In this document: positions 1 to 64,000 of the stretch, piece by piece
Layout: each line of letters opens with the position of its first letter
Position numbering within the stretch: position 1 is the stretch's first letter
From: Paragyromitra xinjiangensis
Lineage: Eukaryota > Ascomycota > Pezizomycetes > Pezizales > Discinaceae
Direction: 5' to 3'
Assembly: GCA_038503065.1 (NCBI GenBank)
Contig: JBCAMK010000014.1
Span: 992,001-1,056,000 of the forward strand
Length of the DNA stretch: 64,000 nt
Made by a program: the position numbers and the translations under genes
Notes under the pieces: generated by a model
Told to the model about the DNA's origin: nothing
What the model saw: only the letters and a program-made list of their open reading frames with translations
Databases searched by the model: none

Positions 1-588
1 ACGTGGTTGGAGAGTGGTATTTTGTAACCGCACCTCTAGATCGGAAGATAGTCTTCACCTTTATTCACTAGTATATGATGGAAGGGGATTTGGGGGTTAT
101 TTATATATTACGGCCAGATAGGTTGAACTTGGAGTTGCAAGAGCCCGATATACTATAGCTACATGTAGCAGTAGTTGGAGGAGAATAAATGTTTTACCTT
201 AGTGGAAATTTTAAATATCGGCCATCTCTTAGTATCACTTTGTATATGGGTTGGCCGACGTTCAAGATACTCCTGTTTGAAAATGGGCATCCTTGGAATA
301 CGGGCCAGAACATATGTTTTCCTGGCAAAAGCGGTTACCACTAGGTGCGATAGTACCATAACCTAGATGGTTGGATGTACTCAATGAATCAATAAATCAA
401 TCAATTATAGTGGGAAACGACCAACGGGGGCAGGAGTTTAAGAGATCACATGCGTTTATAAGAACAAGAGAACTTTCGAGGAAAATATTTGCTAGTAAAC
501 TGATACGAGTTCCTTGCACGTGTACTGATTGCGGAAGTTGGGGCAGTATTTCCATTTTCGTATAAACATCCATTTACATCTATTTGTA

Positions 589-669
589 CAGCCGTGTAAG
601 AAAAGTCTTGACACCCTAGTAGCTGTTTCGCTAGTGAGGTGGGGTGTCAAGACTTTTCTTACGCGGCTG
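589..669. mobile_element. 81-bp hairpin MITE with TA target duplication
   Basis: The left arm CAGCCGTGTAAGAAAAGTCT and its continuation GACACC are mirrored at the right end (..GGTGTC AAGACTTTTC TTACGCGGCTG) with one mismatch in about 27 bp. The centre is only about 25 nt. TA dinucleotides flank it at 587-588 and 670-671, as for Tc1/mariner-type insertions. Almost the whole element is one foldback, so it is non-coding and non-autonomous. No second copy is present in the window. Confidence 0.8.
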
Positions 670-2313
670 TACACACTAAATCATGATCAGAGCCTAGCCT
701 CAATTCCAGACCTTTTGGGAAAACCGCTATTTATTTTGGTTGACGTGATTGCGTAGGGAGAATCCAGATTTTAAACACCAAATATTGAAAAAAATCTGGG
801 CGACTGCAACGTTAACGTGGGCGCGAGATTAATTAGAGCTAGAGCTAGAATATGATGTTTCAAGAGTTTTCGCTTGCGATCTATGTGCGCCCGGATTAAA
901 GGTATAGATGAGACTAGAAATTGCAGTTTTAAGTTCCTCTCAGGTTGGTTTCTATCGGCTCGTGCTAGTCTCGTACCCAGCCCATACTGCGCAGCAGCCT
1001 TAGGCAGTAGGAACGAGCCTAGGCTGGTGCTATAGGAAATCGGTATTGAGGGTTCTATGCCATGTGCACCATTCGGCGAATCGAGGTGCTTAAAATAGGC
1101 CCTATCGAGAACGCCTTTATTTTTATCTAAATTTATACCGGGGTATTATGGCGTAGTATCAATGACTGGATTTTCGGCGGGCCGATCCTTACCAGTCAGG
1201 GCAAAATACTTGGAATGCACCATGGTCACGTAGGAAAGATAAACGCAACATTTGTCTTAACAGAAGGTTTGATACTTGCCCCGTCTAGGATAGACAGGTG
1301 GCCTATCCCCTGGATCGTAGTCGGGTGTTTCCACGAACTACACTCAGCGAATTTGAAACACCTCAGCTTGGCATATTCATCACATCTCCCAGCAAATCCT
1401 TTTATTTTACAGCCGGGAATTCATAAACAGAGACTTAGCAAGGCATATTATCTCTGCTATAATTGGCAAGCTTAGGTTACAGACTTCTAGAAAAAACCGA
1501 GCAACTAAAGCCCAAAGTATTGAATTTTGCTGTGTGAGGAGCTACAATCTAGAGGATATTGATACGATAGAAGAATTGGGGATTCAAGGCGTTTGGAGGG
1601 ATAAAAAATACATAAAACGAAACTTGGAAGCGGTTAAGTAGCTTACTGGGAACAACCAATCAAAATAAATGGCTGAAACTTTGTGAGTAGAGAGGGTCGA
1701 CAAACTAGTAGCAATAAGGAAAAAGTGGGTACGAGAGGCTGTGGGCTGACAAAAGGGGCGGTTGGAAGCATCACGCCTGGAGAAGCCCCCGTTGAAGTGG
1801 GCTTGGTTTTGTTGGGATTCCAGTGCAAAGTTGCTCAAGAAAGGTGTTTTGGGGTCTTAGAGATATTGTGGCAGGATTCGGCGTGCCTTGGGCCCTGTAG
1901 AAAGTCCTACAACGAGTCATGCTGATGTTTGTTGACTTGTTTACAAAAGGTTGATCAGTATCATTTACCAGTGAGTTTATTAAATTTTTTGGGGTATGAA
2001 ATAAGAGTTTGGGGGTTCAGCTTATTGGTGGATGGGGGATAATCCCCTTTCGCAATTTAGTGTTGAATCCACCTATATATTGTTAGAGACTATATTGTAA
2101 ATCAAATTCTCACCTGCTACTAGTTAATATACTCCGGTTTGTATCGCCTGCAAACACAGAGGATGCACAACCTATTTTTCGCTTGTTTTGTCTGGCGCAT
2201 GTTGATGTGCAACGTATGAGAGCAAGCCAGTGAAGCTGGAGCTATTACCCGCAAATGTTTCGATCGGTTACACGAACTGTACCTCAAGCAGGGTAAGAAG
2301 AAAAAGTATCGTA

Positions 2314-2457
2314 TAGTTTCGAGTGATACCCTGGGGGGATCTCGCGCAACTAGGAGGGTGGTGGCACCTGTAAACGAGGTTGAAGGTCCTTTCTACTAAT
2401 TAAAAGTTTTATCCCTCTTGATTCCGTGGGATCCCCCGGGGATATCGCTCGAAAATA
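2314..2457. mobile_element. Degenerate 144-bp TIR element (MITE relic)
   Basis: The left end TAGTTTCGAGTGATACCC is mirrored by the right end, which reads TATTTTCGAGCGATATCC on the minus strand. Similarity continues through a GGGGGGATC / GGGGGATC block, so the imperfect TIR is about 28 bp. TA occurs on each side (2312-2313 and 2458-2459). The arms differ at several positions, which suggests an older insertion than the 81-bp hairpin. There is no coding capacity. Confidence 0.6.
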
Positions 2458-2628
2458 TATGGTAGAAGAAGCTACCGCGCATGCCTCCTCAGTCACCGTT
2501 TTTCTCGGCGGAAATATGGTCGGTTATGATATCAAGATTTAAGTTCTAAATTTAAAGATCTGATAATCGAAGATCGTTCCCCATTAGTATTGCCTTGCCA
2601 AATGTTACTACACGAGCGGAACTTGGTA

Positions 2629-2910
2629 CAGTTGCGTCAAACAAGTTCTTGCGGTTTTTGAGGTACCATGATGCAACATTAAGGCACTACGAGCCCCGCA
2701 GCACAACACCCCCAAATCTAGGAGGCTTCCCACAACTGAACTTTAACCATGCCAGTACAATAAAGGACATACTGTTAATGCTTTAAACAATAATGGCGAA
2801 ACATGATGCTTTCTTTTTTGTTGAATAGTAAATATTTTCATTGAGTGGTTCATGGCATCTGGTTGCATCGTGGTACTTCAAAACCCGCGAGAACTTGTTG
2901 GATGCAACTG
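2629..2910. mobile_element. 282-bp MITE, copy 1 of a two-copy family
   Basis: Terminal inverted repeats of about 50 bp begin CAGTTGCGTC and are flanked by TA (2627-2628 and 2911-2912), as for Tc1/mariner superfamily insertions. The interior matches the element at 20939-21222 along its whole length, including the blocks CACGAGCCCC / GCACAACACCCCCA and the stretch around CATGCCAGTACAATA. The element is non-coding. This copy has more differences between its arms than copy 2. Confidence 0.88.
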
Positions 2911-4288
2911 TACTAATATGAAACACGCAACCTATTCAACCAATCGTGTATCACAAACCTTTAGATGCCGAAAAACGGTGACTGACCCGCCGCGGCGACC
3001 GAGAAGGCATGCGCGATACCAAATGTACAATCTGAACCTATCGAAGGTATTCAAACGAAATATATTCTATTGGGGCTGGTTTAGCCGTTTGATAAACGAA
3101 TTCCTCTTATTTGATTAGTTACCAATCGTGGCTATGGCCGATATCTGGGTATCTTTTGTTAGTTGTATGATGATTTTACTGGGGCCAACGTATGAAGTTT
3201 TCAATCGCCAGTGCACACATATGGGAATAAGATAGTATAAATGTGGTTCAAATATGTGAAGTAGGTAGCGTCGTAGCTGGAAAAATTCCTTCTGAACCGA
3301 GTGATTTGGTGTGTCCCGGGGAAGTTACTCTCTAGGTATTGAAGGAGGATGCAGGAGGGCGCAAATACCTTTTTTTTGTATAGTGGTTGTAAAGACAACG
3401 GCTGGGTGGGTAGTGGAGATGCTTGACCCTTGGTGGAAAGGATAAAATATCCGGTTTTCAGTAAACCGTAATGGGAGAGAACTAGCTGTGGTAAATGGTC
3501 AAGTGAATACAATAGACTCTCGATATAAGTATACTCTATATAGGCATACGGTTCGGTGGTCCCCTTTTCACTTGCATAGCCCTGATCTAAGCATACATTT
3601 TTTTGACCCCGAGCGTATGTTTATACTGTACGTAGAACAGCCTAAAAACCCTGACAAACGGCCTATAATTAGCTCCTACTGCGTAGTTAAGATCTGAGGC
3701 CGAATACGCAGGCCACTCTCTGGGTTTGGTCCCACCGGCTCCTGTGCAATACTTGTACTGAGGACGTTTATATCGAGGTTTCATTGTAGGTACACAAACG
3801 CGAGTGTCAGTTATTCGCTTGATTCCCCGAGCCTCTGTACGCCTGCTCCAGATGATACATGTAAGTCAACCATATTTTCCGGTTGAAAACCAGATTGCCG
3901 TCTCGACCATACCACTGACACCTCCTTGGCAATATTTCTTTCACCATGCGAGTAAAACTGGTATCGGTGACCGCGCTTTTGGAATAGAACTGAGTGATAA
4001 AGAAACTAAAAGAGACAAGAGGTAAGAGCAAGATTTGTAGATACCGCGGTAGGCCAAAACGCAAAAAGAATGAGACGCAAAGAACTCCGGTCCGGTAAAA
4101 CTCCACATGGTCATCGCTGCTGTCACCATCGCTGTATCGGCCTTTATTACTGAAGCCACTCTAATTTTCGTCCACGTTGGGGGTCATATGGGCATTATAT
4201 GCAGCAGGTCCCACTTCTCATACGTCCATACCCAATAAACAGAATAAGCGGAAAGAAAAGAATGTGAAATTGGTGGAGGTTTCAGTTC

Positions 4289-5882
4289 TCAGGCGGAGAC
4301 CACATTAGGTTGTATTTGTTGTGGTGGGTAATTTCCGAGTTCAAGAATCTGTTTCATGAGGAAGCCCTTTTCGTCGATAAACTGCTCGTCCTCTGTAATT
4401 TGGCGCAGTTAGATTGGTTTCGCGGAGTTTCCATTCATTTTTACTCGTTAACGATATTGTGCGCTCACCCCTTCGATCATCGTGGAACTTTGGCAAAAAT
4501 GCGAGCAGTTTTTCACGATTCTTTAATAGAATATCTTGTACTGGCTTTGACTTTTTGGGGTTCGCAACGAAAACCTGTGGGTAGACATAAATACGTTTGA
4601 GCAAATAATAGTAATGGGAGGAAATCAATACTTTGAAGACGTGAAACGCTTCATATTGGATATTCTTGCTCTTATCCCTCAGCAAATTCATCGTCAACTT
4701 CAGGTGGTCAGGTGAGTCCACATAGGCAAGCATTATGTTATAGTTCGCTCTGTCAAGAAGGATTTCGCCGAGCAACTTAATTGATTGGCGTTTTGTGACA
4801 TAGTTTGGAGAGATTAAGAGCGTGTTGTATTTTAGGAAGAACTACGGAGAAATATTAGTAAATCCGAGGAGGGTGTTCGTTTGATTTAATGAAAAAGCAT
4901 CGCATAAGCAGTTAACGTACTCTGGCATAGTTTTGGTTAAGAAACTGTGCAACCATTGGTTTGTGCTTTGTCAGTAATTCCTAGCTCAGATCGTCAGTAC
5001 CCAGTGAACAACTCTGCCACCTATAGGGAATGCAGATATTGGGGTCAAACCCGAAAGGTGCCGAAGGCGTCGCTGGCAATATCAAAACTACCGCCCTGCA
5101 CGTAATCGAAGAATCTCCAAAATCTTTCATCGTAAAGCACCACCTGGGCTAGTGCTTGGTGCTTGAAGCTTTCCCGAAGGATCGTCCCGCAGTTGTTGGC
5201 AACGTCCTTGTTTTCATAACCTTTGACTAGTGTTATAAGAGTGTCTGGGCGGTTGATATGCAGATAGTCCACAGTAGGGAATCGGTTAATGGGTTGTGGA
5301 CAGTATCGGAGGAGCCCATTGAATAGTGCAGTGACGTCTTTCTTGGCCTAACAATGGTCGATAGTTAGCCAGGTGCGGACCGGTGTGGAAGCTGGGTGAG
5401 AATTCCGGAAACGGGGCAGACATGGTAGGGGGGCGTTTACCTCAAAATCCAGTCTGTGTAGATTATTCGCGAGTAATGGGAGCAGATCGATTGCATAGAC
5501 CTCTTGGGCGAGAACCTGAACCTGGTCTGGAATGGGGTCGGTTTCTGTTTCGCGAGCTGTTAGCAGAGCTTTGGAACCCGATAACTGTATGGTATGCTCA
5601 TATTCTCGCTCGTGGTAGGGGATCAAGAGGGGACGAAAACGGACGGACCTGCATTTCCTTGTAGTACGACCTTCATCTGAGCCAGTAGCCGTGAGACCTC
5701 TTCGGATGCCTGCGATGAGATGCACCCTTAATACTTCTGGTGGTCACCACAATTTAGATATGAAAGGCTCGACTCACACGTCGTTTCTCAAGTGGAAGAT
5801 CCATACGCAAGATAGACTCTCGAACGGCTCGCACAAGGTCCTGGGGGGTCTTTTGGCGGTTTCTACCAAAGAGGAACGACAT
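4289..5882 (-). CDS. HYM1: Hym1/MO25 family scaffold protein (8 exons)
   Basis: MO25/CAB39 homologue, known as Hym1 in yeast. The family is an armadillo-like helical scaffold that works with germinal-centre (STE20-type) kinases and the NDR/Cbk1 (RAM/MOR) pathway controlling polarity and cell separation. Exons on the minus strand are 5882-5778, 5709-5649, 5556-5441, 5347-5051, 4980-4921, 4841-4632, 4574-4469 and 4392-4289. All joins keep frame, giving 352 residues, a normal family length. The start [20 protein letters not shown] is the expected N-terminus. Family hallmarks include [59 protein letters not shown] and [20 protein letters not shown]. Introns have GT..AG ends and CTAAC/CTAAT-like branch sites. 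The 57-nt sixth intron is a multiple of three and has no stop. I see no lesion, so the gene is probably functional. Confidence 0.95.
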
Positions 5883-7483
5883 AGCCACTATAGGACTGGA
5901 TTAAACAAGACGGGTGTGTGGTCTTAGGGATGAGATCTAGGGGAAGATCTATTGTATGAGAAAGGGGGATGGGAGAGATTTGAGACCAAACGGATGTTGA
6001 AGCTCTGCGATGCAATAACCGAAGCTTAATCTTCTGATAGTAAGCGGGGACACAGGAGGATGATTGTTCAGTGCCTGCAGGCTCTCGTGTTGGGATTAAA
6101 GTGGAGGGTAACAGCACCAGAGGAGTTCCCTGGAACACGGCAGTCTTGGCACGGAAGGAGGCTTTGGTCAACCTTCAAGTGATACGGTTCTTGGCCAACG
6201 AATTCATATCTATAGGATAGCATGAGGTCTTGAGTCTTTAAGAGGTGAGTGACCCTAACTGCTTTAGATCGTTGAGCTAAAGGTCAGAAGAAAGGTAAGG
6301 TAAGGTAAAGAACCTCCAGCTTTGGTGATAGGCACACACACAACTGCTTACAGGCTATGTATCTGCATGCTTATGTGGCGGTATCCTGGTTAGGTGTTCA
6401 TATGGTTGTGTGTCCTTTCTGCAGAAAGTATTCTAGGTACATGTCCTTCGGAATTAGGTGCCCAACAAACCGCTGGCGATTTGTGGATATGTATCCACGT
6501 TAACGCCTCACTACGTACATGTAGTTCCTCTGCCTGTAGTTACTGATATAAATAGAAAAGTTGACTGACCCTAACCCAAATGCTTGCCAGGGGTCAAGCA
6601 TCTGCTAACTCTGTTGGGTGATGCGCGTGCGCTCCTGGCATCAAAGGAGGAATGCGATTGGGCAAACCAGAGATCTGGGACCTGGGCGGTAGCAGACCCA
6701 ACCGCCTTTGACTATGGCACTGTGCGCGGACAAGGCTGGCCGGCATCGTCCTCATCGTCCTCATCGCTCTCATCCTCTCGCGTCAAGTTCGGTGCCGCCT
6801 CTGCGCCGAGGCTCTTGTAACGTTCTCTGGTCATTTGGTGAACGTTCAGCCCGATCGCTCCCAGTCTCTACCCGTCGCCGTCGCCGTCGCCGTCGCCGCC
6901 GTCGCCGCCGCCGCTCCGCTGACGTCCCGCCGCCCACGGTCTCGGATTTTCGCTCGTTCCTCTTTTGTGTGGCTCTTGCTCCTCTTCTGCGTTTCCAATC
7001 CCAGCTTACCGGTAATTGGCACATATCGGAAAACACAAACCGCGAAACAAGAAAACAACACAGAAAACACGGAAACGAAAGGCGAACAAAAAGCAAATAG
7101 ATTTTTTCAGAACTCTACTACTGCTTCGCCAGTTTTTTTTTCAGTACCTGTCACTGGCCATCCTTCAATTCCGCTATCGATACTTTATTTATAGGAGGCC
7201 ACCTTGGCTCTGTCTGTTTACCGATAGTGATCCGCTTTTTCCGAGGGCAGTTATGCTATTTTGTCGAAATCCACGGTAGTCGTCCTTGTCCCAGCTCTCA
7301 ATTATTCTTCTTGACCTTCCTGGAGTCGGGGGAGGCGACCTCGTCGAGGTTTCGCCCTCCGCCTCTACTAGTTCTACCGGTACGTCTCATTACGAACTAT
7401 TATCGCCAGCGACCATCGTCGCCTCTCCCTATCATTTGGCTCCTCCTACTGTGGAGTCTTTGCTGCTAGTTTCAGCGTTGGCG
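5883..7483. promoter_or_regulatory. Divergent intergenic region between HYM1 and the RasGEF gene
   Basis: About 1.6 kb separates the two divergent start codons and should hold both promoters and the RasGEF 5' UTR. A short AAGGTAAGGTAAGGTAA direct repeat lies near 6293. A GTCGCC/GCC trinucleotide run lies at about 6872-6915, and an AC-rich, purine-rich stretch at 7020-7095. No protein-coding ORF in this stretch looks real. Transcription start sites cannot be placed from sequence alone. Confidence 0.45.
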
Positions 7484-10400
7484 ATGGATGAGCCTCTGCC
7501 CGAATTACCTGTTGCTCCCCCACCACCACCGCATCATCAACAAAATCCTAGGCGAAGGCTTGAGAGAAAGTTCGCTCCTCTAGCAATCGCCCCCACCCGG
7601 AGCCTAGAACGAAAACAGCAGGATGCTAGGTTAGATGGTGCGAAGTCTGGTATTGAGCGGCCACGAACGAAGGAGCCAAGTTTTACGTCTAATGCAATGG
7701 GCATTCAGGCTCCGGCAAATCGTGGCCATCAGTTCACTGTTGGAAATATTAGTAATGGCTTGATATACTTAAGGTACCACCCGACCCTTCACCTTCGAAT
7801 TTCTTTATTCGCTGGATGCGTATTTTGTGCATGTCAGCCTGAGGGAAGGAAGCCGGCTTTCATCTTAGTAATCGGGGGATTCTTAGTGTGGGCTTTTCTA
7901 AGACAGAAAGATGAATAAGAAAATTTCTGGAAAGGTTTCTCCCTGCTGATTATTATGTGATTGTTGAAATAGACCAGTTATTCGACCAGCGCACGACCTG
8001 CAGCGGGAATTCGTACTACCCCCCAATACTCCCCCGAGCTCGGCTGAAGAAAGAAACAGCAAGGATTGGCAGCAAGCCCACGTAGATGTGGTCGATCGGC
8101 AAGTCAAGAAGCAGCTACCCCCAACACCTCCTCCAAAAACACCTCCTAGGACAAGGTGTGGAGGTGAGGACAAGTTGGATCCTTTCATCAAGTCCTCCCC
8201 ACCAATCCCGCGGACTAGACACCATCGTGCCCATTCTTACAGTACTGTAAATGATAATTGTCCATCTTTCAAACTACCGGATTTTGGAGGATTTCGGGTG
8301 AAAATTGATCAAGTTGACGGGCCAACTGGAGAACGGGAGAGGCCAAGAACAGCAGGTCATCAGAATTCTTTCCAAGCACTTGATGTTCAGATTCCTCATT
8401 ATAACCTTGGGTCCCCGCATTTTTCACCCAATGGTACGCCGTTCCTTTACGGTGCGTCTAGCCTACATGTTCCGTCACTCCAAGGCGAGCTCGGTACCGC
8501 ATCAACCATTTCCCAACATGCAGATTTTCGATGGCTTTGGCCTGGTGCTGATCCAACATCACTCCTGCCTTCCGCTATCCCAAGCCCTATGCACACCCCT
8601 TCAATCATCTCCTCCTCCACGGCAGACACCCAAATCCCTTTTATGTCTTTATCTTCTCTAATATCGTCTTCTGCTCAACGACGGATCGGTCCTGATATTT
8701 TTGACGATCTTTCTTTCCCTCCGAGCTCCGAGGATCCACAAATAGTACGATATGATCCACGTACCCAAGAAATCAGTGCGGCTATACCGGCGCGAATAAT
8801 ATCCCAGATAACCTCAGCAAAATTTGTGGATTATCATCTTCTATCCGATTTCTTTCTTACGTTTCGGCTATTTATGTCGCCTTCGGACCTCGTCGCTTAT
8901 CTAATCACAAGACTCCATTGGGCTTTTAATCGAGATGATGATATAGGAAGGGTTGTGCGAGTGCGAACCTTTGTTGCCGTCAGGCATTGGCTGTTAAATT
9001 ACTTTGCTGATGACTTTGTTCCTTCTTTACCTTTGAGGGAACAGTTTGTTAAGTCATTGAATAAGTTGTCTTGTACAGTTCGTGATGGTGGTAATCCTTC
9101 CGATATGAAGATCATCCGAGAACTTAAGAGATGCTGGAGAAGGACCTGTGTTTTATACTGGGATGCTCCGATATATGCGGAAATCAGCATTGATCAAGAT
9201 ATCATACCAGGTGGCTCCCCTGGAGTGAGATATGATCCTTCGAGGCCACCATCGTCAATTTTAAGGCCACGAACAGCAGCGCCTAGGCTTGAATCACTGT
9301 TACCGGAACACAGTTCTGGGACGGATGCATTCATTAAACAAGTTATTGACGCACCAACAACACCCAAGGACCCAAGAGAGAAGTCGCTTCGTTTCAACTC
9401 AAGGCCATCAAGCAATTCTAGCAACGAGCGAATGAAGACACCTTCTCTCCCTTGTTTTGCTCCAGAACGCACATCGGCCGTATCTCGGGCCGCCCCGGCA
9501 GCTCATTCTCCTTGGAAGCCGAAGTCAACAAAAGAGCACACACCGACAGGCACTATCAACACACCTGAGGGTACAAATAAAAAGCTTCGGCCGTCGCCTC
9601 ACAAACGATCGGGGTCATTTTCTGATGCGCTGAGAGACACTCGTGAACCTTTGCCGTTACCCAAATCACTTGCACGGTCAACTCATTTGCTTATGGCCTT
9701 CCCATACGCTGGCTCCCTTGTCAGAGGAAACCTGTTTCCACCAACACCTGCATATGTCGAAGTTGTTGCACCGTCAACGCCGGTCAACGAATTGGCCAGT
9801 CTCGCTGCCCTTACTATATTCAATTCATCAAATAGCGGCACAGTGACAGCGAGACCCTTGCAAAGAATACATGACCCAATGCATAGAAATAAGAATGCCA
9901 ATGGACCAGGCATGAAAAAATTCTTAGGTAGTGTTAGGAGAGTACTTAGCGGGAAGGCTAGCGGAAACGTAGGTGGTAGCACGGTGCAATTAGCTGCTAG
10001 ACCTTTTCACCATAAATCTCCGCTCGGGGCGACACCAGAGAATTTGTCTGTAGCAAGATTTATGGCTGCAAACATATCAAGAGACAATGCACGTGTGCTA
10101 GGAGATTCAAAGGCGGCCCGAATGGATTTGCTTGGTGCTGGAGTGGTAGAAGCTTTTGAGAAGGCAATGCAAGAGGAGATGGCTGCAGAAGATATCGAGT
10201 GGGGACTGGAAAACTTCGCTCAGGTTAATGAGGAGGGAATTTTCCTACAAAACGATGAAGTTCGACTAGATGGGGTGATGGATAATCAAGTGGATGAAAC
10301 GGCAGAGGTAGGAAGCACTGTTAGTCAAGACGGAAGTGCATCGCCAGAGTTTGCAGAAGTCTTGTCTTCGCGATTAGCGACAAGGCCAAGTAATATTGAT

Positions 10401-12946
10401 GACAACAGAAATCCGCCCCATAGCCTCGCGGCCTCAAAGACAAAGCTTCCGTTACCGAGTCGATTGGGGGAAAATGACTCACAGTATCAAGACACCAGCT
10501 CATCGGTAGAAACTGACTCAATCATCTTCTCTGGAAATGCCCGGCTACCTCGCAGAAGCAAGTCGTTTTCTTTTGAGAGTTTTCAGCGAAATCCATATGT
10601 ATCACAATTTAGTGGAATGGACAACAAATCTCTGCATTCTTCACGGTCTTTCTCTACTAGGCGGATAAACTCCGGTCGTAGTCAATACGGCACTGGAATG
10701 AATGATATTTCAGAAGCTTTTGATCAGCTCGACTCGCCAGAGGATCAACGTAATTGCGACCTGCAGCCTTCAAGAATGCTACGGCGTAGGCCTGGGGGAG
10801 ATTTGAGAGCCGCTGCTACCATGGGAGATTTAGAAATGCCAAGGCCAAGGTCGGCAGGCTCTGTTGGTACCGCGACTTTCTCTACGGCAGATACCTTTGG
10901 AGTGTCAGTATATCACAGACCTACATCGACAATAGCAACCTCAAGAGCCAATTCTCCACATCAGCAGTTTCTGGCAGGTGTTGTTTCCCTCGGAGCTGTA
11001 GCTCAAGGTGGGGGTGTCCTAAAACAAAGAACCTTGGAGTCCCTAGGGCGTTTGTCAATTGCTCGCTCTCTCGGACTGGACCCGAAGGTTTCCTTCGAGG
11101 TTGGTGTGCAAAAGCTACGGGATCTTCCAGACACTGAAAGCGACGATGGAGGAATTGAGGTCGCGCTAATGAAGTTGGAGGGTACTTATCAGAAAAAGAA
11201 ATCAGAAATTTCCCCAATAAAGGATGTGAAGACTTCGAAGAAACTTACGTCAATAAGGTCTTGCGAATCCAAGAATTCTTCTTTGGCTATGGTTGATGAT
11301 TGTGGGTCGGAGAGAACGTTCGGGCTAGATGGTGTTGATGACGAGGAAGATCACCTAAGGAGGATGAAAAGAAGGCAAAAGCAAGTTTTTGATCACGTTC
11401 CATTAAAAACACCCTTGGTTGGGGGAGAAATCTCAGCTGCGCAGTCAGTGGATGATGATTCAACTAAGATTGTCATGACCAGTGAGGGGTCGGAAAGATC
11501 TGTGCCAATTCTCGAGCGAGGGCTATCCATCAATACGTCTCATTTCCGGGACACTATGATGTCCAATCAGTCGCTTACTACTCATCACCGTGCACTGTCC
11601 AACGCGTCGGTAGCCATTATGCAACGGGGGCTCTCGCCTCGCCCTTCACCGAATGACACCGCCCTGCGAAGCGTAGACTCAGGGCTAGAAAAACATTTAA
11701 ATAAATCAAAGGAGCATCTTAGGGATGATATCAGCGAAATCTCTTCAGAGTTGTCATTTGAGGCAGTCCAGCCGGAAGCGAGTCTCTCGTCGATGTTCCC
11801 GCCGATGCAGCCAGGCACAATTATCGCGGAGCTCGGGATACCATCACATCCACTTCGGCACCCACCTTCTCCCCCACTTACTCTAGATCAACCACCACCG
11901 AATCCCCTTAATCAGACAACTCTCACTGGGAATGGATCAACTTACCCTGCGCAAGGTGCTCGTGCAGAAACATATCGGAGCTCTGGACCTTCAACGCATG
12001 CGTCCTCGGGCGTGCTTAGCGAGAGACAAAATAACAATTCAGACAGCTCGATACGGCCTTCATCGATTCATTTGCCATTTATTCTTGCCTACGATTCGGA
12101 GCTCCTCGCGAAACAATTCACATTGATAGAGAAGGACGCATTAATGGAAGTAGATTGGAAGGAGCTAGTTGAGCTAAGGTGGAGCCAAACAAGTTCAACT
12201 GTAAGGGATTGGGTAGAATTTTTGAATTCGAAAGATATTAGAGGGGTTGAGGTGGTTATTGCCAGGTTTAATTTGGTAAGTCGCCTGTCAGTATGTCTGA
12301 TGTGCCTTGCTAACTGGCAATAGATGTGCAAATGGGCAAGATCTGAGATAGTTATGACTAAGGACATTCATGAACGAGCTAAAACGATTGTTAAACTGAT
12401 CCATATCGCTGCCCATGCAAGAAGGCTTCAAAACTTTGCAACAATGTACCAAATAACAATTGCACTTTTGACAGCAGACGTAGCACGTTTACGGCGAACA
12501 TGGACCTTGGTTTCCCTCGCTGATTTGAGCACGTTTAAAGAAATGGAAGCTTTGGTTCAGCCAGTACGAAATTTTCACAACCTTCGAACAGAAATGGACA
12601 AGGTTACTGGCGAATCGGGCTGTATACCCTTTGTTGGTATGATACCATACTCCCGTAATCGCAGATATGACTGTTAATTAGAATCTCGCGTATAGGAATT
12701 TTTACGCATGATCTAATTCTCAATGCTCAGCGCCCACTACTCATTGCTACATCGTCAACAGCTGAACCGCTGGTAAATTTTGAGCGACATCGGACTACAG
12801 CCGCAATTGTCAAGAGGCTCCTTCGCCTAATTGAAGCATCACATAAATACGATTTTAAGGCTGTCGATGGTGTTTGTGAAAGATGCCTTTGGATTGCTTC
12901 CCTTTCAGATGAGGAGATACGGGATTTGAGTAAGGGTTTAGACTAG
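7484..12946 (+). CDS. LTE1: LTE1-like guanine nucleotide exchange factor (RasGEF), 4 exons
   Basis: Large Cdc25-type exchange factor for a Ras-like GTPase. Exons are 7484-7773, 7973-12275, 12324-12636 and 12696-12946; frames join to 1718 residues. The start MDEPLPELPVAPPPPP is the first in-frame ATG. A RasGEF N-terminal domain lies at about residues 360-460 (LLSDFFLTFRLFMSPSDLVA, VRVRTFVAVRHWLLNYFADD). About 1000 residues of low-complexity, Ser/Pro-rich linker follow. The catalytic RasGEF domain lies at about 1467-1715 (YDSELLAKQFTLIEKD, ARFNLMCKWARSEIV, RLQNFATMYQITIAL, IPFVGIFTHDLILN). A RasGEFN far from a C-terminal catalytic domain fits fungal LTE1, which in yeast promotes mitotic exit and polarity signalling. 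A Bud5/Cdc25-type assignment is less likely because there is no SH3 domain and the linker is very long. No lesions are visible. Confidence 0.88.
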
Positions 12947-14202
12947 TGCTATTTTCATTTATTCTTACGACTTCATGCTCTGCTTTGTTTTGACTTTCCG
13001 TTTATTGCATAATGGTAGAATAGGTGTAATTCTTGGTGTAGTGGGAAGTAGGGTTGAGGACTAGGGGTCACGGTTTTCCCTTTCAGTCATTTTCTTTCCA
13101 TGGTTTATTTCTTTATTTCTTGATCTTAGGTGTTCGGTCTACTTTTGTTGGTACATTCCTTCTTTACTTAGTCAATTGGGGTTATTTATCGTGGCGTTTC
13201 TGCGCTTTCCAAGAAATATTTTATATCATGGGTTTGTCTTCAACCTTGTAACTGGGGTGGTATTCTCTTCGTTTTTCGCTGATAGTTCCATGGCTGATGA
13301 TTCTTCGACTGTTATCATTATCATTATCTGTACATTCTGTTCACTTTTTATAGGTCTTTTTTTCGAGGGAATTGGATGGTTTCATAGAGGTTGATTTTGG
13401 GGTAAGTAATGGCGTGTTTATCTCACACGATATTTCCTATTTACTTCCGGTGAACATATTTGGCTGTAACTAAGTAATGTTGTGTTTGGGCTAATCGAGA
13501 ACTTCGTTGTCATACGGATCCTGGAATTCGTAATCTAGGAGGTGCATGGCCGAAACCCGCCTGCGGCACCGGGGAGAGCGAATGAAGCTATTCGATATCT
13601 GTCTGCGTAGTTGTTGGTCTTGTACCGTAGTAACTCGAGGGAGGGAACCTCACGCTAAGACGTTGGAATTGCTTCTATAGGCAAGGCGCCAATTAAAAGG
13701 GCCAAAACACAACGAAAATTTCTCGCTGCCTTACCTATAGAGGCAATTTCAGTGTCTTAGCGCGAGGTTCCCTCTCTCATTACTACGGTAGTACGGCTCC
13801 GCCCAAAGAGTTTGGGCACCCCCCACCAAAACCCACCCACTTGTGGATCGAGACCACAGCTTCTGCAGTAAGTGGTCGTGCAAATTGTGAAAATATGATG
13901 TGGCACCTCGCGGTTTACGTAATTATCAATCTATCCCCCACTTCCTAGATTGTTCCTCCCGGTTTTTTTTTTAGTTGTGACGCCGGATAGGCAGGATTCA
14001 TCCGACTAATTGAGCAATGTCGAGGTATAACTTGGTCGAATATAGGCGGACATAGGTAGATTTAGACAAAAATCGAGAAAAATAAAGGTAGATTTCGTAT
14101 AACGTGAATGTAGCTACAGTTCCAACAAACAAAACTGAAGTAAAGGTTCAAGCTAAACCTATCCATACGAACCAGCAAGGGTAACACATCTGCTTTTTGT
14201 CC
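12947..14202. other. Intergenic region between convergent RasGEF and MED4 genes
   Basis: The two genes converge here, so this stretch holds both 3' UTRs and terminators. The RasGEF side (12947-13400) is T-rich with no credible ORF. The centre carries a 164-bp TIR element (13625-13788). The remaining sequence up to the MED4 stop codon shows nothing I can identify. Confidence 0.5.
13625..13788. mobile_element. 164-bp MITE with ~65-bp terminal inverted repeats
   Basis: The left end CCGTAGTAACTCGAGGGAGG is mirrored by the right end, read on the minus strand as CCGTAGTAATGAGAGAGGGA. The complementarity continues for about 65 bp through GGTTCC/GGAACC, CGCTAAGAC and TTGCTTCTATAGG/TTGCCTCTATAGG. TA lies on both sides (13623-13624 and 13789-13790). 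The central spacer is about 35 bp and non-coding. The element is inserted between convergent genes and does not interrupt either reading frame. Confidence 0.85.
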
Positions 14203-15156
14203 TTAGTCTTCATCCGGATCGTACAGATCAAGACTTAGTGAAAGACCTGGGGGAGGCGGATGCTCTCTTGGCCTTTCATGATGCTGTGGTGGTATAGTAA
14301 TTGTCTCTACTCTTACTGGGGCGTTTTGTACAGACCCAGCACCTGCATCTGTTTTCTGGCCATTTGCATCTGGATTAGGGAAGAATTCTGACACAGTCAA
14401 GCCCTGGGCACGTAATTCTTCTTCATATGCTGTGTGTGAAAGGGCGCCACGCTTCATGACTTCTTCACTTGGCCAAGGGGTAAATGGCATTTGAGAAGGG
14501 TCGAGAGCGGAAACGTCTTCTTCTGAAAGCCCAAGTGGAAGTGACCGGGCAGCAGCTTGGGAGTCTGGTGGCGGGAGGTCGCCGTTACTGATGTCGTCTG
14601 GAGGATTAGAAATCCCGGCTGATACGGATGCATTATCAGCAGCAGCGGTTTGGGAATATTTGGAGGATTGAGGGGGCCTTGTGTATTTGGAGATTTTTCG
14701 AGCGTATGTCAAAAGCTCGTCGTATGGAACTTCTATAACATTATTAATACTCAACTGCATCATTCTGTGCGCAAGGAAAAATCAGATATACCGTGGGACG
14801 TGGGAAAATTAGTCATAGGAACAACTAGAACCTCTTTCCGAGCTTCTGATAGAGTTTCGAGAAGTTGTGTAAGCTGCTTGTCCAAAGTTTCCGAGGTCGC
14901 GCGCAGTGAAAGTATTTTTTGGTAACTCTGCTGATGCTCATCCACTTGGTGAATGTTAATTATATTTTACTAGTCTTCTCCTCATGCCAAGCCGAAGTGA
15001 AGACATACACTGCTCCAAGTTCCTAGTCAGAATATCGTCGGCATTGACCACCGCTATGGCAGCAGTTGGAGATGGGTTGTACGAGGACACGGATTCGATC
15101 ATGGTGGCCAGGGAGGCTCCTAGCCCATCGAAAGACTCCTGAATGATGGCGTTCAT
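14203..15156 (-). CDS. MED4: Mediator complex subunit 4 (3 exons)
   Basis: Med4, a middle-module subunit of the RNA polymerase II Mediator coactivator. Exons on the minus strand are 15156-15009, 14944-14792 and 14732-14203, giving 276 residues. The N-terminal part (MNAIIQESFDGLGASLATMI, SSYNPSPTAA) leads into a helical coiled-coil segment (LDEHQQSYQKILSLRATSE, LDKQLTQLLETLSEARKEVL). The Med4 signature follows: EVPYDELLTYARKISKYTRP, then PFTPWPSEEVMKRGALS. The acidic tail DLYDPDED is typical of fungal Med4. For intron 2 the nearer AG would create a stop. The AG just before AAGTTCC, preceded by a TATTAAT branch-like site, restores the family sequence, so I chose that. The gene is divergent from NCS1. 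Confidence 0.93.
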
Positions 15157-16174
15157 TGAATCGTGCCAACGACCAACGGGAATTGGTGCTTTTTGTTTCT
15201 AAATGATGACGACAGAAATCGCGGAAAACAAAAATAGTGTGTGTTGACAGCGGGAAGAAAAGGATGAGGCTGAGACTGTGGCAGCCCAGCCTACTTTTCG
15301 TTGTTTAGTCAGCAGTTTTGCTGTGTTACCCTTTTGAGCAGTGATTTTATATCCATCCTTCAACGACCAAACAGTATTGAGGGACAAGTGGCGATATGTA
15401 CCTGCTTAGACATCCTAAACTGCAAAGCGTTTTGCATGGGTGGTGGGATTCTGTTTATGCAGCAAAGGGGTGTGTTATTTCCACATGTGACAGGGCTGAG
15501 GAGGGAGAAGTAGGATGGGGTTTACCATCGATTTAATGTGTTCGTGTGGGTACCGTAACTCAGTCCAGACATTGGATGCTACAAAAGTAAAGTATAACTC
15601 TTTTAACTTGGTGGTGAATGCATGAGACCGTACTCGTGAGGCTGGGTTACTGCTGCTGTGTGGCACCTTCAAAAAATTGATTCTGGAAGCTCGCGCGGCG
15701 ACGGCAGCATTGTATGATAACCGCGAAATGTGAGAGGCGGAATTGCCATTACCACCAGTTTACCCCTCCCCCTCACCTCTCCTTGTAACTACCTGTACCT
15801 ACATTTCCATCATCCTGCTTTGCCCTAGACCACACCTCTATCATTCTATTAGCTTCATACCTGCTATCACAACGCCTATAGCTTGCTCCTGCTTCCTTGC
15901 AATACCCCTCTATTGTCTCCGTCATCAATTTTTTCTCGTCTTGATCAAAGTCCAGCTATACTTTGATATATTTCGCGTCCTTTCGTTTGAAAAGAACAGC
16001 GACCGAATATTAAACATATATCTGTGCTTTCTCCACTTCGAATATCCACGAGAGAATCCCAACCCTCATCGCCACAGGTTTTCTGTTCTATATCAGCACG
16101 TTTCAGTCCGCCGCTTCTTTTTTTGGCTAGCCCCACAAGGCAATAACTGATACCGAACACAAAACTTTCTCATC
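15157..16174. promoter_or_regulatory. Shared upstream region of MED4 (minus) and NCS1 (plus)
   Basis: About 1.0 kb between divergent start codons. The NCS1-proximal half (15740-16140) is markedly pyrimidine-rich, with CCCCTCCCCCTCACCTCTCC and other CT tracts common in fungal 5' UTRs and core promoters. Open frames here have biased composition but no recognisable protein. Specific factor-binding sites cannot be assigned without comparative data. Confidence 0.45.
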
Positions 16175-17158
16175 ATGGGTAAGACGTGAGTTAGATCTTA
16201 TGATCCACTTCGATATGCTTTGGAATTTCGCTTATTCTCATTCGCCTTCTTCCTCTTTCCCTCTTAGTCATCTTTCGGATGGAAGTCCGTGGCTGATGAA
16301 CATCGTTAATGCTCAGGCAATCCAAACTTACACAGGAGCAACTTGCGGAGTTACAGAAAGCAACCTTGTTTGAGCGTAAGGAGCTTCAGCAATGGTACAA
16401 AGGTTCGTCTACCCTATCATGCAGGGGAAACAATATTCTTTTCCATGTCCTAGGCACAGCCCTACTCCCTTATCACTGAAGATAGGTGGCAGGGCACAAT
16501 TCTTTACTTTCACTCCTTTGGTTCGTTGCTAGGGTTCCCACCCACTAATCAGTGCTAAAGGTTTCCTTAAGGATTGCCCATCGGGTTCTTTGAACAAGTC
16601 CGAATTCCAAAAAATATACAAGCAGTTCTTTCCATTTGGCGACCCGTCGACCTTCGCCGACTACGTCTTCAATGTCTTCGATGCAGATCGGTCTGGCACT
16701 ATAGACTTCAAAGAATTTATTGTTGCTTTGAGTGTTACATCTCGCGGCTCATTGGAGGATAAACTCAATTGGGCTTTCCAGCTTTATGATATCGATGGTG
16801 ATGGAGAGATTAGCTACGATGAAATGTTGCAAATCGTGGAGGCCATTTATAAAATGGTATTGAATGCATTTGGAGTTGCAATTTTAGGAAGTTAGCTAAA
16901 TTTGCCATGGCCCTCTAGGTTGGTTCCATGGTAAAACTTCCCGAAGATGAGGATACACCTCAAAAGAGGGTCGCCAAGATATTTAGAATGATGGATAAAG
17001 ATGAGGTAGGCTCCCCATGTTCATTACCAGAAACTGGAGGACACTCATTGAACCCGTAACCTTAGAATGGAAGCTTGACCTTAGACGAATTCCGCGAGGG
17101 AAGTCAAAAGGACGCCACGATTGTCTCGGCCTTGTCACTCTACGACGGCCTAGTTTAA
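16175..17158 (+). CDS. NCS1: Neuronal calcium sensor 1 / frequenin homologue (5 exons)
   Basis: N-myristoylated EF-hand calcium sensor. In yeast the orthologue Frq1 binds and activates the phosphatidylinositol 4-kinase Pik1. Exons are 16175-16185, 16317-16402, 16561-16856, 16919-17005 and 17066-17158, giving exactly 190 residues, the canonical length. The N-terminus [20 protein letters not shown] carries Gly2 for myristoylation. EF-hand 1 is degenerate ([13 protein letters not shown]) as in all NCS proteins. EF2 is [14 protein letters not shown]3 [12 protein letters not shown] and EF4 [12 protein letters not shown], each with intact loop positions 1, 3, 5, 7 and 12. The first coding exon is only 11 nt and encodes the myristoylation start, so it is easy to miss. 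No defects are seen. Confidence 0.97.
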
Positions 17159-18482
17159 ACTCATAAACTCATTTTATTTCTCTTTAACTTTTCCCTTCGA
17201 ATTTTTTTCGCTCCCTCCTTTTGTTTTCTTGCTTTGTTAGGTATGCCACATATAGTATCACCAGGGCGAGAGGTGTGCACTTGTACGGTGCTGGTGCTGG
17301 TGCTGGTTTTGGTATCAGCCTGCCTTGAAAGGGAGAATTGTAGCAAATGCTCGGCTAAGGATGACAACACCCACATTTGAATAAAATAAGCATACCGGGT
17401 GAATCGAACTTTCTGGTAGGATATAGCCCAATAAGGAGAGTAGGAATTAGGTCATTTTACTCCCACTTTTGGGCCGTCTTTCTACTTTCTTTGATATCTT
17501 CAGATTAATGGAAGATTTATTGCAAAGCTGTAGGCGTTTAGCTGTTTTCCTCTGTTTAGTTACGAATCTCTTTATTCCTAACAGCACGGACAGGGTTTTA
17601 TTTCTGGTTTTCATAGCATTCTCCTCTTGTTCTGTCTCGTCGTTTCTTTCTACTTGTGGGAAAGCATTTGTTCGCAATTATCCTCATCTATTTCCGTCAT
17701 TTACGGTCTAAGGCATCCGGGTAATTTTTATCTTATTTCATTACATTTACATCGCACTCATGTGTATTCCACGATAGATACATGTGTTTATTAACTTGTT
17801 TTGTGGGTATTGGAGTTGGGATACTAGGGTTAATTGTGATGGAAATGATCCAACGAGTGATTTATGATGAAATATGAGATACACGTGTTTATCAGCTGCA
17901 AACGACTAAAACGCACCAAGTTTCCGACAGGCCGTTAGTTCTGGCAAGCTCCTGTAATATTCACATTAAGTTTGAATATTTTACTGGTGTACTAGTGAGC
18001 TTGAAGATTTGGGTCCCGTGTTGCCTAGTATTCATTGTTGGGGGTTGGAGTAACCCGCCTAATAAAAGAAAAAACTAGAACATATAACAGCTTACACAAA
18101 AGCGCCCCCGTTAGCTATTACGGCATAGGTTGTGGACCCTCAACCTGCTACCATGTATCATCCCACAGGAACAGCAGCAGCCGCCTGGTCTTCCATGAAA
18201 TTATTGCCATCCACACCACCTGGAATATAATATTTACCCAAAAATCCTTGTGGCTGTCAATCGGTTTAGAGAGCGGAGAACAGCGAGTCCCTTGCAAATG
18301 CAACAAGCAAATAGTTCCAAATTGAGAGGTGGGCTCTGGCAATTAAAGTATATAGTACACCGGCCAGAAAAAAATATTCCCTGCGGAAGTGTAGGGAGAA
18401 AACATCCGGAAGCGCTTGGTTCTGAGCTTGCGAATGCACAATATTGTTTTCTTGGGTAGGGATGGAAGAGGTCTGTTCGCCT
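17159..18482. other. Intergenic region downstream of NCS1
   Basis: About 1.3 kb between the 3' end of NCS1 and the 3' end of the small minus-strand gene, so it holds two converging 3' UTRs. T-rich stretches follow NCS1. I see no credible coding frame, RNA gene or repeat element in it. Confidence 0.45.
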
Positions 18483-18868
18483 TCATTGTTGTGGAGATGT
18501 GTTGTCCTTCCTGGGCTTGCAAGCAGTTGACTCGCGAATTGGAATGACAACAGTGCCACGAGTGACGCCAGCGAGGAAGAGAGGTGTCATTCTCTCCAGT
18601 AGCGAGTTTGATATGAACAACGTATAATACGGCGCTGCTAACTGAGTGGGCAGTTTAACGACATCCCAGGGTTTGTTCGTGTCCCAAACTTCAGCTGCAG
18701 ATGCAGGCGCAGGGGCTGCGCAGTGGGTAATTGTTCTAGAAAGAAATATGTATGCCCGTTTAAACGAAGCTAGTTGAAGTGGGAGATCTGGAACTTCTGG
18801 AGTAGGACTTTCCAAACCGCCCACAGCACTAGGGCTGACGGCAACATACCTACATCATCTACAAACAT
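18483..18868 (-). CDS. Small hypothetical protein, probably spliced (about 110 aa)
   Basis: I do not recognise the family. The minus-strand frame 18796-18483 encodes a compositionally normal protein (KRAYIFLSRTITHC, VWDTNKPWDVVKLPTQLAAP, YYTLFISNSLLERMTPLFLA, TRGTVVIPIRES) that ends in TGA. A 53-nt intron with GTATGT..CAG ends (18849-18797) would join it in phase to a short upstream exon ending in MFVDDV at 18868-18850. Open sequence continues further upstream in that frame (LRLPLRVHSDP just before the Met). The true start may therefore be an exon I have not found. It lies between NCS1 and KXD1, which gives no functional hint. It could be a conserved Pezizomycotina orphan; confidence is mostly in the main exon. 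Confidence 0.5.
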
Positions 18869-19534
18869 TGGATCGGAATGCACACGCAGAGGAAGACGCA
18901 GTATGAACTGTGCCTGTGCCTGACATGTTTTCTTACCATACTTTTGACTATTATTTACTCAATTCCTGAAGCGAAAAAAGCAAACATAGAGCAGCGTTAG
19001 CAGATGAAGTAAAAATGTCAGTAAAAATGGGATGGATGGCCTTGGGAGGACAGTATGTAGAGCAAACAGTGATTGCCAACTCACAGCTCGTAGCTCCCGA
19101 TGTTAACTGTAACCAGCAAACCCCTACCTACCACCACCACTACCTCTGTTATGGTTCTTGGAGGTGGGTCGAGACGAGGAGGTGCGGCGTCAATCGTCGG
19201 GAGGAATAACGATGATAAAAGAGCGATATGCTGGCTATCTAACCTTAGCGATGGACTTGGAGGTCCCAGTGTTCCTAGAATTCGTTCCCTACGGCCTTTT
19301 TTTCGTGCAACACATACTCAACTCCTAATTTCTGTGGTCGGATCGTTCACCTTTCCGTTACGATCGCTCCTGGAAGAATCAGGAGCCTCCTCGCGCAGGA
19401 GGAGAGACGAGACAAGGTGAGAGAGGAACTAGGAAAGAAACAAAACAAAAGAAGAGAGGGGGATAAAAACATAGAATCGGAGAGACAGAATACCTAAAGG
19501 GCGAACTGAGATATCATCCTCCTCGCTATCCGCC
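18869..19534. promoter_or_regulatory. Upstream region of KXD1 and of the small minus-strand gene
   Basis: This stretch contains the KXD1 promoter and 5' UTR. It is purine-rich just before the ATG (AGGAAAGAAACAAAACAAAA near 19430 and GGGGGATAAAAACATAG near 19459). It may also contain missing 5' exon(s) of the minus-strand gene. No other features are visible. Confidence 0.4.
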
Positions 19535-20401
19535 ATGAACGACCCAACCGCAGCATTCGGCTATCCCAACCAGATGGATCGCAAGCAGCCTGACCTCAAC
19601 CAACACCAGCATCGTCAACACCACCAGACTCCTAGGACACCAAGCTACACTTTACCATACCCCCCACCCCACCAGCATGTACCACCCGCGAAACATGTTC
19701 CCCATCCACCCTCGTCATCCAGCACCTCCCCTGGTGATGATAATTCTCCAATCCATTATGCACCTTCGTCTCCTCACTCTTTTGCCCAAGGCCCACCTTC
19801 ATTAAGCACCTCCTCGATCTCAAGCTCGTCCTACGCTGGAAGCGCCGATGGCGAAAGCACAGATGGTGCCGAGATTGATCTGGTTGCTCTTCTAACAGAA
19901 CGGCTGGCTGGCGCCTTTGATCCGCTTCAATTGGACAGGAGCCTCGCGGTTCAAGCTCAAACGTATCTCCTCCTGCATGCCTAAGGCCCACAAATATTGC
20001 CATACCTCCGTATCCTAGTAGAAGATCGACTGCTAATTTATTATTCTAGGTCGGGGATGTTAAACAGCAAAACTCGTGAGTTAATTGCGCTTCAGGAGGA
20101 AGCTCAAGCGCGCCTGGCAGAAACACGAAGGGCTTTTCTGGAAGGGATGAAGATTGCCAAGGAGGTCAAGTCAGATCTTGATTACGTCCATCGTAAAGTC
20201 AAGTAAGTCAAAATTACTCTATGGACGAATTTTTATTCTCGTTTCTGACGGGAAGGTCAGGGTCCTCAAACAAAAGACAGAGCGAAAGTAGGAACCCAAT
20301 TTTCGAGAGCTCGATGGGCCTGGTGATACTGATCGGATTGATACAGGTACCCCGTCGAATATAATATGGCACGCGATCGTATACCTCCTCCCTCGCAGTA
20401 G
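19535..20401 (+). CDS. KXD1: KxDL-domain protein (BLOC-1 related), 4 exons
   Basis: Kxd1-type protein. In yeast Kxd1 belongs to the BLOC-1 complex of endosomal trafficking. Exons are 19535-19962, 20050-20202, 20261-20287 and 20347-20401, giving 220 residues. The first ~110 residues are low complexity, rich in His, Pro and Ser (HQHRQHHQTPRTPSY). The KxDL domain starts at about residue 115: DPLQLDRSLAVQAQTSGMLN, SKTRELIALQEEAQARLAET, KEVKSDLDYVHRKVKVLKQK, ending TERKYPVEYNMARDRIPPPS. It should form a coiled coil. Exon 3 is only 27 nt; both its splice junctions fall inside Lys codons and keep frame. I found no lesions. Confidence 0.92.
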
Positions 20402-21398
20402 CACACAGTTTACTTTAGGTTTGTTTGTTTCACTTAACATATTAACGCTCTCCAGCGCTACACTCATTCTGTGTAATCTTCTTTCTATCCCCTAGGTGTT
20501 GTTGAATTTGCCATTCCTCGCAGCCGGCAATGGCGTACAAGGAAATTGTTTTCAATATTGTTTATTTTTTTCATTGTATTTTCTTCGGTTGTTTTCTAGG
20601 GTTACTAGGTATATTTTTTATGAGGGAAAATTCCTCCGCTGTTGAGGTTGAAATGATGATAGAAAGACTGGCCAAACAGCTAGGTGGGCGGCATAAATAA
20701 GAATTTTTAAGGGTGAATGCTCCGCGTAAAAAATGGACGGTGTTTTTCCAGCTGGGCTTTGCGCTCGATAGCCAGTAATTTCCGTTGATAAGGACTGCTT
20801 TGGCATGCAGCAACATAGTATTTGTTGACTGATAGAATTTGTGAGCTATGGTGCCCTAATTTCTAGAGGGTGAGGGTGTCAACACTCGGGGGAAATACTT
20901 GGGGCGCACCACCCATATGACTCCACATTTTGGTAGTACAGTTGCGTCCAACAAGTTCTTGCGGTTTTTGAGGTACCATGACGCAACAAGGAACCACGAG
21001 CCCCATATGCATAGCACAACACCCCCAGACCCACCATGCCTCCCACAACTGAATCTTAATCATGCCAGTACAATACAGGACATACTATTAATGCTTTAAG
21101 CAATAATGGGGAAACATAATGCTTTCTTTTTGTTGAAAAGTAAATATTTTCATTGAGTGGTTCATGGCATCTTGCTGCATCATGGTACTTCAAAAACCGC
21201 AAGAACTTGTTGGACGCAACTGTACAAGGCCCAGGCATAAAGTGACCGAACAGTTGGGGTTGGCATGCAGGGTTGGGTAAACCATAGAGGGGGAATAAGA
21301 GTGAACAGAACTTGAAAACCTAAAGCTCATCATGCTACACAACTGCTACTTAGAACTACATAGACCTGAGACTTTTAAAGAAACAAGTGAGAGATGAG
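20402..21398. other. Gene-poor boundary zone between host genes and transposon block
   Basis: No credible ORF. A TA-flanked MITE occupies 20939-21222. The 175 bp after it (21225-21398) runs into an LTR-like sequence at 21399 and holds nothing I can identify. This is where the gene-bearing half ends and the nested transposon half begins. Confidence 0.5.
20939..21222. mobile_element. 284-bp MITE, copy 2 of the two-copy family
   Basis: Terminal inverted repeats of about 50 bp begin CAGTTGCGTCCAACAAGTTC on both strands, with three differences between arms. TA flanks at 20937-20938 and 21223-21224. It matches the element at 2629-2910 end to end with small indels in the centre. The better preserved arms suggest a younger insertion. 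It is non-coding and presumably mobilised by a Tc1/mariner-like transposase not present in this window. Confidence 0.92.
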
Positions 21399-21819
21399 TG
21401 TAACGGACCCACAAGGCTGTTACATGTGAAAGGAAGAATAGACCCGGGCAGACGGAGAGGTACAAGGACCAGCATGAGTGGAGTAGCTACCACATGCTAG
21501 GGAACACCAGTACCCCGCTGACCTGGTGGTTAGGAACATCCGGAGGTGCTATGGCTGACGGGCCTGTAGCAGATCTCCGATGACATCAAACACATAGATA
21601 TGTGGTTGAGTTCCTAATCTACCTGTGCATGCCCCGCCACCAGTTGCTGTTCTCCATCTTCAACCAGAGACCTAGTGACGAGAATTACCAAGTTCCGCCC
21701 TTAAGATTATTGAGTATACTGCACGAAAATACTTTAAGATCTCTGCCTGACTTTAGTATAAGCAACGGCCGTTATCCTACCTAGCCTTAGCAGTTGTCTA
21801 GAGGACCACCCCCGTTACA
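21399..21819 (+). repeat. Internally deleted LTR (421 bp), same family as the 733-bp solo LTR
   Basis: Begins TGTAACGG and ends CCGTTACA, matching the solo LTR at 60418-61150 over both ends. About 312 bp are missing from the middle. In the intact copy the missing block is bounded by near-identical GCCCC[A/G]CCA motifs, so deletion between short direct repeats is likely. No 5-bp target duplication is seen: left flank ATGAG, right flank GCTGC. On its right it abuts a minus-strand gag fragment, so the locus is rearranged. Confidence 0.75.
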
Positions 21820-22919
21820 GCTGCATGTCCTTCGAGAAGATTACCAGTGTAGCGGATCTTAATTGATTCCTGCTGGAAACTGGAAGCTTCAATGGTGAAG
21901 ACATTTTCACATTGCCGGAGGAATCGGTCCACATCAGTAGCTTCTCCCTTGAACTTGCTGGGTTGAGGTGCCTTGGGTTCTCGCCCCCTGAGGCTCCCAG
22001 TAGAGGTGGGACCGGTGCCACTGCTGAAAACTGTAGCCATCATCTCCAACATCTTCTTCTCTGCTTTCCGCTGCTTCTTGCAGAAGTACTTCTTCCACTC
22101 CTTCAGATCCCTATCTGCCCCTTCTTCACTACTGCTGCTGCTGCTACTATCACCGGGATTTCCTCCTCCTCCTACTCCTATATTTCCATCACCTCCTCCT
22201 GCTCCTCCTCCCTGGTTCTCGTTTCCCTGCCCTTGCTGTTCACTAGTTTCTCTTCCTGTTCTTCCTCCACTACTTTCTCCTTCCTTCCTTTCTTCCAAGG
22301 GCCTTGGGTATGTTCCTCTTGGTAGCCATGAGCTACCACTATCGAGGGGTGGTGGTGTATAACCACTGCCGCCTGCAAGGGACCAAGGTCCATAAGAAAA
22401 GGGACCTCTAGGTGTCTGCGGAGGTATTGGAGTAGAGGATGAGCCTGAGGGCGCAAAATTAACTACTGGTTTTTGAACTGCGGGGGGTAATGATGGGGGG
22501 TCTGCTTTATTGGTAGGTGTGGTAGGTAGGGTGATTGGGAAGGTATCTGAGAGAAAGACACTACTGGATCTTTCTCTTCCTGCCACTGGTTTTGGGGGTG
22601 CGGTGATGTGTAGGTGGCCTTCTGTAATGGCCTGCTGTAGTGCTCCGATGTAGTCAGGGATTCCAACTGCTTCGGGGGGGTCTATATCCATGGGATCAGT
22701 TGCGAGGTCATCTTTGTCCATCAGCAACTGTTGTAAATGCTGCTGGAGGTTGAGGACTTTCCGGTCCAAATACTTGGCAGCTTCCCGCAACAAGGTATTT
22801 TCCACTTCTTGCCGTTCCTGTAGCATTCTCATGGTCTGTGTAGTATCCCCTACTGATAGGTTGATCTGGGACATGAGATGGTCTTGAAATGCGTCGAAGA
22901 AATCGGCTATGGTGACTTT
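21798..22919 (-). pseudogene. Ty3/gypsy-like gag fragment, truncated at both ends
   Basis: The minus-strand frame reads from KVTIADFFDAFQDHL near 22919 through a Gln/Asn-rich, Pro- and Gly-rich, acidic-Ser linker to a capsid-like segment, KAPQPSKFKGEATDVDRFLR, then NVFTIEASSFQQESIKIRYT and GNLLEGHAA. This resembles the retrotransposon gag domain of Ty3/gypsy elements. The N-terminus is cut by the tail of a LINE-type copy at 22920. The C-terminus runs into the LTR at about 21819, where the frame ends at a stop. No zinc knuckle, protease or polymerase follows, so this is a remnant. Confidence 0.7.
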
Positions 22920-24478
22920 TGATTATTTATTTATTTATTATTCATACTCGCATGCATCCGAAACGGATATGGCGTACAGCAGAAGAAAACCCAACAGGAA
23001 CATAAAAGAAAACAAAACAAAACTAACTAATCCTCCGCCAGTTCCAACCCAGCCTCTTCTAGGCTTGTCGTTAATGAATGTGTTAATACCTCGATCTAGT
23101 GACTCCCTCTCACAGTGTCAAGACTACCCTGGGCATTCTTCTCTCACCATCACATGTTGTGTGCCTATAGCACTCCCTCCACTAAGCCCAAAGGCCCATG
23201 AGGGCTGGATAAATCAATACAGGTAGGGGGAAACTTTAAAGAACCATGCGATCCTGATGTTCGCTGGCCTTAAGTCTAGCTTCAGTGAGTTTGAGGCAAC
23301 CAGAAAAGTTACCGCGATGCTGTTCGTTACAGTTCTTGCAACGGATAATGGTGTGGAGGCAAGGAGCTCCCTTGATGGTGCAAGAGGAGGTTGCGCAGGA
23401 GTGGGAGGATGCGGTATGAGGCCCAGCACAGATGTTGCAGTAAGGCGTTTTGCTGGTACAGCGTTGTTGTGGATGGCCAAAAGCCAGACAGGTAGTGCAT
23501 TGGGTATCTGGTCCGAAGCGAAGGTATTTGGTGACTTTGTGGCGAAGTCCAAACAGTGATAGCCCTCTCTCAAGGGCAGTGGTGGCAGGTTGTTTCCCCA
23601 CAATGGTCAAGACCATGGAGGAAGCCTGCTTTCCCTCTCTCTGCTCAGGCCTGGTGAGCCAGCGAGGGTCGCGGAGTAGGGTGGTGCCTGGGTTGAACTG
23701 CTCAACCTCAGACCTGATCTGCTGGAATCCCTCTTTGCCAGAGGGAATGGAGGTAGGGACATTGTGCACAACAACTTGGGTAAGGATGGCTTCCTTTTCC
23801 ATGCTGGTGGCGTTGGGGATGGTATTGCGAACTACTTCTTCAAGCTTTTGTCTCTGCTTGAGAAGGGAGTCGGAGGTGGTGGAGGTGACAGCAATGAGCT
23901 GAACATGGTGAGCTGGTGTGAATCGCACCTCTGCAATCAATGGCCTTTCCAGGGCAGCATTGACTGCATTGCGAATGAGGAGTGGGGTGATGTCATCAGG
24001 AATGGGTAGACCATTCCTGGTGATGATTAGGGTACGGTCGCGTTTAGGGGGGTTTGCTGGTTGTTTGGTAGGCTTGGAGGCCTTGCTGGCGGGTCTGGGA
24101 GCCTTTTTAGAGGCAACCTGAGCCCAGGAGGTGGTGGCTGGCGGAGGAGCAGCTGCTGGAGGTAGAGGGAGGTTGGCAGAGGTCAGAATGGTTGTAAGAG
24201 TCCGTTTCTGTTCCAAGTCTGCTACCTTGGAGGTGAGGGTGGCCACCTTTTCCACTAGAGCTGGGTCATTGTGGAAGGTAGGGGCTGGTGGGGGTGTGAG
24301 GATAGCTTTTTCAAGCTGCTTGACGCGTTTGGTGAGTGCTTTGATGAGCCTGTTCTGCTCATCCATCACTGTGAAGAGGGAAGGGTTGTAGTTCTCCCCA
24401 GTGCCAATGGCACCAAGGCGATCTAGGTTGCTGTTGGAGTCGTCCATCTGGATGACTGGAGGTAGGGTATCCCACTTA
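22920..24478 (-). mobile_element. ORF1-only LINE derivative Am1, 5'-truncated, minus strand
   Basis: Family-A mini element in reverse orientation. Its tail is TAAATAAATAAATAA-like at 22920-22940. Next come the terminal hairpin ATCCG-TTT-CGGAT and the GTGCTATAGGCAC hairpin (23161-23173 on the plus strand). ORF1 is 24460-23236. Relative to the full copy at 25653, it starts near residue 108 (LPPVIQMDD), so it is 5'-truncated. No ORF2 lies between ORF1 and the tail, the same arrangement as Am2-Am4. The junction with A1 near 24478-24490 is not resolved, and I find no clear target duplication. Confidence 0.8.
23236..24478 (-). CDS. ORF1 (gag-like zinc-knuckle protein) of Am1, N-terminally truncated
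   Basis: A nucleic-acid-binding ORF1 protein of a LINE-type element. What remains includes a coiled-coil-prone segment (VEKVATLTSKVADLEQKR), an Ala/Pro linker and the conserved core (RTLIITRNGLPIPDDITPLL, AEVRFTPAHHVQLIAVTSTT, LLRDPRWLTRPEQREGKQAS). Three C-terminal CCHC-type knuckles follow: CTTCLAFGHPQQRC, CNICAGPHTASSHSC and CKNCNEQHRGNFSGC. The frame is open to its stop. The first ~107 residues are missing, and the sequence upstream of LPPVIQ belongs to the junction. Confidence 0.78.
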
Positions 24479-25202
24479 GCTAGAGCGACAACCATTCTAC
24501 CAGGACGAATTTTTGAAAATAACTCCACAACCAACAGAGATATCATCAAACCGACTTCATATTCGGAATCAGCGCCCCCTTTTACCCCCTTCTACACCTC
24601 CTGGGAAATCCATCTCTTCTATTGCAGAAGTTGTTGTGATTTTCCCCTTCATTTCCCCTCTTTGGGGCTCACCCCACCAAAAAACCCGCCGAGCCCCCCC
24701 TCAAAATCGTCGCCAGTCAACCAGTTCTTGTCCGATTGACTTGAAACTTGCACATCCACGCCGCCTACATATTACGGCCCAGGATTTTTAGTTTCAGCCA
24801 AATCGGCCCACAGGCGCCCGAGTAGTACTCATTTTATCGCCCAAAATCGCCAGAAATCTCGGAATATTGCAATTCTGACTGACAGCACATCACCTGCTAC
24901 CTTCTGGAACATTCCATCGGTGGAACCCAATCAGCCTCCGGTCTTCAACGTCCAATCAACTTTTGTCTCGGCAATTTATTTTTAGTATCCATTACACGAA
25001 AATTTCCGAAAAATTTCCGGAACCATGTCAGCCCACGGGGATGAAATGCAAGACGATACGGAACTTCCCATCGTACCTCCATCTTCACCTCCCTCCAGCC
25101 CTACCATGACGGCCACCAACCGATTCCTGAACGTCAGCCAGCATGCTCCTGACATCATGAGCAGCGACCCTATTTCCTCCACCACCAAACCTCTCCCGGC
25201 AC

Positions 25203-27422
25203 ACAAGAGCTGAACACCGACAACAATAACGCCAAAGTGACTTTTTGGTCACAACTCCACCAATTCTACTCCGATTAACGAGATTCTTGAAGATTCGGAA
25301 TCAGCTCGCTGCCCCCGTTCGATCCTGCTATTGTACGCCTGGATCCGTCCAGTTTTGCAAAAGTTGTTGTCGAATTCGCTTATTTACCCCTCACTTCCAA
25401 AAACCTCACCAAATCTTGAGATTCTGCAGCTTCTCATAACTCCACCAGTTTTCGTCCGATTAGCTCGACCCCGGGCTTTTTGGAACCGCCTCAGCGCGCC
25501 CGTTCGATCGCCCTCTCGTTCGTTCGGATCCGACCAGAACTGCAGAAGTTCTGCTCGATTTCCCACCCCCCTCCGCCAGGGACCCCCTCCAGGGCCCAGC
25601 ACCAACCCCCCTACACACCCCACCTTTTCCTGTCGGTTCAGGATCCTTCTCTATGTCTTCCTCTTCGTCTAGAGGCAGAGGGAGAGGCAGAGGCTTCAGG
25701 TCTCCCTCTTCTGTGACCAGCTCACCCCAAAACTCGCTCCAAACGCCCTTTGGCGCCCCTACAACACCTCCAAACACCCGTTTTTCGCCTCTGCTCCATG
25801 GAGACCCAGAGCAAACACCTACACAAGCCCTGCCACTTCGCCCAGCAGTCCCCCTACCTCACTATGCCTCCCTGCCCGCCACAGAGCCCACAGAGAGTGG
25901 CTCTGTTCTCCTGGAAGAGTCTGACTCTGACATGACGGACACTGAGGGACCCCTCACCTTCTCCACCACCCTACCTCCAGTCATCCAGATGGATGATTAT
26001 AACAGCAATTTGGATCGCCTTGGTGCCATTGGTACTGGGGAGAACTACAACCCCTCCCTCTTCGCAGTGATGGATGAGCAGAACAGGCTCATCAAAGCAC
26101 TCACAAAACGCGTCAAACAGCTTGAAAAAGCCATCAATACACCCCCACCAGCCCCTACTTTCCACAATGACCCAGCTCTAGTGGAAAAGGTGGCTACCCT
26201 CACCTCCAAGGTTGCAGACCTGGAACAGAAACGGACCCTTACAACCATTCTGACCTCTGCCAACCTCCCCCTACCGCCAGCAGCTGCTCCCCCGCCAGCC
26301 ACCACCTCCTGGGCTCAGGTTGCCTCTAAAAGGGCTCCTAGACCCGCCAGCAAGGCCTCCAAGCCTACCAAACAACCAGCAAACCCCCCAAAACGCGACC
26401 GTACCCTCATCATCACCAGGAATGGTCTACCCATTCCTGATGACATCACTCCACTTCTCATTCGCAATGCAGTCAATGCTGCCCTGGAAAGGCCATTGAT
26501 TGCAGAGGTGCGATTCACACCAGCTCACCATGTGCAGCTAATTGCTGTCACCTCCACCACCTCTGACTCCCTCCTTAAGCAAAGACAGAAGCTTGAGGAA
26601 GTTGTTCGCAACACCATCCCCAATGCCAACAGCATGGAAAAGGAAGCAGTCCTGACCCAGGTTGTTGTGCACAACATTCCCACCTCCATTCCCTCTGGCG
26701 AAGAGGGCTTCCAGCAAATCAGATCTGAGGTTGAGCAGTTCAACCCAGGCACCACCCTACTCCGCGACCCCCGCTGGCTCACTAGACCTGAGCAGAGAGA
26801 GGGGAAACAGGCATCCTCCATGGTTCTTACCATTGTGGGGAAGCAGCCTGCCACCACTGCCCTTGAGAGAGGGCTCTCCATGTTTGGACTTCGTCACAAA
26901 GTCACCAAATACCTTCGCTTTGGACCAGACACCCAATGCACTACCTGCCTGGCCTTTGGCCACCCACAACAACGCTGTACCAGCAAAACACCCTTCTGCA
27001 ACATCTGTGCTGGGCCTCATACAGCATCCTCCCACTCCTGCGCAACCTCCTCTTGCACCATCAAGGGAGCTCCCTGCCTCCACACCATCATCCGTTGCAA
27101 GAACTGTAACGAACCGCATCGTGGTAACTTTTCTGGTTGCCTCAAACTCACCCAAGCCAGACTTAGTGCCAGCGAACGTCAGGATCGCATGGTAACTTAA
27201 GTTACACCCCACCCTTATTGATGTATCCAACCTTCAGGGGTCTTCGGACCTGGTGGAAGGAGTGCTATAGGCACAAAGCAAGCGATGGTAAAGGAAGAAT
27301 GCCCAGGGTAGTCTTGACACTGTGAGAGGGAGTCACTAGATCGGGGTATTAATACATTCACTGATGACGAGCCTAGAAGAGGCTGAGTTGGAACTGGTGG
27401 AGGATTAGTTAGTTTTGTTTTG

Positions 27423-27456
<34 letters not shown>

Positions 27457-27542
27457 CCTGTTGGGTTTTCTTCTGCTGTACGCCATATCCGTTTCGGATG
27501 CATGCGAGTATGAACAATAAATAAATAAATAAATAAATAAAT
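25203..27542 (+). mobile_element. ORF1-only LINE derivative Am2 (2,340 bp, near full length)
   Basis: Inserted in A1 ORF1 with a perfect 15-bp target duplication AACCTCTCCCGGCAC at 25188-25202 and 27543-27557. Layout: about 450 bp of 5' UTR, an intact 515-codon ORF1, about 340 bp of 3' UTR with a T tract at 27422-27451, and an (AAAT)n tail. There is no endonuclease or reverse transcriptase. Hairpins GTGC-TATAG-GCAC (27262-27274) and ATCCG-TTT-CGGAT (27487-27499) match those in A1. The clean 5' end and target duplication show that it transposed as an ORF1-only unit. Confidence 0.92.
25653..27200 (+). CDS. Intact ORF1 of Am2 (gag-like, 515 aa)
   Basis: Uninterrupted frame from ATG to TAA. The N-terminus is basic and low complexity ([20 protein letters not shown]), followed by a Pro/Thr-rich linker. 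A predicted coiled-coil region lies at about residues 140-205 (DEQNRLIKALTKRVKQLEKA, VEKVATLTSKVADLEQKR). The core at about 250-420 includes RTLIITRNGLPIPDDITPLL and DPRWLTRPEQREGKQASSMV. Three CCHC-type knuckles lie at about 430-500: CTTCLAFGHPQQRC, CNICAGPHTASSHSC, CKNCNEPHRGNFSGC. By LINE biology this should bind element RNA and form a ribonucleoprotein. The reading frame is conserved against the diverged Am3 copy, so selection on the protein is plausible. No ORF2 follows. Confidence 0.88.
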   Translation: MSSSSSRGRGRGRGFRSPSSVTSSPQNSLQTPFGAPTTPPNTRFSPLLHGDPEQTPTQALPLRPAVPLPHYASLPATEPTESGSVLLEESDSDMTDTEGPLTFSTTLPPVIQMDDYNSNLDRLGAIGTGENYNPSLFAVMDEQNRLIKALTKRVKQLEKAINTPPPAPTFHNDPALVEKVATLTSKVADLEQKRTLTTILTSANLPLPPAAAPPPATTSWAQVASKRAPRPASKASKPTKQPANPPKRDRTLIITRNGLPIPDDITPLLIRNAVNAALERPLIAEVRFTPAHHVQLIAVTSTTSDSLLKQRQKLEEVVRNTIPNANSMEKEAVLTQVVVHNIPTSIPSGEEGFQQIRSEVEQFNPGTTLLRDPRWLTRPEQREGKQASSMVLTIVGKQPATTALERGLSMFGLRHKVTKYLRFGPDTQCTTCLAFGHPQQRCTSKTPFCNICAGPHTASSHSCATSSCTIKGAPCLHTIIRCKNCNEPHRGNFSGCLKLTQARLSASERQDRMVT

Positions 27543-28979
27543 AACCTCTCCCGGCACCATTTGCTCGCAAGATTACACTCCCACCACCATTCTTCTCCTC
27601 AGCTGGCAACTCCCCCACACATCCTCTATCATTTAGAAACACTTTGGGAGGAATTGACCTCACCTACGAGCCAGAACCAATGACCAGGACCAGATCCGCA
27701 GCTGGCCCATCAAAGAGAACCTTTGGCAACCAACAGCAATCCGCTCCCCCTCCCAAACGCACTCCCAGCTACTTTGCACTCCCAATGAGTCAAAACGACG
27801 TCAACCAGCACCTCATGGCACAGAATGAACACCTGAACAAGGAAATCGCTGAGCTTAAGATGATGGTTAGCAACCTCACCACCCAAATCTCAACCTCCCT
27901 GGGCTCCATGAGCCACACTGTGATCGGGAAAGTGGATTCAATCCACCGCACCCTGAAAGCAACTCCTGTCGTACCAGCAATCACAGCAACAACAATCCCC
28001 ACCGCTCCCCAACAACCCAAGAAGAACAAGGGAAAGGGAAAGGCAACTGAAATCGCGCCAGCACCTCCTCCCCCTCCTCCACCTCCTGCACCAAAGACTT
28101 GGGCCACTGTGGCGAAAGATGGAAAGCCTGCAAAGGCCAACACTGACACCCCCACAACCCCAACCCCAGAACTCACCAAGAACATGATTGTCCAACGCAG
28201 TGGTGATCAGAAAGAAGAAAGCCTCAATCTCCTTGTCCTGCGCAACACCATTAACAAAGAACTCCTGACTGCCAAAGCACCAGAAAGCCTCCAGATCTCA
28301 GGAATCTCCTGGAACCTGAAAGCAAATCTCCTGCTCTACACTCGCAATGGATTCACCAGCACTGACTTTGACCTGCACAAGGCCACCATTGAGAAAGTTG
28401 TGAAGGAAAGCGATGAGAAAGCTCTCTTTCTCTCCAAACAGGAGTCCTGGCACAAGGTTGCCATTCACGGAGTCCCAATCATGGAATACCCCGACAATCG
28501 TACTGGCATGAGCGACCTGCAAAATGAACTGGAATACCAAAACAGTGATCTCAAACTGGCAGCACCTCCTCGCTACATGACCCACCCTGACAAGAGAAAT
28601 GGAAAGTCCCACAGCTCGGTGATGATTGCCATCACCAGCAAAAGCATGTACAACAAACTGATCAAAACGGAATCCTCATCTTTGGCCAAAGACACAGGAC
28701 CGGAGCCTACTTGACTGCACGCCCTGGTGACCAATGTTCTAACTGTCAAAAGTTTGGACACAAGTTCCAGAGATGCCCCTCCACCAAGCCAGCCTGTGCC
28801 TACTGTGGACACGACCATGCTACCAACAAGCACTTCTGTGGGACTTGCAGAGCCACTGACTCCTGCGCCCACATGCCTCCCAAATGCATCAACTGTGGTG
28901 GCACACATAAAGCCACTGACAGATCCTGTGTTGCACGCCCAGACCTCTCCCGAACTGAAAAAGACATCATGGTGGAACA

Positions 28980-31900
28980 ATGATTGTGCAACCAAACCCA
29001 CACAAGATCCGCCTGATGCAACACAACTGCCGAAGAAACCAAAATGTTATGTGATGCCTGCTCGACTCAGCCTCAGAAACGGCTGATATAGTTATTATTC
29101 AAGAACCCTTTGTTATGCCCGATACTTCCCCTGACGCACCACCAAACTCCTGGACATCAATATCACATGGGTCATTTGCAAGAATGATTCCAAGCTGTAT
29201 TAACCGCCCTCGAACCATGACCTTTATATCAAAATCCAACCTCTTCCTGAAATATCAGCCAAGGCCCGACATCATCAATAACGAAGATGTACAGGCCATA
29301 GAGCTGTCAACCCCCTCCATTCCTTCCTTTACCCTCCTCAACATCTACAATGAACAACCTGCAGCATCACAACGATCTCCTGACAGCCACCCGCAATACA
29401 CAGTTGAACGTGTACTTGTGGGACTAAAGCTACCAGAACGCTGTATCATGGCAGGTGACTTCAATGCCCACCATCCTCTCTGGGACTCACGAGTCCGTTC
29501 ACCAAAACGACATGAAGCTCTTCTAGCTATACTAGAAGAATTCAACTACACCCTCATTAACGAGCCTGACATTTATACCTACAACTACCCAACAGGCACT
29601 GGCAGATCCGTTTTGGATCTTGCCTTCTCCTCCTCACCGATGACAGACTTGATTATGAACTGGGCAGTCATGGAAGACCTTGCAACAGGATCCGACCATG
29701 AAGTTGTCCAGTTTGAAATTGCTTCCGACTCTTTGGAATGTGCCCCCCCACCATCAACGGAACAATTTAATTGGGCCAAGGCGGACTGGGACGGCTTCCA
29801 ACAAACTTTCACCCTTTCCTCCATCACTACTAAAGACATCTGGGAGTTCCTACACTCCCATCCAACCCATTCAAACCTAGACGAAGCAGCTCAACACCTA
29901 CGAGATTCAATCATAGCAGCTGCCAACATCCATGTACCCAAACGAAAACCATCGCCCTTCGCCAAACCTTGGTGGAATGAAGACATCAAAGAAGGACGCA
30001 GACATATGAAGACAGCCCTCAGGGACTGGAGAACAGATCAGACTCCAACCATGTGGCGAAGATTCAAAAACCTGCGAACATCCTACTTTAGACGAATCAG
30101 AACAGCAAAAAGTGAACACTGGAATACATTCCTAGAAGAAGCTCACGGAAAAGATGTCTTCACAGCAATGAGGTACACCAAGCCTCGCAGATGTGAACGC
30201 ACCCGACCCTACACAATCCCACCACCCTCCAAGAGTCCAAAACCTTTGAAGAGAAAGCCAATCTCTTCCGAGCAACTCTATTCCCTCCCCCTCCCTCAGT
30301 GGAACTTGATGAACCTGTTCCAGCAGGAAAACACAAGATCCCATGGAAAGACCTCACCAACGATGAGATTCGGAAAGCAATCATGACCTCAGCACCAAAG
30401 AAAGCCCCTGGACCTGATGGAATTGGCTTCCTATGCATTCAAAAAGCATACCAAGTTGACCCAACGCAGTTCAATTCCTTCTACAAAGCCACCATGAAAG
30501 CAGGATACCACCCAACCATATGGCGTGAAGCTACAATTGCAATCATTAGAAAGGCCAATAAACCAGACTACACGAGAGCAAAGCCTACCGACCAGTATCA
30601 CTCCTCAACTGCCTAGGCAAAGTCTCAGAAAAGATCATAGCAACCCGATTAGCATTTATGGCAGAAAGATATCACCTTCTCCATAGATGGCAAATTGGAG
30701 GTCGACCAAAAAGATCAGCTGTGGATGCTTGCATGCTTATCAGCACGCTTGCCGATGCAGCCAAAAAGAAAGGCCTAACACTCTCTGCACTGTGCATGGA
30801 CGTGAAAGGTGCATATGATTTTGTATTCAAACGACGACTGATCAAGACCATGATAGAACTGGACCTCCCACTTCCCATCTGCCGATGGGTGGACTCCTTC
30901 CTCAGCAATCGAACAGCCTGCATGGCATTCGATGGTGAAATTGAAGCCATGGCACCCATTCAAACTGGCATCCCACAAGGATCCCCCACCTCCCCTATCC
31001 TTTTCCTCCTCTACCTGGCTCCGTTGTTCAACGAGCTAGAAGAAAAATATCCTGATTCCACCTGCCCCAGCTATGTCGATGACGTGGGCCTTCTGGTTAC
31101 AGGAAAGTCTGAAGCAGAAAATTCTCGAACACTGGAAGCAATGGCACTCACCTCCTCTGAATGGGGTGAGAAAAATGCCTTGTACTTTGACAATCCAAAG
31201 ACAGAACTCACTCACTTCCACTCCCGACGAACAACTGACACCTCTGATGAAGCCAAAGTCACAATGCCTGATGGCAACGTGATTGAGGCTGCAGATGTCC
31301 AGCGATGGCTGGGTGTCTGGTTTGACCGTAAACTCACATTCAAGCATCATGTGAAGACCAAAGCTGCCTCCGCACTTCGAGCCTTCATGGCTATCTCCCG
31401 TCTCGCAAGCACAGAAAAAGGACTGAGTTACAAAGCACTCCGCCAACTCTACCAAACCTGTGTAGCCACCATCAGTGACTTCGGAGCTGAAGTATGGTGG
31501 AACGGGCAGATTGGACTCAGCAACACCATCCAGAAAGTCCAGAATCAAGCAATGCGCAAGATTGCTGGAGCCTTCAGAACTTCACCTGTCCATGCCCTGG
31601 AAGCAGAGACAGGACTCCTCCCTACCCCAATCAGATTGGACGAGTTGCAAAGGAAATATGCACTCCGAGTCCTTTCCCTACCCAACACCCATCCCATCAC
31701 CTCCCTCTGCCCTGATTCCTGGCCTTCAACCCAGGAAAACAACAACCCAGATAGCTCCAACAACACTCCATGGCACCAAACCACCACCTCCCCCAAATAC
31801 GAAACAAGACTACATAGGATACTGGCATCTACCAACAAATGGGTCCAGCCACAATCAGAGATTGAATGTGTAGACAATCTGGCATGCCCACCATGGCACC

Positions 31901-32982
31901 AAAACACCATAGACATCTATATTGACCCTGCAGACAAAGACGCCGCAGCAGAAAACCATCGGAACCACACAGCTGGAGACAGTACTAGGACTGATCGCTT
32001 AGTCTTCTACACTGATGGCTCCCTCCTGGAAGGCAAAACAGGAGCTGGAGTTGCTGGTTTCCGTAGAGGTCACTCTGTGGTCAACAAATCCTACCACCTC
32101 GGCAAAGAAAATGAAGTCTTTGACGCAGAACTTTATGGTATTGCAAAAGCCACTAAGCATGCAATCCTACAAGTACAGCGATCACCTCACCTGACAAATG
32201 ATGTCTACATCTACTGCGACAACCATGCAGCAGTACAACGAATGACAACACCCCTCCCTATGCCAGGCCAGCACCTGGTCATTGAAGCCCGCAACAACTT
32301 GCTTCAACTCGAAGACAATGGCATCAAAACCCATGTTTATTGGGTACCAGGACATGTCAACGTTGCCGGCAACGAGCTAGCTGATAAGCTCGCCAAGATA
32401 GGAGCCCAAGGAACAAGGATAGAATCAGATGTCCTCACCTCCATCACATACCTCAAGAGAAACATCAAGGAACACTCCCTGACGATATGGAAAGCCAAAT
32501 GGAAGCAGGCAAAGAAAGGCCGCAGCTACTACGGACAACCAGCACTGAAACCAAGTGCCCCGCTGAGGGGAAACATCCCCAGAAGAACAGCCTCCACCAT
32601 CACTCAAATGAGAACCGGACATGGATACACCAAATCCTACCTCGCCAGAATCCCTACCAACAACATTGAAGACACTAAATGCAAATGTGGCTTTGATAAC
32701 CAAACACCACAACACCTACTGCTAGAGTGTGGCCAGGAACCACTTCCTACCCATCGCAAAGCACTCAAAGCAGCCCTTAAACCAATGCCACTCACATGGA
32801 GAACTGCGATGCATACCAATGCTGGCCTCGCTGCCACCATTGAAACATTCCTCACACCAACCCAAATCGCTACCAGAAATTGGACCCTGGAACGACAAGA
32901 AGACAACAGGTACTCCCACCAAGGAATATACCTCTACAACGACGAAGAGGAAGAGAGCGAAGGAGAAAGAGAGAACGGCTAG
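28980..32982 (+). pseudogene. ORF2 of LINE A1 (endonuclease-RT-RNase H), one stop and two frameshifts
   Basis: Starts MIVQPNPHKIRLMQHNCRRN at 28980, with its ATG overlapping the ORF1 stop. The APE-type endonuclease follows (VIIQEPFV, GDFNAHHPLWDS, SDHEVVQFE). A TGA at 29052-29054 interrupts it. The frame shifts near 30230-30300 and again near 30580. The RT frame then carries KAPGPDGIGFL, YRPVSLLNCLGK, CMDVKGAYDFV, GIPQGSPTSPILF and the catalytic SYVDDVGLL. RNase H follows (VFYTDGSLLEGKTGAGVAGF, FDAELYGIAKA, YCDNHAAVQ, NVAGNELADKLAK), then a C-terminal CCHC-like motif (CKCGFDNQTPQHLLLEC). Catalytic residues of all three enzymes are still recognisable, so inactivation looks fairly recent. Confidence 0.85.
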
Positions 32983-33406
32983 TAAGAACGGGCTATAGGC
33001 CCAAAGCATGTGATGGTGAAGGACGATAGAAAACTGATGAATACCCTGAAAGTGGGGTGAGATGGAACATGACCGTGTGGAGGATTTCTGATGATAAAAA
33101 ACTGTTTGAGTATTTCCCTATGATTTTACCCTGTCGATTGATATTCCGTTCGTTTCTACTGTTTGGTAGAACTTTGAGATAAAAATTGTTATTTCCTCTT
33201 TTGTTATTTTCCTTTTGTTATTTTGTTTTGATTTATGTTTCTTCTGTTTTTCGCAAAGGGATATCTGATGTGGATATCTACTAATTAGTTGGTTCATGTT
33301 CGCGGAGGATTTTCCTTTGTTAGTTATTGTGCGGTCATGGGGTTTCCTTTCACTGTATGCCATATCCGTTACGGATTTATGCAATATGAGCAATAAATAA
33401 ATAATA
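32983..33406 (+). other. 3' UTR and tail of LINE A1
   Basis: The start contains the GGGC-TATAG-GCCC hairpin followed by AAAGCATGTGATGGTGAA. The same block follows ORF1 in Am2-Am4 (AAAGCA.GYG.TGGTRAA). The end contains GCCATATCCGTTACGGAT, which is the terminal hairpin, and then the AATAAATAA tail. The middle part is not conserved with the mini elements. Confidence 0.8.
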
Positions 33407-35518
33407 CAACCACATCACACAGGAGCCAGAACAGGCATATCTGCCACTGATTCCCTACACACCATCCTTACCATCGCCCAGAAACAGGTCCTTATCCCCA
33501 CCCTGGGCAATGACAGGAAAGCTTCAAGAGCCCCTCTCCGTCCCTCCATCCTAGCCACTGACATCGATGGCGCTTTCAACTGCGTCTCACATCCTCACCT
33601 CATCAACATCCTTGAACACTATACCTTTCCAACATGGTGTGTCAAATGGATGCATAGTTTCACTACAAATCGCACACTAGCCTTCCGAATCAATAATGAA
33701 TTGGAAACTGCCCAACCATTATTAGTAGGACTTCCACAAGGCTCCCCCCTTTCCTCCATAGCCTTTGTCATCTATGCTGCTGCACTTGACCCCCCCGTCG
33801 ATCCCCATCCAACTGAATCGTCCACCAGATACATCGACGATGACACTGCCTTGCAATTAGCGAAAACCCTTGCTTTGGCCGCCAAACATTTAGCCGAAAG
33901 ACACATCGCCAAAACACTCCGCGCTTCCTTCCTGAACATCACTTTCTCACAAGCGAAGACTGAATTAATTCATCTCATCACCACAAGCACCCCTCAACCT
34001 CCCCCACAATCAATAAAAAATTTTAATACAGAAATATCCCCCTCCCCACACATCAAGACCCTAGGAATCCTTCTGGACCAGAGACTGAATTTTCATATCC
34101 ACAGTCAACAGGCTGCCTCTCGCCTCAGAACTTCCTTATACTTGGTAAATAATCTCATCAAGGACAAAGGACCCACACCCAACCTGATACACCAACTTAC
34201 TCTCACCATCATCCTCCCAGCCGCACTTTATGGCTCTGAAATATGGTGGACAGGAACCCAAAGCGTATTAGACAGAATCACACCTGCCTATCACCGCGCT
34301 GCCCGCCTCATTTCTGGTCTTCCAAAATTCACCCCGATTCACAAACTCCTACCTGAGGCTGGTCTAGCCCCCCTTAACCTTCTCCTTGACATGCGAACAC
34401 AAAGCTACGGCATCCGCATTCTGAGGAATTCCAATCATCCACTACACCAAAATCTCCTCACACATCTCCACCCCACGGACTTCAAAGGCACTGGCCTACA
34501 GAGAGTTGGCTCCCTACTATCCAAACTATTAATTGGACCACCTCTTGAAAATACATCCTTACCCTCTCATCCCTTCCTCAATGATTCTGACATTCACATC
34601 GAGGGCACCAAACAATCGGCGACACTAACCCACATGGACTGGCTTCACAGCCTCTCCAAAGCTTGGGTACTTTATTCCGATGGATCCAAATCAGAAGATG
34701 GAATCACCGCCTCTGGATGGAACATCCAACTCATTCAATATGGCATCACCACATCCTCTTTCCAGGGCAATTGCAACCTGGGACACCAATGCAAAAATGA
34801 AGATGCAGAGATTCACGGGATTCAAGAAGCCCTGCACTATCTCATTCACAATCTCCAAGCGGACAACACATTAATTTATCTCTGCGTTGATAATCAAAAC
34901 GCCCTCCACTCCCTCGCAGGCCACCCTACTTCCAATCGACAATTCCTCAGAGATTCCTTATCTCACATTCACACTCTCCATAATTTGAATTCAATCTTCA
35001 TGGGACGATGGACTCCATCACACACCAATATCCCAGGCAACGAGATAGCAGATTCTATGGCCAAACAGGGCCTCCTGATTCCTCAATGTAAACATACCTG
35101 CACCACTCTAGGCTGGTTACGCCTACAACCTAAACTCAACCTACTCAAAGCATGGCAAACTACAACGGAAACGCCAGTTGCCCTACACCCTCCCAACGTC
35201 TTGCGATTCCTCCGACGAACTCCAGCAAAAGCAATTTCACTATTACGCACTCAACAAACCAAGAGGGATCCAAACCCCCTCACCCCTCCATCTACATGTG
35301 CGTGTGGCATGATCAACTCTTCACCTCATCTCGCTCTTAATTGCACCCTAAACGGCACTTCACGACCGAACTGGGGTAACAATTGGTATTGGGCCATCCT
35401 CCTCAACAACAATCACCTCGATCTTCTTCATTTCATCAAGGAGAATGAATTAGCCACAATCTCATCAAACAATTACCTCAATATGGTGTCTAACACCAAT
35501 TTGCTCGAAATGAATTAA
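33407..35518 (+). CDS. Partial ORF2 of B1 (RT palm, RNase H, C-terminal domain)
   Basis: Open without interruption to the natural stop, but it lacks the endonuclease and the N-terminal half of the RT. Visible RT motifs are ATDIDGAFNCVSHPHL, GLPQGSPLSSIAFVIYAAA and the catalytic block RYIDDDTALQLA. RNase H follows (AWVLYSDGSKSEDGITASGW, GNCNLGHQCKNEDAEIHGIQ, CVDNQNALHSLAG, TNIPGNEIADSMAKQG). A C-terminal Cys/His motif (CACGMINSSPHLALNC) precedes the ending SNTNLLEMN. It closely matches the same regions of B3 and B4. As a 5'-truncated copy it has no promoter of its own. Confidence 0.85.
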   Translation, partial: QPHHTGARTGISATDSLHTILTIAQKQVLIPTLGNDRKASRAPLRPSILATDIDGAFNCVSHPHLINILEHYTFPTWCVKWMHSFTTNRTLAFRINNELETAQPLLVGLPQGSPLSSIAFVIYAAALDPPVDPHPTESSTRYIDDDTALQLAKTLALAAKHLAERHIAKTLRASFLNITFSQAKTELIHLITTSTPQPPPQSIKNFNTEISPSPHIKTLGILLDQRLNFHIHSQQAASRLRTSLYLVNNLIKDKGPTPNLIHQLTLTIILPAALYGSEIWWTGTQSVLDRITPAYHRAARLISGLPKFTPIHKLLPEAGLAPLNLLLDMRTQSYGIRILRNSNHPLHQNLLTHLHPTDFKGTGLQRVGSLLSKLLIGPPLENTSLPSHPFLNDSDIHIEGTKQSATLTHMDWLHSLSKAWVLYSDGSKSEDGITASGWNIQLIQYGITTSSFQGNCNLGHQCKNEDAEIHGIQEALHYLIHNLQADNTLIYLCVDNQNALHSLAGHPTSNRQFLRDSLSHIHTLHNLNSIFMGRWTPSHTNIPGNEIADSMAKQGLLIPQCKHTCTTLGWLRLQPKLNLLKAWQTTTETPVALHPPNVLRFLRRTPAKAISLLRTQQTKRDPNPLTPPSTCACGMINSSPHLALNCTLNGTSRPNWGNNWYWAILLNNNHLDLLHFIKENELATISSNNYLNMVSNTNLLEMN

Positions 35519-35780
35519 TTTCTTGGTGAACCGGGTGGGGGAAGCTTTTCTTTTGTTTCCGGTCAGTTGGAGATTATTTCTTTAAAATTTTTATTATTTT
35601 TATTATTTGTTGCGAGGAGTGTGGTTTGATTATATGTTTTGTATTTTCTTTTAAGTTTTATTAGGGGAAGTTGAGGTTGGCGGAGGTTGAGGTCATGTAT
35701 TTCATATACGAGTGCCATTCAGTAGCTAGTTAGGTTAGCGACTGTCTAAAATAAATTGAAATTGGAAATTGGAAATTGGA
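33407..35780 (+). mobile_element. Family-B LINE B1, 5'-truncated inside ORF2
   Basis: Begins directly after the A1 tail, at the RT palm region (HHTGARTGISATDSLH), and runs to the family-B 3' end. The 3' UTR (35519-35780) has the conserved end GAGTGCCATTCAGTAGCTAG, then TTAGGTTAGCGACTGTC and three GGAAATT repeats. It is followed without a gap by the 5' end of B2. No target duplication is evident. The 5' truncation is normal for LINEs. Confidence 0.85.
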
Positions 35781-37868
35781 CACCATCCTGCATGAGCAAA
35801 AAGATCCCTGCAAAACCACAGATTCTACGTTGCAACTGCGTTACACACTTCAAAAAGTCTTTAACTCTCTGGCTTCGTTTATCACCACCTTTACCCCGCT
35901 CTTAGTTTTCATGGTCGCAACCCGTGGAAATCACACTGGATCCTCCACAGACACCTCCCAGACGTTCAGCTTCACCCTCCCCATTACCTGTTAAGTTGGT
36001 GGACGTGCGCCTGCCACCCATCTTCACCAAAGGAAACAGCTGCAAGAAGGCCGACCCTTCCAGGAAGCGTCAGCTCTCCAACCCCTCACCTCAACCAGCC
36101 AGAATACCATCTCCCTCAAAAGACATGGCTCTCTTTGGCTCCACTGCACTGTCTGCGTTTGCAGAAGATCTTGACATGGGGGAATCCTCCTCCTCAGCCC
36201 TCCCACCCCAGCAATCCAACGCCCCCCCCTCCCACCTCCCATTCTCCCCTGACCAAGACTACGCTCCCGAAGTCCCAGCAGAAGAGGAGGGTAAAGACGT
36301 CCAGCAATACATGCTCTGGACCATTCAGAACAGCTTTGCAGCCTTAACGGAGCAAATGCAACTTAACCAGCAAGCGCTCATCAACAGACTGGATCACCAG
36401 GCATCCGACATTCTTACCCTCACCTCCAGCATCAACGAGCTCTCTAGAGCCAACAATGCCCTCTCCTCCCTGGTTAGAGATATCTCTACCAAACCCAATA
36501 CCCCTCTTGTCCCACACCCAGCCCCTGCCCCCCCACAGGCTCCTGGCCCAAAAACCACCACATACGCGCAAGCCGCCGCTGCTCCTGCCACCACCACCAC
36601 AAACAAGACCAAGAAGCCTAAGGTCACCCCCCTCTACAACCCCGAGTACACTAAGATCAATTGTGAGATCATTGTGGAAACCTCCACCTCCTCTCATGAA
36701 ATTACTAGTGATGCCCTCTTGAGGGCTATCAACATCACTCTTGCCCCTTGCAACTCCTCCATCCTCATGTGTACCAGAACAGAGAGATATAACTTTGTTC
36801 TCCTTACCCGACCTACAGAATCTGGCGAACAAGTCTGCTCTCTTTACCAAAGAGAGATTGAAGACGCCTGCAACCTCCTCCACCTCCCCATCTCTGATGT
36901 GCGACCCAACTGCAGATGGTCCAAGTTCATCATCCACGGCGTTCCCACAACCACCACCATGAAAGAGGCACAGGAAGCCATTGCCACTGCTGCACCCTCC
37001 CTCACTCTTGCCCAAATCCCACACTGGCTCACAACTGAAGCCCAGAGAGCTGGGAAAGCAGCCTCAGCCATTGTTATCGCCCTCCCCAAAAAATACACCA
37101 TGGCAACCCTTGGGTTAACTTATATTCCCATGTTCAACAAATCCTGCCGCGTCGAGGAATATTTTTCAATTTCTCCCACCACACAATGTCGGAACTGTCA
37201 GCAATATGGTCACCATCAGCAGACTTGTTCCAATACCACTGCCTGTGCTATCTGCGCTGAGCCCCATCCAACGGCCCAACACCCATGCAGTACCAAAGGA
37301 TGCCAAAAAGGAGCCAAGTGCACCCATCCTCCCATCAGATGTGTCAACTGCAAGCAGGGACACCGCGCCTTTGAGCGTTCCTCCTGCACTCACTTTGCCA
37401 AACTCACTCTGGCAAAACGCACCCCTCGTCGGGCAAACGCCTGATCTGCCTACTTTGCCCACCCCTCTCACCAACAACAATGATTTCCTGCCTGTAAAAA
37501 GGATGTGCGGTTGGTAAGAGACCATACTTACTGTTTTCTTGTTGCATTGTTTTTATATTTTTTATTTGGCAAGTTTCGTCTACCTTGATCAAGTTTTCTT
37601 TTAGCCTACTTTTGTTTTATTTTCTTATCCGCTAAGCTTGAATTTCCCCTTGTGGTGTTCTTGTATGCTTTCTTTTGTGCTTCCTTGTGGCCTGTCCTGT
37701 AACGGAACGTGCGGTTGGTCTCGTACCATAGAGACTGTAACTTGGGAGTGTAGGGGTTGTGAGGTTGGCGGTGGATGAGGCCATGTATTTTGTATACGCG
37801 TGCCATTCAGTAGCTAGTTAGGTTAGCAACTGTCTAAAATAAATTGAAATTGGAAATTGGAAATTGGA
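35781..37868 (+). mobile_element. Family-B ORF1-only element B2 (about 2.09 kb)
   Basis: Starts at the family-B 5' end (CACCATCCTGCATGAGCAAA), directly after the GGAAATT repeats of B1. It carries ORF1, then a 3' UTR of about 420 bp, and the B-type end (GTGCCATTCAGTAGCTAGTT, GGAAATT repeats). There is no endonuclease or RT. Its own tail is directly followed by the 5' end of B3. Architecture matches the family-A mini elements although the proteins differ. Its ORF1 is clearly diverged from those of B3 and B4, so it is not simply a deleted copy of either neighbour. Confidence 0.85.
35924..37444 (+). CDS. ORF1 of B2 (gag-like zinc-knuckle protein)
   Basis: The frame is open from before 35924. The first in-frame ATG conserved among B-family copies is near 36125 (MALFGSTALSAFAEDLDMGE; compare MAESS in B3 and MAQPG in B4), so translation probably starts there. 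The upstream frame is also open and Pro/Ser-rich. A coiled-coil-prone helix follows (AALTEQMQLNQQALINRLDH), then a Pro linker and the core (FIIHGVPTTTTMKEAQEAIA, PHWLTTEAQRAGKAASAIVI). Three knuckles follow: CRNCQQYGHHQQTC, CAICAEPHPTAQHPC and CVNCKQGHRAFERSSC. There is no internal stop. Function is inferred as RNA binding in LINE particles. Confidence 0.82.
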   Translation: MEITLDPPQTPPRRSASPSPLPVKLVDVRLPPIFTKGNSCKKADPSRKRQLSNPSPQPARIPSPSKDMALFGSTALSAFAEDLDMGESSSSALPPQQSNAPPSHLPFSPDQDYAPEVPAEEEGKDVQQYMLWTIQNSFAALTEQMQLNQQALINRLDHQASDILTLTSSINELSRANNALSSLVRDISTKPNTPLVPHPAPAPPQAPGPKTTTYAQAAAAPATTTTNKTKKPKVTPLYNPEYTKINCEIIVETSTSSHEITSDALLRAINITLAPCNSSILMCTRTERYNFVLLTRPTESGEQVCSLYQREIEDACNLLHLPISDVRPNCRWSKFIIHGVPTTTTMKEAQEAIATAAPSLTLAQIPHWLTTEAQRAGKAASAIVIALPKKYTMATLGLTYIPMFNKSCRVEEYFSISPTTQCRNCQQYGHHQQTCSNTTACAICAEPHPTAQHPCSTKGCQKGAKCTHPPIRCVNCKQGHRAFERSSCTHFAKLTLAKRTPRRANA

Positions 37869-38184
37869 CACCATCCTGCACAAGTAAAAAGATTCCTGCA
37901 AAACCACAGTTCTACGTTGCAACCGCGTTACACACTGCAAAAAGTCTTTAACTCTTTGGCTTCATTTATCACCACTTCCCCGCATTCAAACACTTTCATC
38001 AGGCGCGTCGCCCCATTTCATCCTGGATTCGCCCTCAACTCCTCCTAGGAGATCCCGCACCCCATCCCCATCCCCCATCAAGCTAGTAACCTTTGGCACC
38101 AACTTCACCCTCCCCCTCATCGGCAAGAAGTGCACCCTCTCCAACCCTTCTCCAGCACCCGCACACTCAGGATCACCCACAAAG

Positions 38185-39605
38185 ATGGCTGAATCCTCCA
38201 CTGCTCAATCCCTCTTTAACACCGGTCCCCAGGGCCTCACCACCGACTCGCAGTACCACGATGAAGCTCTAATGCACGAGCTTCCTGACGACTCCACTTC
38301 TAACTGGCTTCATGACTTTTCAGCCACTGAAGACTACATGCCCGAAATCCCCGACAATGGCAACACCGAGCAATTCACGGCACGGCTGTTGAAATCCAGC
38401 TTTGCCCGCCTCAACACCCAAACCGAGGAAAACAATACCCTCCTCCTCGCCAAAGTAGCCATGCAGGAAAATGTCATCCTCAAGCTCACGGATCAGACCA
38501 AGATCCTTCAAGAAATGGTGGGCAAACTATCCACCACGCTCACAACATGGCCGGTGTTCTTCGCAACATCGACAAAAACACCAACCAACCTGCCCACGCT
38601 TCCACAACACCCAGCAACCAACAGAAACCCCAGCGAAAACCCCACCAACAAGCTCAGAAACCCCAAACCCCCCTCCTCAACGATGGAAAACCTATGACTT
38701 ATGCGCAAGCCGCAAATGCTCCTGCTGCTCCCTTCACCAAGGTCAACAAGGGCAATAAGAAAAAGAAGGCCCTTCCCCCCAAACTTTTCCAACAGCAATT
38801 CACCACCATCAATCGTCAAATCATCCTCGAAACCTCCGCTGACGTCCCAGCTTCAATTGACAATCTTTCCCTCCTCACGGCCATCAACAAGGAACTTGCT
38901 CCCCGCAACACCTCCATTCTTATGTGCACAAAGACGGCCAGACGCAACTTCGTCCTCACCACTCGACCTGATGAATCTGCAGAACAAATCTGCCAGGCCT
39001 ATCAGAAGGAAATCGAGACAGCATGCACCCTCCTCAAAATTTCCCTCGGCGAAGCCAGACCGAATTCAAAATGGTCCAAATTCATCGTTCACGGCATCCC
39101 CACCAAGGCCACAATGGCTGAAGTAGCGGAACAAATGTCCATATCCGTTCCAACCTTCACACTCGCACAAACTCCCAGATGGCTCACTACCACTGAGGCC
39201 TGGGCCACCAAAACCCATTCTGCAATAGTCATTGCACTCCCACAAAAGTTTACAATGGAAACCCTTGGCCTATCACAAATCCCTCTTTTCAACTCCTTCT
39301 GCAGGGTACAAGAATATATTGCAGTCTCCCCCACCACACAATGCAGAAAATGCCAGGCCTATGGTCATCATCGGCAAACCTGCAAAAACAATCTTAAATG
39401 CGCAGTCTGTGCTGAGGCACATGAAACTTTCAAACACCCATGCACCACCGCTGGCTGCCCAGCTGGTGCTAAGTGCACCCACCCTCCAATCCGCTGCGCT
39501 AACTGCAATCAAGGCCACAAAGCCTATGAACGCAAAGTTTGCATCCCCTACACCAAGCTCACTGAGAGCCTCAAATCCTCCCGAATCACCACCACCAATG
39601 CTTAA
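38185..39605 (+). pseudogene. ORF1 of B3, one-base frameshift
   Basis: Begins MAESSTAQSLFNTGPQGLTT at 38185. The N-terminal part has a coiled-coil-prone stretch (NTQTEENNTLLLAKVAMQEN). Near 38543 one base is missing (compare CTCACAACATGG here with CTCAACAAAATGG in B4), and the protein continues in the next frame (MAGVLRNIDKNTNQPAHAST). The core has KPMTYAQAANAP and FIVHGIPTKATMAEVAEQMS. Three knuckles follow: CRKCQAYGHHRQTC, CAVCAEAHETFKHPC and CANCNQGHKAYERKVC. The TAA stop at 39603-39605 overlaps the ORF2 ATG as TAATG. Confidence 0.83.
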
Positions 39606-42600
39606 TGCAGCCACAACCATCCTCACTAGGCATAGCCACGGTGCAGCAGCTGAACTGCGCCAAAGGACAGGCCTCCAGCTTATCAGCAATCTTAGATTTC
39701 GACCGTTCACAACACTCTCTAATCCTCATGCTCCAGGAACCCTGGTTAGATCATGACAAAATTCCTCCAACATTGCAAAGCTCTGATGCATATTTTCCTT
39801 CTACATCATCGAAAGTAGTTATTTACATTAAGAAAAATCTAAAAAACACAAAAATAATCACCACCTTATCACCAAATTCAAACATTATCTTTCTACTCAT
39901 TAAACTTCCTCAACTTACAATGGAACTCTGCAACGTTTATATTCAACCACGACAGAGCGACAACCATCTCCCTCTCCTCACACATCATTTCCACCAAAAC
40001 ACCATACTAGCAGCAGACTTTAACTTACACCACCCATGGTGGTATGGCCCTAAAGCCGACACTCACGCTTATTTATTTTCCAAGCGCATCTCCATAACTA
40101 ATTTAATCACGGAATGGCTTGAAGGCAATAATTTCCGCCTTTTAAATAAACCGGGAACCTACACCCACTTCCCTAGAAATGGCAACCAACCTTCCATCCT
40201 TGATCTAACCCTCGTCCGAGGTTTATCTGACATCTGCGGCCCTTGGTCTGCACCTCCAATTTGCCCTCACAATTCCGATCATGTATCAATATACACCACG
40301 CTCTACATTCACCCGCCGGAATACACAAGCCGCCGCCTCTACTCTAAAGCAGATTGGCCAAAATTCCACCAAATCATCAGGGACGCAGCCATCCCTTTCA
40401 ACTACCACAACGAAACAACAACCAATCAAACCCTATCCCACATCGTTAACACTGTTAACCAAGCTGTGGAATGCGCCATCCCCTTATCAAAACCAAGGAC
40501 TTATGCCAAATCCTGGTGGACACCCAACCTCCGTAAACTAAAGAGAAAACTCGCCTGGGTGGAATCAGAAGCCAGGAAAACCAATTCTCCACCACACTTC
40601 AGAATATTAGCCAATTCTATCCGCAAGATCTATAAAACTGAAATAACCCTCGCCAAATGGGATCACTGGCACAGATCAATCAAGGATATCAGTCCCAGCT
40701 CCGCCTGGAACCTTTTAAATGGCGCTTCAGCTAGAAACAAACCCAACATCCCCCCCATCAACCAACAGGAAGACAACGAGGCAATTGGTAAAGCCTTTCG
40801 CCAAACATTCTTTCCACCACAAATCACCCCAACTCAATTTCCCCCTCACTTCCTACCCCCTCCCACTTCCGACAAAAGCCAATTTCCCCAAACCATTTCA
40901 GCTGAAGAAATTGACCACCTCCTCCACAAATCCAACATGCGGACAGCAGTCGGTCCAGATGGGTTCAATTATATCACCCTACGAGAAACAAACCGAGCCC
41001 GCCCCGCCATTTTAACCGCCCTGTTTAACAATCTTCTACACCTTGGACACATGCCTGAAATATGGAAAATCACACACTGCGTTCCCATCCCCAAATCAAA
41101 CAAAGCCGATTATTCCTCCCCCAAAAGCTACCGCCCAGTTTCCCTACTTTCCTGCCTTGGTAAACTCTTGGAGAAAATAATGGCCAAAAAACTTGAAATA
41201 TGCGCCACATTAAATGGAGCCATCCAACCTCACCACACTGGGGCCAGAACAGGAGTTTCCGCTACTGACTCCCTACACTACATTCTCACCATCACACAGA
41301 AGCAAGTACTCATCCCCACCCTCGGCAACGACAGGAAAGCCTCACGCGCACCTCTACACCCAACAATTTTAGCAACCGATATTGATGGCGCCTTCAACTG
41401 CATCTCTCACCCCCATCTTATAACAATATTAGAGCATTACACCTTCCCCACCTGGTGCATCAAATGGATGTCCAGCTTCACCACAAACCGAACTCTGGCT
41501 TTTCGCATCAATAAGGAGCTTGAAACCCCTCAACCCCTACAAGTGGGGCTCCCACGAGGCTCCCCTCTTTCTTCAATTGCCTTTGTCATTTATGCTGCCG
41601 CACCGGACCCTCCATCCAATCCCCACCCCACAGAATTTTCCACAATATACATTGACGATGACACCGCTTTACAATTAGCGAAAACACCTGCCTTTGCCAC
41701 AAAACGTTAAGCAGAAAGGCACGCAGCTAAAACCCTTCAAGCCTCCTACCTTAACATAACCTTTTCTCAACCAAAAACGGAGCTAATCCACCTCATGGCC
41801 ACAAGCACCTCTCATCCTTCCAATCAAATCATCAAGCTCTTCAACACAGACATTGCCCCTTCCCCCCACATCAAAACCTTGGGCATCCTCCTTGACCAGC
41901 AATTAAATTTCCACACCCATTGCCAACAAGCTGCCTCCCGCTTAAGAACCGCCCTATACCTTGTCAATAATCTTATCAAAGACAAAGGTCCCACTCCCAA
42001 CCTAATCCACCAGCTAACCCTAACCATCATACTCCCTGCTGCACTCTATGGCTCTGAAGTATGGTGGACAGGCACCCAAAGCATCCTTGATAGACTTTCA
42101 CCCTTCTATCACCGGGCAGCTCGACTCATCACTGGCCTTCCCAAATACACTCCGATACATAGACTTCTACCTGAGGCTGGCTTAGCCCCCCTCAACCTAT
42201 TACTTGACATGCGTACGCAAATATATGGTATTCGCCTTCTACGCATTCCAAACCATCCGTTACACAAGACCCTCCAACAATATCTCTACCGTACCAACTT
42301 CAAAGGCACCGGCTTGCAAAGAGTTGGGTCTCTCTTATCCCAGCTCCTATCGGGTGCCCCCCTCGAAGATCTCTCCCTACCCTCCCATTCCTTTCTCAAT
42401 AATGCCAACATACACATTGAAGGCACCAAACAATCAGCATCTCTCATCCACATGGACTGGCTTCATAGCCTTTCCAATGCTTGGGTACTTTACTCAGACG
42501 GCTCTAAAGCAGAAAATGGAGTCACAGCATCTGGCTGGAATATCCAATTCATACAATATGGCAACACCACTCAATCATACCAGGGCAATTGCAACCTGGG

Positions 42601-42787
42601 TCACCAATGCGAAAACGAAGACGCAGAAATCCACGGAATACAGGAAGCTCTTCAATATCTCATCCAACGTTTACCAGTTAATAACACACTAGTTTACCTA
42701 TGCATCGACAATCAGAATGCATTCCGAGCTGTCGCTGGTAACGTCACTTCTAATCGACAGTTCCTAAAATCCACCCTTGCACATATA

Positions 42788-45021
42788 ACCACTCACCAGA
42801 CCGACAACAACAACCACGAAACGACTTTTTGGTCATAACTCCACCAGTTTTACTCCGATTAACGAGATTTTTGGTTATTCGGACTCGCCTCACTGCCCCC
42901 GTTCGATCCTGCTATTGTACGTCGAGGTCGCTCTCGATTTGCAAAAGTTGTTGTCGAATTCGCTATTTTACCCCTCTTTTCCCCCCTACACCTCAAATCT
43001 TGAGATCTTGCAAGACCTCATAACTCCCCGAGTTTTTGTCCGATTAGCTCGAACCCGGGCTTTTTGGACTCCCCACACCGAGCCCGTTCGATCGCCCTCT
43101 CGTTCGTCCGGATCGGAGCAGATTTGCAGAAGTTGTTGACACTTCCTGCTCCCACCCTCCCCCACCCGCCAGGGACCCCCCCAGGGCCCCACAACAACCC
43201 CCCCATACACCCCACCTCCTCCTGTCGGTTCAGGACCCTCCTCCATGTCTTCCTCTTCGTCCAGAGGCAGAGGGAGAGGCAGAGGCTTTCAGTCTCCCTC
43301 TCCTGGCGCAATTTCGCCCTTCACCACCCCCACAACACCCACAGCACCCACCACACCCCCCAATTCGCGACTTTCTGCCCTCCACCATGGAGACCCAGAG
43401 CAGACCCCTACTCAAACCCTCCCACTGCGTCCTGCTGTTGCCCTTCAGGACTATGAGTCACTCCCACTCCCTCCAGATTCTCAAGACCATGAGATGACAG
43501 AGTCAGAGTCAGAGCATGAGAGCATGGATGACTTCGTGGCTCCCACCCTCAACACCACTATCAAGATCGCAGATGCTGTGATCCAAATCGCCAGAGACCT
43601 CCACCAGTATCGCCTCTATGTGAAGCAACTGGAGAGGGAAATCAGACGCCTCCAGAAGGCAGCCAGGAACCCCCCACCTCCCCCTACCGTTCACAACGAC
43701 CCAGCTCTTGTGGAGAAGGTAGCAACCCTCACAACCAAGGTGGCAGACTTGGAGCAGAAACGCGCCTTAACTAGCATTCTGGCCACTGCCAACCTCCCCC
43801 CACCACCAGCAGCTGCCCCAGCACCTGCACCTCACTCATGGGCTCAGGTTGCCTCCAAAAAGGCCTCCAGACCCGCCCCCAAGGCCTCCAAGGCCCCCAA
43901 ACCACCCACCAACCCTCCCAAGCGCGACCGCACCCTTATCATCACCAGGAATGGTCTACCCATTCCTGAGGATGTCACCCCACTCACCATTCGCAACACA
44001 GTCAATGCAGCCTTAGAAAGCCCCTTGATTGCAGAGGTGCGATTTACACCTGCTCACCATGTGCAGCTCATTGCTGTCACCACCACCACCTCCGACACAC
44101 TCCTCAAGCAGAGATCAAAGCTTGAGGAGATTGTGAGATCCACCATCCCCAATGCCAACAGCCTGGAGAAAGAGGTCACTCTCTTTCAGGTTGTCCTGCA
44201 CAACGTACCCACCTCCATTCCTTCTGGCGAAGAAGGATTTCAACACATCAGGTCAGAGGTTGAACAGTTCAACCCTGGCACCACCCTCATGCGCGACCCT
44301 CGCTGGCTCACCAGACCAGAGCAGAGAGAGGGCAAGCAGGCTTCTTCTATGGTTCTTACCATCCAGGGGAAACAACCTGCCACCACTGCCCTTGAGAGAG
44401 GGCTCTCCCTTTTCGGACGACGCCTCAAGGTTTCCAAATACCTTCGCTTTGGACAGGACACCCAATGCACCCACTGCCTGGCCTTTGGCCACCACCAACA
44501 GCGCTGTACCAGCAAGACCCCTATCTGTACCATCTGTGCTGGGCCTCATACAGTGTCAACACACACCTGCGGCAAACCTTCCTGCCATGTCAAAGGATCT
44601 CCCTGCCTCCACACCATCCTCCGCTGCGCTAACTGTGGCGAACAACATCGTGGTAACTCCCCTGAGTGCCTCAAACTCACAGCAGCAAGACTAGCTGCAA
44701 GCGAAAGACAGAATCGCATGCAAATCTAAGTCTCCCCCCACCCTTACGACTTCATCTCCCTTGACAGTGCTCGGATTGTTGGAGGGACGTGCTATAGGCA
44801 CAAAGCATGTGCTGGTGAAAGAAGAATGCCCAGGGTAGTCTTGTCCTGTGGGAGAGGGCACTAGATCGGGGTATTAACACATAAACTGAAGAATAGCCGT
44901 AGAGGGCTGAGTTGGACCCAGTGGGAGGAATCGGGTAGTTAGTTGCGTTTTGATTTTGTTTTCTGTTTGGTTTTTTCTATATGTATGCCATATCTGTTTC
45001 GGATTTATGCAGTATGAAATA

Positions 45022-45061
<40 letters not shown>

Positions 45062-45066
45062 AAATA
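42788..45066 (+). mobile_element. ORF1-only LINE derivative Am3 (2,279 bp, near full length)
   Basis: Inserted in B3 ORF2 with a perfect 15-bp duplication ACCCTTGCACATATA at 42773-42787 and 45067-45081. The 5' UTR (about 42788-43244) aligns with those of Am2 and Am4, with shared blocks ACGACTTTTTGGTCATAACT and CCCGTTCGATCCTGCTATTG. ORF1 is intact; about 280 bp of 3' UTR follow. Hairpins are GTGC-TATAG-GCAC (44789-44801) and ATCTG-TTT-CGGAT (44992-45004, one G-U pair). The tail is a long (AAAT)n run. Confidence 0.93.
43245..44729 (+). CDS. Intact ORF1 of Am3 (gag-like, 494 aa)
   Basis: Open from ATG to TAA. The N-terminus [20 protein letters not shown] is nearly the same as Am2, but residues ~25-130 differ strongly in sequence and length. 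A leucine-rich heptad-like helix (YVKQLEREIRRLQKAARN) replaces the corresponding Am2 helix, and the second helix VEKVATLTTKVADLEQKRAL is conserved. The C-terminal core and the knuckles are conserved: CTHCLAFGHHQQRC, CTICAGPHTVSTHTC and CANCGEQHRGNSPEC. Two diverged copies with open frames argue that ORF1 protein is still made and needed. I infer RNA binding in trans with an autonomous family-A ORF2 protein. Confidence 0.88.
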   Translation: MSSSSSRGRGRGRGFQSPSPGAISPFTTPTTPTAPTTPPNSRLSALHHGDPEQTPTQTLPLRPAVALQDYESLPLPPDSQDHEMTESESEHESMDDFVAPTLNTTIKIADAVIQIARDLHQYRLYVKQLEREIRRLQKAARNPPPPPTVHNDPALVEKVATLTTKVADLEQKRALTSILATANLPPPPAAAPAPAPHSWAQVASKKASRPAPKASKAPKPPTNPPKRDRTLIITRNGLPIPEDVTPLTIRNTVNAALESPLIAEVRFTPAHHVQLIAVTTTTSDTLLKQRSKLEEIVRSTIPNANSLEKEVTLFQVVLHNVPTSIPSGEEGFQHIRSEVEQFNPGTTLMRDPRWLTRPEQREGKQASSMVLTIQGKQPATTALERGLSLFGRRLKVSKYLRFGQDTQCTHCLAFGHHQQRCTSKTPICTICAGPHTVSTHTCGKPSCHVKGSPCLHTILRCANCGEQHRGNSPECLKLTAARLAASERQNRMQI

Positions 45067-45177
45067 ACCCTTGCACATATACACAACTTACACAATTTGA
45101 ATGCCCCAGTCGTGGGGAGATGGACTCCATCTCACACCAACATCATGGGCAATGAGATAGCCGACACCATGGCCAAA

Positions 45178-45618
45178 TTTCACGGATGAAATAAGGTCGG
45201 GGGATTAGGATGGGCATGTGATTGAGGTTTGGTTGCGATCGAGGCAGTGCATGGTTTCGTTTTCTTTCTTTAGGTTTCGGTAGTACCCGATAAAAGGGAT
45301 GTGGTATGACTTAGTCATAGAAAGGAAAATGGGGTATATAAGCGAGGGGTTTTCGTCGTTTTGTTCTTTCTTTTCCTCCTTTCGTTAAGCAACGTTTCTT
45401 ACTTTACTTCTACCATACTGTTAAAGAAATATCATCTCTGTTTCTACCTCAGAAACATCGCCATCGCTGTCGCTGTCACCCCCCAGAATCACCTCGATTC
45501 TTACCCTACGTGAGGCCTGTGGAAAACATCGTATTACCATTGTAGCGAAGTCTCTTTCAAGTAGCACTGCTCACCTTTGGGGATACCAAAGGGCTTGACA
45601 AAACTTCGCCCCCTGAGA
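45178..45618 (+). repeat. 5' LTR of the gypsy element
   Basis: 441 bp. It contains a TATA-like box TATATAAG at 45335-45342 that probably drives transcription. The motif AAGCAACGT at 45387-45395 is complementary to the sequence just downstream of the LTR. Boundaries are set by comparison with the 3' LTR and by the CCAAA target duplication. Confidence 0.9.
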
Positions 45619-45840
45619 TTACGTTGCTTCCTCATCCACACCCCTCACCATAAGAACACACGCTTTATGGGCATCGCGTCGCGGATTTACCAATCCATCC
45701 TTCACCTTTTCCCTTGCACAACTGCGCGAAGAACCCCTGAATCAACGCTAGTTGTACCCGACTGGTTGGACCACGAATACCTAAGGACCAACTCGACACA
45801 TTCCACCATTTCCAAAATCACCTGAGAAAACATCTCCACC
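45619..45840 (+). promoter_or_regulatory. Gypsy leader with putative self-priming primer-binding site
   Basis: Just 2 nt after the LTR, ACGTTGCTT (45621-45629) replaces the usual TGG-starting tRNA primer-binding site. Its reverse complement AAGCAACGT occurs in the LTR at 45387-45395, near where the transcript should begin. This matches the known self-priming arrangement of Tf1/sushi-type chromoviruses, but the match here is only 9 nt. Confidence 0.55.
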
Positions 45841-47127
45841 ATGTCGGCTGTACCTAACCCCGCGCCCTCCGATGCCCAAACATCTGCAACGTGGGATTTC
45901 CCAACCCAAGAACGTTTCACTGAACTGGCTGGCACGGATATCGCTAGACTTTACCAAGATACCCGCGCCTACATCCATAGGCTTGAATTACAAATCGAAG
46001 CAAGCGATGAAGCCCGTGAAAACGCCGAACAAACTCTGGGCACGACCCAAATACAGCTCACCAACGCCAATGCAACCCTCCAACAAGCCAACCAAACCAC
46101 CGACCGTTTACGAAGGGAAAGGGATCAAGCTCGCTTGGGAGCACAACGAGAATCACGTCCTCACTCCCCAGCACCACCTCCACCCCCCCCATTGGTAAGT
46201 CAACACCGGTCAGAAAAAATGCCCGACCCAGAGAAGTTCGATGGGTCTCGCGATAAACTCCCCGGCTTTGTTCTCCAGCTCCGCTCCAAGCTATCAGTCA
46301 ACAACGACCGCTTCACCAACGAGAATAATAAAATTCTCTATACCATCAATCGGTTGGAGGGGGCCGCTCTTGAACAAGTCCGTCACACTGTCCTCCCTAA
46401 TGGGACAACCACTTGGACCAACGCCGCCGAACTCATTACTGCCCTGGAAACTGCCTTTGGCGACCCCGACCCAACCGGAACAGCGAGGAGGGAACTCCAC
46501 CAACTGAAACAAGGAAAGAGGGAGTTCTCCGCCTACTTGGCAGATTTCCAACGTATCATGGGTCGCCTTCAGTATGGGGAAACCGCAAAAATGGATGCCT
46601 TGGAATATGGGATTTCGGAGGAACTGAAGGAAGCAATGGTTGTTATAGTAGATCCTCCTACCACCTTCAACACCTTCACTTCGCTCCTCCTTCGGCTAGA
46701 TAATCGTATCAGGGCCCGCAAGGAGGAGAAGAAAAACACCAACCGAAACAACATGGGACAATTTGTCGCCCCCGCTCCTGCCTCTTTTGCCCCCCATCCT
46801 TCCCACACCCCGGGAGGGCTGGCCCCCATGGACCTTTCCTTTGGAAGAACCAGCAATATGGATCGCCCCGCACCGGATCAACGGTTCACCATGATTAACG
46901 GACGAAAAAAGCTTTTGGATCTCGAGAAACAGTGGCGTCGGTCCACTGGCAAATGTATGTTCTGCGCAGGAGAAAACCACTCCTACGCCAACTGCCCCTC
47001 CGCGCCAAAGAAACCGGCAATGAGGGGAGCTTTGGTCAACACTGCCCCTGCTGCTTCTTCTTCCGGGTCCATCAACCCATTACCTTCTTTCACGGCTGCG
47101 GATGTCTCCCAATCTTTAAACTTTTAA
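45841..47127 (+). CDS. Gag of the gypsy element (428 aa)
   Basis: Structural capsid/nucleocapsid polyprotein. The N-terminal third is a long acidic-basic helix likely to be a coiled coil (HRLELQIEASDEARENAEQT, NATLQQANQTTDRLRRERDQ). A Pro run follows, then the capsid domain (MPDPEKFDGSRDKLPGFVLQ, FGDPDPTGTARRELHQLKQG, EFSAYLADFQRIMGRLQYGE). One CCHC knuckle, CMFCAGENHSYANC, lies near the C-terminus. The frame is intact. Pol lies in the -1 frame; the overlap contains a frameshift signal one codon before the stop. The start ATG follows CATCTCCACC in a good context. Confidence 0.92.
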   Translation: MSAVPNPAPSDAQTSATWDFPTQERFTELAGTDIARLYQDTRAYIHRLELQIEASDEARENAEQTLGTTQIQLTNANATLQQANQTTDRLRRERDQARLGAQRESRPHSPAPPPPPPLVSQHRSEKMPDPEKFDGSRDKLPGFVLQLRSKLSVNNDRFTNENNKILYTINRLEGAALEQVRHTVLPNGTTTWTNAAELITALETAFGDPDPTGTARRELHQLKQGKREFSAYLADFQRIMGRLQYGETAKMDALEYGISEELKEAMVVIVDPPTTFNTFTSLLLRLDNRIRARKEEKKNTNRNNMGQFVAPAPASFAPHPSHTPGGLAPMDLSFGRTSNMDRPAPDQRFTMINGRKKLLDLEKQWRRSTGKCMFCAGENHSYANCPSAPKKPAMRGALVNTAPAASSSGSINPLPSFTAADVSQSLNF

Positions 47128-47160
47128 AACCAGAGTCGCTTCGTGACCCTGCTCTGGTTT
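47115..47160 (+). promoter_or_regulatory. Programmed -1 frameshift signal, gag to pol
   Basis: The heptamer T TTA AAC (47115-47121) lies in the correct gag phase, one codon before the TAA at 47125-47127. After a 5-nt spacer, AAACCAGAG (47127-47135) can pair perfectly with CTCTGGTTT (47152-47160), enclosing a 16-nt loop that itself holds GTC/GAC complementarity. Slippage puts ribosomes directly into the pol frame (FKLLKPESLRDPALV). Confidence 0.85.
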
Positions 47161-50100
47161 CTTCTCTCTCTTCTCCTTTGTCAGCATTTTTTATTTCGGG
47201 TTTTTCAGTATCTGATGTGTGCGTGGAGGATCAATTGGATGGGGATCATTTTGTTATTTCATGTAGCCTTTCGAGTAACAATAAAACCATACAAACTCAC
47301 GCACTATTGGACACTGGAGCCTCAGGATTTGCATTCATGGATGAAGAATTTGCGCGTCACCATAATTTTCCTCTTATTTCTCTTAAAAACCCCCGTCAAC
47401 TAGAAGTCATCGATGGAAGATCCATTTCCTCAGGTGCCATCACCCACCTTGTACATTGCAGGATGGATATTCAGGACCACCAAGAAAAAGCCCCCTTCTT
47501 TGTGACACAACTCGGTCACTACCCGCTGGTCCTGGGAATCCCTTGGATGAAGCATCATGATATTTCCTTGCAATTTGCGGCCAACAAAATAACCTTTGGA
47601 TCCAGCCGCTGCCGTACCCATTGCAACCCCACTGCACCCCCTGTCATCGCTCATGGCATCCAACTTCCAGAAAAACTCAGGGTTCATTTCATTGGAGCTG
47701 CCGCTTTTAGCCGGCTAGCTAAGAAACGGACTTCCCAAATTTATGCCATTTCTTTGGACGAAATCAACAAGATCCTCGATAAGAAAAATACCAAGGAGGA
47801 ATGGAAAAAACGAATCCCCCTGGAATATCACGAGTTCTTGGACATGTTTGATGAAACCAAAGCCAATGGACTCCCCCCACGCCGCCCCTACGATCACAAG
47901 ATACCACTTCTCAATGGAAAGGAACCCCCCTTCGGACCATTATATGGTATGTCCCGAGAGGAACTTCGAGTATTAAAAGAATATATAGAAGACAACCTCG
48001 GAAAAGGGTTCATCCAAGCCAGCTCATCACCAGCTGGGTCCCCGGTCCTCTTCGTGAAAAAGGCTGATGGATCTCTCCGTCTGTGCGTTGATTACCGCGG
48101 ATTAAATAACATCACCATCAAAGACCGATATACTTCTCCCCTCATCCGAGAAACCCTAGACCGCTTGGCTAAGGCAAAATGGTACACCAAGCTGGATCTC
48201 CGCATGGGGTATAATCAAATACGGATGGCAGAGGGAGAAGAATGGAAAACAGCATTCCGCACCCGTTACGGCCTCTACGAATACAAGGTCATGCCCTTTG
48301 GACTCACCAACGCACCTGGCACCTTCCAACGTTTTGTTAATGATTGTCTTACCGAATACCTGGACATCTTTTGTACTGCCTATCTTGATGACATCTTGAT
48401 ATACAGCGACAATTTGGAAGAACACAAGGAACATGTTCGTAAGGTCCTCCAGGCCCTAAAACAACAAGGGATCCTCCTTAAACCTGAAAAATGCGAATTC
48501 CATACCCAATCAACAAAGTACTTGGGATTAATTCTCTCACCAGACGGTATCAGCATGGATGAGGAGAAATTGAAAGCGGTACGCGAATGGGGAATTCCAA
48601 AATCAGTCAAAGACGTTCAAGCTTTCTTAGGGTTTGCGAATTTCTACCGACGGTTCATATTCGGGTTTTCACGACTTTGTCACCCCTCACAGCGTTAACA
48701 AAAAAGGATACACCTTTTGAATGGTCTTCAAAAGCACAGCAGGCATTCGATGACTTGAAACTTGCCTTCACCACCGCTCCAATCCTGATGCACTTTGACT
48801 CCGATAAGAAAATCTTCGTGGAAACAGATGCCTCCGATTATGTGTCTGCCGGCGTTCTCTCTCAGTATGATGACAACGGAGTATTACACCCAGTGGCCTT
48901 CTTTTCAAAAAAACACTCTCCAGCAGAGTGCAATTACGAAATCTACGATAAGGAATTGCTTGCCATCATTCGCACTTTTGAAGAATGGAGACCGGAACTG
49001 GAAGGAGCGGCGCACCCCATTTCGGTTATTTCGGACCATAAAAACTTGGAATATTTTATGACCACCAAACAATTGAACCGTCAACAAGCCAGATGGGCTG
49101 AGTACCTTTCACGCTTTAATTTTGTCATTACTTATCGCCCGGGAAAACAAGGAGGAAAACCGGACGCATTAACCAGGAGATCAGGAGATCTCCCTGAAGA
49201 AGGGGATGAAAGACTCACACACCAGAGTCAAGTGGTATTAAAGAAAGAAAATTTGGATCCTAAGCTAAGTTTGTTGACGGGTTCTTTATCAAACGAACCC
49301 GCTGAATTGGACGCCACCTTACTTTCATTATTTAGAGAAGGATATAAAGCTGACCCATTCCCGGAAAAGATCCTTACAGCACTGGAAAAGGGAGATAGAC
49401 AATCGAAAGAAATTTCCCTGGCAGAATGCACCAACAGCAATGGGTTCCTCAAGTACCGTCAAGGCTTCTTCGTTCCCGACTTTGATTCACTTCGTCTCGA
49501 AATCCTGCAACAATACCACAATGCACCAGCAGCAGGACATCCAGGACGAGAAAAAACCTTCGAATTGGTATCTAGGGATTTCTATTGGCCAAAGATGAGG
49601 GAGTATATTGGCCGATACATTAGGAACTGCCATGTCTGTCAAGGAGCAAAGCCAACAACGCAAGGCACGCAAGGAGTCCTACGCCCCCTACCTATTCCAA
49701 ATAGACCCTGGGAGGAATTATCAATGGATTTTGTGACTGGGTTACCAGAATCGGAGGGCTTTGATGCAATAATGGTGATTGTTGACCGACTGTCGAAAAT
49801 GAGGCATTTGATTCCTTGTAACACTACCGTGAACGCTAGACAGGTGGCCGACCTATATCTTCAGAATGTTTGGAAAATCCACGGCCTACCATCTTATATA
49901 ACCTCCGACCGTGGTACACAGTTCACTGCCAAGTTCTGGAAAGAGCTGTGCCAACGTCTACAGATTAACGCCAGGATGTCGACCTCCTTCCACCCAGAAA
50001 CAGATGGGCAAACCGAAAGACTAAACGCGGTAATGGAACAGTACCTCCGATGCTACGTGTCCTACCAACAAGAAGACTGGGCCAAGTGGTTACCAATCGC

Positions 50101-50848
50101 GGAGTTCGCCGCAAATAATCAAGAATCGGCAAGTACGAGGATTACACCTTTCTTTGCTAATTATGGCTACCACCCCCGCTTTAACAACTTGATAAGACCA
50201 ACCTCCCGTGATCCACAAGCCCTCGATGCCAAAGACTTCGCCCAACGCATGGAAGAACTTCAGGACTTCCTCCGAACACAGATTCGGACAGCTCAGGATG
50301 TTTATGAAACTAGCACCAACAGGCACCGAATCCCGGCCCCTGCTTATCATGTTGGGGATCAGGTCTTTGTGTCTACCAAGAATATACGCACTTCACGGAT
50401 TTCAAGGAAATTGGATTGGAAATGGATGGGCCCGTACCCTGTCAAACGAATCGTGTCACCCTATGCCTATGAGATTGACCTCCCTGCATCAGTCAAATAC
50501 CACCCCGTCTTTCATGTTTCCCTTATGAAGCCAACCGCTATGGACCCTTTACCAGGACAGATTCTTCTTCCACCCCCCCCGATCCAAGTCAACGACCATG
50601 AGGAGTTTTATATCGACAAGGTTCTCGATTCCTGGTTACAGCACGGAAAACTGGAGTACTTGGTGAAATGGACTGGTTACGCCCTACCTACGTGGGAGTC
50701 AGCGAAAGACCATCAAGAGACACAGGCGGTAGAGGTGATCCATCAACGATATCCTGGTAAACCTAATGATGTGTTGCCTCGGGTTCGCAGGAGCTCACGC
50801 TTGAGAGGAGGGGCTACTTTCACGGATGAAATAAGGTCAGGGGATTAG
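47115..50848 (+). pseudogene. Pol of the gypsy element (PR-RT-RNase H-IN-chromodomain), one frameshift
   Basis: Entered by -1 frameshift from gag. Aspartic protease has ALLDTGASGFAFMD (D at about 47310). RT follows, with PLYGMSREELRVLKEYIE, LRLCVDYRGLNNITIKDRYT and the catalytic YLDDILIYS (48381 on). A one-base deficit near 48671-48681 breaks the frame between RT and RNase H. RNase H then reads FVETDASDYVSAGVLSQYDD. Integrase has the HHCC zinc module (HPGREKTFELVSRDFYWPKM, NCHVCQG) and the DDE core (MDFVTGLPES, TSDRGTQF, DGQTERLN). The C-terminal chromodomain is YIDKVLDSWLQHGKLEYLVK, WTGYALPTWESA. The stop lies 29-31 nt inside the 3' LTR. Apart from the frameshift, catalytic residues look intact. 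Confidence 0.9.
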
Positions 50849-52081
50849 GATGGGCATGTGATTGAGGTTTGGTTGCGATCGAGGCAGTGCATGGTTTCGT
50901 TTTCTTTCTTTAGGTTTCGGTAGTACCCGATAAAAGGGATGTGGTATGACTTAGTCATAGAAAGGAAAATGGGGTATCCCTTCGTCTGTAAGAAATTTGG
51001 AACGTTACCGACCTCAATTTTGCCCCCATTTCAACCACCTAATATCGAATAGAAATTCCATAACCAGACAAAAATTATAGAAAGTTTAATAAAAGATAAT
51101 TGCAGTCACTTTATAGTTTTAGAGACTCAAATTCATTCAAAAAATCGAAATCAAGATTTACAGTTGTAGTATAACTATTTTTATCCTCTCCATTTCTATT
51201 AAAATTAATTGCACAGTAGTTGAGCATTTTTAGTAAACCATAATCCTATAAAATATCTGCTACAAGTCCCACTAGCTGCCACACTTTTGACGTTTCCAGA
51301 ATGTGATTGTTGTCTAGAGATAGAATAATAAGTGTTGGTTTTGTGTGAATTTTAGTGGTTGGTGTCAGGGTCCCCACCAAAAACTGGCCCAAACCCAGCA
51401 CAATCCAGCATTTTTACCCTATTACCAACGCATCTAGAAAAACATAGGGTGGACCAAAAATTCCGCCCCCAAAAATGCGAAAATACACTATCACAAAGAT
51501 TAAATCTATTTTAACTTATTATCCCACAGATAAACAAGGGGCATATAATTTTGGCAAATCCCTGAGAGGTAGATTTGTATGGGAAATATATGACATGTGC
51601 CCAACAGGCTTGTGAGGGATAAACAGCCTGTAAATCTAAAATTTATGTACTTTTGAATAATAGAGCATATTCTCTACCATATCAACCTTTGACATGGGGG
51701 GGGTAAGGCTGTTGGTTGTTGAGTTGTTGGTAAATGAAAAGATGGTGTCAAAATTGGGGACGGTAACGTCCCCAAATTCGAGTTTTACAGACGAAGGGAT
51801 ATAAGCGAGGGGTTTTCGTCGTTTTGTTCTTTCTTTTCCTCCTTTCGTTAAGCAACGTTTCTTACTTTACTTCTACTATACTGTTAAAGAAATATCATCT
51901 CTGTTTCTACCTCAGAAACATCGCCATCGCTGTTGCTGTCACCCCCCAGAATCACCTCGATTCTTACCCTACGTGAGGCCTGTGGAAAACATCGTATTAC
52001 CATTGTAGCGAAGTCTCTTTCAAGTAGCACTGCTCACCTTTGGGGATACCAAAGGGCTTGACAAAACTTCGCCCCCTGAGA
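50818..52081 (+). repeat. 3' LTR of the gypsy element, interrupted by a TIR element
   Basis: Preceded by the purine tract GAGAGGAGGGG (polypurine tract candidate, 50803-50813). The first part ends at 50977 and the LTR resumes at 51799. Removing the insertion and one AT gives exactly 441 bp, equal to the 5' LTR. The end matches CCCCCTGAGA. Confidence 0.9.
50978..51798. mobile_element. 821-bp TIR element inserted at the LTR TATA box
   Basis: Ends are CCCTTCGTCTGTAA and its inverse TTACAGACGAAGGG. Imperfect inverted similarity continues about 50 bp (AATTTGG, ACGTTACCG, CAATTTTG blocks). Comparison with the intact 5' LTR shows an AT duplication as the only added target sequence. The interior is AT-rich with no sizeable ORF, so the element is non-autonomous. 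Superfamily is uncertain; a TA-targeting Tc1/mariner type is possible if the LTR had a different TA repeat number. Confidence 0.85.
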
Positions 52082-52165
52082 CCAAAGCTGGCCTCCTCCT
52101 CCCCACCCCCTGCGGACATATGTGTACTACCTTAGGCTGGCTTCGATTACAACCCAAAATCCTCC

Positions 52166-54409
52166 ACCGACAACAACAACCACGAAACGACTTTTTGGTC
52201 ATAACTGCACCAGTTTTACTCCGATTAACGAGATTTTTGGTTATTCGGACTCGCCTCACTGCCTCCGTTCGATCCTGCTATTGTACGTCGAGGTTGCTCT
52301 CGATTTGCAAAAGTTGTTGTCGAATTCGCTATTTTACCCCTCTTTTCCCCCCTACACCTCAAATCTTGAGATCTTGCAAGACCTCATAACTCCACGAGTT
52401 TTCGTCCGATTAGCTCGACCCCGGGCTTTTTGGACTCCCCACACCGAGCCCGTTCGATCGCCCTCTCGTTTGTCCGGATCGGAGCAGTTTTGCAGAAGTT
52501 GTTGACACTTCCTGCTCCCACCCTCCCCCACCTGCCAGGGACCCCCCCAGGGACCCACAGCAACCCCCCCATACACCCCACCTCCTCCTGTCGGTTCAGG
52601 ACCCCTCCATGTCTTCCTCCTCGTCCAGGGGAAGAGGGAGAGGCAGAGGCTATCAGTCTCCCTCTCCTGGCGGAATTTCGCCCTTTACCACCCCCACAAC
52701 ACCCACAGCACCTACAACACCCCCCAATTCGCGACTTTCTGCCCTCCACCATGGAGACCCAGAGCAGACTCCCACCCAGACTCTCCCACTGCGTCCTGCT
52801 GTTGCTCTCCAGGACTTTGAATCCCTCCCACTCCCCCCAGACTCTCAGGATCATGAGATGACTGAATCTGAGAGTGAAACAGAGGAGGAATTCACCCCCC
52901 CCCATCCTCAACACCACCCCCAAGATTGCAGATGCCGTTGTCCAACTTGCTGCAACTCTCCACGAATACCGGGCCTGCATCAAGCAGATGCTCAAAACCA
53001 TCCGCAGGCTTGAAAAAGCAGCCAGGACTCCTCCACCTCCTCCAGTCTTCCACAACGACCCTGCTCTTGTGGAAAAGATTGCAATCCTCACTGCCAAAGT
53101 AGCAGACCTGGAGCAGAAACGCGCCCTGACAACCATCTTGGCTTCTGCCTCTGCCCCAGGCCCCTCCTCACTCCCCCTACCTCCAGCAGCTGCCCCAGCA
53201 CCAGCACAACACTCTTGGGCTCAGGTTGCCTCTAAAAAGGCCTCCAGACCCGCCCCTAAGGCCTCCAAGGCCTCCAAACAACCCACAACTCCCCCCAAAT
53301 GAGACCGCACACTCATCATCACCAGGAATGGTCAACCCATTCCTGAGGATGTAACCCCACTCACCATTCGCAACGCAGTCAATGCGGCCCTAGAAAGCCC
53401 TTTGATTGCTGAGGTGCGATTTACACCTGCCCACCATGTGCAGCTCATTGCTGTCACCACCACCTCCTCCGACGCACTCCTCAAGCAGAGACAAAAATTT
53501 GAGGAGATTGTTAGATCCACCATCCCTAACGCCACCAGCTTGGAGAAAGAGGTCACTCTCTTTCAAGTTGTTCTTCATAACGTCCCCACCTCCATTCCCT
53601 CTGGCGAAGAGGGTTTCCAACAAATCAGGTCAGAGGTTGAACAGTTCAACCCTGGCACTACCCTCATGCGCGACCCTCACTGGCTCACCAGACCAGAGCA
53701 GAGAGAGGGCAAGCAGGCTTCCTCCATGGTTTTGACTATCCAAGGGAAACAACCTGCCACCACTGCCCTTCAGAGAGGCCTCTCCCTTTTTGGACGCCGC
53801 CTCAAGGTCTCCAAATACCTTCGCTTTGGACAAGACACCCAATGCACCCACTGCCTTGCCTTTGGGCACCACCAACAACGCTGTACCAGCAAGACCCCTA
53901 CTTGTACCATCTGTGCTGGACCTCATACTGCGTCAACTCATACTTGTGCCAAATCCTCTTGCTCAGTCAAAGGATCTCCTTGCCTTCACACCACCATTCG
54001 CTGCGCCAACTGTGGCGAACCACATAGAGGCAACTCCCCAGGATGCCCCAAACTTACTGCTGCCAGACTTGCTGCTAGCAAACGACAGAACCGCATGCAA
54101 CTATAAGTCTCTCCTATACCCTTACGATTTCGTTTGTCCTTTTTGGTTTTTGGATTGGAAGTGGGCTGTGCTATAGGCACAAAGCAAGCGATGGTGAATG
54201 AACAATGCCCAGGGTAGTTTTGACCTGTGGGAGAGGTCACTAGATCGAGGTATTAACTACTAAACTGACGATGAGCCGCAAAGGGCTGGGTTGGAAACGT
54301 GTGAAGGATTTTGGTTTTTGTTTTTGTTTTGTTTTGTTTTGTTGGGTTTCTTTGATTATTCGCCTTATCCTATAAGGATGCATGCGTGTATGAGCTATAA
54401 ATAAATAAT
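52166..54409 (+). mobile_element. ORF1-only LINE derivative Am4 (2,244 bp, near full length)
   Basis: Inserted in B3 ORF2 with a 14-bp duplication ACCCAAAATCCTCC (52152-52165 and 54410-54423). The 5' end ACCGACAACAACAACCACGA defines the family start well and matches Am3 inside its first 30 bp. ORF1 is broken. The 3' UTR hairpins are GTGC-TATAG-GCAC (54168-54180) and ATCCT-ATA-AGGAT (54367-54379). The second has a C-G to A-T type compensatory change relative to the other copies. The tail is short: AAATAAATAA. Confidence 0.92.
52609..54106 (+). pseudogene. ORF1 of Am4, frameshifted and with a stop
   Basis: Starts [20 protein letters not shown]. The frame is lost in a C run near 52895-52905 (CACCCCCCCC) and continues in the next frame (DAVVQLAATLHEYRACIKQM). 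A TGA at about 53300 (CCCAAATGAGAC, where Am3 has CCCAAGCGCGAC) then interrupts the protein. The remaining C-terminus (core and knuckles CTHCLAFGHHQQRC, CTICAGPHTASTHTC, CANCGEPHRGNSPGC) is open to the TAA at 54104-54106. It is closer to Am3 than to Am2. Confidence 0.85.
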
Positions 54410-55745
54410 ACCCAAAATCCTCCTCCTTAAAAAATGGCAAGAATCAACCGAAACTCCAGTTGCCCTAAATCCTCCTCCCGTTCTGCAGTTCCTCCGACAA
54501 ACTCAAGCAAAACCGATATCATTACTCCATACACAGCAAACCAAAGTGGATCCCAATCCTCTTTCCCCCCCTTCCATGTGCCCCTGCGGCACATTGAATT
54601 CCTCACAGCACCTCGCTCTCAACTGCCCCCTAAACGGATCAACGCGTCCGAATTGGGGCAACAGCTGGTATCAAGCGATTCTACTCAACAACAATCATTT
54701 TGATCTCTTGCACTTTATCAGCGAGAATCAATTAGCGACACTTTCATCAAACAAATATCTTAATATGGTGTCTAACACCAATCTTTTTGAATTGAATTGA
54801 TCTTTTGGTAAACCGGGCGGGGGAAGTTTTTCCTTTGTTTCCGGTTGGTTAAGCGGTTATTTCATTTATTTCTTATTGTTTAAAAGTTATATTTGTGGTT
54901 GTTTCGTTTAGTATAGTTTTGTATTTCCTTTGGTTAAGTTTGTTTACGATTGGGGATGTTGAGGTTGGTGGTGGATGAGGCCATGTATTTTGTATACCCG
55001 TGCCATTCAGTAGCTAGTTAGGTTAGCACTGTCTAAAATTAAATGAAATTGGAAATTGGAAATTGGACCTCATCCTGCATGAGCAAAAAGATCCCTGCAA
55101 AACTCCAATTCTACGTTGCAACGGCGTTACACACAGCAAAAAGTCTTTAACTCTTTGGCTTGATTTCTCACCACTTCCCCGCACCCACACCTTTCCATCG
55201 GGCGCTCTGCCCCAAATCATCCTGGATCCGCCCCAAACACCTCCCAGGAGATCCCGCACACCCTCCCCATCTCCCGTGAAGCTGGTGACCTTTGGCACCA
55301 ACTTGACCCTCCCCCTCATCGGCAAGAAAAGAACCCTCTCAAACCCCTCACCAGCCCCTGCTCGCTCAGGATCACCCACCAAGATGGCACAACCTGGACC
55401 CTCCACCACGCAATCCCTCTTTGACACTGGTCCTCAGGGCCTCACTACAGACTCACAATACATTGACGAAGCTCTAATGCAGGAGCTCCCTGATGACTCC
55501 ACCCCCAACTGGCTCCGGGACTTTACTCCCACCGAGGACTACATGCCTGAAATCCCTGATGAAGGCAACACCAAACAATTCGTGGCATGGCTCCTCAAAT
55601 CCAGCTTTGCCCGCCTCAATACACAGACTGAGGAAAACAACACCCTCCTCCTCGCGAAAGTAGCCATGCAGGAAAACAACATCCTCAGGCTCACGGATCA
55701 GACTAAGATCCTCCAAGAAATGGTCGGAAAACTTTCCACCACCCT

Positions 55746-57575
55746 CATCAGCAAAAAAACGGATTGTCGCCCGGTCCGCCCAATGCATCAGGCGCCCCAG
55801 GCGGTCAGGGCTGAATATAGCCCTCCCTCAGGCTGTAAATTTTGCCCTTCACATCTGGGCGACAGCTTACCAGAGGTCGGCATGGGGGCGCCCTAGGTTC
55901 AGGAGGCTATCCTCTGGGCGACCACGGAGGGTTGACGAGTGTCTGGAGGACAGCGGGGGGAGAGCAGTGTGCCCACAGAATCACATTTTCAGTAGGTCAC
56001 CCTGTGGTCTAGTTTGAATGCTTTTGCCCATATTCCTGTTTACAATTGTTCTATTATTTCTATATAGCTCTATATGTACATGTATCTGTTCTTCGTATCC
56101 TAGGGGTAGGGGGGAGCGGAGGCAGCAGAGGTTCCTGCAGCGAATTGACCATATGGTGCAGGCAGCGGAAGCTGCAGCAGCAAATTGATCAATTGACTGA
56201 GGCGGCGGAAGCTCAGGCAGCGAATCGACCATATGGCGCAGGAAGCAGAGGCTGCAGCAGCGAATTGACCAATTGGTGGAGGCGGAGGAAGCTCAGGCAG
56301 CGAATTGACCATATGGCGCAGGCAGCGGAAGCTGCTGCAGCTGTGGCGGAGGCGGCGGAAGCTCAGGCAGCAGATCGACCATATGGCGGAGGCAGCGGAG
56401 GCAGCAGCAGCGAATCGATCAATTGACTGAGGCGGCGGAAGCTCAGGAAGCGAATTGACCATATGGCGCAGGCAGTGGAAGCTGCTGCAGCAAATCGATC
56501 AATTGGCGGAGGCGGAGGAAGCTCAGGCAGCAAATTGACGACCTCCAGGAGGTGGCGGAAGCTCAGGCAGCGAATTGACCATATGGCGCAGGCAGCAGAG
56601 GCTGCAGCAGCAAATCGATCAATTGACTAAGGCGGCGGAAGCTCAGGCAGCGGATCGACCTCCAGGAGGTGGCGGAAGCTCAGGCAGTGAATTGACCATA
56701 TGGTGCAGGCAGCAGAGGCTGCAGCAGCAAATCGATCAATTGACTAAGGCGGCGGAAGGTCAGGAAGTGAATCGACTATATGGCGGAAGCGGAGGAAGCT
56801 CAGGCAGCAGATCGACGACCTCCAGGAGGTGGCGGAAGCCCAGGCAGCGGAAGCTCAGGAAGCGAATTGACCATATGGCGGAAGCGGAGGAAGCTCAGGC
56901 AGCGGATCGATCAGCCAATTGAGCTGCCTCCTGAGCTCACTTAGGCGGAAGCAGCGGAGGAAGCTGAAGCAGCGGATCAAAGCGAGTCTAGGGGGCATAT
57001 CAGCGGGAGTCATATAAGTGGAAGCAAGAGGTTACCTAGGAGTTTCTTTGCAAACAGAGCTTAGTACTTCGAGCCTAAAAGTCACGATGTTAGCAAAGTA
57101 CTATGGTACAGCAAGGTTGAGAATGGGTGGGAGGGAATAGGGGATGGGTGGGAGAGAATAGGGGGAAGCAATAGTAGGAAGGACGGGAGAGTGGGAGATT
57201 GGTGTCTTATTAGGCGTTGCTTTGGCAACGGCATGGCGACTACTAAGCGATGACTAAGCGACCTGGAGATTTTTGAAAATCGCTAAGTGCCTGAGGCGAG
57301 GTGAATTTTGCTAAGTCCCGAGATTCTAGGGACTTAGAAAAATTCGATTGGTAGAGCCCGCTGGATTTCGCTAAGTGCCACATCTGGGTGCGGGTGGTCA
57401 CAGCTGACCTGCAGCCGAGCGCCAGGAGGCCGGAGCACTGCGCAGCCTGCGCCCGCACAGGCCAGCACTCGGACCAGCTCGCCTGGGTTGTAGGGAAGGC
57501 CACTAACGAAGCGGGCGGAATATGGCCTTCCGGAAGACAAGAAAGTGTCGGGGCGACATTTTTTTTTTGCTGATG
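55746..57575. mobile_element. 1.83-kb non-autonomous TIR element with tandem-repeat core
   Basis: Left end CATCAGCAAAAAAACGG then TTGTCGCCC; right end, on the minus strand, CATCAGCAAAAAAAAAA then TGTCGCCCC. A 2-3 bp target duplication (CT or CTC) is compatible with the B3 sequence of the same site. The interior holds an irregular tandem array (56100-56990), GGGTGGGAGGGAATAGGGGA-like direct repeats near 57120, and a GC-rich segment near 57390-57500. No transposase is recognisable. The termini resemble those of the 243-bp element at 58631. Confidence 0.8.
56100..56990. repeat. Irregular ~80-bp tandem repeat array (GCGGAAGCTCAGGCAGCG units)
   Basis: Repeated blocks GGCGGAAGCTCAGGCAGC, GAATTGACCATATGGCG and CAAATCGATCAATTG recur about nine times at spacings of roughly 72-120 bp. 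Two frames stay open over long parts of it (56046-56426 and 56575-56922). One reads coiled-coil-like units (LQQQIDQLTEAAEAQAANRP), but in other units the frame changes. I treat it as a repeat array rather than a gene. Confidence 0.85.
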
Positions 57576-58630
57576 CTCAACAAAATGGCCAGGTCCCTAC
57601 AAACAATTGACAAGAACACCAGCCAACCCGCCCGCACCTCCACACCTGCCAGCAACCAACAGCAAAAACCACCCCAAACAGCCCAAAAACCTCAGGTCCC
57701 ACTGCTGAACAATGGCAAACCCATGACCTATGCTCAAGCAGCCAACGCCCCCACAGACCCATTCACTAAAGTCAACAAGGGAAACAAGAAGAAGAAGGCC
57801 CTTCCCCCCAAACTCTTCCAACCCCAATTCACGGCAATCAACCGTCAGATTATACTGGAAACCTCTGGTGACCTCCCCCCAGCTCTCACCAATAACTCCC
57901 TCCTCGCTGCCATCAATAAAGAACTCGCCCCACGTAACACATCAATCCTCATCTGCACCAAAACTGCGAGACATAATTTCGTCCTCACCACTCGCCCTGA
58001 CGAATCCGCCAAACAAATCTGCTCAGCCTACAACAAGGAAATCGAAACGGCCTGCACCCTACTCAATATTCCTCTCTCTGAAGCTCGACCTAATTCAAAA
58101 TGGTCCAAATTCATTATTCACGGCATCCCCACCAAGAACACCATGGCTGAAGTAGCGGAGCAAATGTCTATCTCAGTCCCTACTTTTACCCTCGCCCAAG
58201 TCCCCAGATGGCTCACCACACCGGAAGCAAGAGCCAACAAAACACATTCAGCTATTGTCATCGCCCTTCCTCAGAAATTTACCATGGAAACCCTAGGGCT
58301 CCACCAAATCCCCCTTTTTAATTCGTTCTGCCGCATTCAGGAATACATTGCTGTTTCCCCCACTACCCAATGCCGAAAGTGCCAGGAATTTGGTCATCAT
58401 CAGCAAACTTGCAAGAAGGACTTCAAGTGCGCAATCTGTGCAGAAGCCCATGAAACTATCAAACACGCCTGCACTTCAGCAGGATGCCTGGCTGGAACTA
58501 AATGCATCCATCCACCCATCCGCTGCGCCAACTGCAACCAAGGCCACAAAGCTTATGAACACAAGGTCTGCATCGCATACACTAAGCTCACTGAGAGCCT
58601 TAAATCTGCCCGAATTAACACCACCAACGC

Positions 58631-58873
58631 ATCAGCAAGAACAAAAAATGACCTATTTGAAATTAGGATCATGTTCTTACCTCTGTGACCTATTTGGCTC
58701 CTATTTGGACCTCTGTGGCCTCTGTGGCCTCTGCAGAGGAAAATATTGAAATTTCCTCGGAAACCTCCACAAAGGAATGTTGACCTCTGCAGAGGCCACA
58801 GAGGCCAAATAGGAGCCAAATAGGCCACAGAGGTCAAATAGGCCATAGAGGAATGTCGTTTGTTTTTGCTGAT
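58631..58873. mobile_element. 243-bp palindromic TIR element with ATCAGCAA ends
   Basis: Left end ATCAGCAAGAACAAA, right end (minus strand) ATCAGCAAAAACAAA, then TGAC/CGACATTCC. The inside is built of complementary CCTCTGTGGCC / GGCCACAGAGG and CCTATTTGGCTCC / GGAGCCAAATAGG blocks, so most of it can fold on itself. It sits where the other family-B copies have the TAATG ORF1/ORF2 junction. Its ends match the first bases of the 1.83-kb element, suggesting one mobilising transposase. Confidence 0.78.
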
Positions 58874-58880
58874 GCACTTA

Positions 58881-61800
58881 ATGGAGGCACAACCCCCTAC
58901 AACAGGCATAGCCATGGTACAGCAGCTGAACTGCGCCAAAGGACAGGCCTCTACACTTTCAGCCATTTCCTCCATCAATCATTCTCAACATATTTTTATT
59001 CTCATGCTACAGGAACCATGGCTCGACCATAATTCACTTCCACCTAATTCCAGAACTGCGGATGCATACTATCCTTCTTTATCTCCCAAAGTTATTATTT
59101 ATATTAAGAAAAATCTAAAAAACACAAAATTAATCACCACACTTTCGCCCAACCACAACATAATTTCAATCCTCATCAAAATTCCCCATCTTACCCTTGA
59201 GATCTGCAACTTATACATTCAACCACACAGCAGTTCCAACGATCACCACCTCCCACTCCTCTCACATCATTTCCATCATAATACAATTCTCGCAGGGGAC
59301 TTCAACCTTCACCATCCTTGGTGGTACGGCCCCATCACTGAAAATTATCAACACCTTTTTTCGCACCGTATCGCGTTAACAGAACAAATCACAAACTGGC
59401 TGGAAACTAACAACTTCCGCCTCCTCAACAAACCAGGCATCCTCACACATTTCCCTAGAAATGGACAAAGGCCCAGCATCGTCGATCTCACCATGGTAAG
59501 GGGCCTCACCGACATCTGTGGACCCTGGTCAGCCCCCCCTAACTGCCCACACAATTCTGATCATGTTTCCTTAAACACCACACTTTATATTCATCCTCCG
59601 GAATACTCCAGCCGACGTTTATTTTCTAAAACAAATTGGCCCCTCTTCCACAATATCATCCAAGAAGCAGCCATCCCCTTTAATTATTCCGATGAAGAGA
59701 AAGCCAACCTCACCCTTACCCACATCACGAACACGATCAATCTAGCCATAGATTCAACGGTACCCCTTTCCAAACCTAGGTCATATTCCAAATCCTGGTG
59801 GACACCCAACCTCAAAGCCCTGAAAAGAAAACTTTTATGGGCAGAATCACGAGCATGGAAACCCAACGCCACTCCTCACTGGCGAACCCTCGCCAATTCC
59901 ACAAGAAAAGAATACAAAACCACAATAATGCTCGCCAAATGGGATCACTGGCACCGCACTCTCAAAGACATCACCCCCAGCTCTGCCTGGAACCTCATGA
60001 ACAGAAGCACTGCACGCAACAAGCCCAACATCCCTCCTATTGAAAAACAAGAAACCAACGAGGAAATTGGAAAAGCCTTTCGTCGCACCTTTTTCCCTCC
60101 ACAGCTCATTCCACCCGATTTCCCTCCGAACTTTCTACCCCCCCCCTCCGCCAATACCGAATCCATCCCCTTTCTGGTCACGGAAGAGGAAATTGATTCC
60201 CTCCTCCAAAAATCGAATATGCGCACTGCAGTTGGCCCAGATGGGATCAACTACATCACACTCAGAGAAGTCTACCGCGCTCGCCCTTCCACTCTCACCT
60301 CCCTCTTCAATAATCTTCTTCGCTTGGGTATCATGCCAGCCTCCTGGAAGATAACTCACTGCGTCCCCATCCCTAAATCAAACAAAGCGGATTATTCATC
60401 CCCCAAAAGCTACCGCCTGTAACGGACCCACAAGGCTGTTACATGCGAAAGGTAGAATAGACCCGGGCAGACGGAGAGGTACAAGGACCAGCATGAGTGG
60501 AGTAGCTACCACATGCTAGGGAACACCAGTACCCCGCTGACCTGGTGGTTAGGAACATCCGGAGGTGCTAAGGCTGACGGGCCTGTAGCAGATCTCCGAT
60601 GACATCAAGCACATAGAAATGCGGTTGAGTTCCTAATCCACCTGTGCATGCCCCACCAGCTATGGCTGATAGGCGGCGCAACTGGGAGAACTATTCTAGC
60701 GGACACCTGACGCAACTATGGACTGATCAGCGCCATGAAAGTAGTCCTGCAGGACTAGGCTGGCGGATCATAGAGTCCTGACTGGTAGAGCAGTGCATAA
60801 GGAGCGGTTGCACATGAGGTGCAGAACTCCAGCGGAATGTGAGAGAACACTTCCGAAGGGAACCGCCCATGATCACTGACAGGATTCAGGGTTAACCGGA
60901 TCCCCCAGCTGAGTAGAACTGAGTAGAGGCAGCGAGCATGCAGTACTACAAGTACTGGCGAGCCCCGCCACCAGTTGCTCTTCTCCATCTTCAACCAGAG
61001 ACCTAGTGACGAGAATTACCGAGTTCCGCCCTTAAGATTATTGAGTATACTGCACGAAAATACTTTAAGATCTCAGCCTGACTTTAGTATAAGCAACGGC
61101 CGTTTTCCTACCTAGCCTTAGCAGTTGTCTAGAGGACCACCCCCGTTACACCGCCCTGTTTCACTCCTTTCCTGCTGTGGCAAACTACTTGAGAAAATAG
61201 TTGCCCGGAAACTCGAAACATGCGCAACAATAAATGGCGCTATCCAACCACACCATACAGGAGCCAGGACAGGCATCTCTGCCACTGATTCCCTTCATCT
61301 CATTCTTACTCCTGCACAAAGACAAATGTTGATACCAGTTCCACACAATGACAAAAGGGCAATCAAACGCCCCTCCCGCCCCTCCATTTTGGCAACGGAC
61401 ATTGATGAAGCATTCAACTGCGTATCCCACCCCCATCTAATAAAAATCTTGGAACATTACACCTTTCCTCCATGGTGCATCAAATGGATGCAAAGTTTCA
61501 CCTCCAACCGCATGCTCGCCTTCCGAATCAATAATGAACTGGAAGCACCCCAACCACTTACAGTCGGACTCCCACAAGGCTCACCACTCTCATCCATTGC
61601 CTTCGTCATTTACGCTGCAGCACTTGACCCGCTCACTCCACATCCCTCCGAAATTTCTACCATTTACATAGACGATGACACCGCTCTACAAATGAGCAAG
61701 AAACCCGCCTTTGCCACTATATGCCTAGCAGAAAGGCACAAGGTAAAGGAAAAACGGGCCTCCCACCTCAACATCAAATTCTCCGAATCCAAAACAGAGC

Positions 61801-63353
61801 TAATTCATCTCATCACTCCTTTCACCAATCAACCACCAATCCAAGCCATAACGCTAAACAACAAAGAATTTCCCCCTTCGCCTCATATTAAAGTCTTAGG
61901 CATTGTTCTGGATCAAAGACTTAATTTTCACTCACATTGTCAACAAGCGGCCTCTCAGCTACGAACTTCCCTATACCTGGTCAATAACTTAGTCAAAGAT
62001 AAGGGACCCACTCCTAATCTTCTCCACCAACTCACCCTTACCATCATTCTCCCAGCAGCCTTATACGGCTCCGAGGTATGGTGGACCGGGTCACAAAGTA
62101 TCTTGGACAGACTCTCACCAACATATCATCGTGCTGCAAGGCTAATATATGGCCTTTCCAAATTTACTCCCATACATAAGCTGTTACCTGAAGCCGGGCT
62201 TGCTCCCCTCAACCTCCTACTCAATATGTGCACTCAATATTACAGGCTACGCATTCTCCGCAATCCCAAACACCCCCTACACCACACACTATTACAATAC
62301 CTCCATTCCACCGAATTCAAAGGCACTGGTCTCCAACGGGTCGGCTCCTTGATCGCCAGACTGCTAACTGGCGCCCCACTCGAAGACCTCTCCCTACCCA
62401 CCCATCCTTTCCTACACCCATCCCATATACATATTCAAGGCACCAAACAATCTGCCTCTTTAACCCACATGGATTGGCTACATGGCTTAGTGGAAGCCTG
62501 GGTCTTATATTCTGATGGTTCCCGTGCCGAAAGCGGAATTACCGCCTCTGGCTGGAACATTCAACATATCCAATACGGGATCACCACCTCCTCTCACCAG
62601 GGCAATTGCAACCTGGGACATCAGTGCGAAAATGAGGATACAGAAATACATGGCATTCAAGAAGCCCTACATTTCCTAATTCACAACTTGCCTGCGGATA
62701 ATTCCACTATTTACCTTTGCATTGATAACCAAAATGCTCTTTTATCCCTTTCTGGCAACAGTACTTCCAACCGCCAATATCTAAAAGATACATTGGCACA
62801 CATATCTACACTAAACAATCTTAATTCAGAAATTTTTGGCCGATGGACCCCATCCCACACAAACATCCCTGGCAACGAAATTGCTGACCAAATGGCCAAA
62901 CAAGGCCTCTCCCTCCCGCCATGCAAACACACCTGCACCACACTGGGCTGGCTTCGACTTCAACCCAAACTCAACCTTCTTAAGCTATGGCAACTCACAA
63001 CCGAAATCCCCGTTGCCCTTCATCCTCCTCCAGTTGTGTGATTTCTTCGCCAAAACCAGGCGAAAGCAATATCCACCCTTCGCACTCAACAAACCAAGGC
63101 GGACCCAAATCCCCTTAGTCCTCCTTCCGCATGTCAATGTGGAGCCATTAATTCCTCCCCACACCTAGCCCTCGTTTGCCCACTTAACGGCACCATCCGA
63201 CCCAATTGGGGCCACAATTGGTATTCAGCCATTCTGCTGAACAATAACCACATTGACCTCTTGCATTTTATTCGCGAGAACAATCTGGCTACGATTTCAA
63301 GCAATAAATATCTTTATGGCGTATCAAATACAAATTTGCTAAATATAAATTGA
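58881..63353 (+). pseudogene. ORF2 of B4 (endonuclease-RT-RNase H), interrupted by solo LTR and a stop
   Basis: Starts MEAQPPTTGIAMVQQLNCAK at 58881. Endonuclease: LMLQEPWLDHNSLPP, LAGDFNLHHPWWYGP, SIVDLTMVRGL, NSDHVSLNT. RT: NMRTAVGPDGINYITLREVY, split at 60417 by the LTR and resuming at 61151 (RPVSLLSCCGKLLEKIVARK). Then come ATDIDEAFNCVSHPHL, where Glu replaces the usual Gly, GLPQGSPLSSIAFVIYAAAL and IYIDDDTALQM. RNase H: VLYSDGSRAESGITASGW. A TGA near 63039-63041 replaces the CGA Arg codon of B1. The frame continues to SNTNLLNIN at 63353. The LTR plus duplication is 738 bp, a multiple of three, so the frame number is kept across it. Confidence 0.87.
60418..61150. repeat. Solo LTR (733 bp) with 5-bp target duplication
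   Basis: Begins TGTAACGG and ends CCGTTACA, the standard TG..CA form. CCGCC flanks both sides (60413-60417 and 61151-61155), and the flanking RT sequence (SYR / PVSLL) joins perfectly without it. No internal element sequence is present, so it arose by LTR-LTR recombination. The 421-bp LTR at 21399 belongs to the same family. No matching internal region is recognisable in the window. Confidence 0.93.
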
Positions 63354-63613
63354 TCATAAGGCAATCCGGGCGGGGGAAGTTTTTCTTTTGTATTCAGATG
63401 GTTTAAGTTTGGTTATAAAATTTCCTTGAATAAATCAGTTAGTTGTTGTGGTTATATGTTATATGTTTTGTATTTTCTTTATGTTATGTTATGTTTTATT
63501 TACGGGGATGTTGAGGATGGCGGTGGATGAGACCATGTATTTTATATACGCGTGTCATTCAGTAGCTAGTTAGGTTAGCGACTGTCTAAAATTAAATGAA
63601 ATTGGAAATTGGA

Positions 63614-63719
63614 CCTCAATCTCTATGGACTTCATAGTGGGATTACCTGAATCCAATGGGAATACCAAGATCTGGGTCATAGTTGACTGGTTTTCCAAGA
63701 TGGCTCACTTCATTCCGCT
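63614..63719 (+). pseudogene. Ty3/gypsy integrase core fragment
   Basis: About 106 bp encoding [20 protein letters not shown] then [15 protein letters not shown], the first part of a gypsy integrase catalytic core (MDF Asp and the DRFSKMAHF-like motif, here DWFSKMAHF). It differs from the integrase at 49720 (DFVTGLPESEGFDAIMVIVD), so it derives from another element. It is squeezed between the B4 tail and the ATG of Am5. Confidence 0.8.
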
Positions 63720-64000
63720 ATGTCTTCCTCTTCGTCTAGAGGCAGAGGGAGAGGCAGAGGCTTCAGGTCTCCCTCTTCTGTGAATTCACCCCAAAACCCG
63801 CTCCAAACGCCGTTTGGCGCCCCTACAACACCCCCAAACACCCGATTTTCGCCTCTGCTCCATGGAGACCCAGAGCAGACACCTACACAAGCCCTGCCAC
63901 TTCGCCCAGCAGTTCCCCTACCTCACTATGCCTCCCTGCCCGCCACAGACCCCACTGGTACAGACAGTGGGTCGGTTCTCTTGGAAGAGTCTGACTCTGA
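63720..64000 (+). CDS. ORF1 of a family-A element Am5, cut by the window end
   Basis: Starts at ATG 63720 with [20 protein letters not shown] and continues open to the window edge (LLEESDSD). It is closest to Am2; an extra GTDS-like insertion follows the ATDPT segment. The usual family-A 5' UTR is absent: integrase sequence abuts the ATG itself. Whether ORF2 follows cannot be seen. Confidence 0.8.

Follow-up and report, generated by a model that had tools for sequence, protein, structure and literature searches.

The 64-kb window (the whole stretch of DNA analysed, 64,000 nucleotides of a Paragyromitra xinjiangensis contig) contained four copies of a non-LTR element, Am1 to Am4, and the beginning of a fifth, together with the elements LINE A, LINE B, and A-mini (Table 1). 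As claimed in the original prediction, which was made from the sequence alone, each of Am1-Am4 ran from ORF1 into a 3'UTR of ~300-330 nt and an (AATA)n tail, without endonuclease or reverse transcriptase (RT). The clean 5' ends and target-site duplications (TSDs) reported for Am2-Am4 were located, and the ORF1s of Am2 and Am3 were open over about 500 codons, as had been described. The boundaries of Am1-Am4 were read by eye; for Am2 and Am3 a script likewise recovered the TSDs (loci L001 and L031). The tail side of Am1 lay against a Ty3-type gag and its truncated side abutted the 5' end of LINE B; no TSD was seen in a by-eye reading of its flanks. ORF1 of Am4 consisted of two open stretches in different frames.

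Table 1. Elements and subfeatures in the window (position 1 is its first nucleotide).
Feature	Position	Strand	Description
Am1	22922..24468	-	ORF1-only element, 5'-truncated
LINE B copy	24484..33405 (ends approximate)	+	ORF1 and endonuclease/RT/RNase H ORF2; split by Am2, frameshifted
Am2 upstream TSD	25188..25202	+	AACCTCTCCCGGCAC; second copy 27543-27557
Am2	25203..27542	+	Complete ORF1-only element; host site is ORF1 of the LINE B copy
Am2 ORF1	25653..27200	+	515 codons open; disordered N-terminus, helices, RRM-like core, zinc knuckles
Am2 3'UTR hairpin 1	27262..27274	+	GUGC-UAUAG-GCAC; LINE B counterpart mostly GGGC/GCCC
Am2 3'-terminal two-part hairpin	27478..27511	+	Immediately 5' of (AATA)n tail; common to LINE B
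LINE B 3'-terminal hairpin	33355..33387	+	Homologous to Am terminal hairpin
A-mini	35780..37867	+	LINE-A-type ORF1-only unit in head-to-tail LINE A array
A-mini ORF1	36125..37444	+	439 codons; differs from LINE A ORF1
LINE A copy	37868..42787	+	ORF1 and ORF2; 3' of A-mini, cut by Am3
Am3	42788..45066	+	Complete ORF1-only element within LINE A ORF2; TSD ACCCTTGCACATATA
Am3 ORF1	43245..44729	+	494 codons open
Am4	52166..54409	+	ORF1-only element, ORF1 broken; within LINE A unit; TSD ACCCAAAATCCTCC
Fifth Am copy	63720..64000	+	Begins at ORF1 ATG, runs out of the window; C14:1055720-1057264

The Am unit measured ~2.3 kb and comprised a 5'UTR, an RRM/zinc-knuckle ORF1, a ~300-nt 3'UTR, and the (AATA)n tail. 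Searches of the assembly with the ORF1s of Am2 and Am3 gave at least 89 and at least 119 matches, respectively, in lists that overlap and include split matches, and Am2-type 3' ends were found 103 times (0 for a reversed control pattern): an abundance far above chance. The junction from ORF1 to 3'UTR was present in all 63 loci read, comprising 60/60 loci ranked by protein similarity (and hence biased toward intact ORFs) and three more chosen by 3'UTR; two of the 60 ended prematurely inside the 3'UTR. An ORF2 behind the Am-type ORF1, which had been named beforehand as evidence against an ORF1-only lineage, was absent in all 63 loci, and no RT at regular spacing was found behind the 126 mapped ORF1 copies among the RT matches listed. 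Four of these 126 copies were followed on the same strand, at no more than 4 kb, by a listed LINE RT, versus one on the opposite strand, and the three of these four loci that were read proved to be separate elements.

Flanking repeats of at least 10 nt were detected at 48 of 60 Am copies, versus 5 of 2351 mismatched pairs serving as the null, and were absent at the other 12; in 52/60, the element started no further than 15 nt into the 5'UTR. The copies read were interspersed insertions bearing the hallmarks of LINE insertion (variable-sequence TSDs, a 3' tail, and occasional 5' truncation). Fragments decaying after deletion in place were ruled out, since copies had TSDs, were complete at the 5' end, and kept their frames open, in agreement with the predicted movement of Am as ORF1-only units. 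A search of a plasmid collection gave no match.

Am ORF1 was under strong purifying selection (omega of 0.147, with lnL of -7737.8 versus -8213.3 when omega was 1), and the predicted ORF1-only lineage under selection was borne out in this respect; a dN/dS near 1, the second outcome named beforehand as evidence against it, was not obtained. Omega between subfamily representatives was 0.02-0.32, and the ratios of means were 0.10-0.27 across seven dS bins. The dS between copies was as high as ~0.9, and subfamilies separated by up to this distance were ORF1-only in the copies read. Selection on ORF1 is also expected of a master LINE, i.e., a rare autonomous element with the Am-type ORF1 and ORF2 in which this selection would act, Am being its recurrent internal-deletion by-products. 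We consider this explanation improbable: the spacer after the ORF1 stop was alike (by eye) in all ten Am representatives, so that repeated deletions would need an identical breakpoint, and neither the loci read, the mapped copies (among the matches listed), nor the diverged subfamilies (in the copies read) yielded a two-ORF Am. On the other hand, the genome matches for Am ORF1 are lower bounds that a rare two-ORF Am could escape, and sequence is unread upstream of eight of 40 Am 3'UTR matches and at one of the four RT-near copies.

A Pfam search of the ORF1s gave no credible family. The AlphaFold model of Am2 ORF1 was poor overall (mean pLDDT of 54.6) and usable only at residues ~247-420. Using this model, Foldseek matched RRM proteins (best E of 8.9e-5) with low TM-scores (none above 0.21 by query or 0.48 by target among the matches listed), and gave no match with E below 0.001 in the viral library. 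The nearest ORF1s to that of Am were LINE ORF1s of the same fungus and Discinaceae.

Within this genome, the ORF1 of LINE B (using an intact copy) was nearest to Am ORF1 by bit score, with 29-30% identity versus 35% over a shorter A-mini match. A first comparison that placed the ORF1s of A-mini and LINE A nearest was rejected; they had looked nearer because ORF1 of the LINE B copy in the window is frameshifted. An intact two-ORF copy of LINE B was present in the genome (L064), its own ORF1 included. The domain order of LINE B ORF2 was endonuclease-RT-RNase H; the Tad-like fungal clade is a candidate placement for this partner LINE.

The 5'UTRs of Am and LINE B gave similarity scores of 30-37 (shuffled means of 14, maximum of 19). 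The terminal hairpin was found in all five complete LINE B 3' ends examined, and the Am2 type and LINE B differed in it by a C-G to U-A change. Covariation was limited to two of 11 pairs; at least as many doubly changed pairs arose in 52 of 500 shuffles, and at least as many pair types in 95 of 500. Hairpin 1 carried U-A in most Am copies and G-C in LINE B, its outer pair being broken in L064. RNAalifold applied to the 5'-most ~150 nt of the 3'UTR misaligned LINE B past hairpin 1, and the putative further hairpins were read by eye. Each of 22 contigs carried a single Am stretch (29-175 kb each, 5.0% of the assembly), and LINE B was in or near the same stretches: 40 of the 57 LINE B RT matches listed were inside and the rest at most 47 kb away. 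Of the 16 other LINE-length RT matches listed, 12 were more than 200 kb from them. The likeness of the ends and this co-location suggested LINE B as the likely enzyme donor for Am. A satellite of LINE A was ruled out, since LINE A had a (GAAATTG)n tail and a 3' end unlike that of Am except for T-rich stretches.

Am insertions split the LINE B ORF1 at L001, L051, and L055, leaving some LINE B copies unable to make their own protein. This would fit a mutualism in which the Am ORF1 protein acts in trans and is supplied to LINE B, the least probable of the explanations considered here: LINE B has its own ORF1, intact in L064, and a shared trans product is not expected to maintain selection on every Am copy. 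Mutualism being the alternative, the label of parasite given to Am in the original prediction is not proven.

A-mini in the window had been overlooked in that prediction. At least 26 copies were found in the assembly, and omega of its ORF1 was 0.04-0.12 (n = 7 copies). Among the matches listed, RT at LINE A spacing was found behind none of 26 A-mini copies, and for 39 of 70 LINE A ORF1s an RT was listed no more than 9 kb away (median of 2819 bp). A-mini and LINE A share mixed head-to-tail arrays; A-mini, an independent lineage, probably uses LINE A in the way proposed for Am and LINE B. Two separate LINE families of this fungal genome appear to lack an RT gene and to keep the gene for an RNA-binding protein intact, probably being copied by enzymes that complete LINEs of the same chromosome regions provide.

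The 22 Am stretches are perhaps centromeres. A search of the assembly for four consecutive TTAGGG units gave no hit, so that the contig ends may not be complete. The single stretch per contig, the strong ORF1 selection, and the mixed LINE A/A-mini arrays could also reflect domestication, with the host selecting ORF1, for example because Am/LINE arrays aid centromere formation (cf. gag-only HeT-A at Drosophila telomeres). However, selection was spread over many dispersed copies with TSDs, not a single fixed gene, and the clustering could stem from insertion preference or survival bias, making this account decidedly improbable.

The structure, copy number, TSDs and tails, common junction, lack of ORF2 in the copies examined, ORF1 selection, and hairpin common to LINE B are established for Am, and we consider it highly probable that Am is a non-LTR lineage without ORF2 that spreads ORF1-only, with LINE B or a close relative as its putative mobiliser in trans. 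ORF2 would have disappeared from the Am lineage before the present subfamilies diverged, most simply in a single event, and Am would have propagated since then as an ORF1-only unit. Its own ORF1 protein would package Am RNA, preferably in cis, and active copies would need an intact ORF1 for this reason. The borrowed ORF2 protein, putatively from LINE B or a close relative, would bind the terminal hairpin in trans, nick the target, and copy Am RNA by target-primed reverse transcription, giving ~14-nt TSDs and the (AATA)n tail.

The cis and trans action of LINE proteins has mostly been studied in mammalian L1 cell assays. Two lineages without ORF2, whose ORF1 is under strong selection over long divergence, represent a natural experiment pointing to ORF1 protein in cis and ORF2 protein in trans, and Am and LINE B, through their defined common 3' hairpin, make a pair of fungal partners open to direct testing. 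ORF1-only LINEs may be a stable lifestyle and no peculiarity of mammals or Drosophila, and EKA and other fungal repeats with ORF1 alone merit re-examination. More speculatively, and rather doubtfully, each main LINE of these stretches would have a long-lived ORF1-only satellite (LINE B-Am and LINE A-A-mini) in a stable two-tier community building presumed centromeres as HeT-A/TART/TAHRE build Drosophila telomeres, with repeated ORF2 loss and ORF1 retention indicating a cis-acting ORF1 protein and a trans-capable ORF2 protein.

The statement in the original prediction that no fungal case was known is qualified by ORF1-only LINE sequences in the powdery mildew Blumeria. In section 5 of PMC4641428, whose wording ("Any of the nine") is taken here as a negative, none of nine Avrk1-type consensus sequences of EKA (Avrk1/Avra10-like; the Satine and Kryze LINEs) was a full two-ORF LINE, and RT was downstream in one of 34 full-length Avrk1-type fragments. 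EKA resembles Am as a many-copy fungal LINE ORF1 without ORF2, but was interpreted in that paper as effector copies, degenerate or co-opted, in which some sites are under positive selection; the words "target site" are absent from the text of PMC4641428, and its section 5 and related passages contain no analysis of trans-mobilisation. In stringent-type LINEs, as outlined in parts of PMC4176376, the ORF2 protein recognises a 3' stem-loop, and SINE-LINE pairs have a common 3' tail. Such recognition by a LINE ORF2 protein is also proposed for Am. SINEs are not known to encode protein; Am differs in providing its own ORF1.

HAL1 is described in passages of PMC3627910 and PMC5753468 as a non-autonomous derivative of a mammalian LINE that encodes ORF1p alone and is said to have several origins; that of guinea pig retained coding capacity for ~29-44 Myr, interpreted as ORF1p in cis and ORF2p in trans. 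Am likewise encodes ORF1 alone, maintained by selection, but HAL1 derives from L1, whereas Am resembles a fungal LINE whose ORF1 bears an RRM and zinc knuckles and whose ORF2 includes RNase H; the 3' end of Am is structured and carries an (AATA)n tail, and Am lies in one stretch per contig. Judging from the fungal nearest ORF1s and the RNase H of the partner ORF2, a domain not known in L1, Am does not appear to derive from the L1 clade. The predicted parallel with HAL1 holds as a likeness, not as membership, and HeT-A, which the prediction did not name, is equally close. In the portions of PMC5537684 concerned, HeT-A is a gag-only non-LTR element alongside the gag+pol TART and TAHRE in head-to-tail arrays. 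Am is of this gag-only type, and A-mini is arrayed with LINE A as HeT-A is with TART/TAHRE. HeT-A extends chromosome ends without TSDs, maintains telomeres, and has a promoter within an exceptionally long 3'UTR, whereas Am inserts internally, mostly with TSDs, in internal stretches. Am works like HAL1 and HeT-A, and is a member of neither.

The window (G000:C14:992001-1056000 of an assembly of 48.2 Mb in 22 contigs) contained Ty3-type elements, two complete two-ORF LINE families (LINE A and LINE B), and Am elements, LINE units of ~2.3 kb with ORF1 as the only reading frame. The original prediction that Am1-Am4 are such units was confirmed: Am2, Am3, and Am4 were complete, each with a target-site duplication (TSD) of 14-15 nt, and Am1 was 5' truncated; a fifth copy was also found (see table). 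The host sites were ORF1 of a LINE B copy (Am2), ORF2 of a LINE A copy (Am3), and a second LINE A unit (Am4). Two different Am subfamilies had inserted at one shared position in LINE B ORF1 (window 25188-25202 and locus L051), with near-identical TSD words of 15 and 14 nt. In the LINE B copy of the window (ends near 24484 and 33405) and in that of locus L064, the 5' flank did not resemble the 3' flank and no TSD was visible, perhaps from inter-copy exchange.

Coordinates of tabulated features (window positions, or contig:positions elsewhere in the assembly)
Feature	Location	Remark
A-mini, LINE A-type ORF1-only unit	window 35780-37867	
Fifth Am copy	window 63720	start
Imperfect short tandem repeats in array	window 56116-56910	within LINE A region
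LINE A RT copies, head to tail	C13:934195-953277	period ~5.7 kb
LINE A RT copies, head to tail	C7:1624707-1638070	period ~5.7 kb
LINE A RT copies, head to tail	C1:3451247-3470339	period ~5.7 kb

In the whole assembly, the ORF1 proteins of Am2 and Am3 gave at least 89 and 119 matches, respectively (split matches included; overlapping sets). Sixty Am loci were read with 1.5-kb flanks, chosen as the best protein matches, a bias towards intact copies. The longest word common to both flanks was at least 10 nt in 48 of them (median 14 over all 60), against 5 of 2351 mismatched flank pairs; by this measure, no TSD of at least 10 nt was found in 12 of the 60. Tails consisted of (AATA)n, and 52/60 loci started no further than 15 nt into the 5'UTR. 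The TSD frequency and the near-complete 5' starts bore out the claim that Am moved as ORF1-only units. Copies at L045, L051-L053, and L060 looked mosaic: ORF1 came from one subfamily and the 3'UTR or 3' hairpin from a different one, the outcome expected if templates switch among co-packaged RNAs.

Am 3'UTR sequence directly followed ORF1 in all 60 loci, being interrupted early by other sequence in two (L030 and L035). ORF-independent sampling, a DNA search with the 3'UTR, gave at least 40 matches: among the 40 listed, ORF1 lay immediately upstream in 27, complete or missing at most 12 first residues (by comparison with the Am2 ORF1 match list), and was partial in 2; three loci read among the remaining 11 all ran from ORF1 into the 3'UTR (one complete, two 5' truncated). 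A 30-nt pattern of the Am2-type 3' end occurred 103 times with at most 2 mismatches (reversed control: 0). When 126 distinct Am ORF1 starts were compared with 142 listed LINE-type RT places (57 LINE B, 69 LINE A, and 16 others), four were followed on the same strand by a listed RT less than 4 kb away, at distances of 1.8, 2.3, 2.4, and 3.3 kb with no common spacing (opposite-strand control: 1/126). As a yardstick, 39 of the 70 listed LINE A-type ORF1s were followed within 9 kb by a listed RT (median 2819 bp). Since the Am 3'UTR and TSD lie between ORF1 and RT in three of the four (L049, L009, and L032), these are read as separate Am elements, inserted in a LINE B or LINE A copy or next to one; in the fourth, C10:1010225, the RT match starts at query residue 310. 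The 3'UTR behind ORF1 at 60/60 and 3/3 loci, and the lack of regular RT spacing over the 126 listed copies, upheld the prediction that no ORF2 follows Am ORF1. Separately, an Am ORF1 lay inside an open frame of 1109 codons at C10:938197-939738, and two adjoining matches shared one 1382-codon open frame at C22:646734-649343, with a LINE B RT at its end and the preceding RT only 32% alike, perhaps a chimeric LINE.

Among 54 intact Am ORFs (1431 pairs), mean dN/mean dS was 0.10-0.27 across all seven dS bins. Comparing Am2-type with Am3-type representatives gave a dS of 0.67-0.91 and a ratio of 0.22-0.32; ratios within the groups were 0.02-0.19. A codon model (23 sequences, 476 codons) gave an omega of 0.147, with lnL -7737.8 vs -8213.3 for a model with omega 1 and kappa 2. 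Both this omega and the dS-bin ratios showed that ORF1 is not neutral, as expected of a lineage under selection. Because the spacer after the ORF1 stop looked similar in 10/10 representatives, the ORF1-only form most simply predates the Am subfamilies.

No credible Pfam family was found for the ORF1 proteins. A structure predicted from seven sequences, with low overall confidence (mean pLDDT 54.6), placed a beta-alpha-beta-beta-alpha-beta core at 248-330, preceded by putative helices at 113-201; Foldseek with this model returned 28 matches at E < 0.001, RRM proteins with low TM-scores. The C-terminus had CCHC-like spacing. Such a layout (helices, RRM-like core, CCHC-like spacing) is usual for LINE ORF1. 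Named protein relatives came from Maublancomyces gigas (Pezizales); one further relative was the JGI protein P0125.

Tabulated Am copies formed one stretch of 29-175 kb on each of the 22 contigs, summing to 2431 kb (5.0% of the assembly; bounds are rounded coordinates from a subset of listed copies), and each of the 126 listed ORF1 starts was either in such a stretch or no more than 2.6 kb from one. The single stretch per contig suggests that they are candidate centromeres. No run of four TTAGGG units occurred anywhere in the assembly; telomeres are either missing from it or of another sequence.

LINE B RT matches were present on all 22 contigs: 40 of the 57 listed lay inside Am stretches and the others within 47 kb, and 12 of the 16 listed other LINE-length RT matches were >200 kb away. 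All five complete LINE B 3' ends examined carried the two-part hairpin of Am, and behind it came (AATA)n, or A-rich sequence in a single copy; the 3' end and tail of LINE A differ from those of Am. In the terminal hairpin (19 sequences, two from LINE B), 98.4% of cells pair, and pairing was lost when the partner strand was slid. Both sides had changed in 2/11 pairs: one went from C-G (Am2 type) to U-A (some Am3-type copies as well as LINE B), the other, inside Am, from G-C to U-A (Am4 type). The covariation score was equalled in 0/500 shuffles, the count of doubly changed pairs in 52/500, and the pair-type count in 95/500. Hairpin 1 was GUGC/GCAC in most Am and GGGC/GCCC in 5/6 LINE B copies. 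Its outer pair was broken in the remaining one, L064, an intact copy with an ORF1 of 533 aa and an ORF2 frame of 1341 codons. The 5'UTRs of Am and LINE B were related (scores 36, 37, and 30 vs shuffled means near 14, maximum 19), and of the three ORF1 types in this genome LINE B was nearest to Am (bit scores: LINE B, 134-143; A-mini, 102-105; LINE A, 83-89). From the shared 3' hairpin, related 5'UTRs, nearest ORF1, and co-location, and from the strict 3' stem-loop recognition by ORF2 protein described as established for stringent-type LINEs in PMC4176376, we infer that Am RNA would be copied by LINE B ORF2 protein.

A-mini is a second ORF1-only lineage, independent of Am. Its ORF1 gave at least 26 matches at 88-100% identity and at least 70 at 49-54%, the latter taken as probable LINE A-type ORF1s. 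Among the RT matches listed, none lay at LINE A spacing behind the 26 listed A-mini ORF1s; in 13 of these, the next listed same-strand ORF1 was 2.05-2.18 kb downstream, leaving no space for ORF2. The seven copies read were all open (omega 0.04-0.12, dS to 0.43), and dS to one LINE A ORF1 was 1.7-2.0, near saturation. The first ~120 nt and last ~110 nt resembled those of LINE A at 83-92%. At L065, two A-mini units lay head to tail, flanked by LINE A units; their mutual dS was 0.30, compared with 0.085 between the second unit and a copy from a different contig, and this is evidence against simple local duplication. LINE A RT copies also recur head to tail (see table). At array junctions in the window and L065, the tail directly adjoins the next 5' end, which suggests that new copies insert where an older one ends.

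The interpretation of Am as an ORF1-only lineage was thus supported, and A-mini extends it: the results support two such lineages in one fungus, the ends of each resembling a different complete LINE. A non-exhaustive literature search found no fungal ORF1-only LINE beyond Blumeria EKA, with which a comparison was drawn from PMC4641428, as was one with HeT-A from PMC5537684. Repeated origin of HAL1-type ORF1-only LINEs is described in PMC3627910 and PMC5753468.
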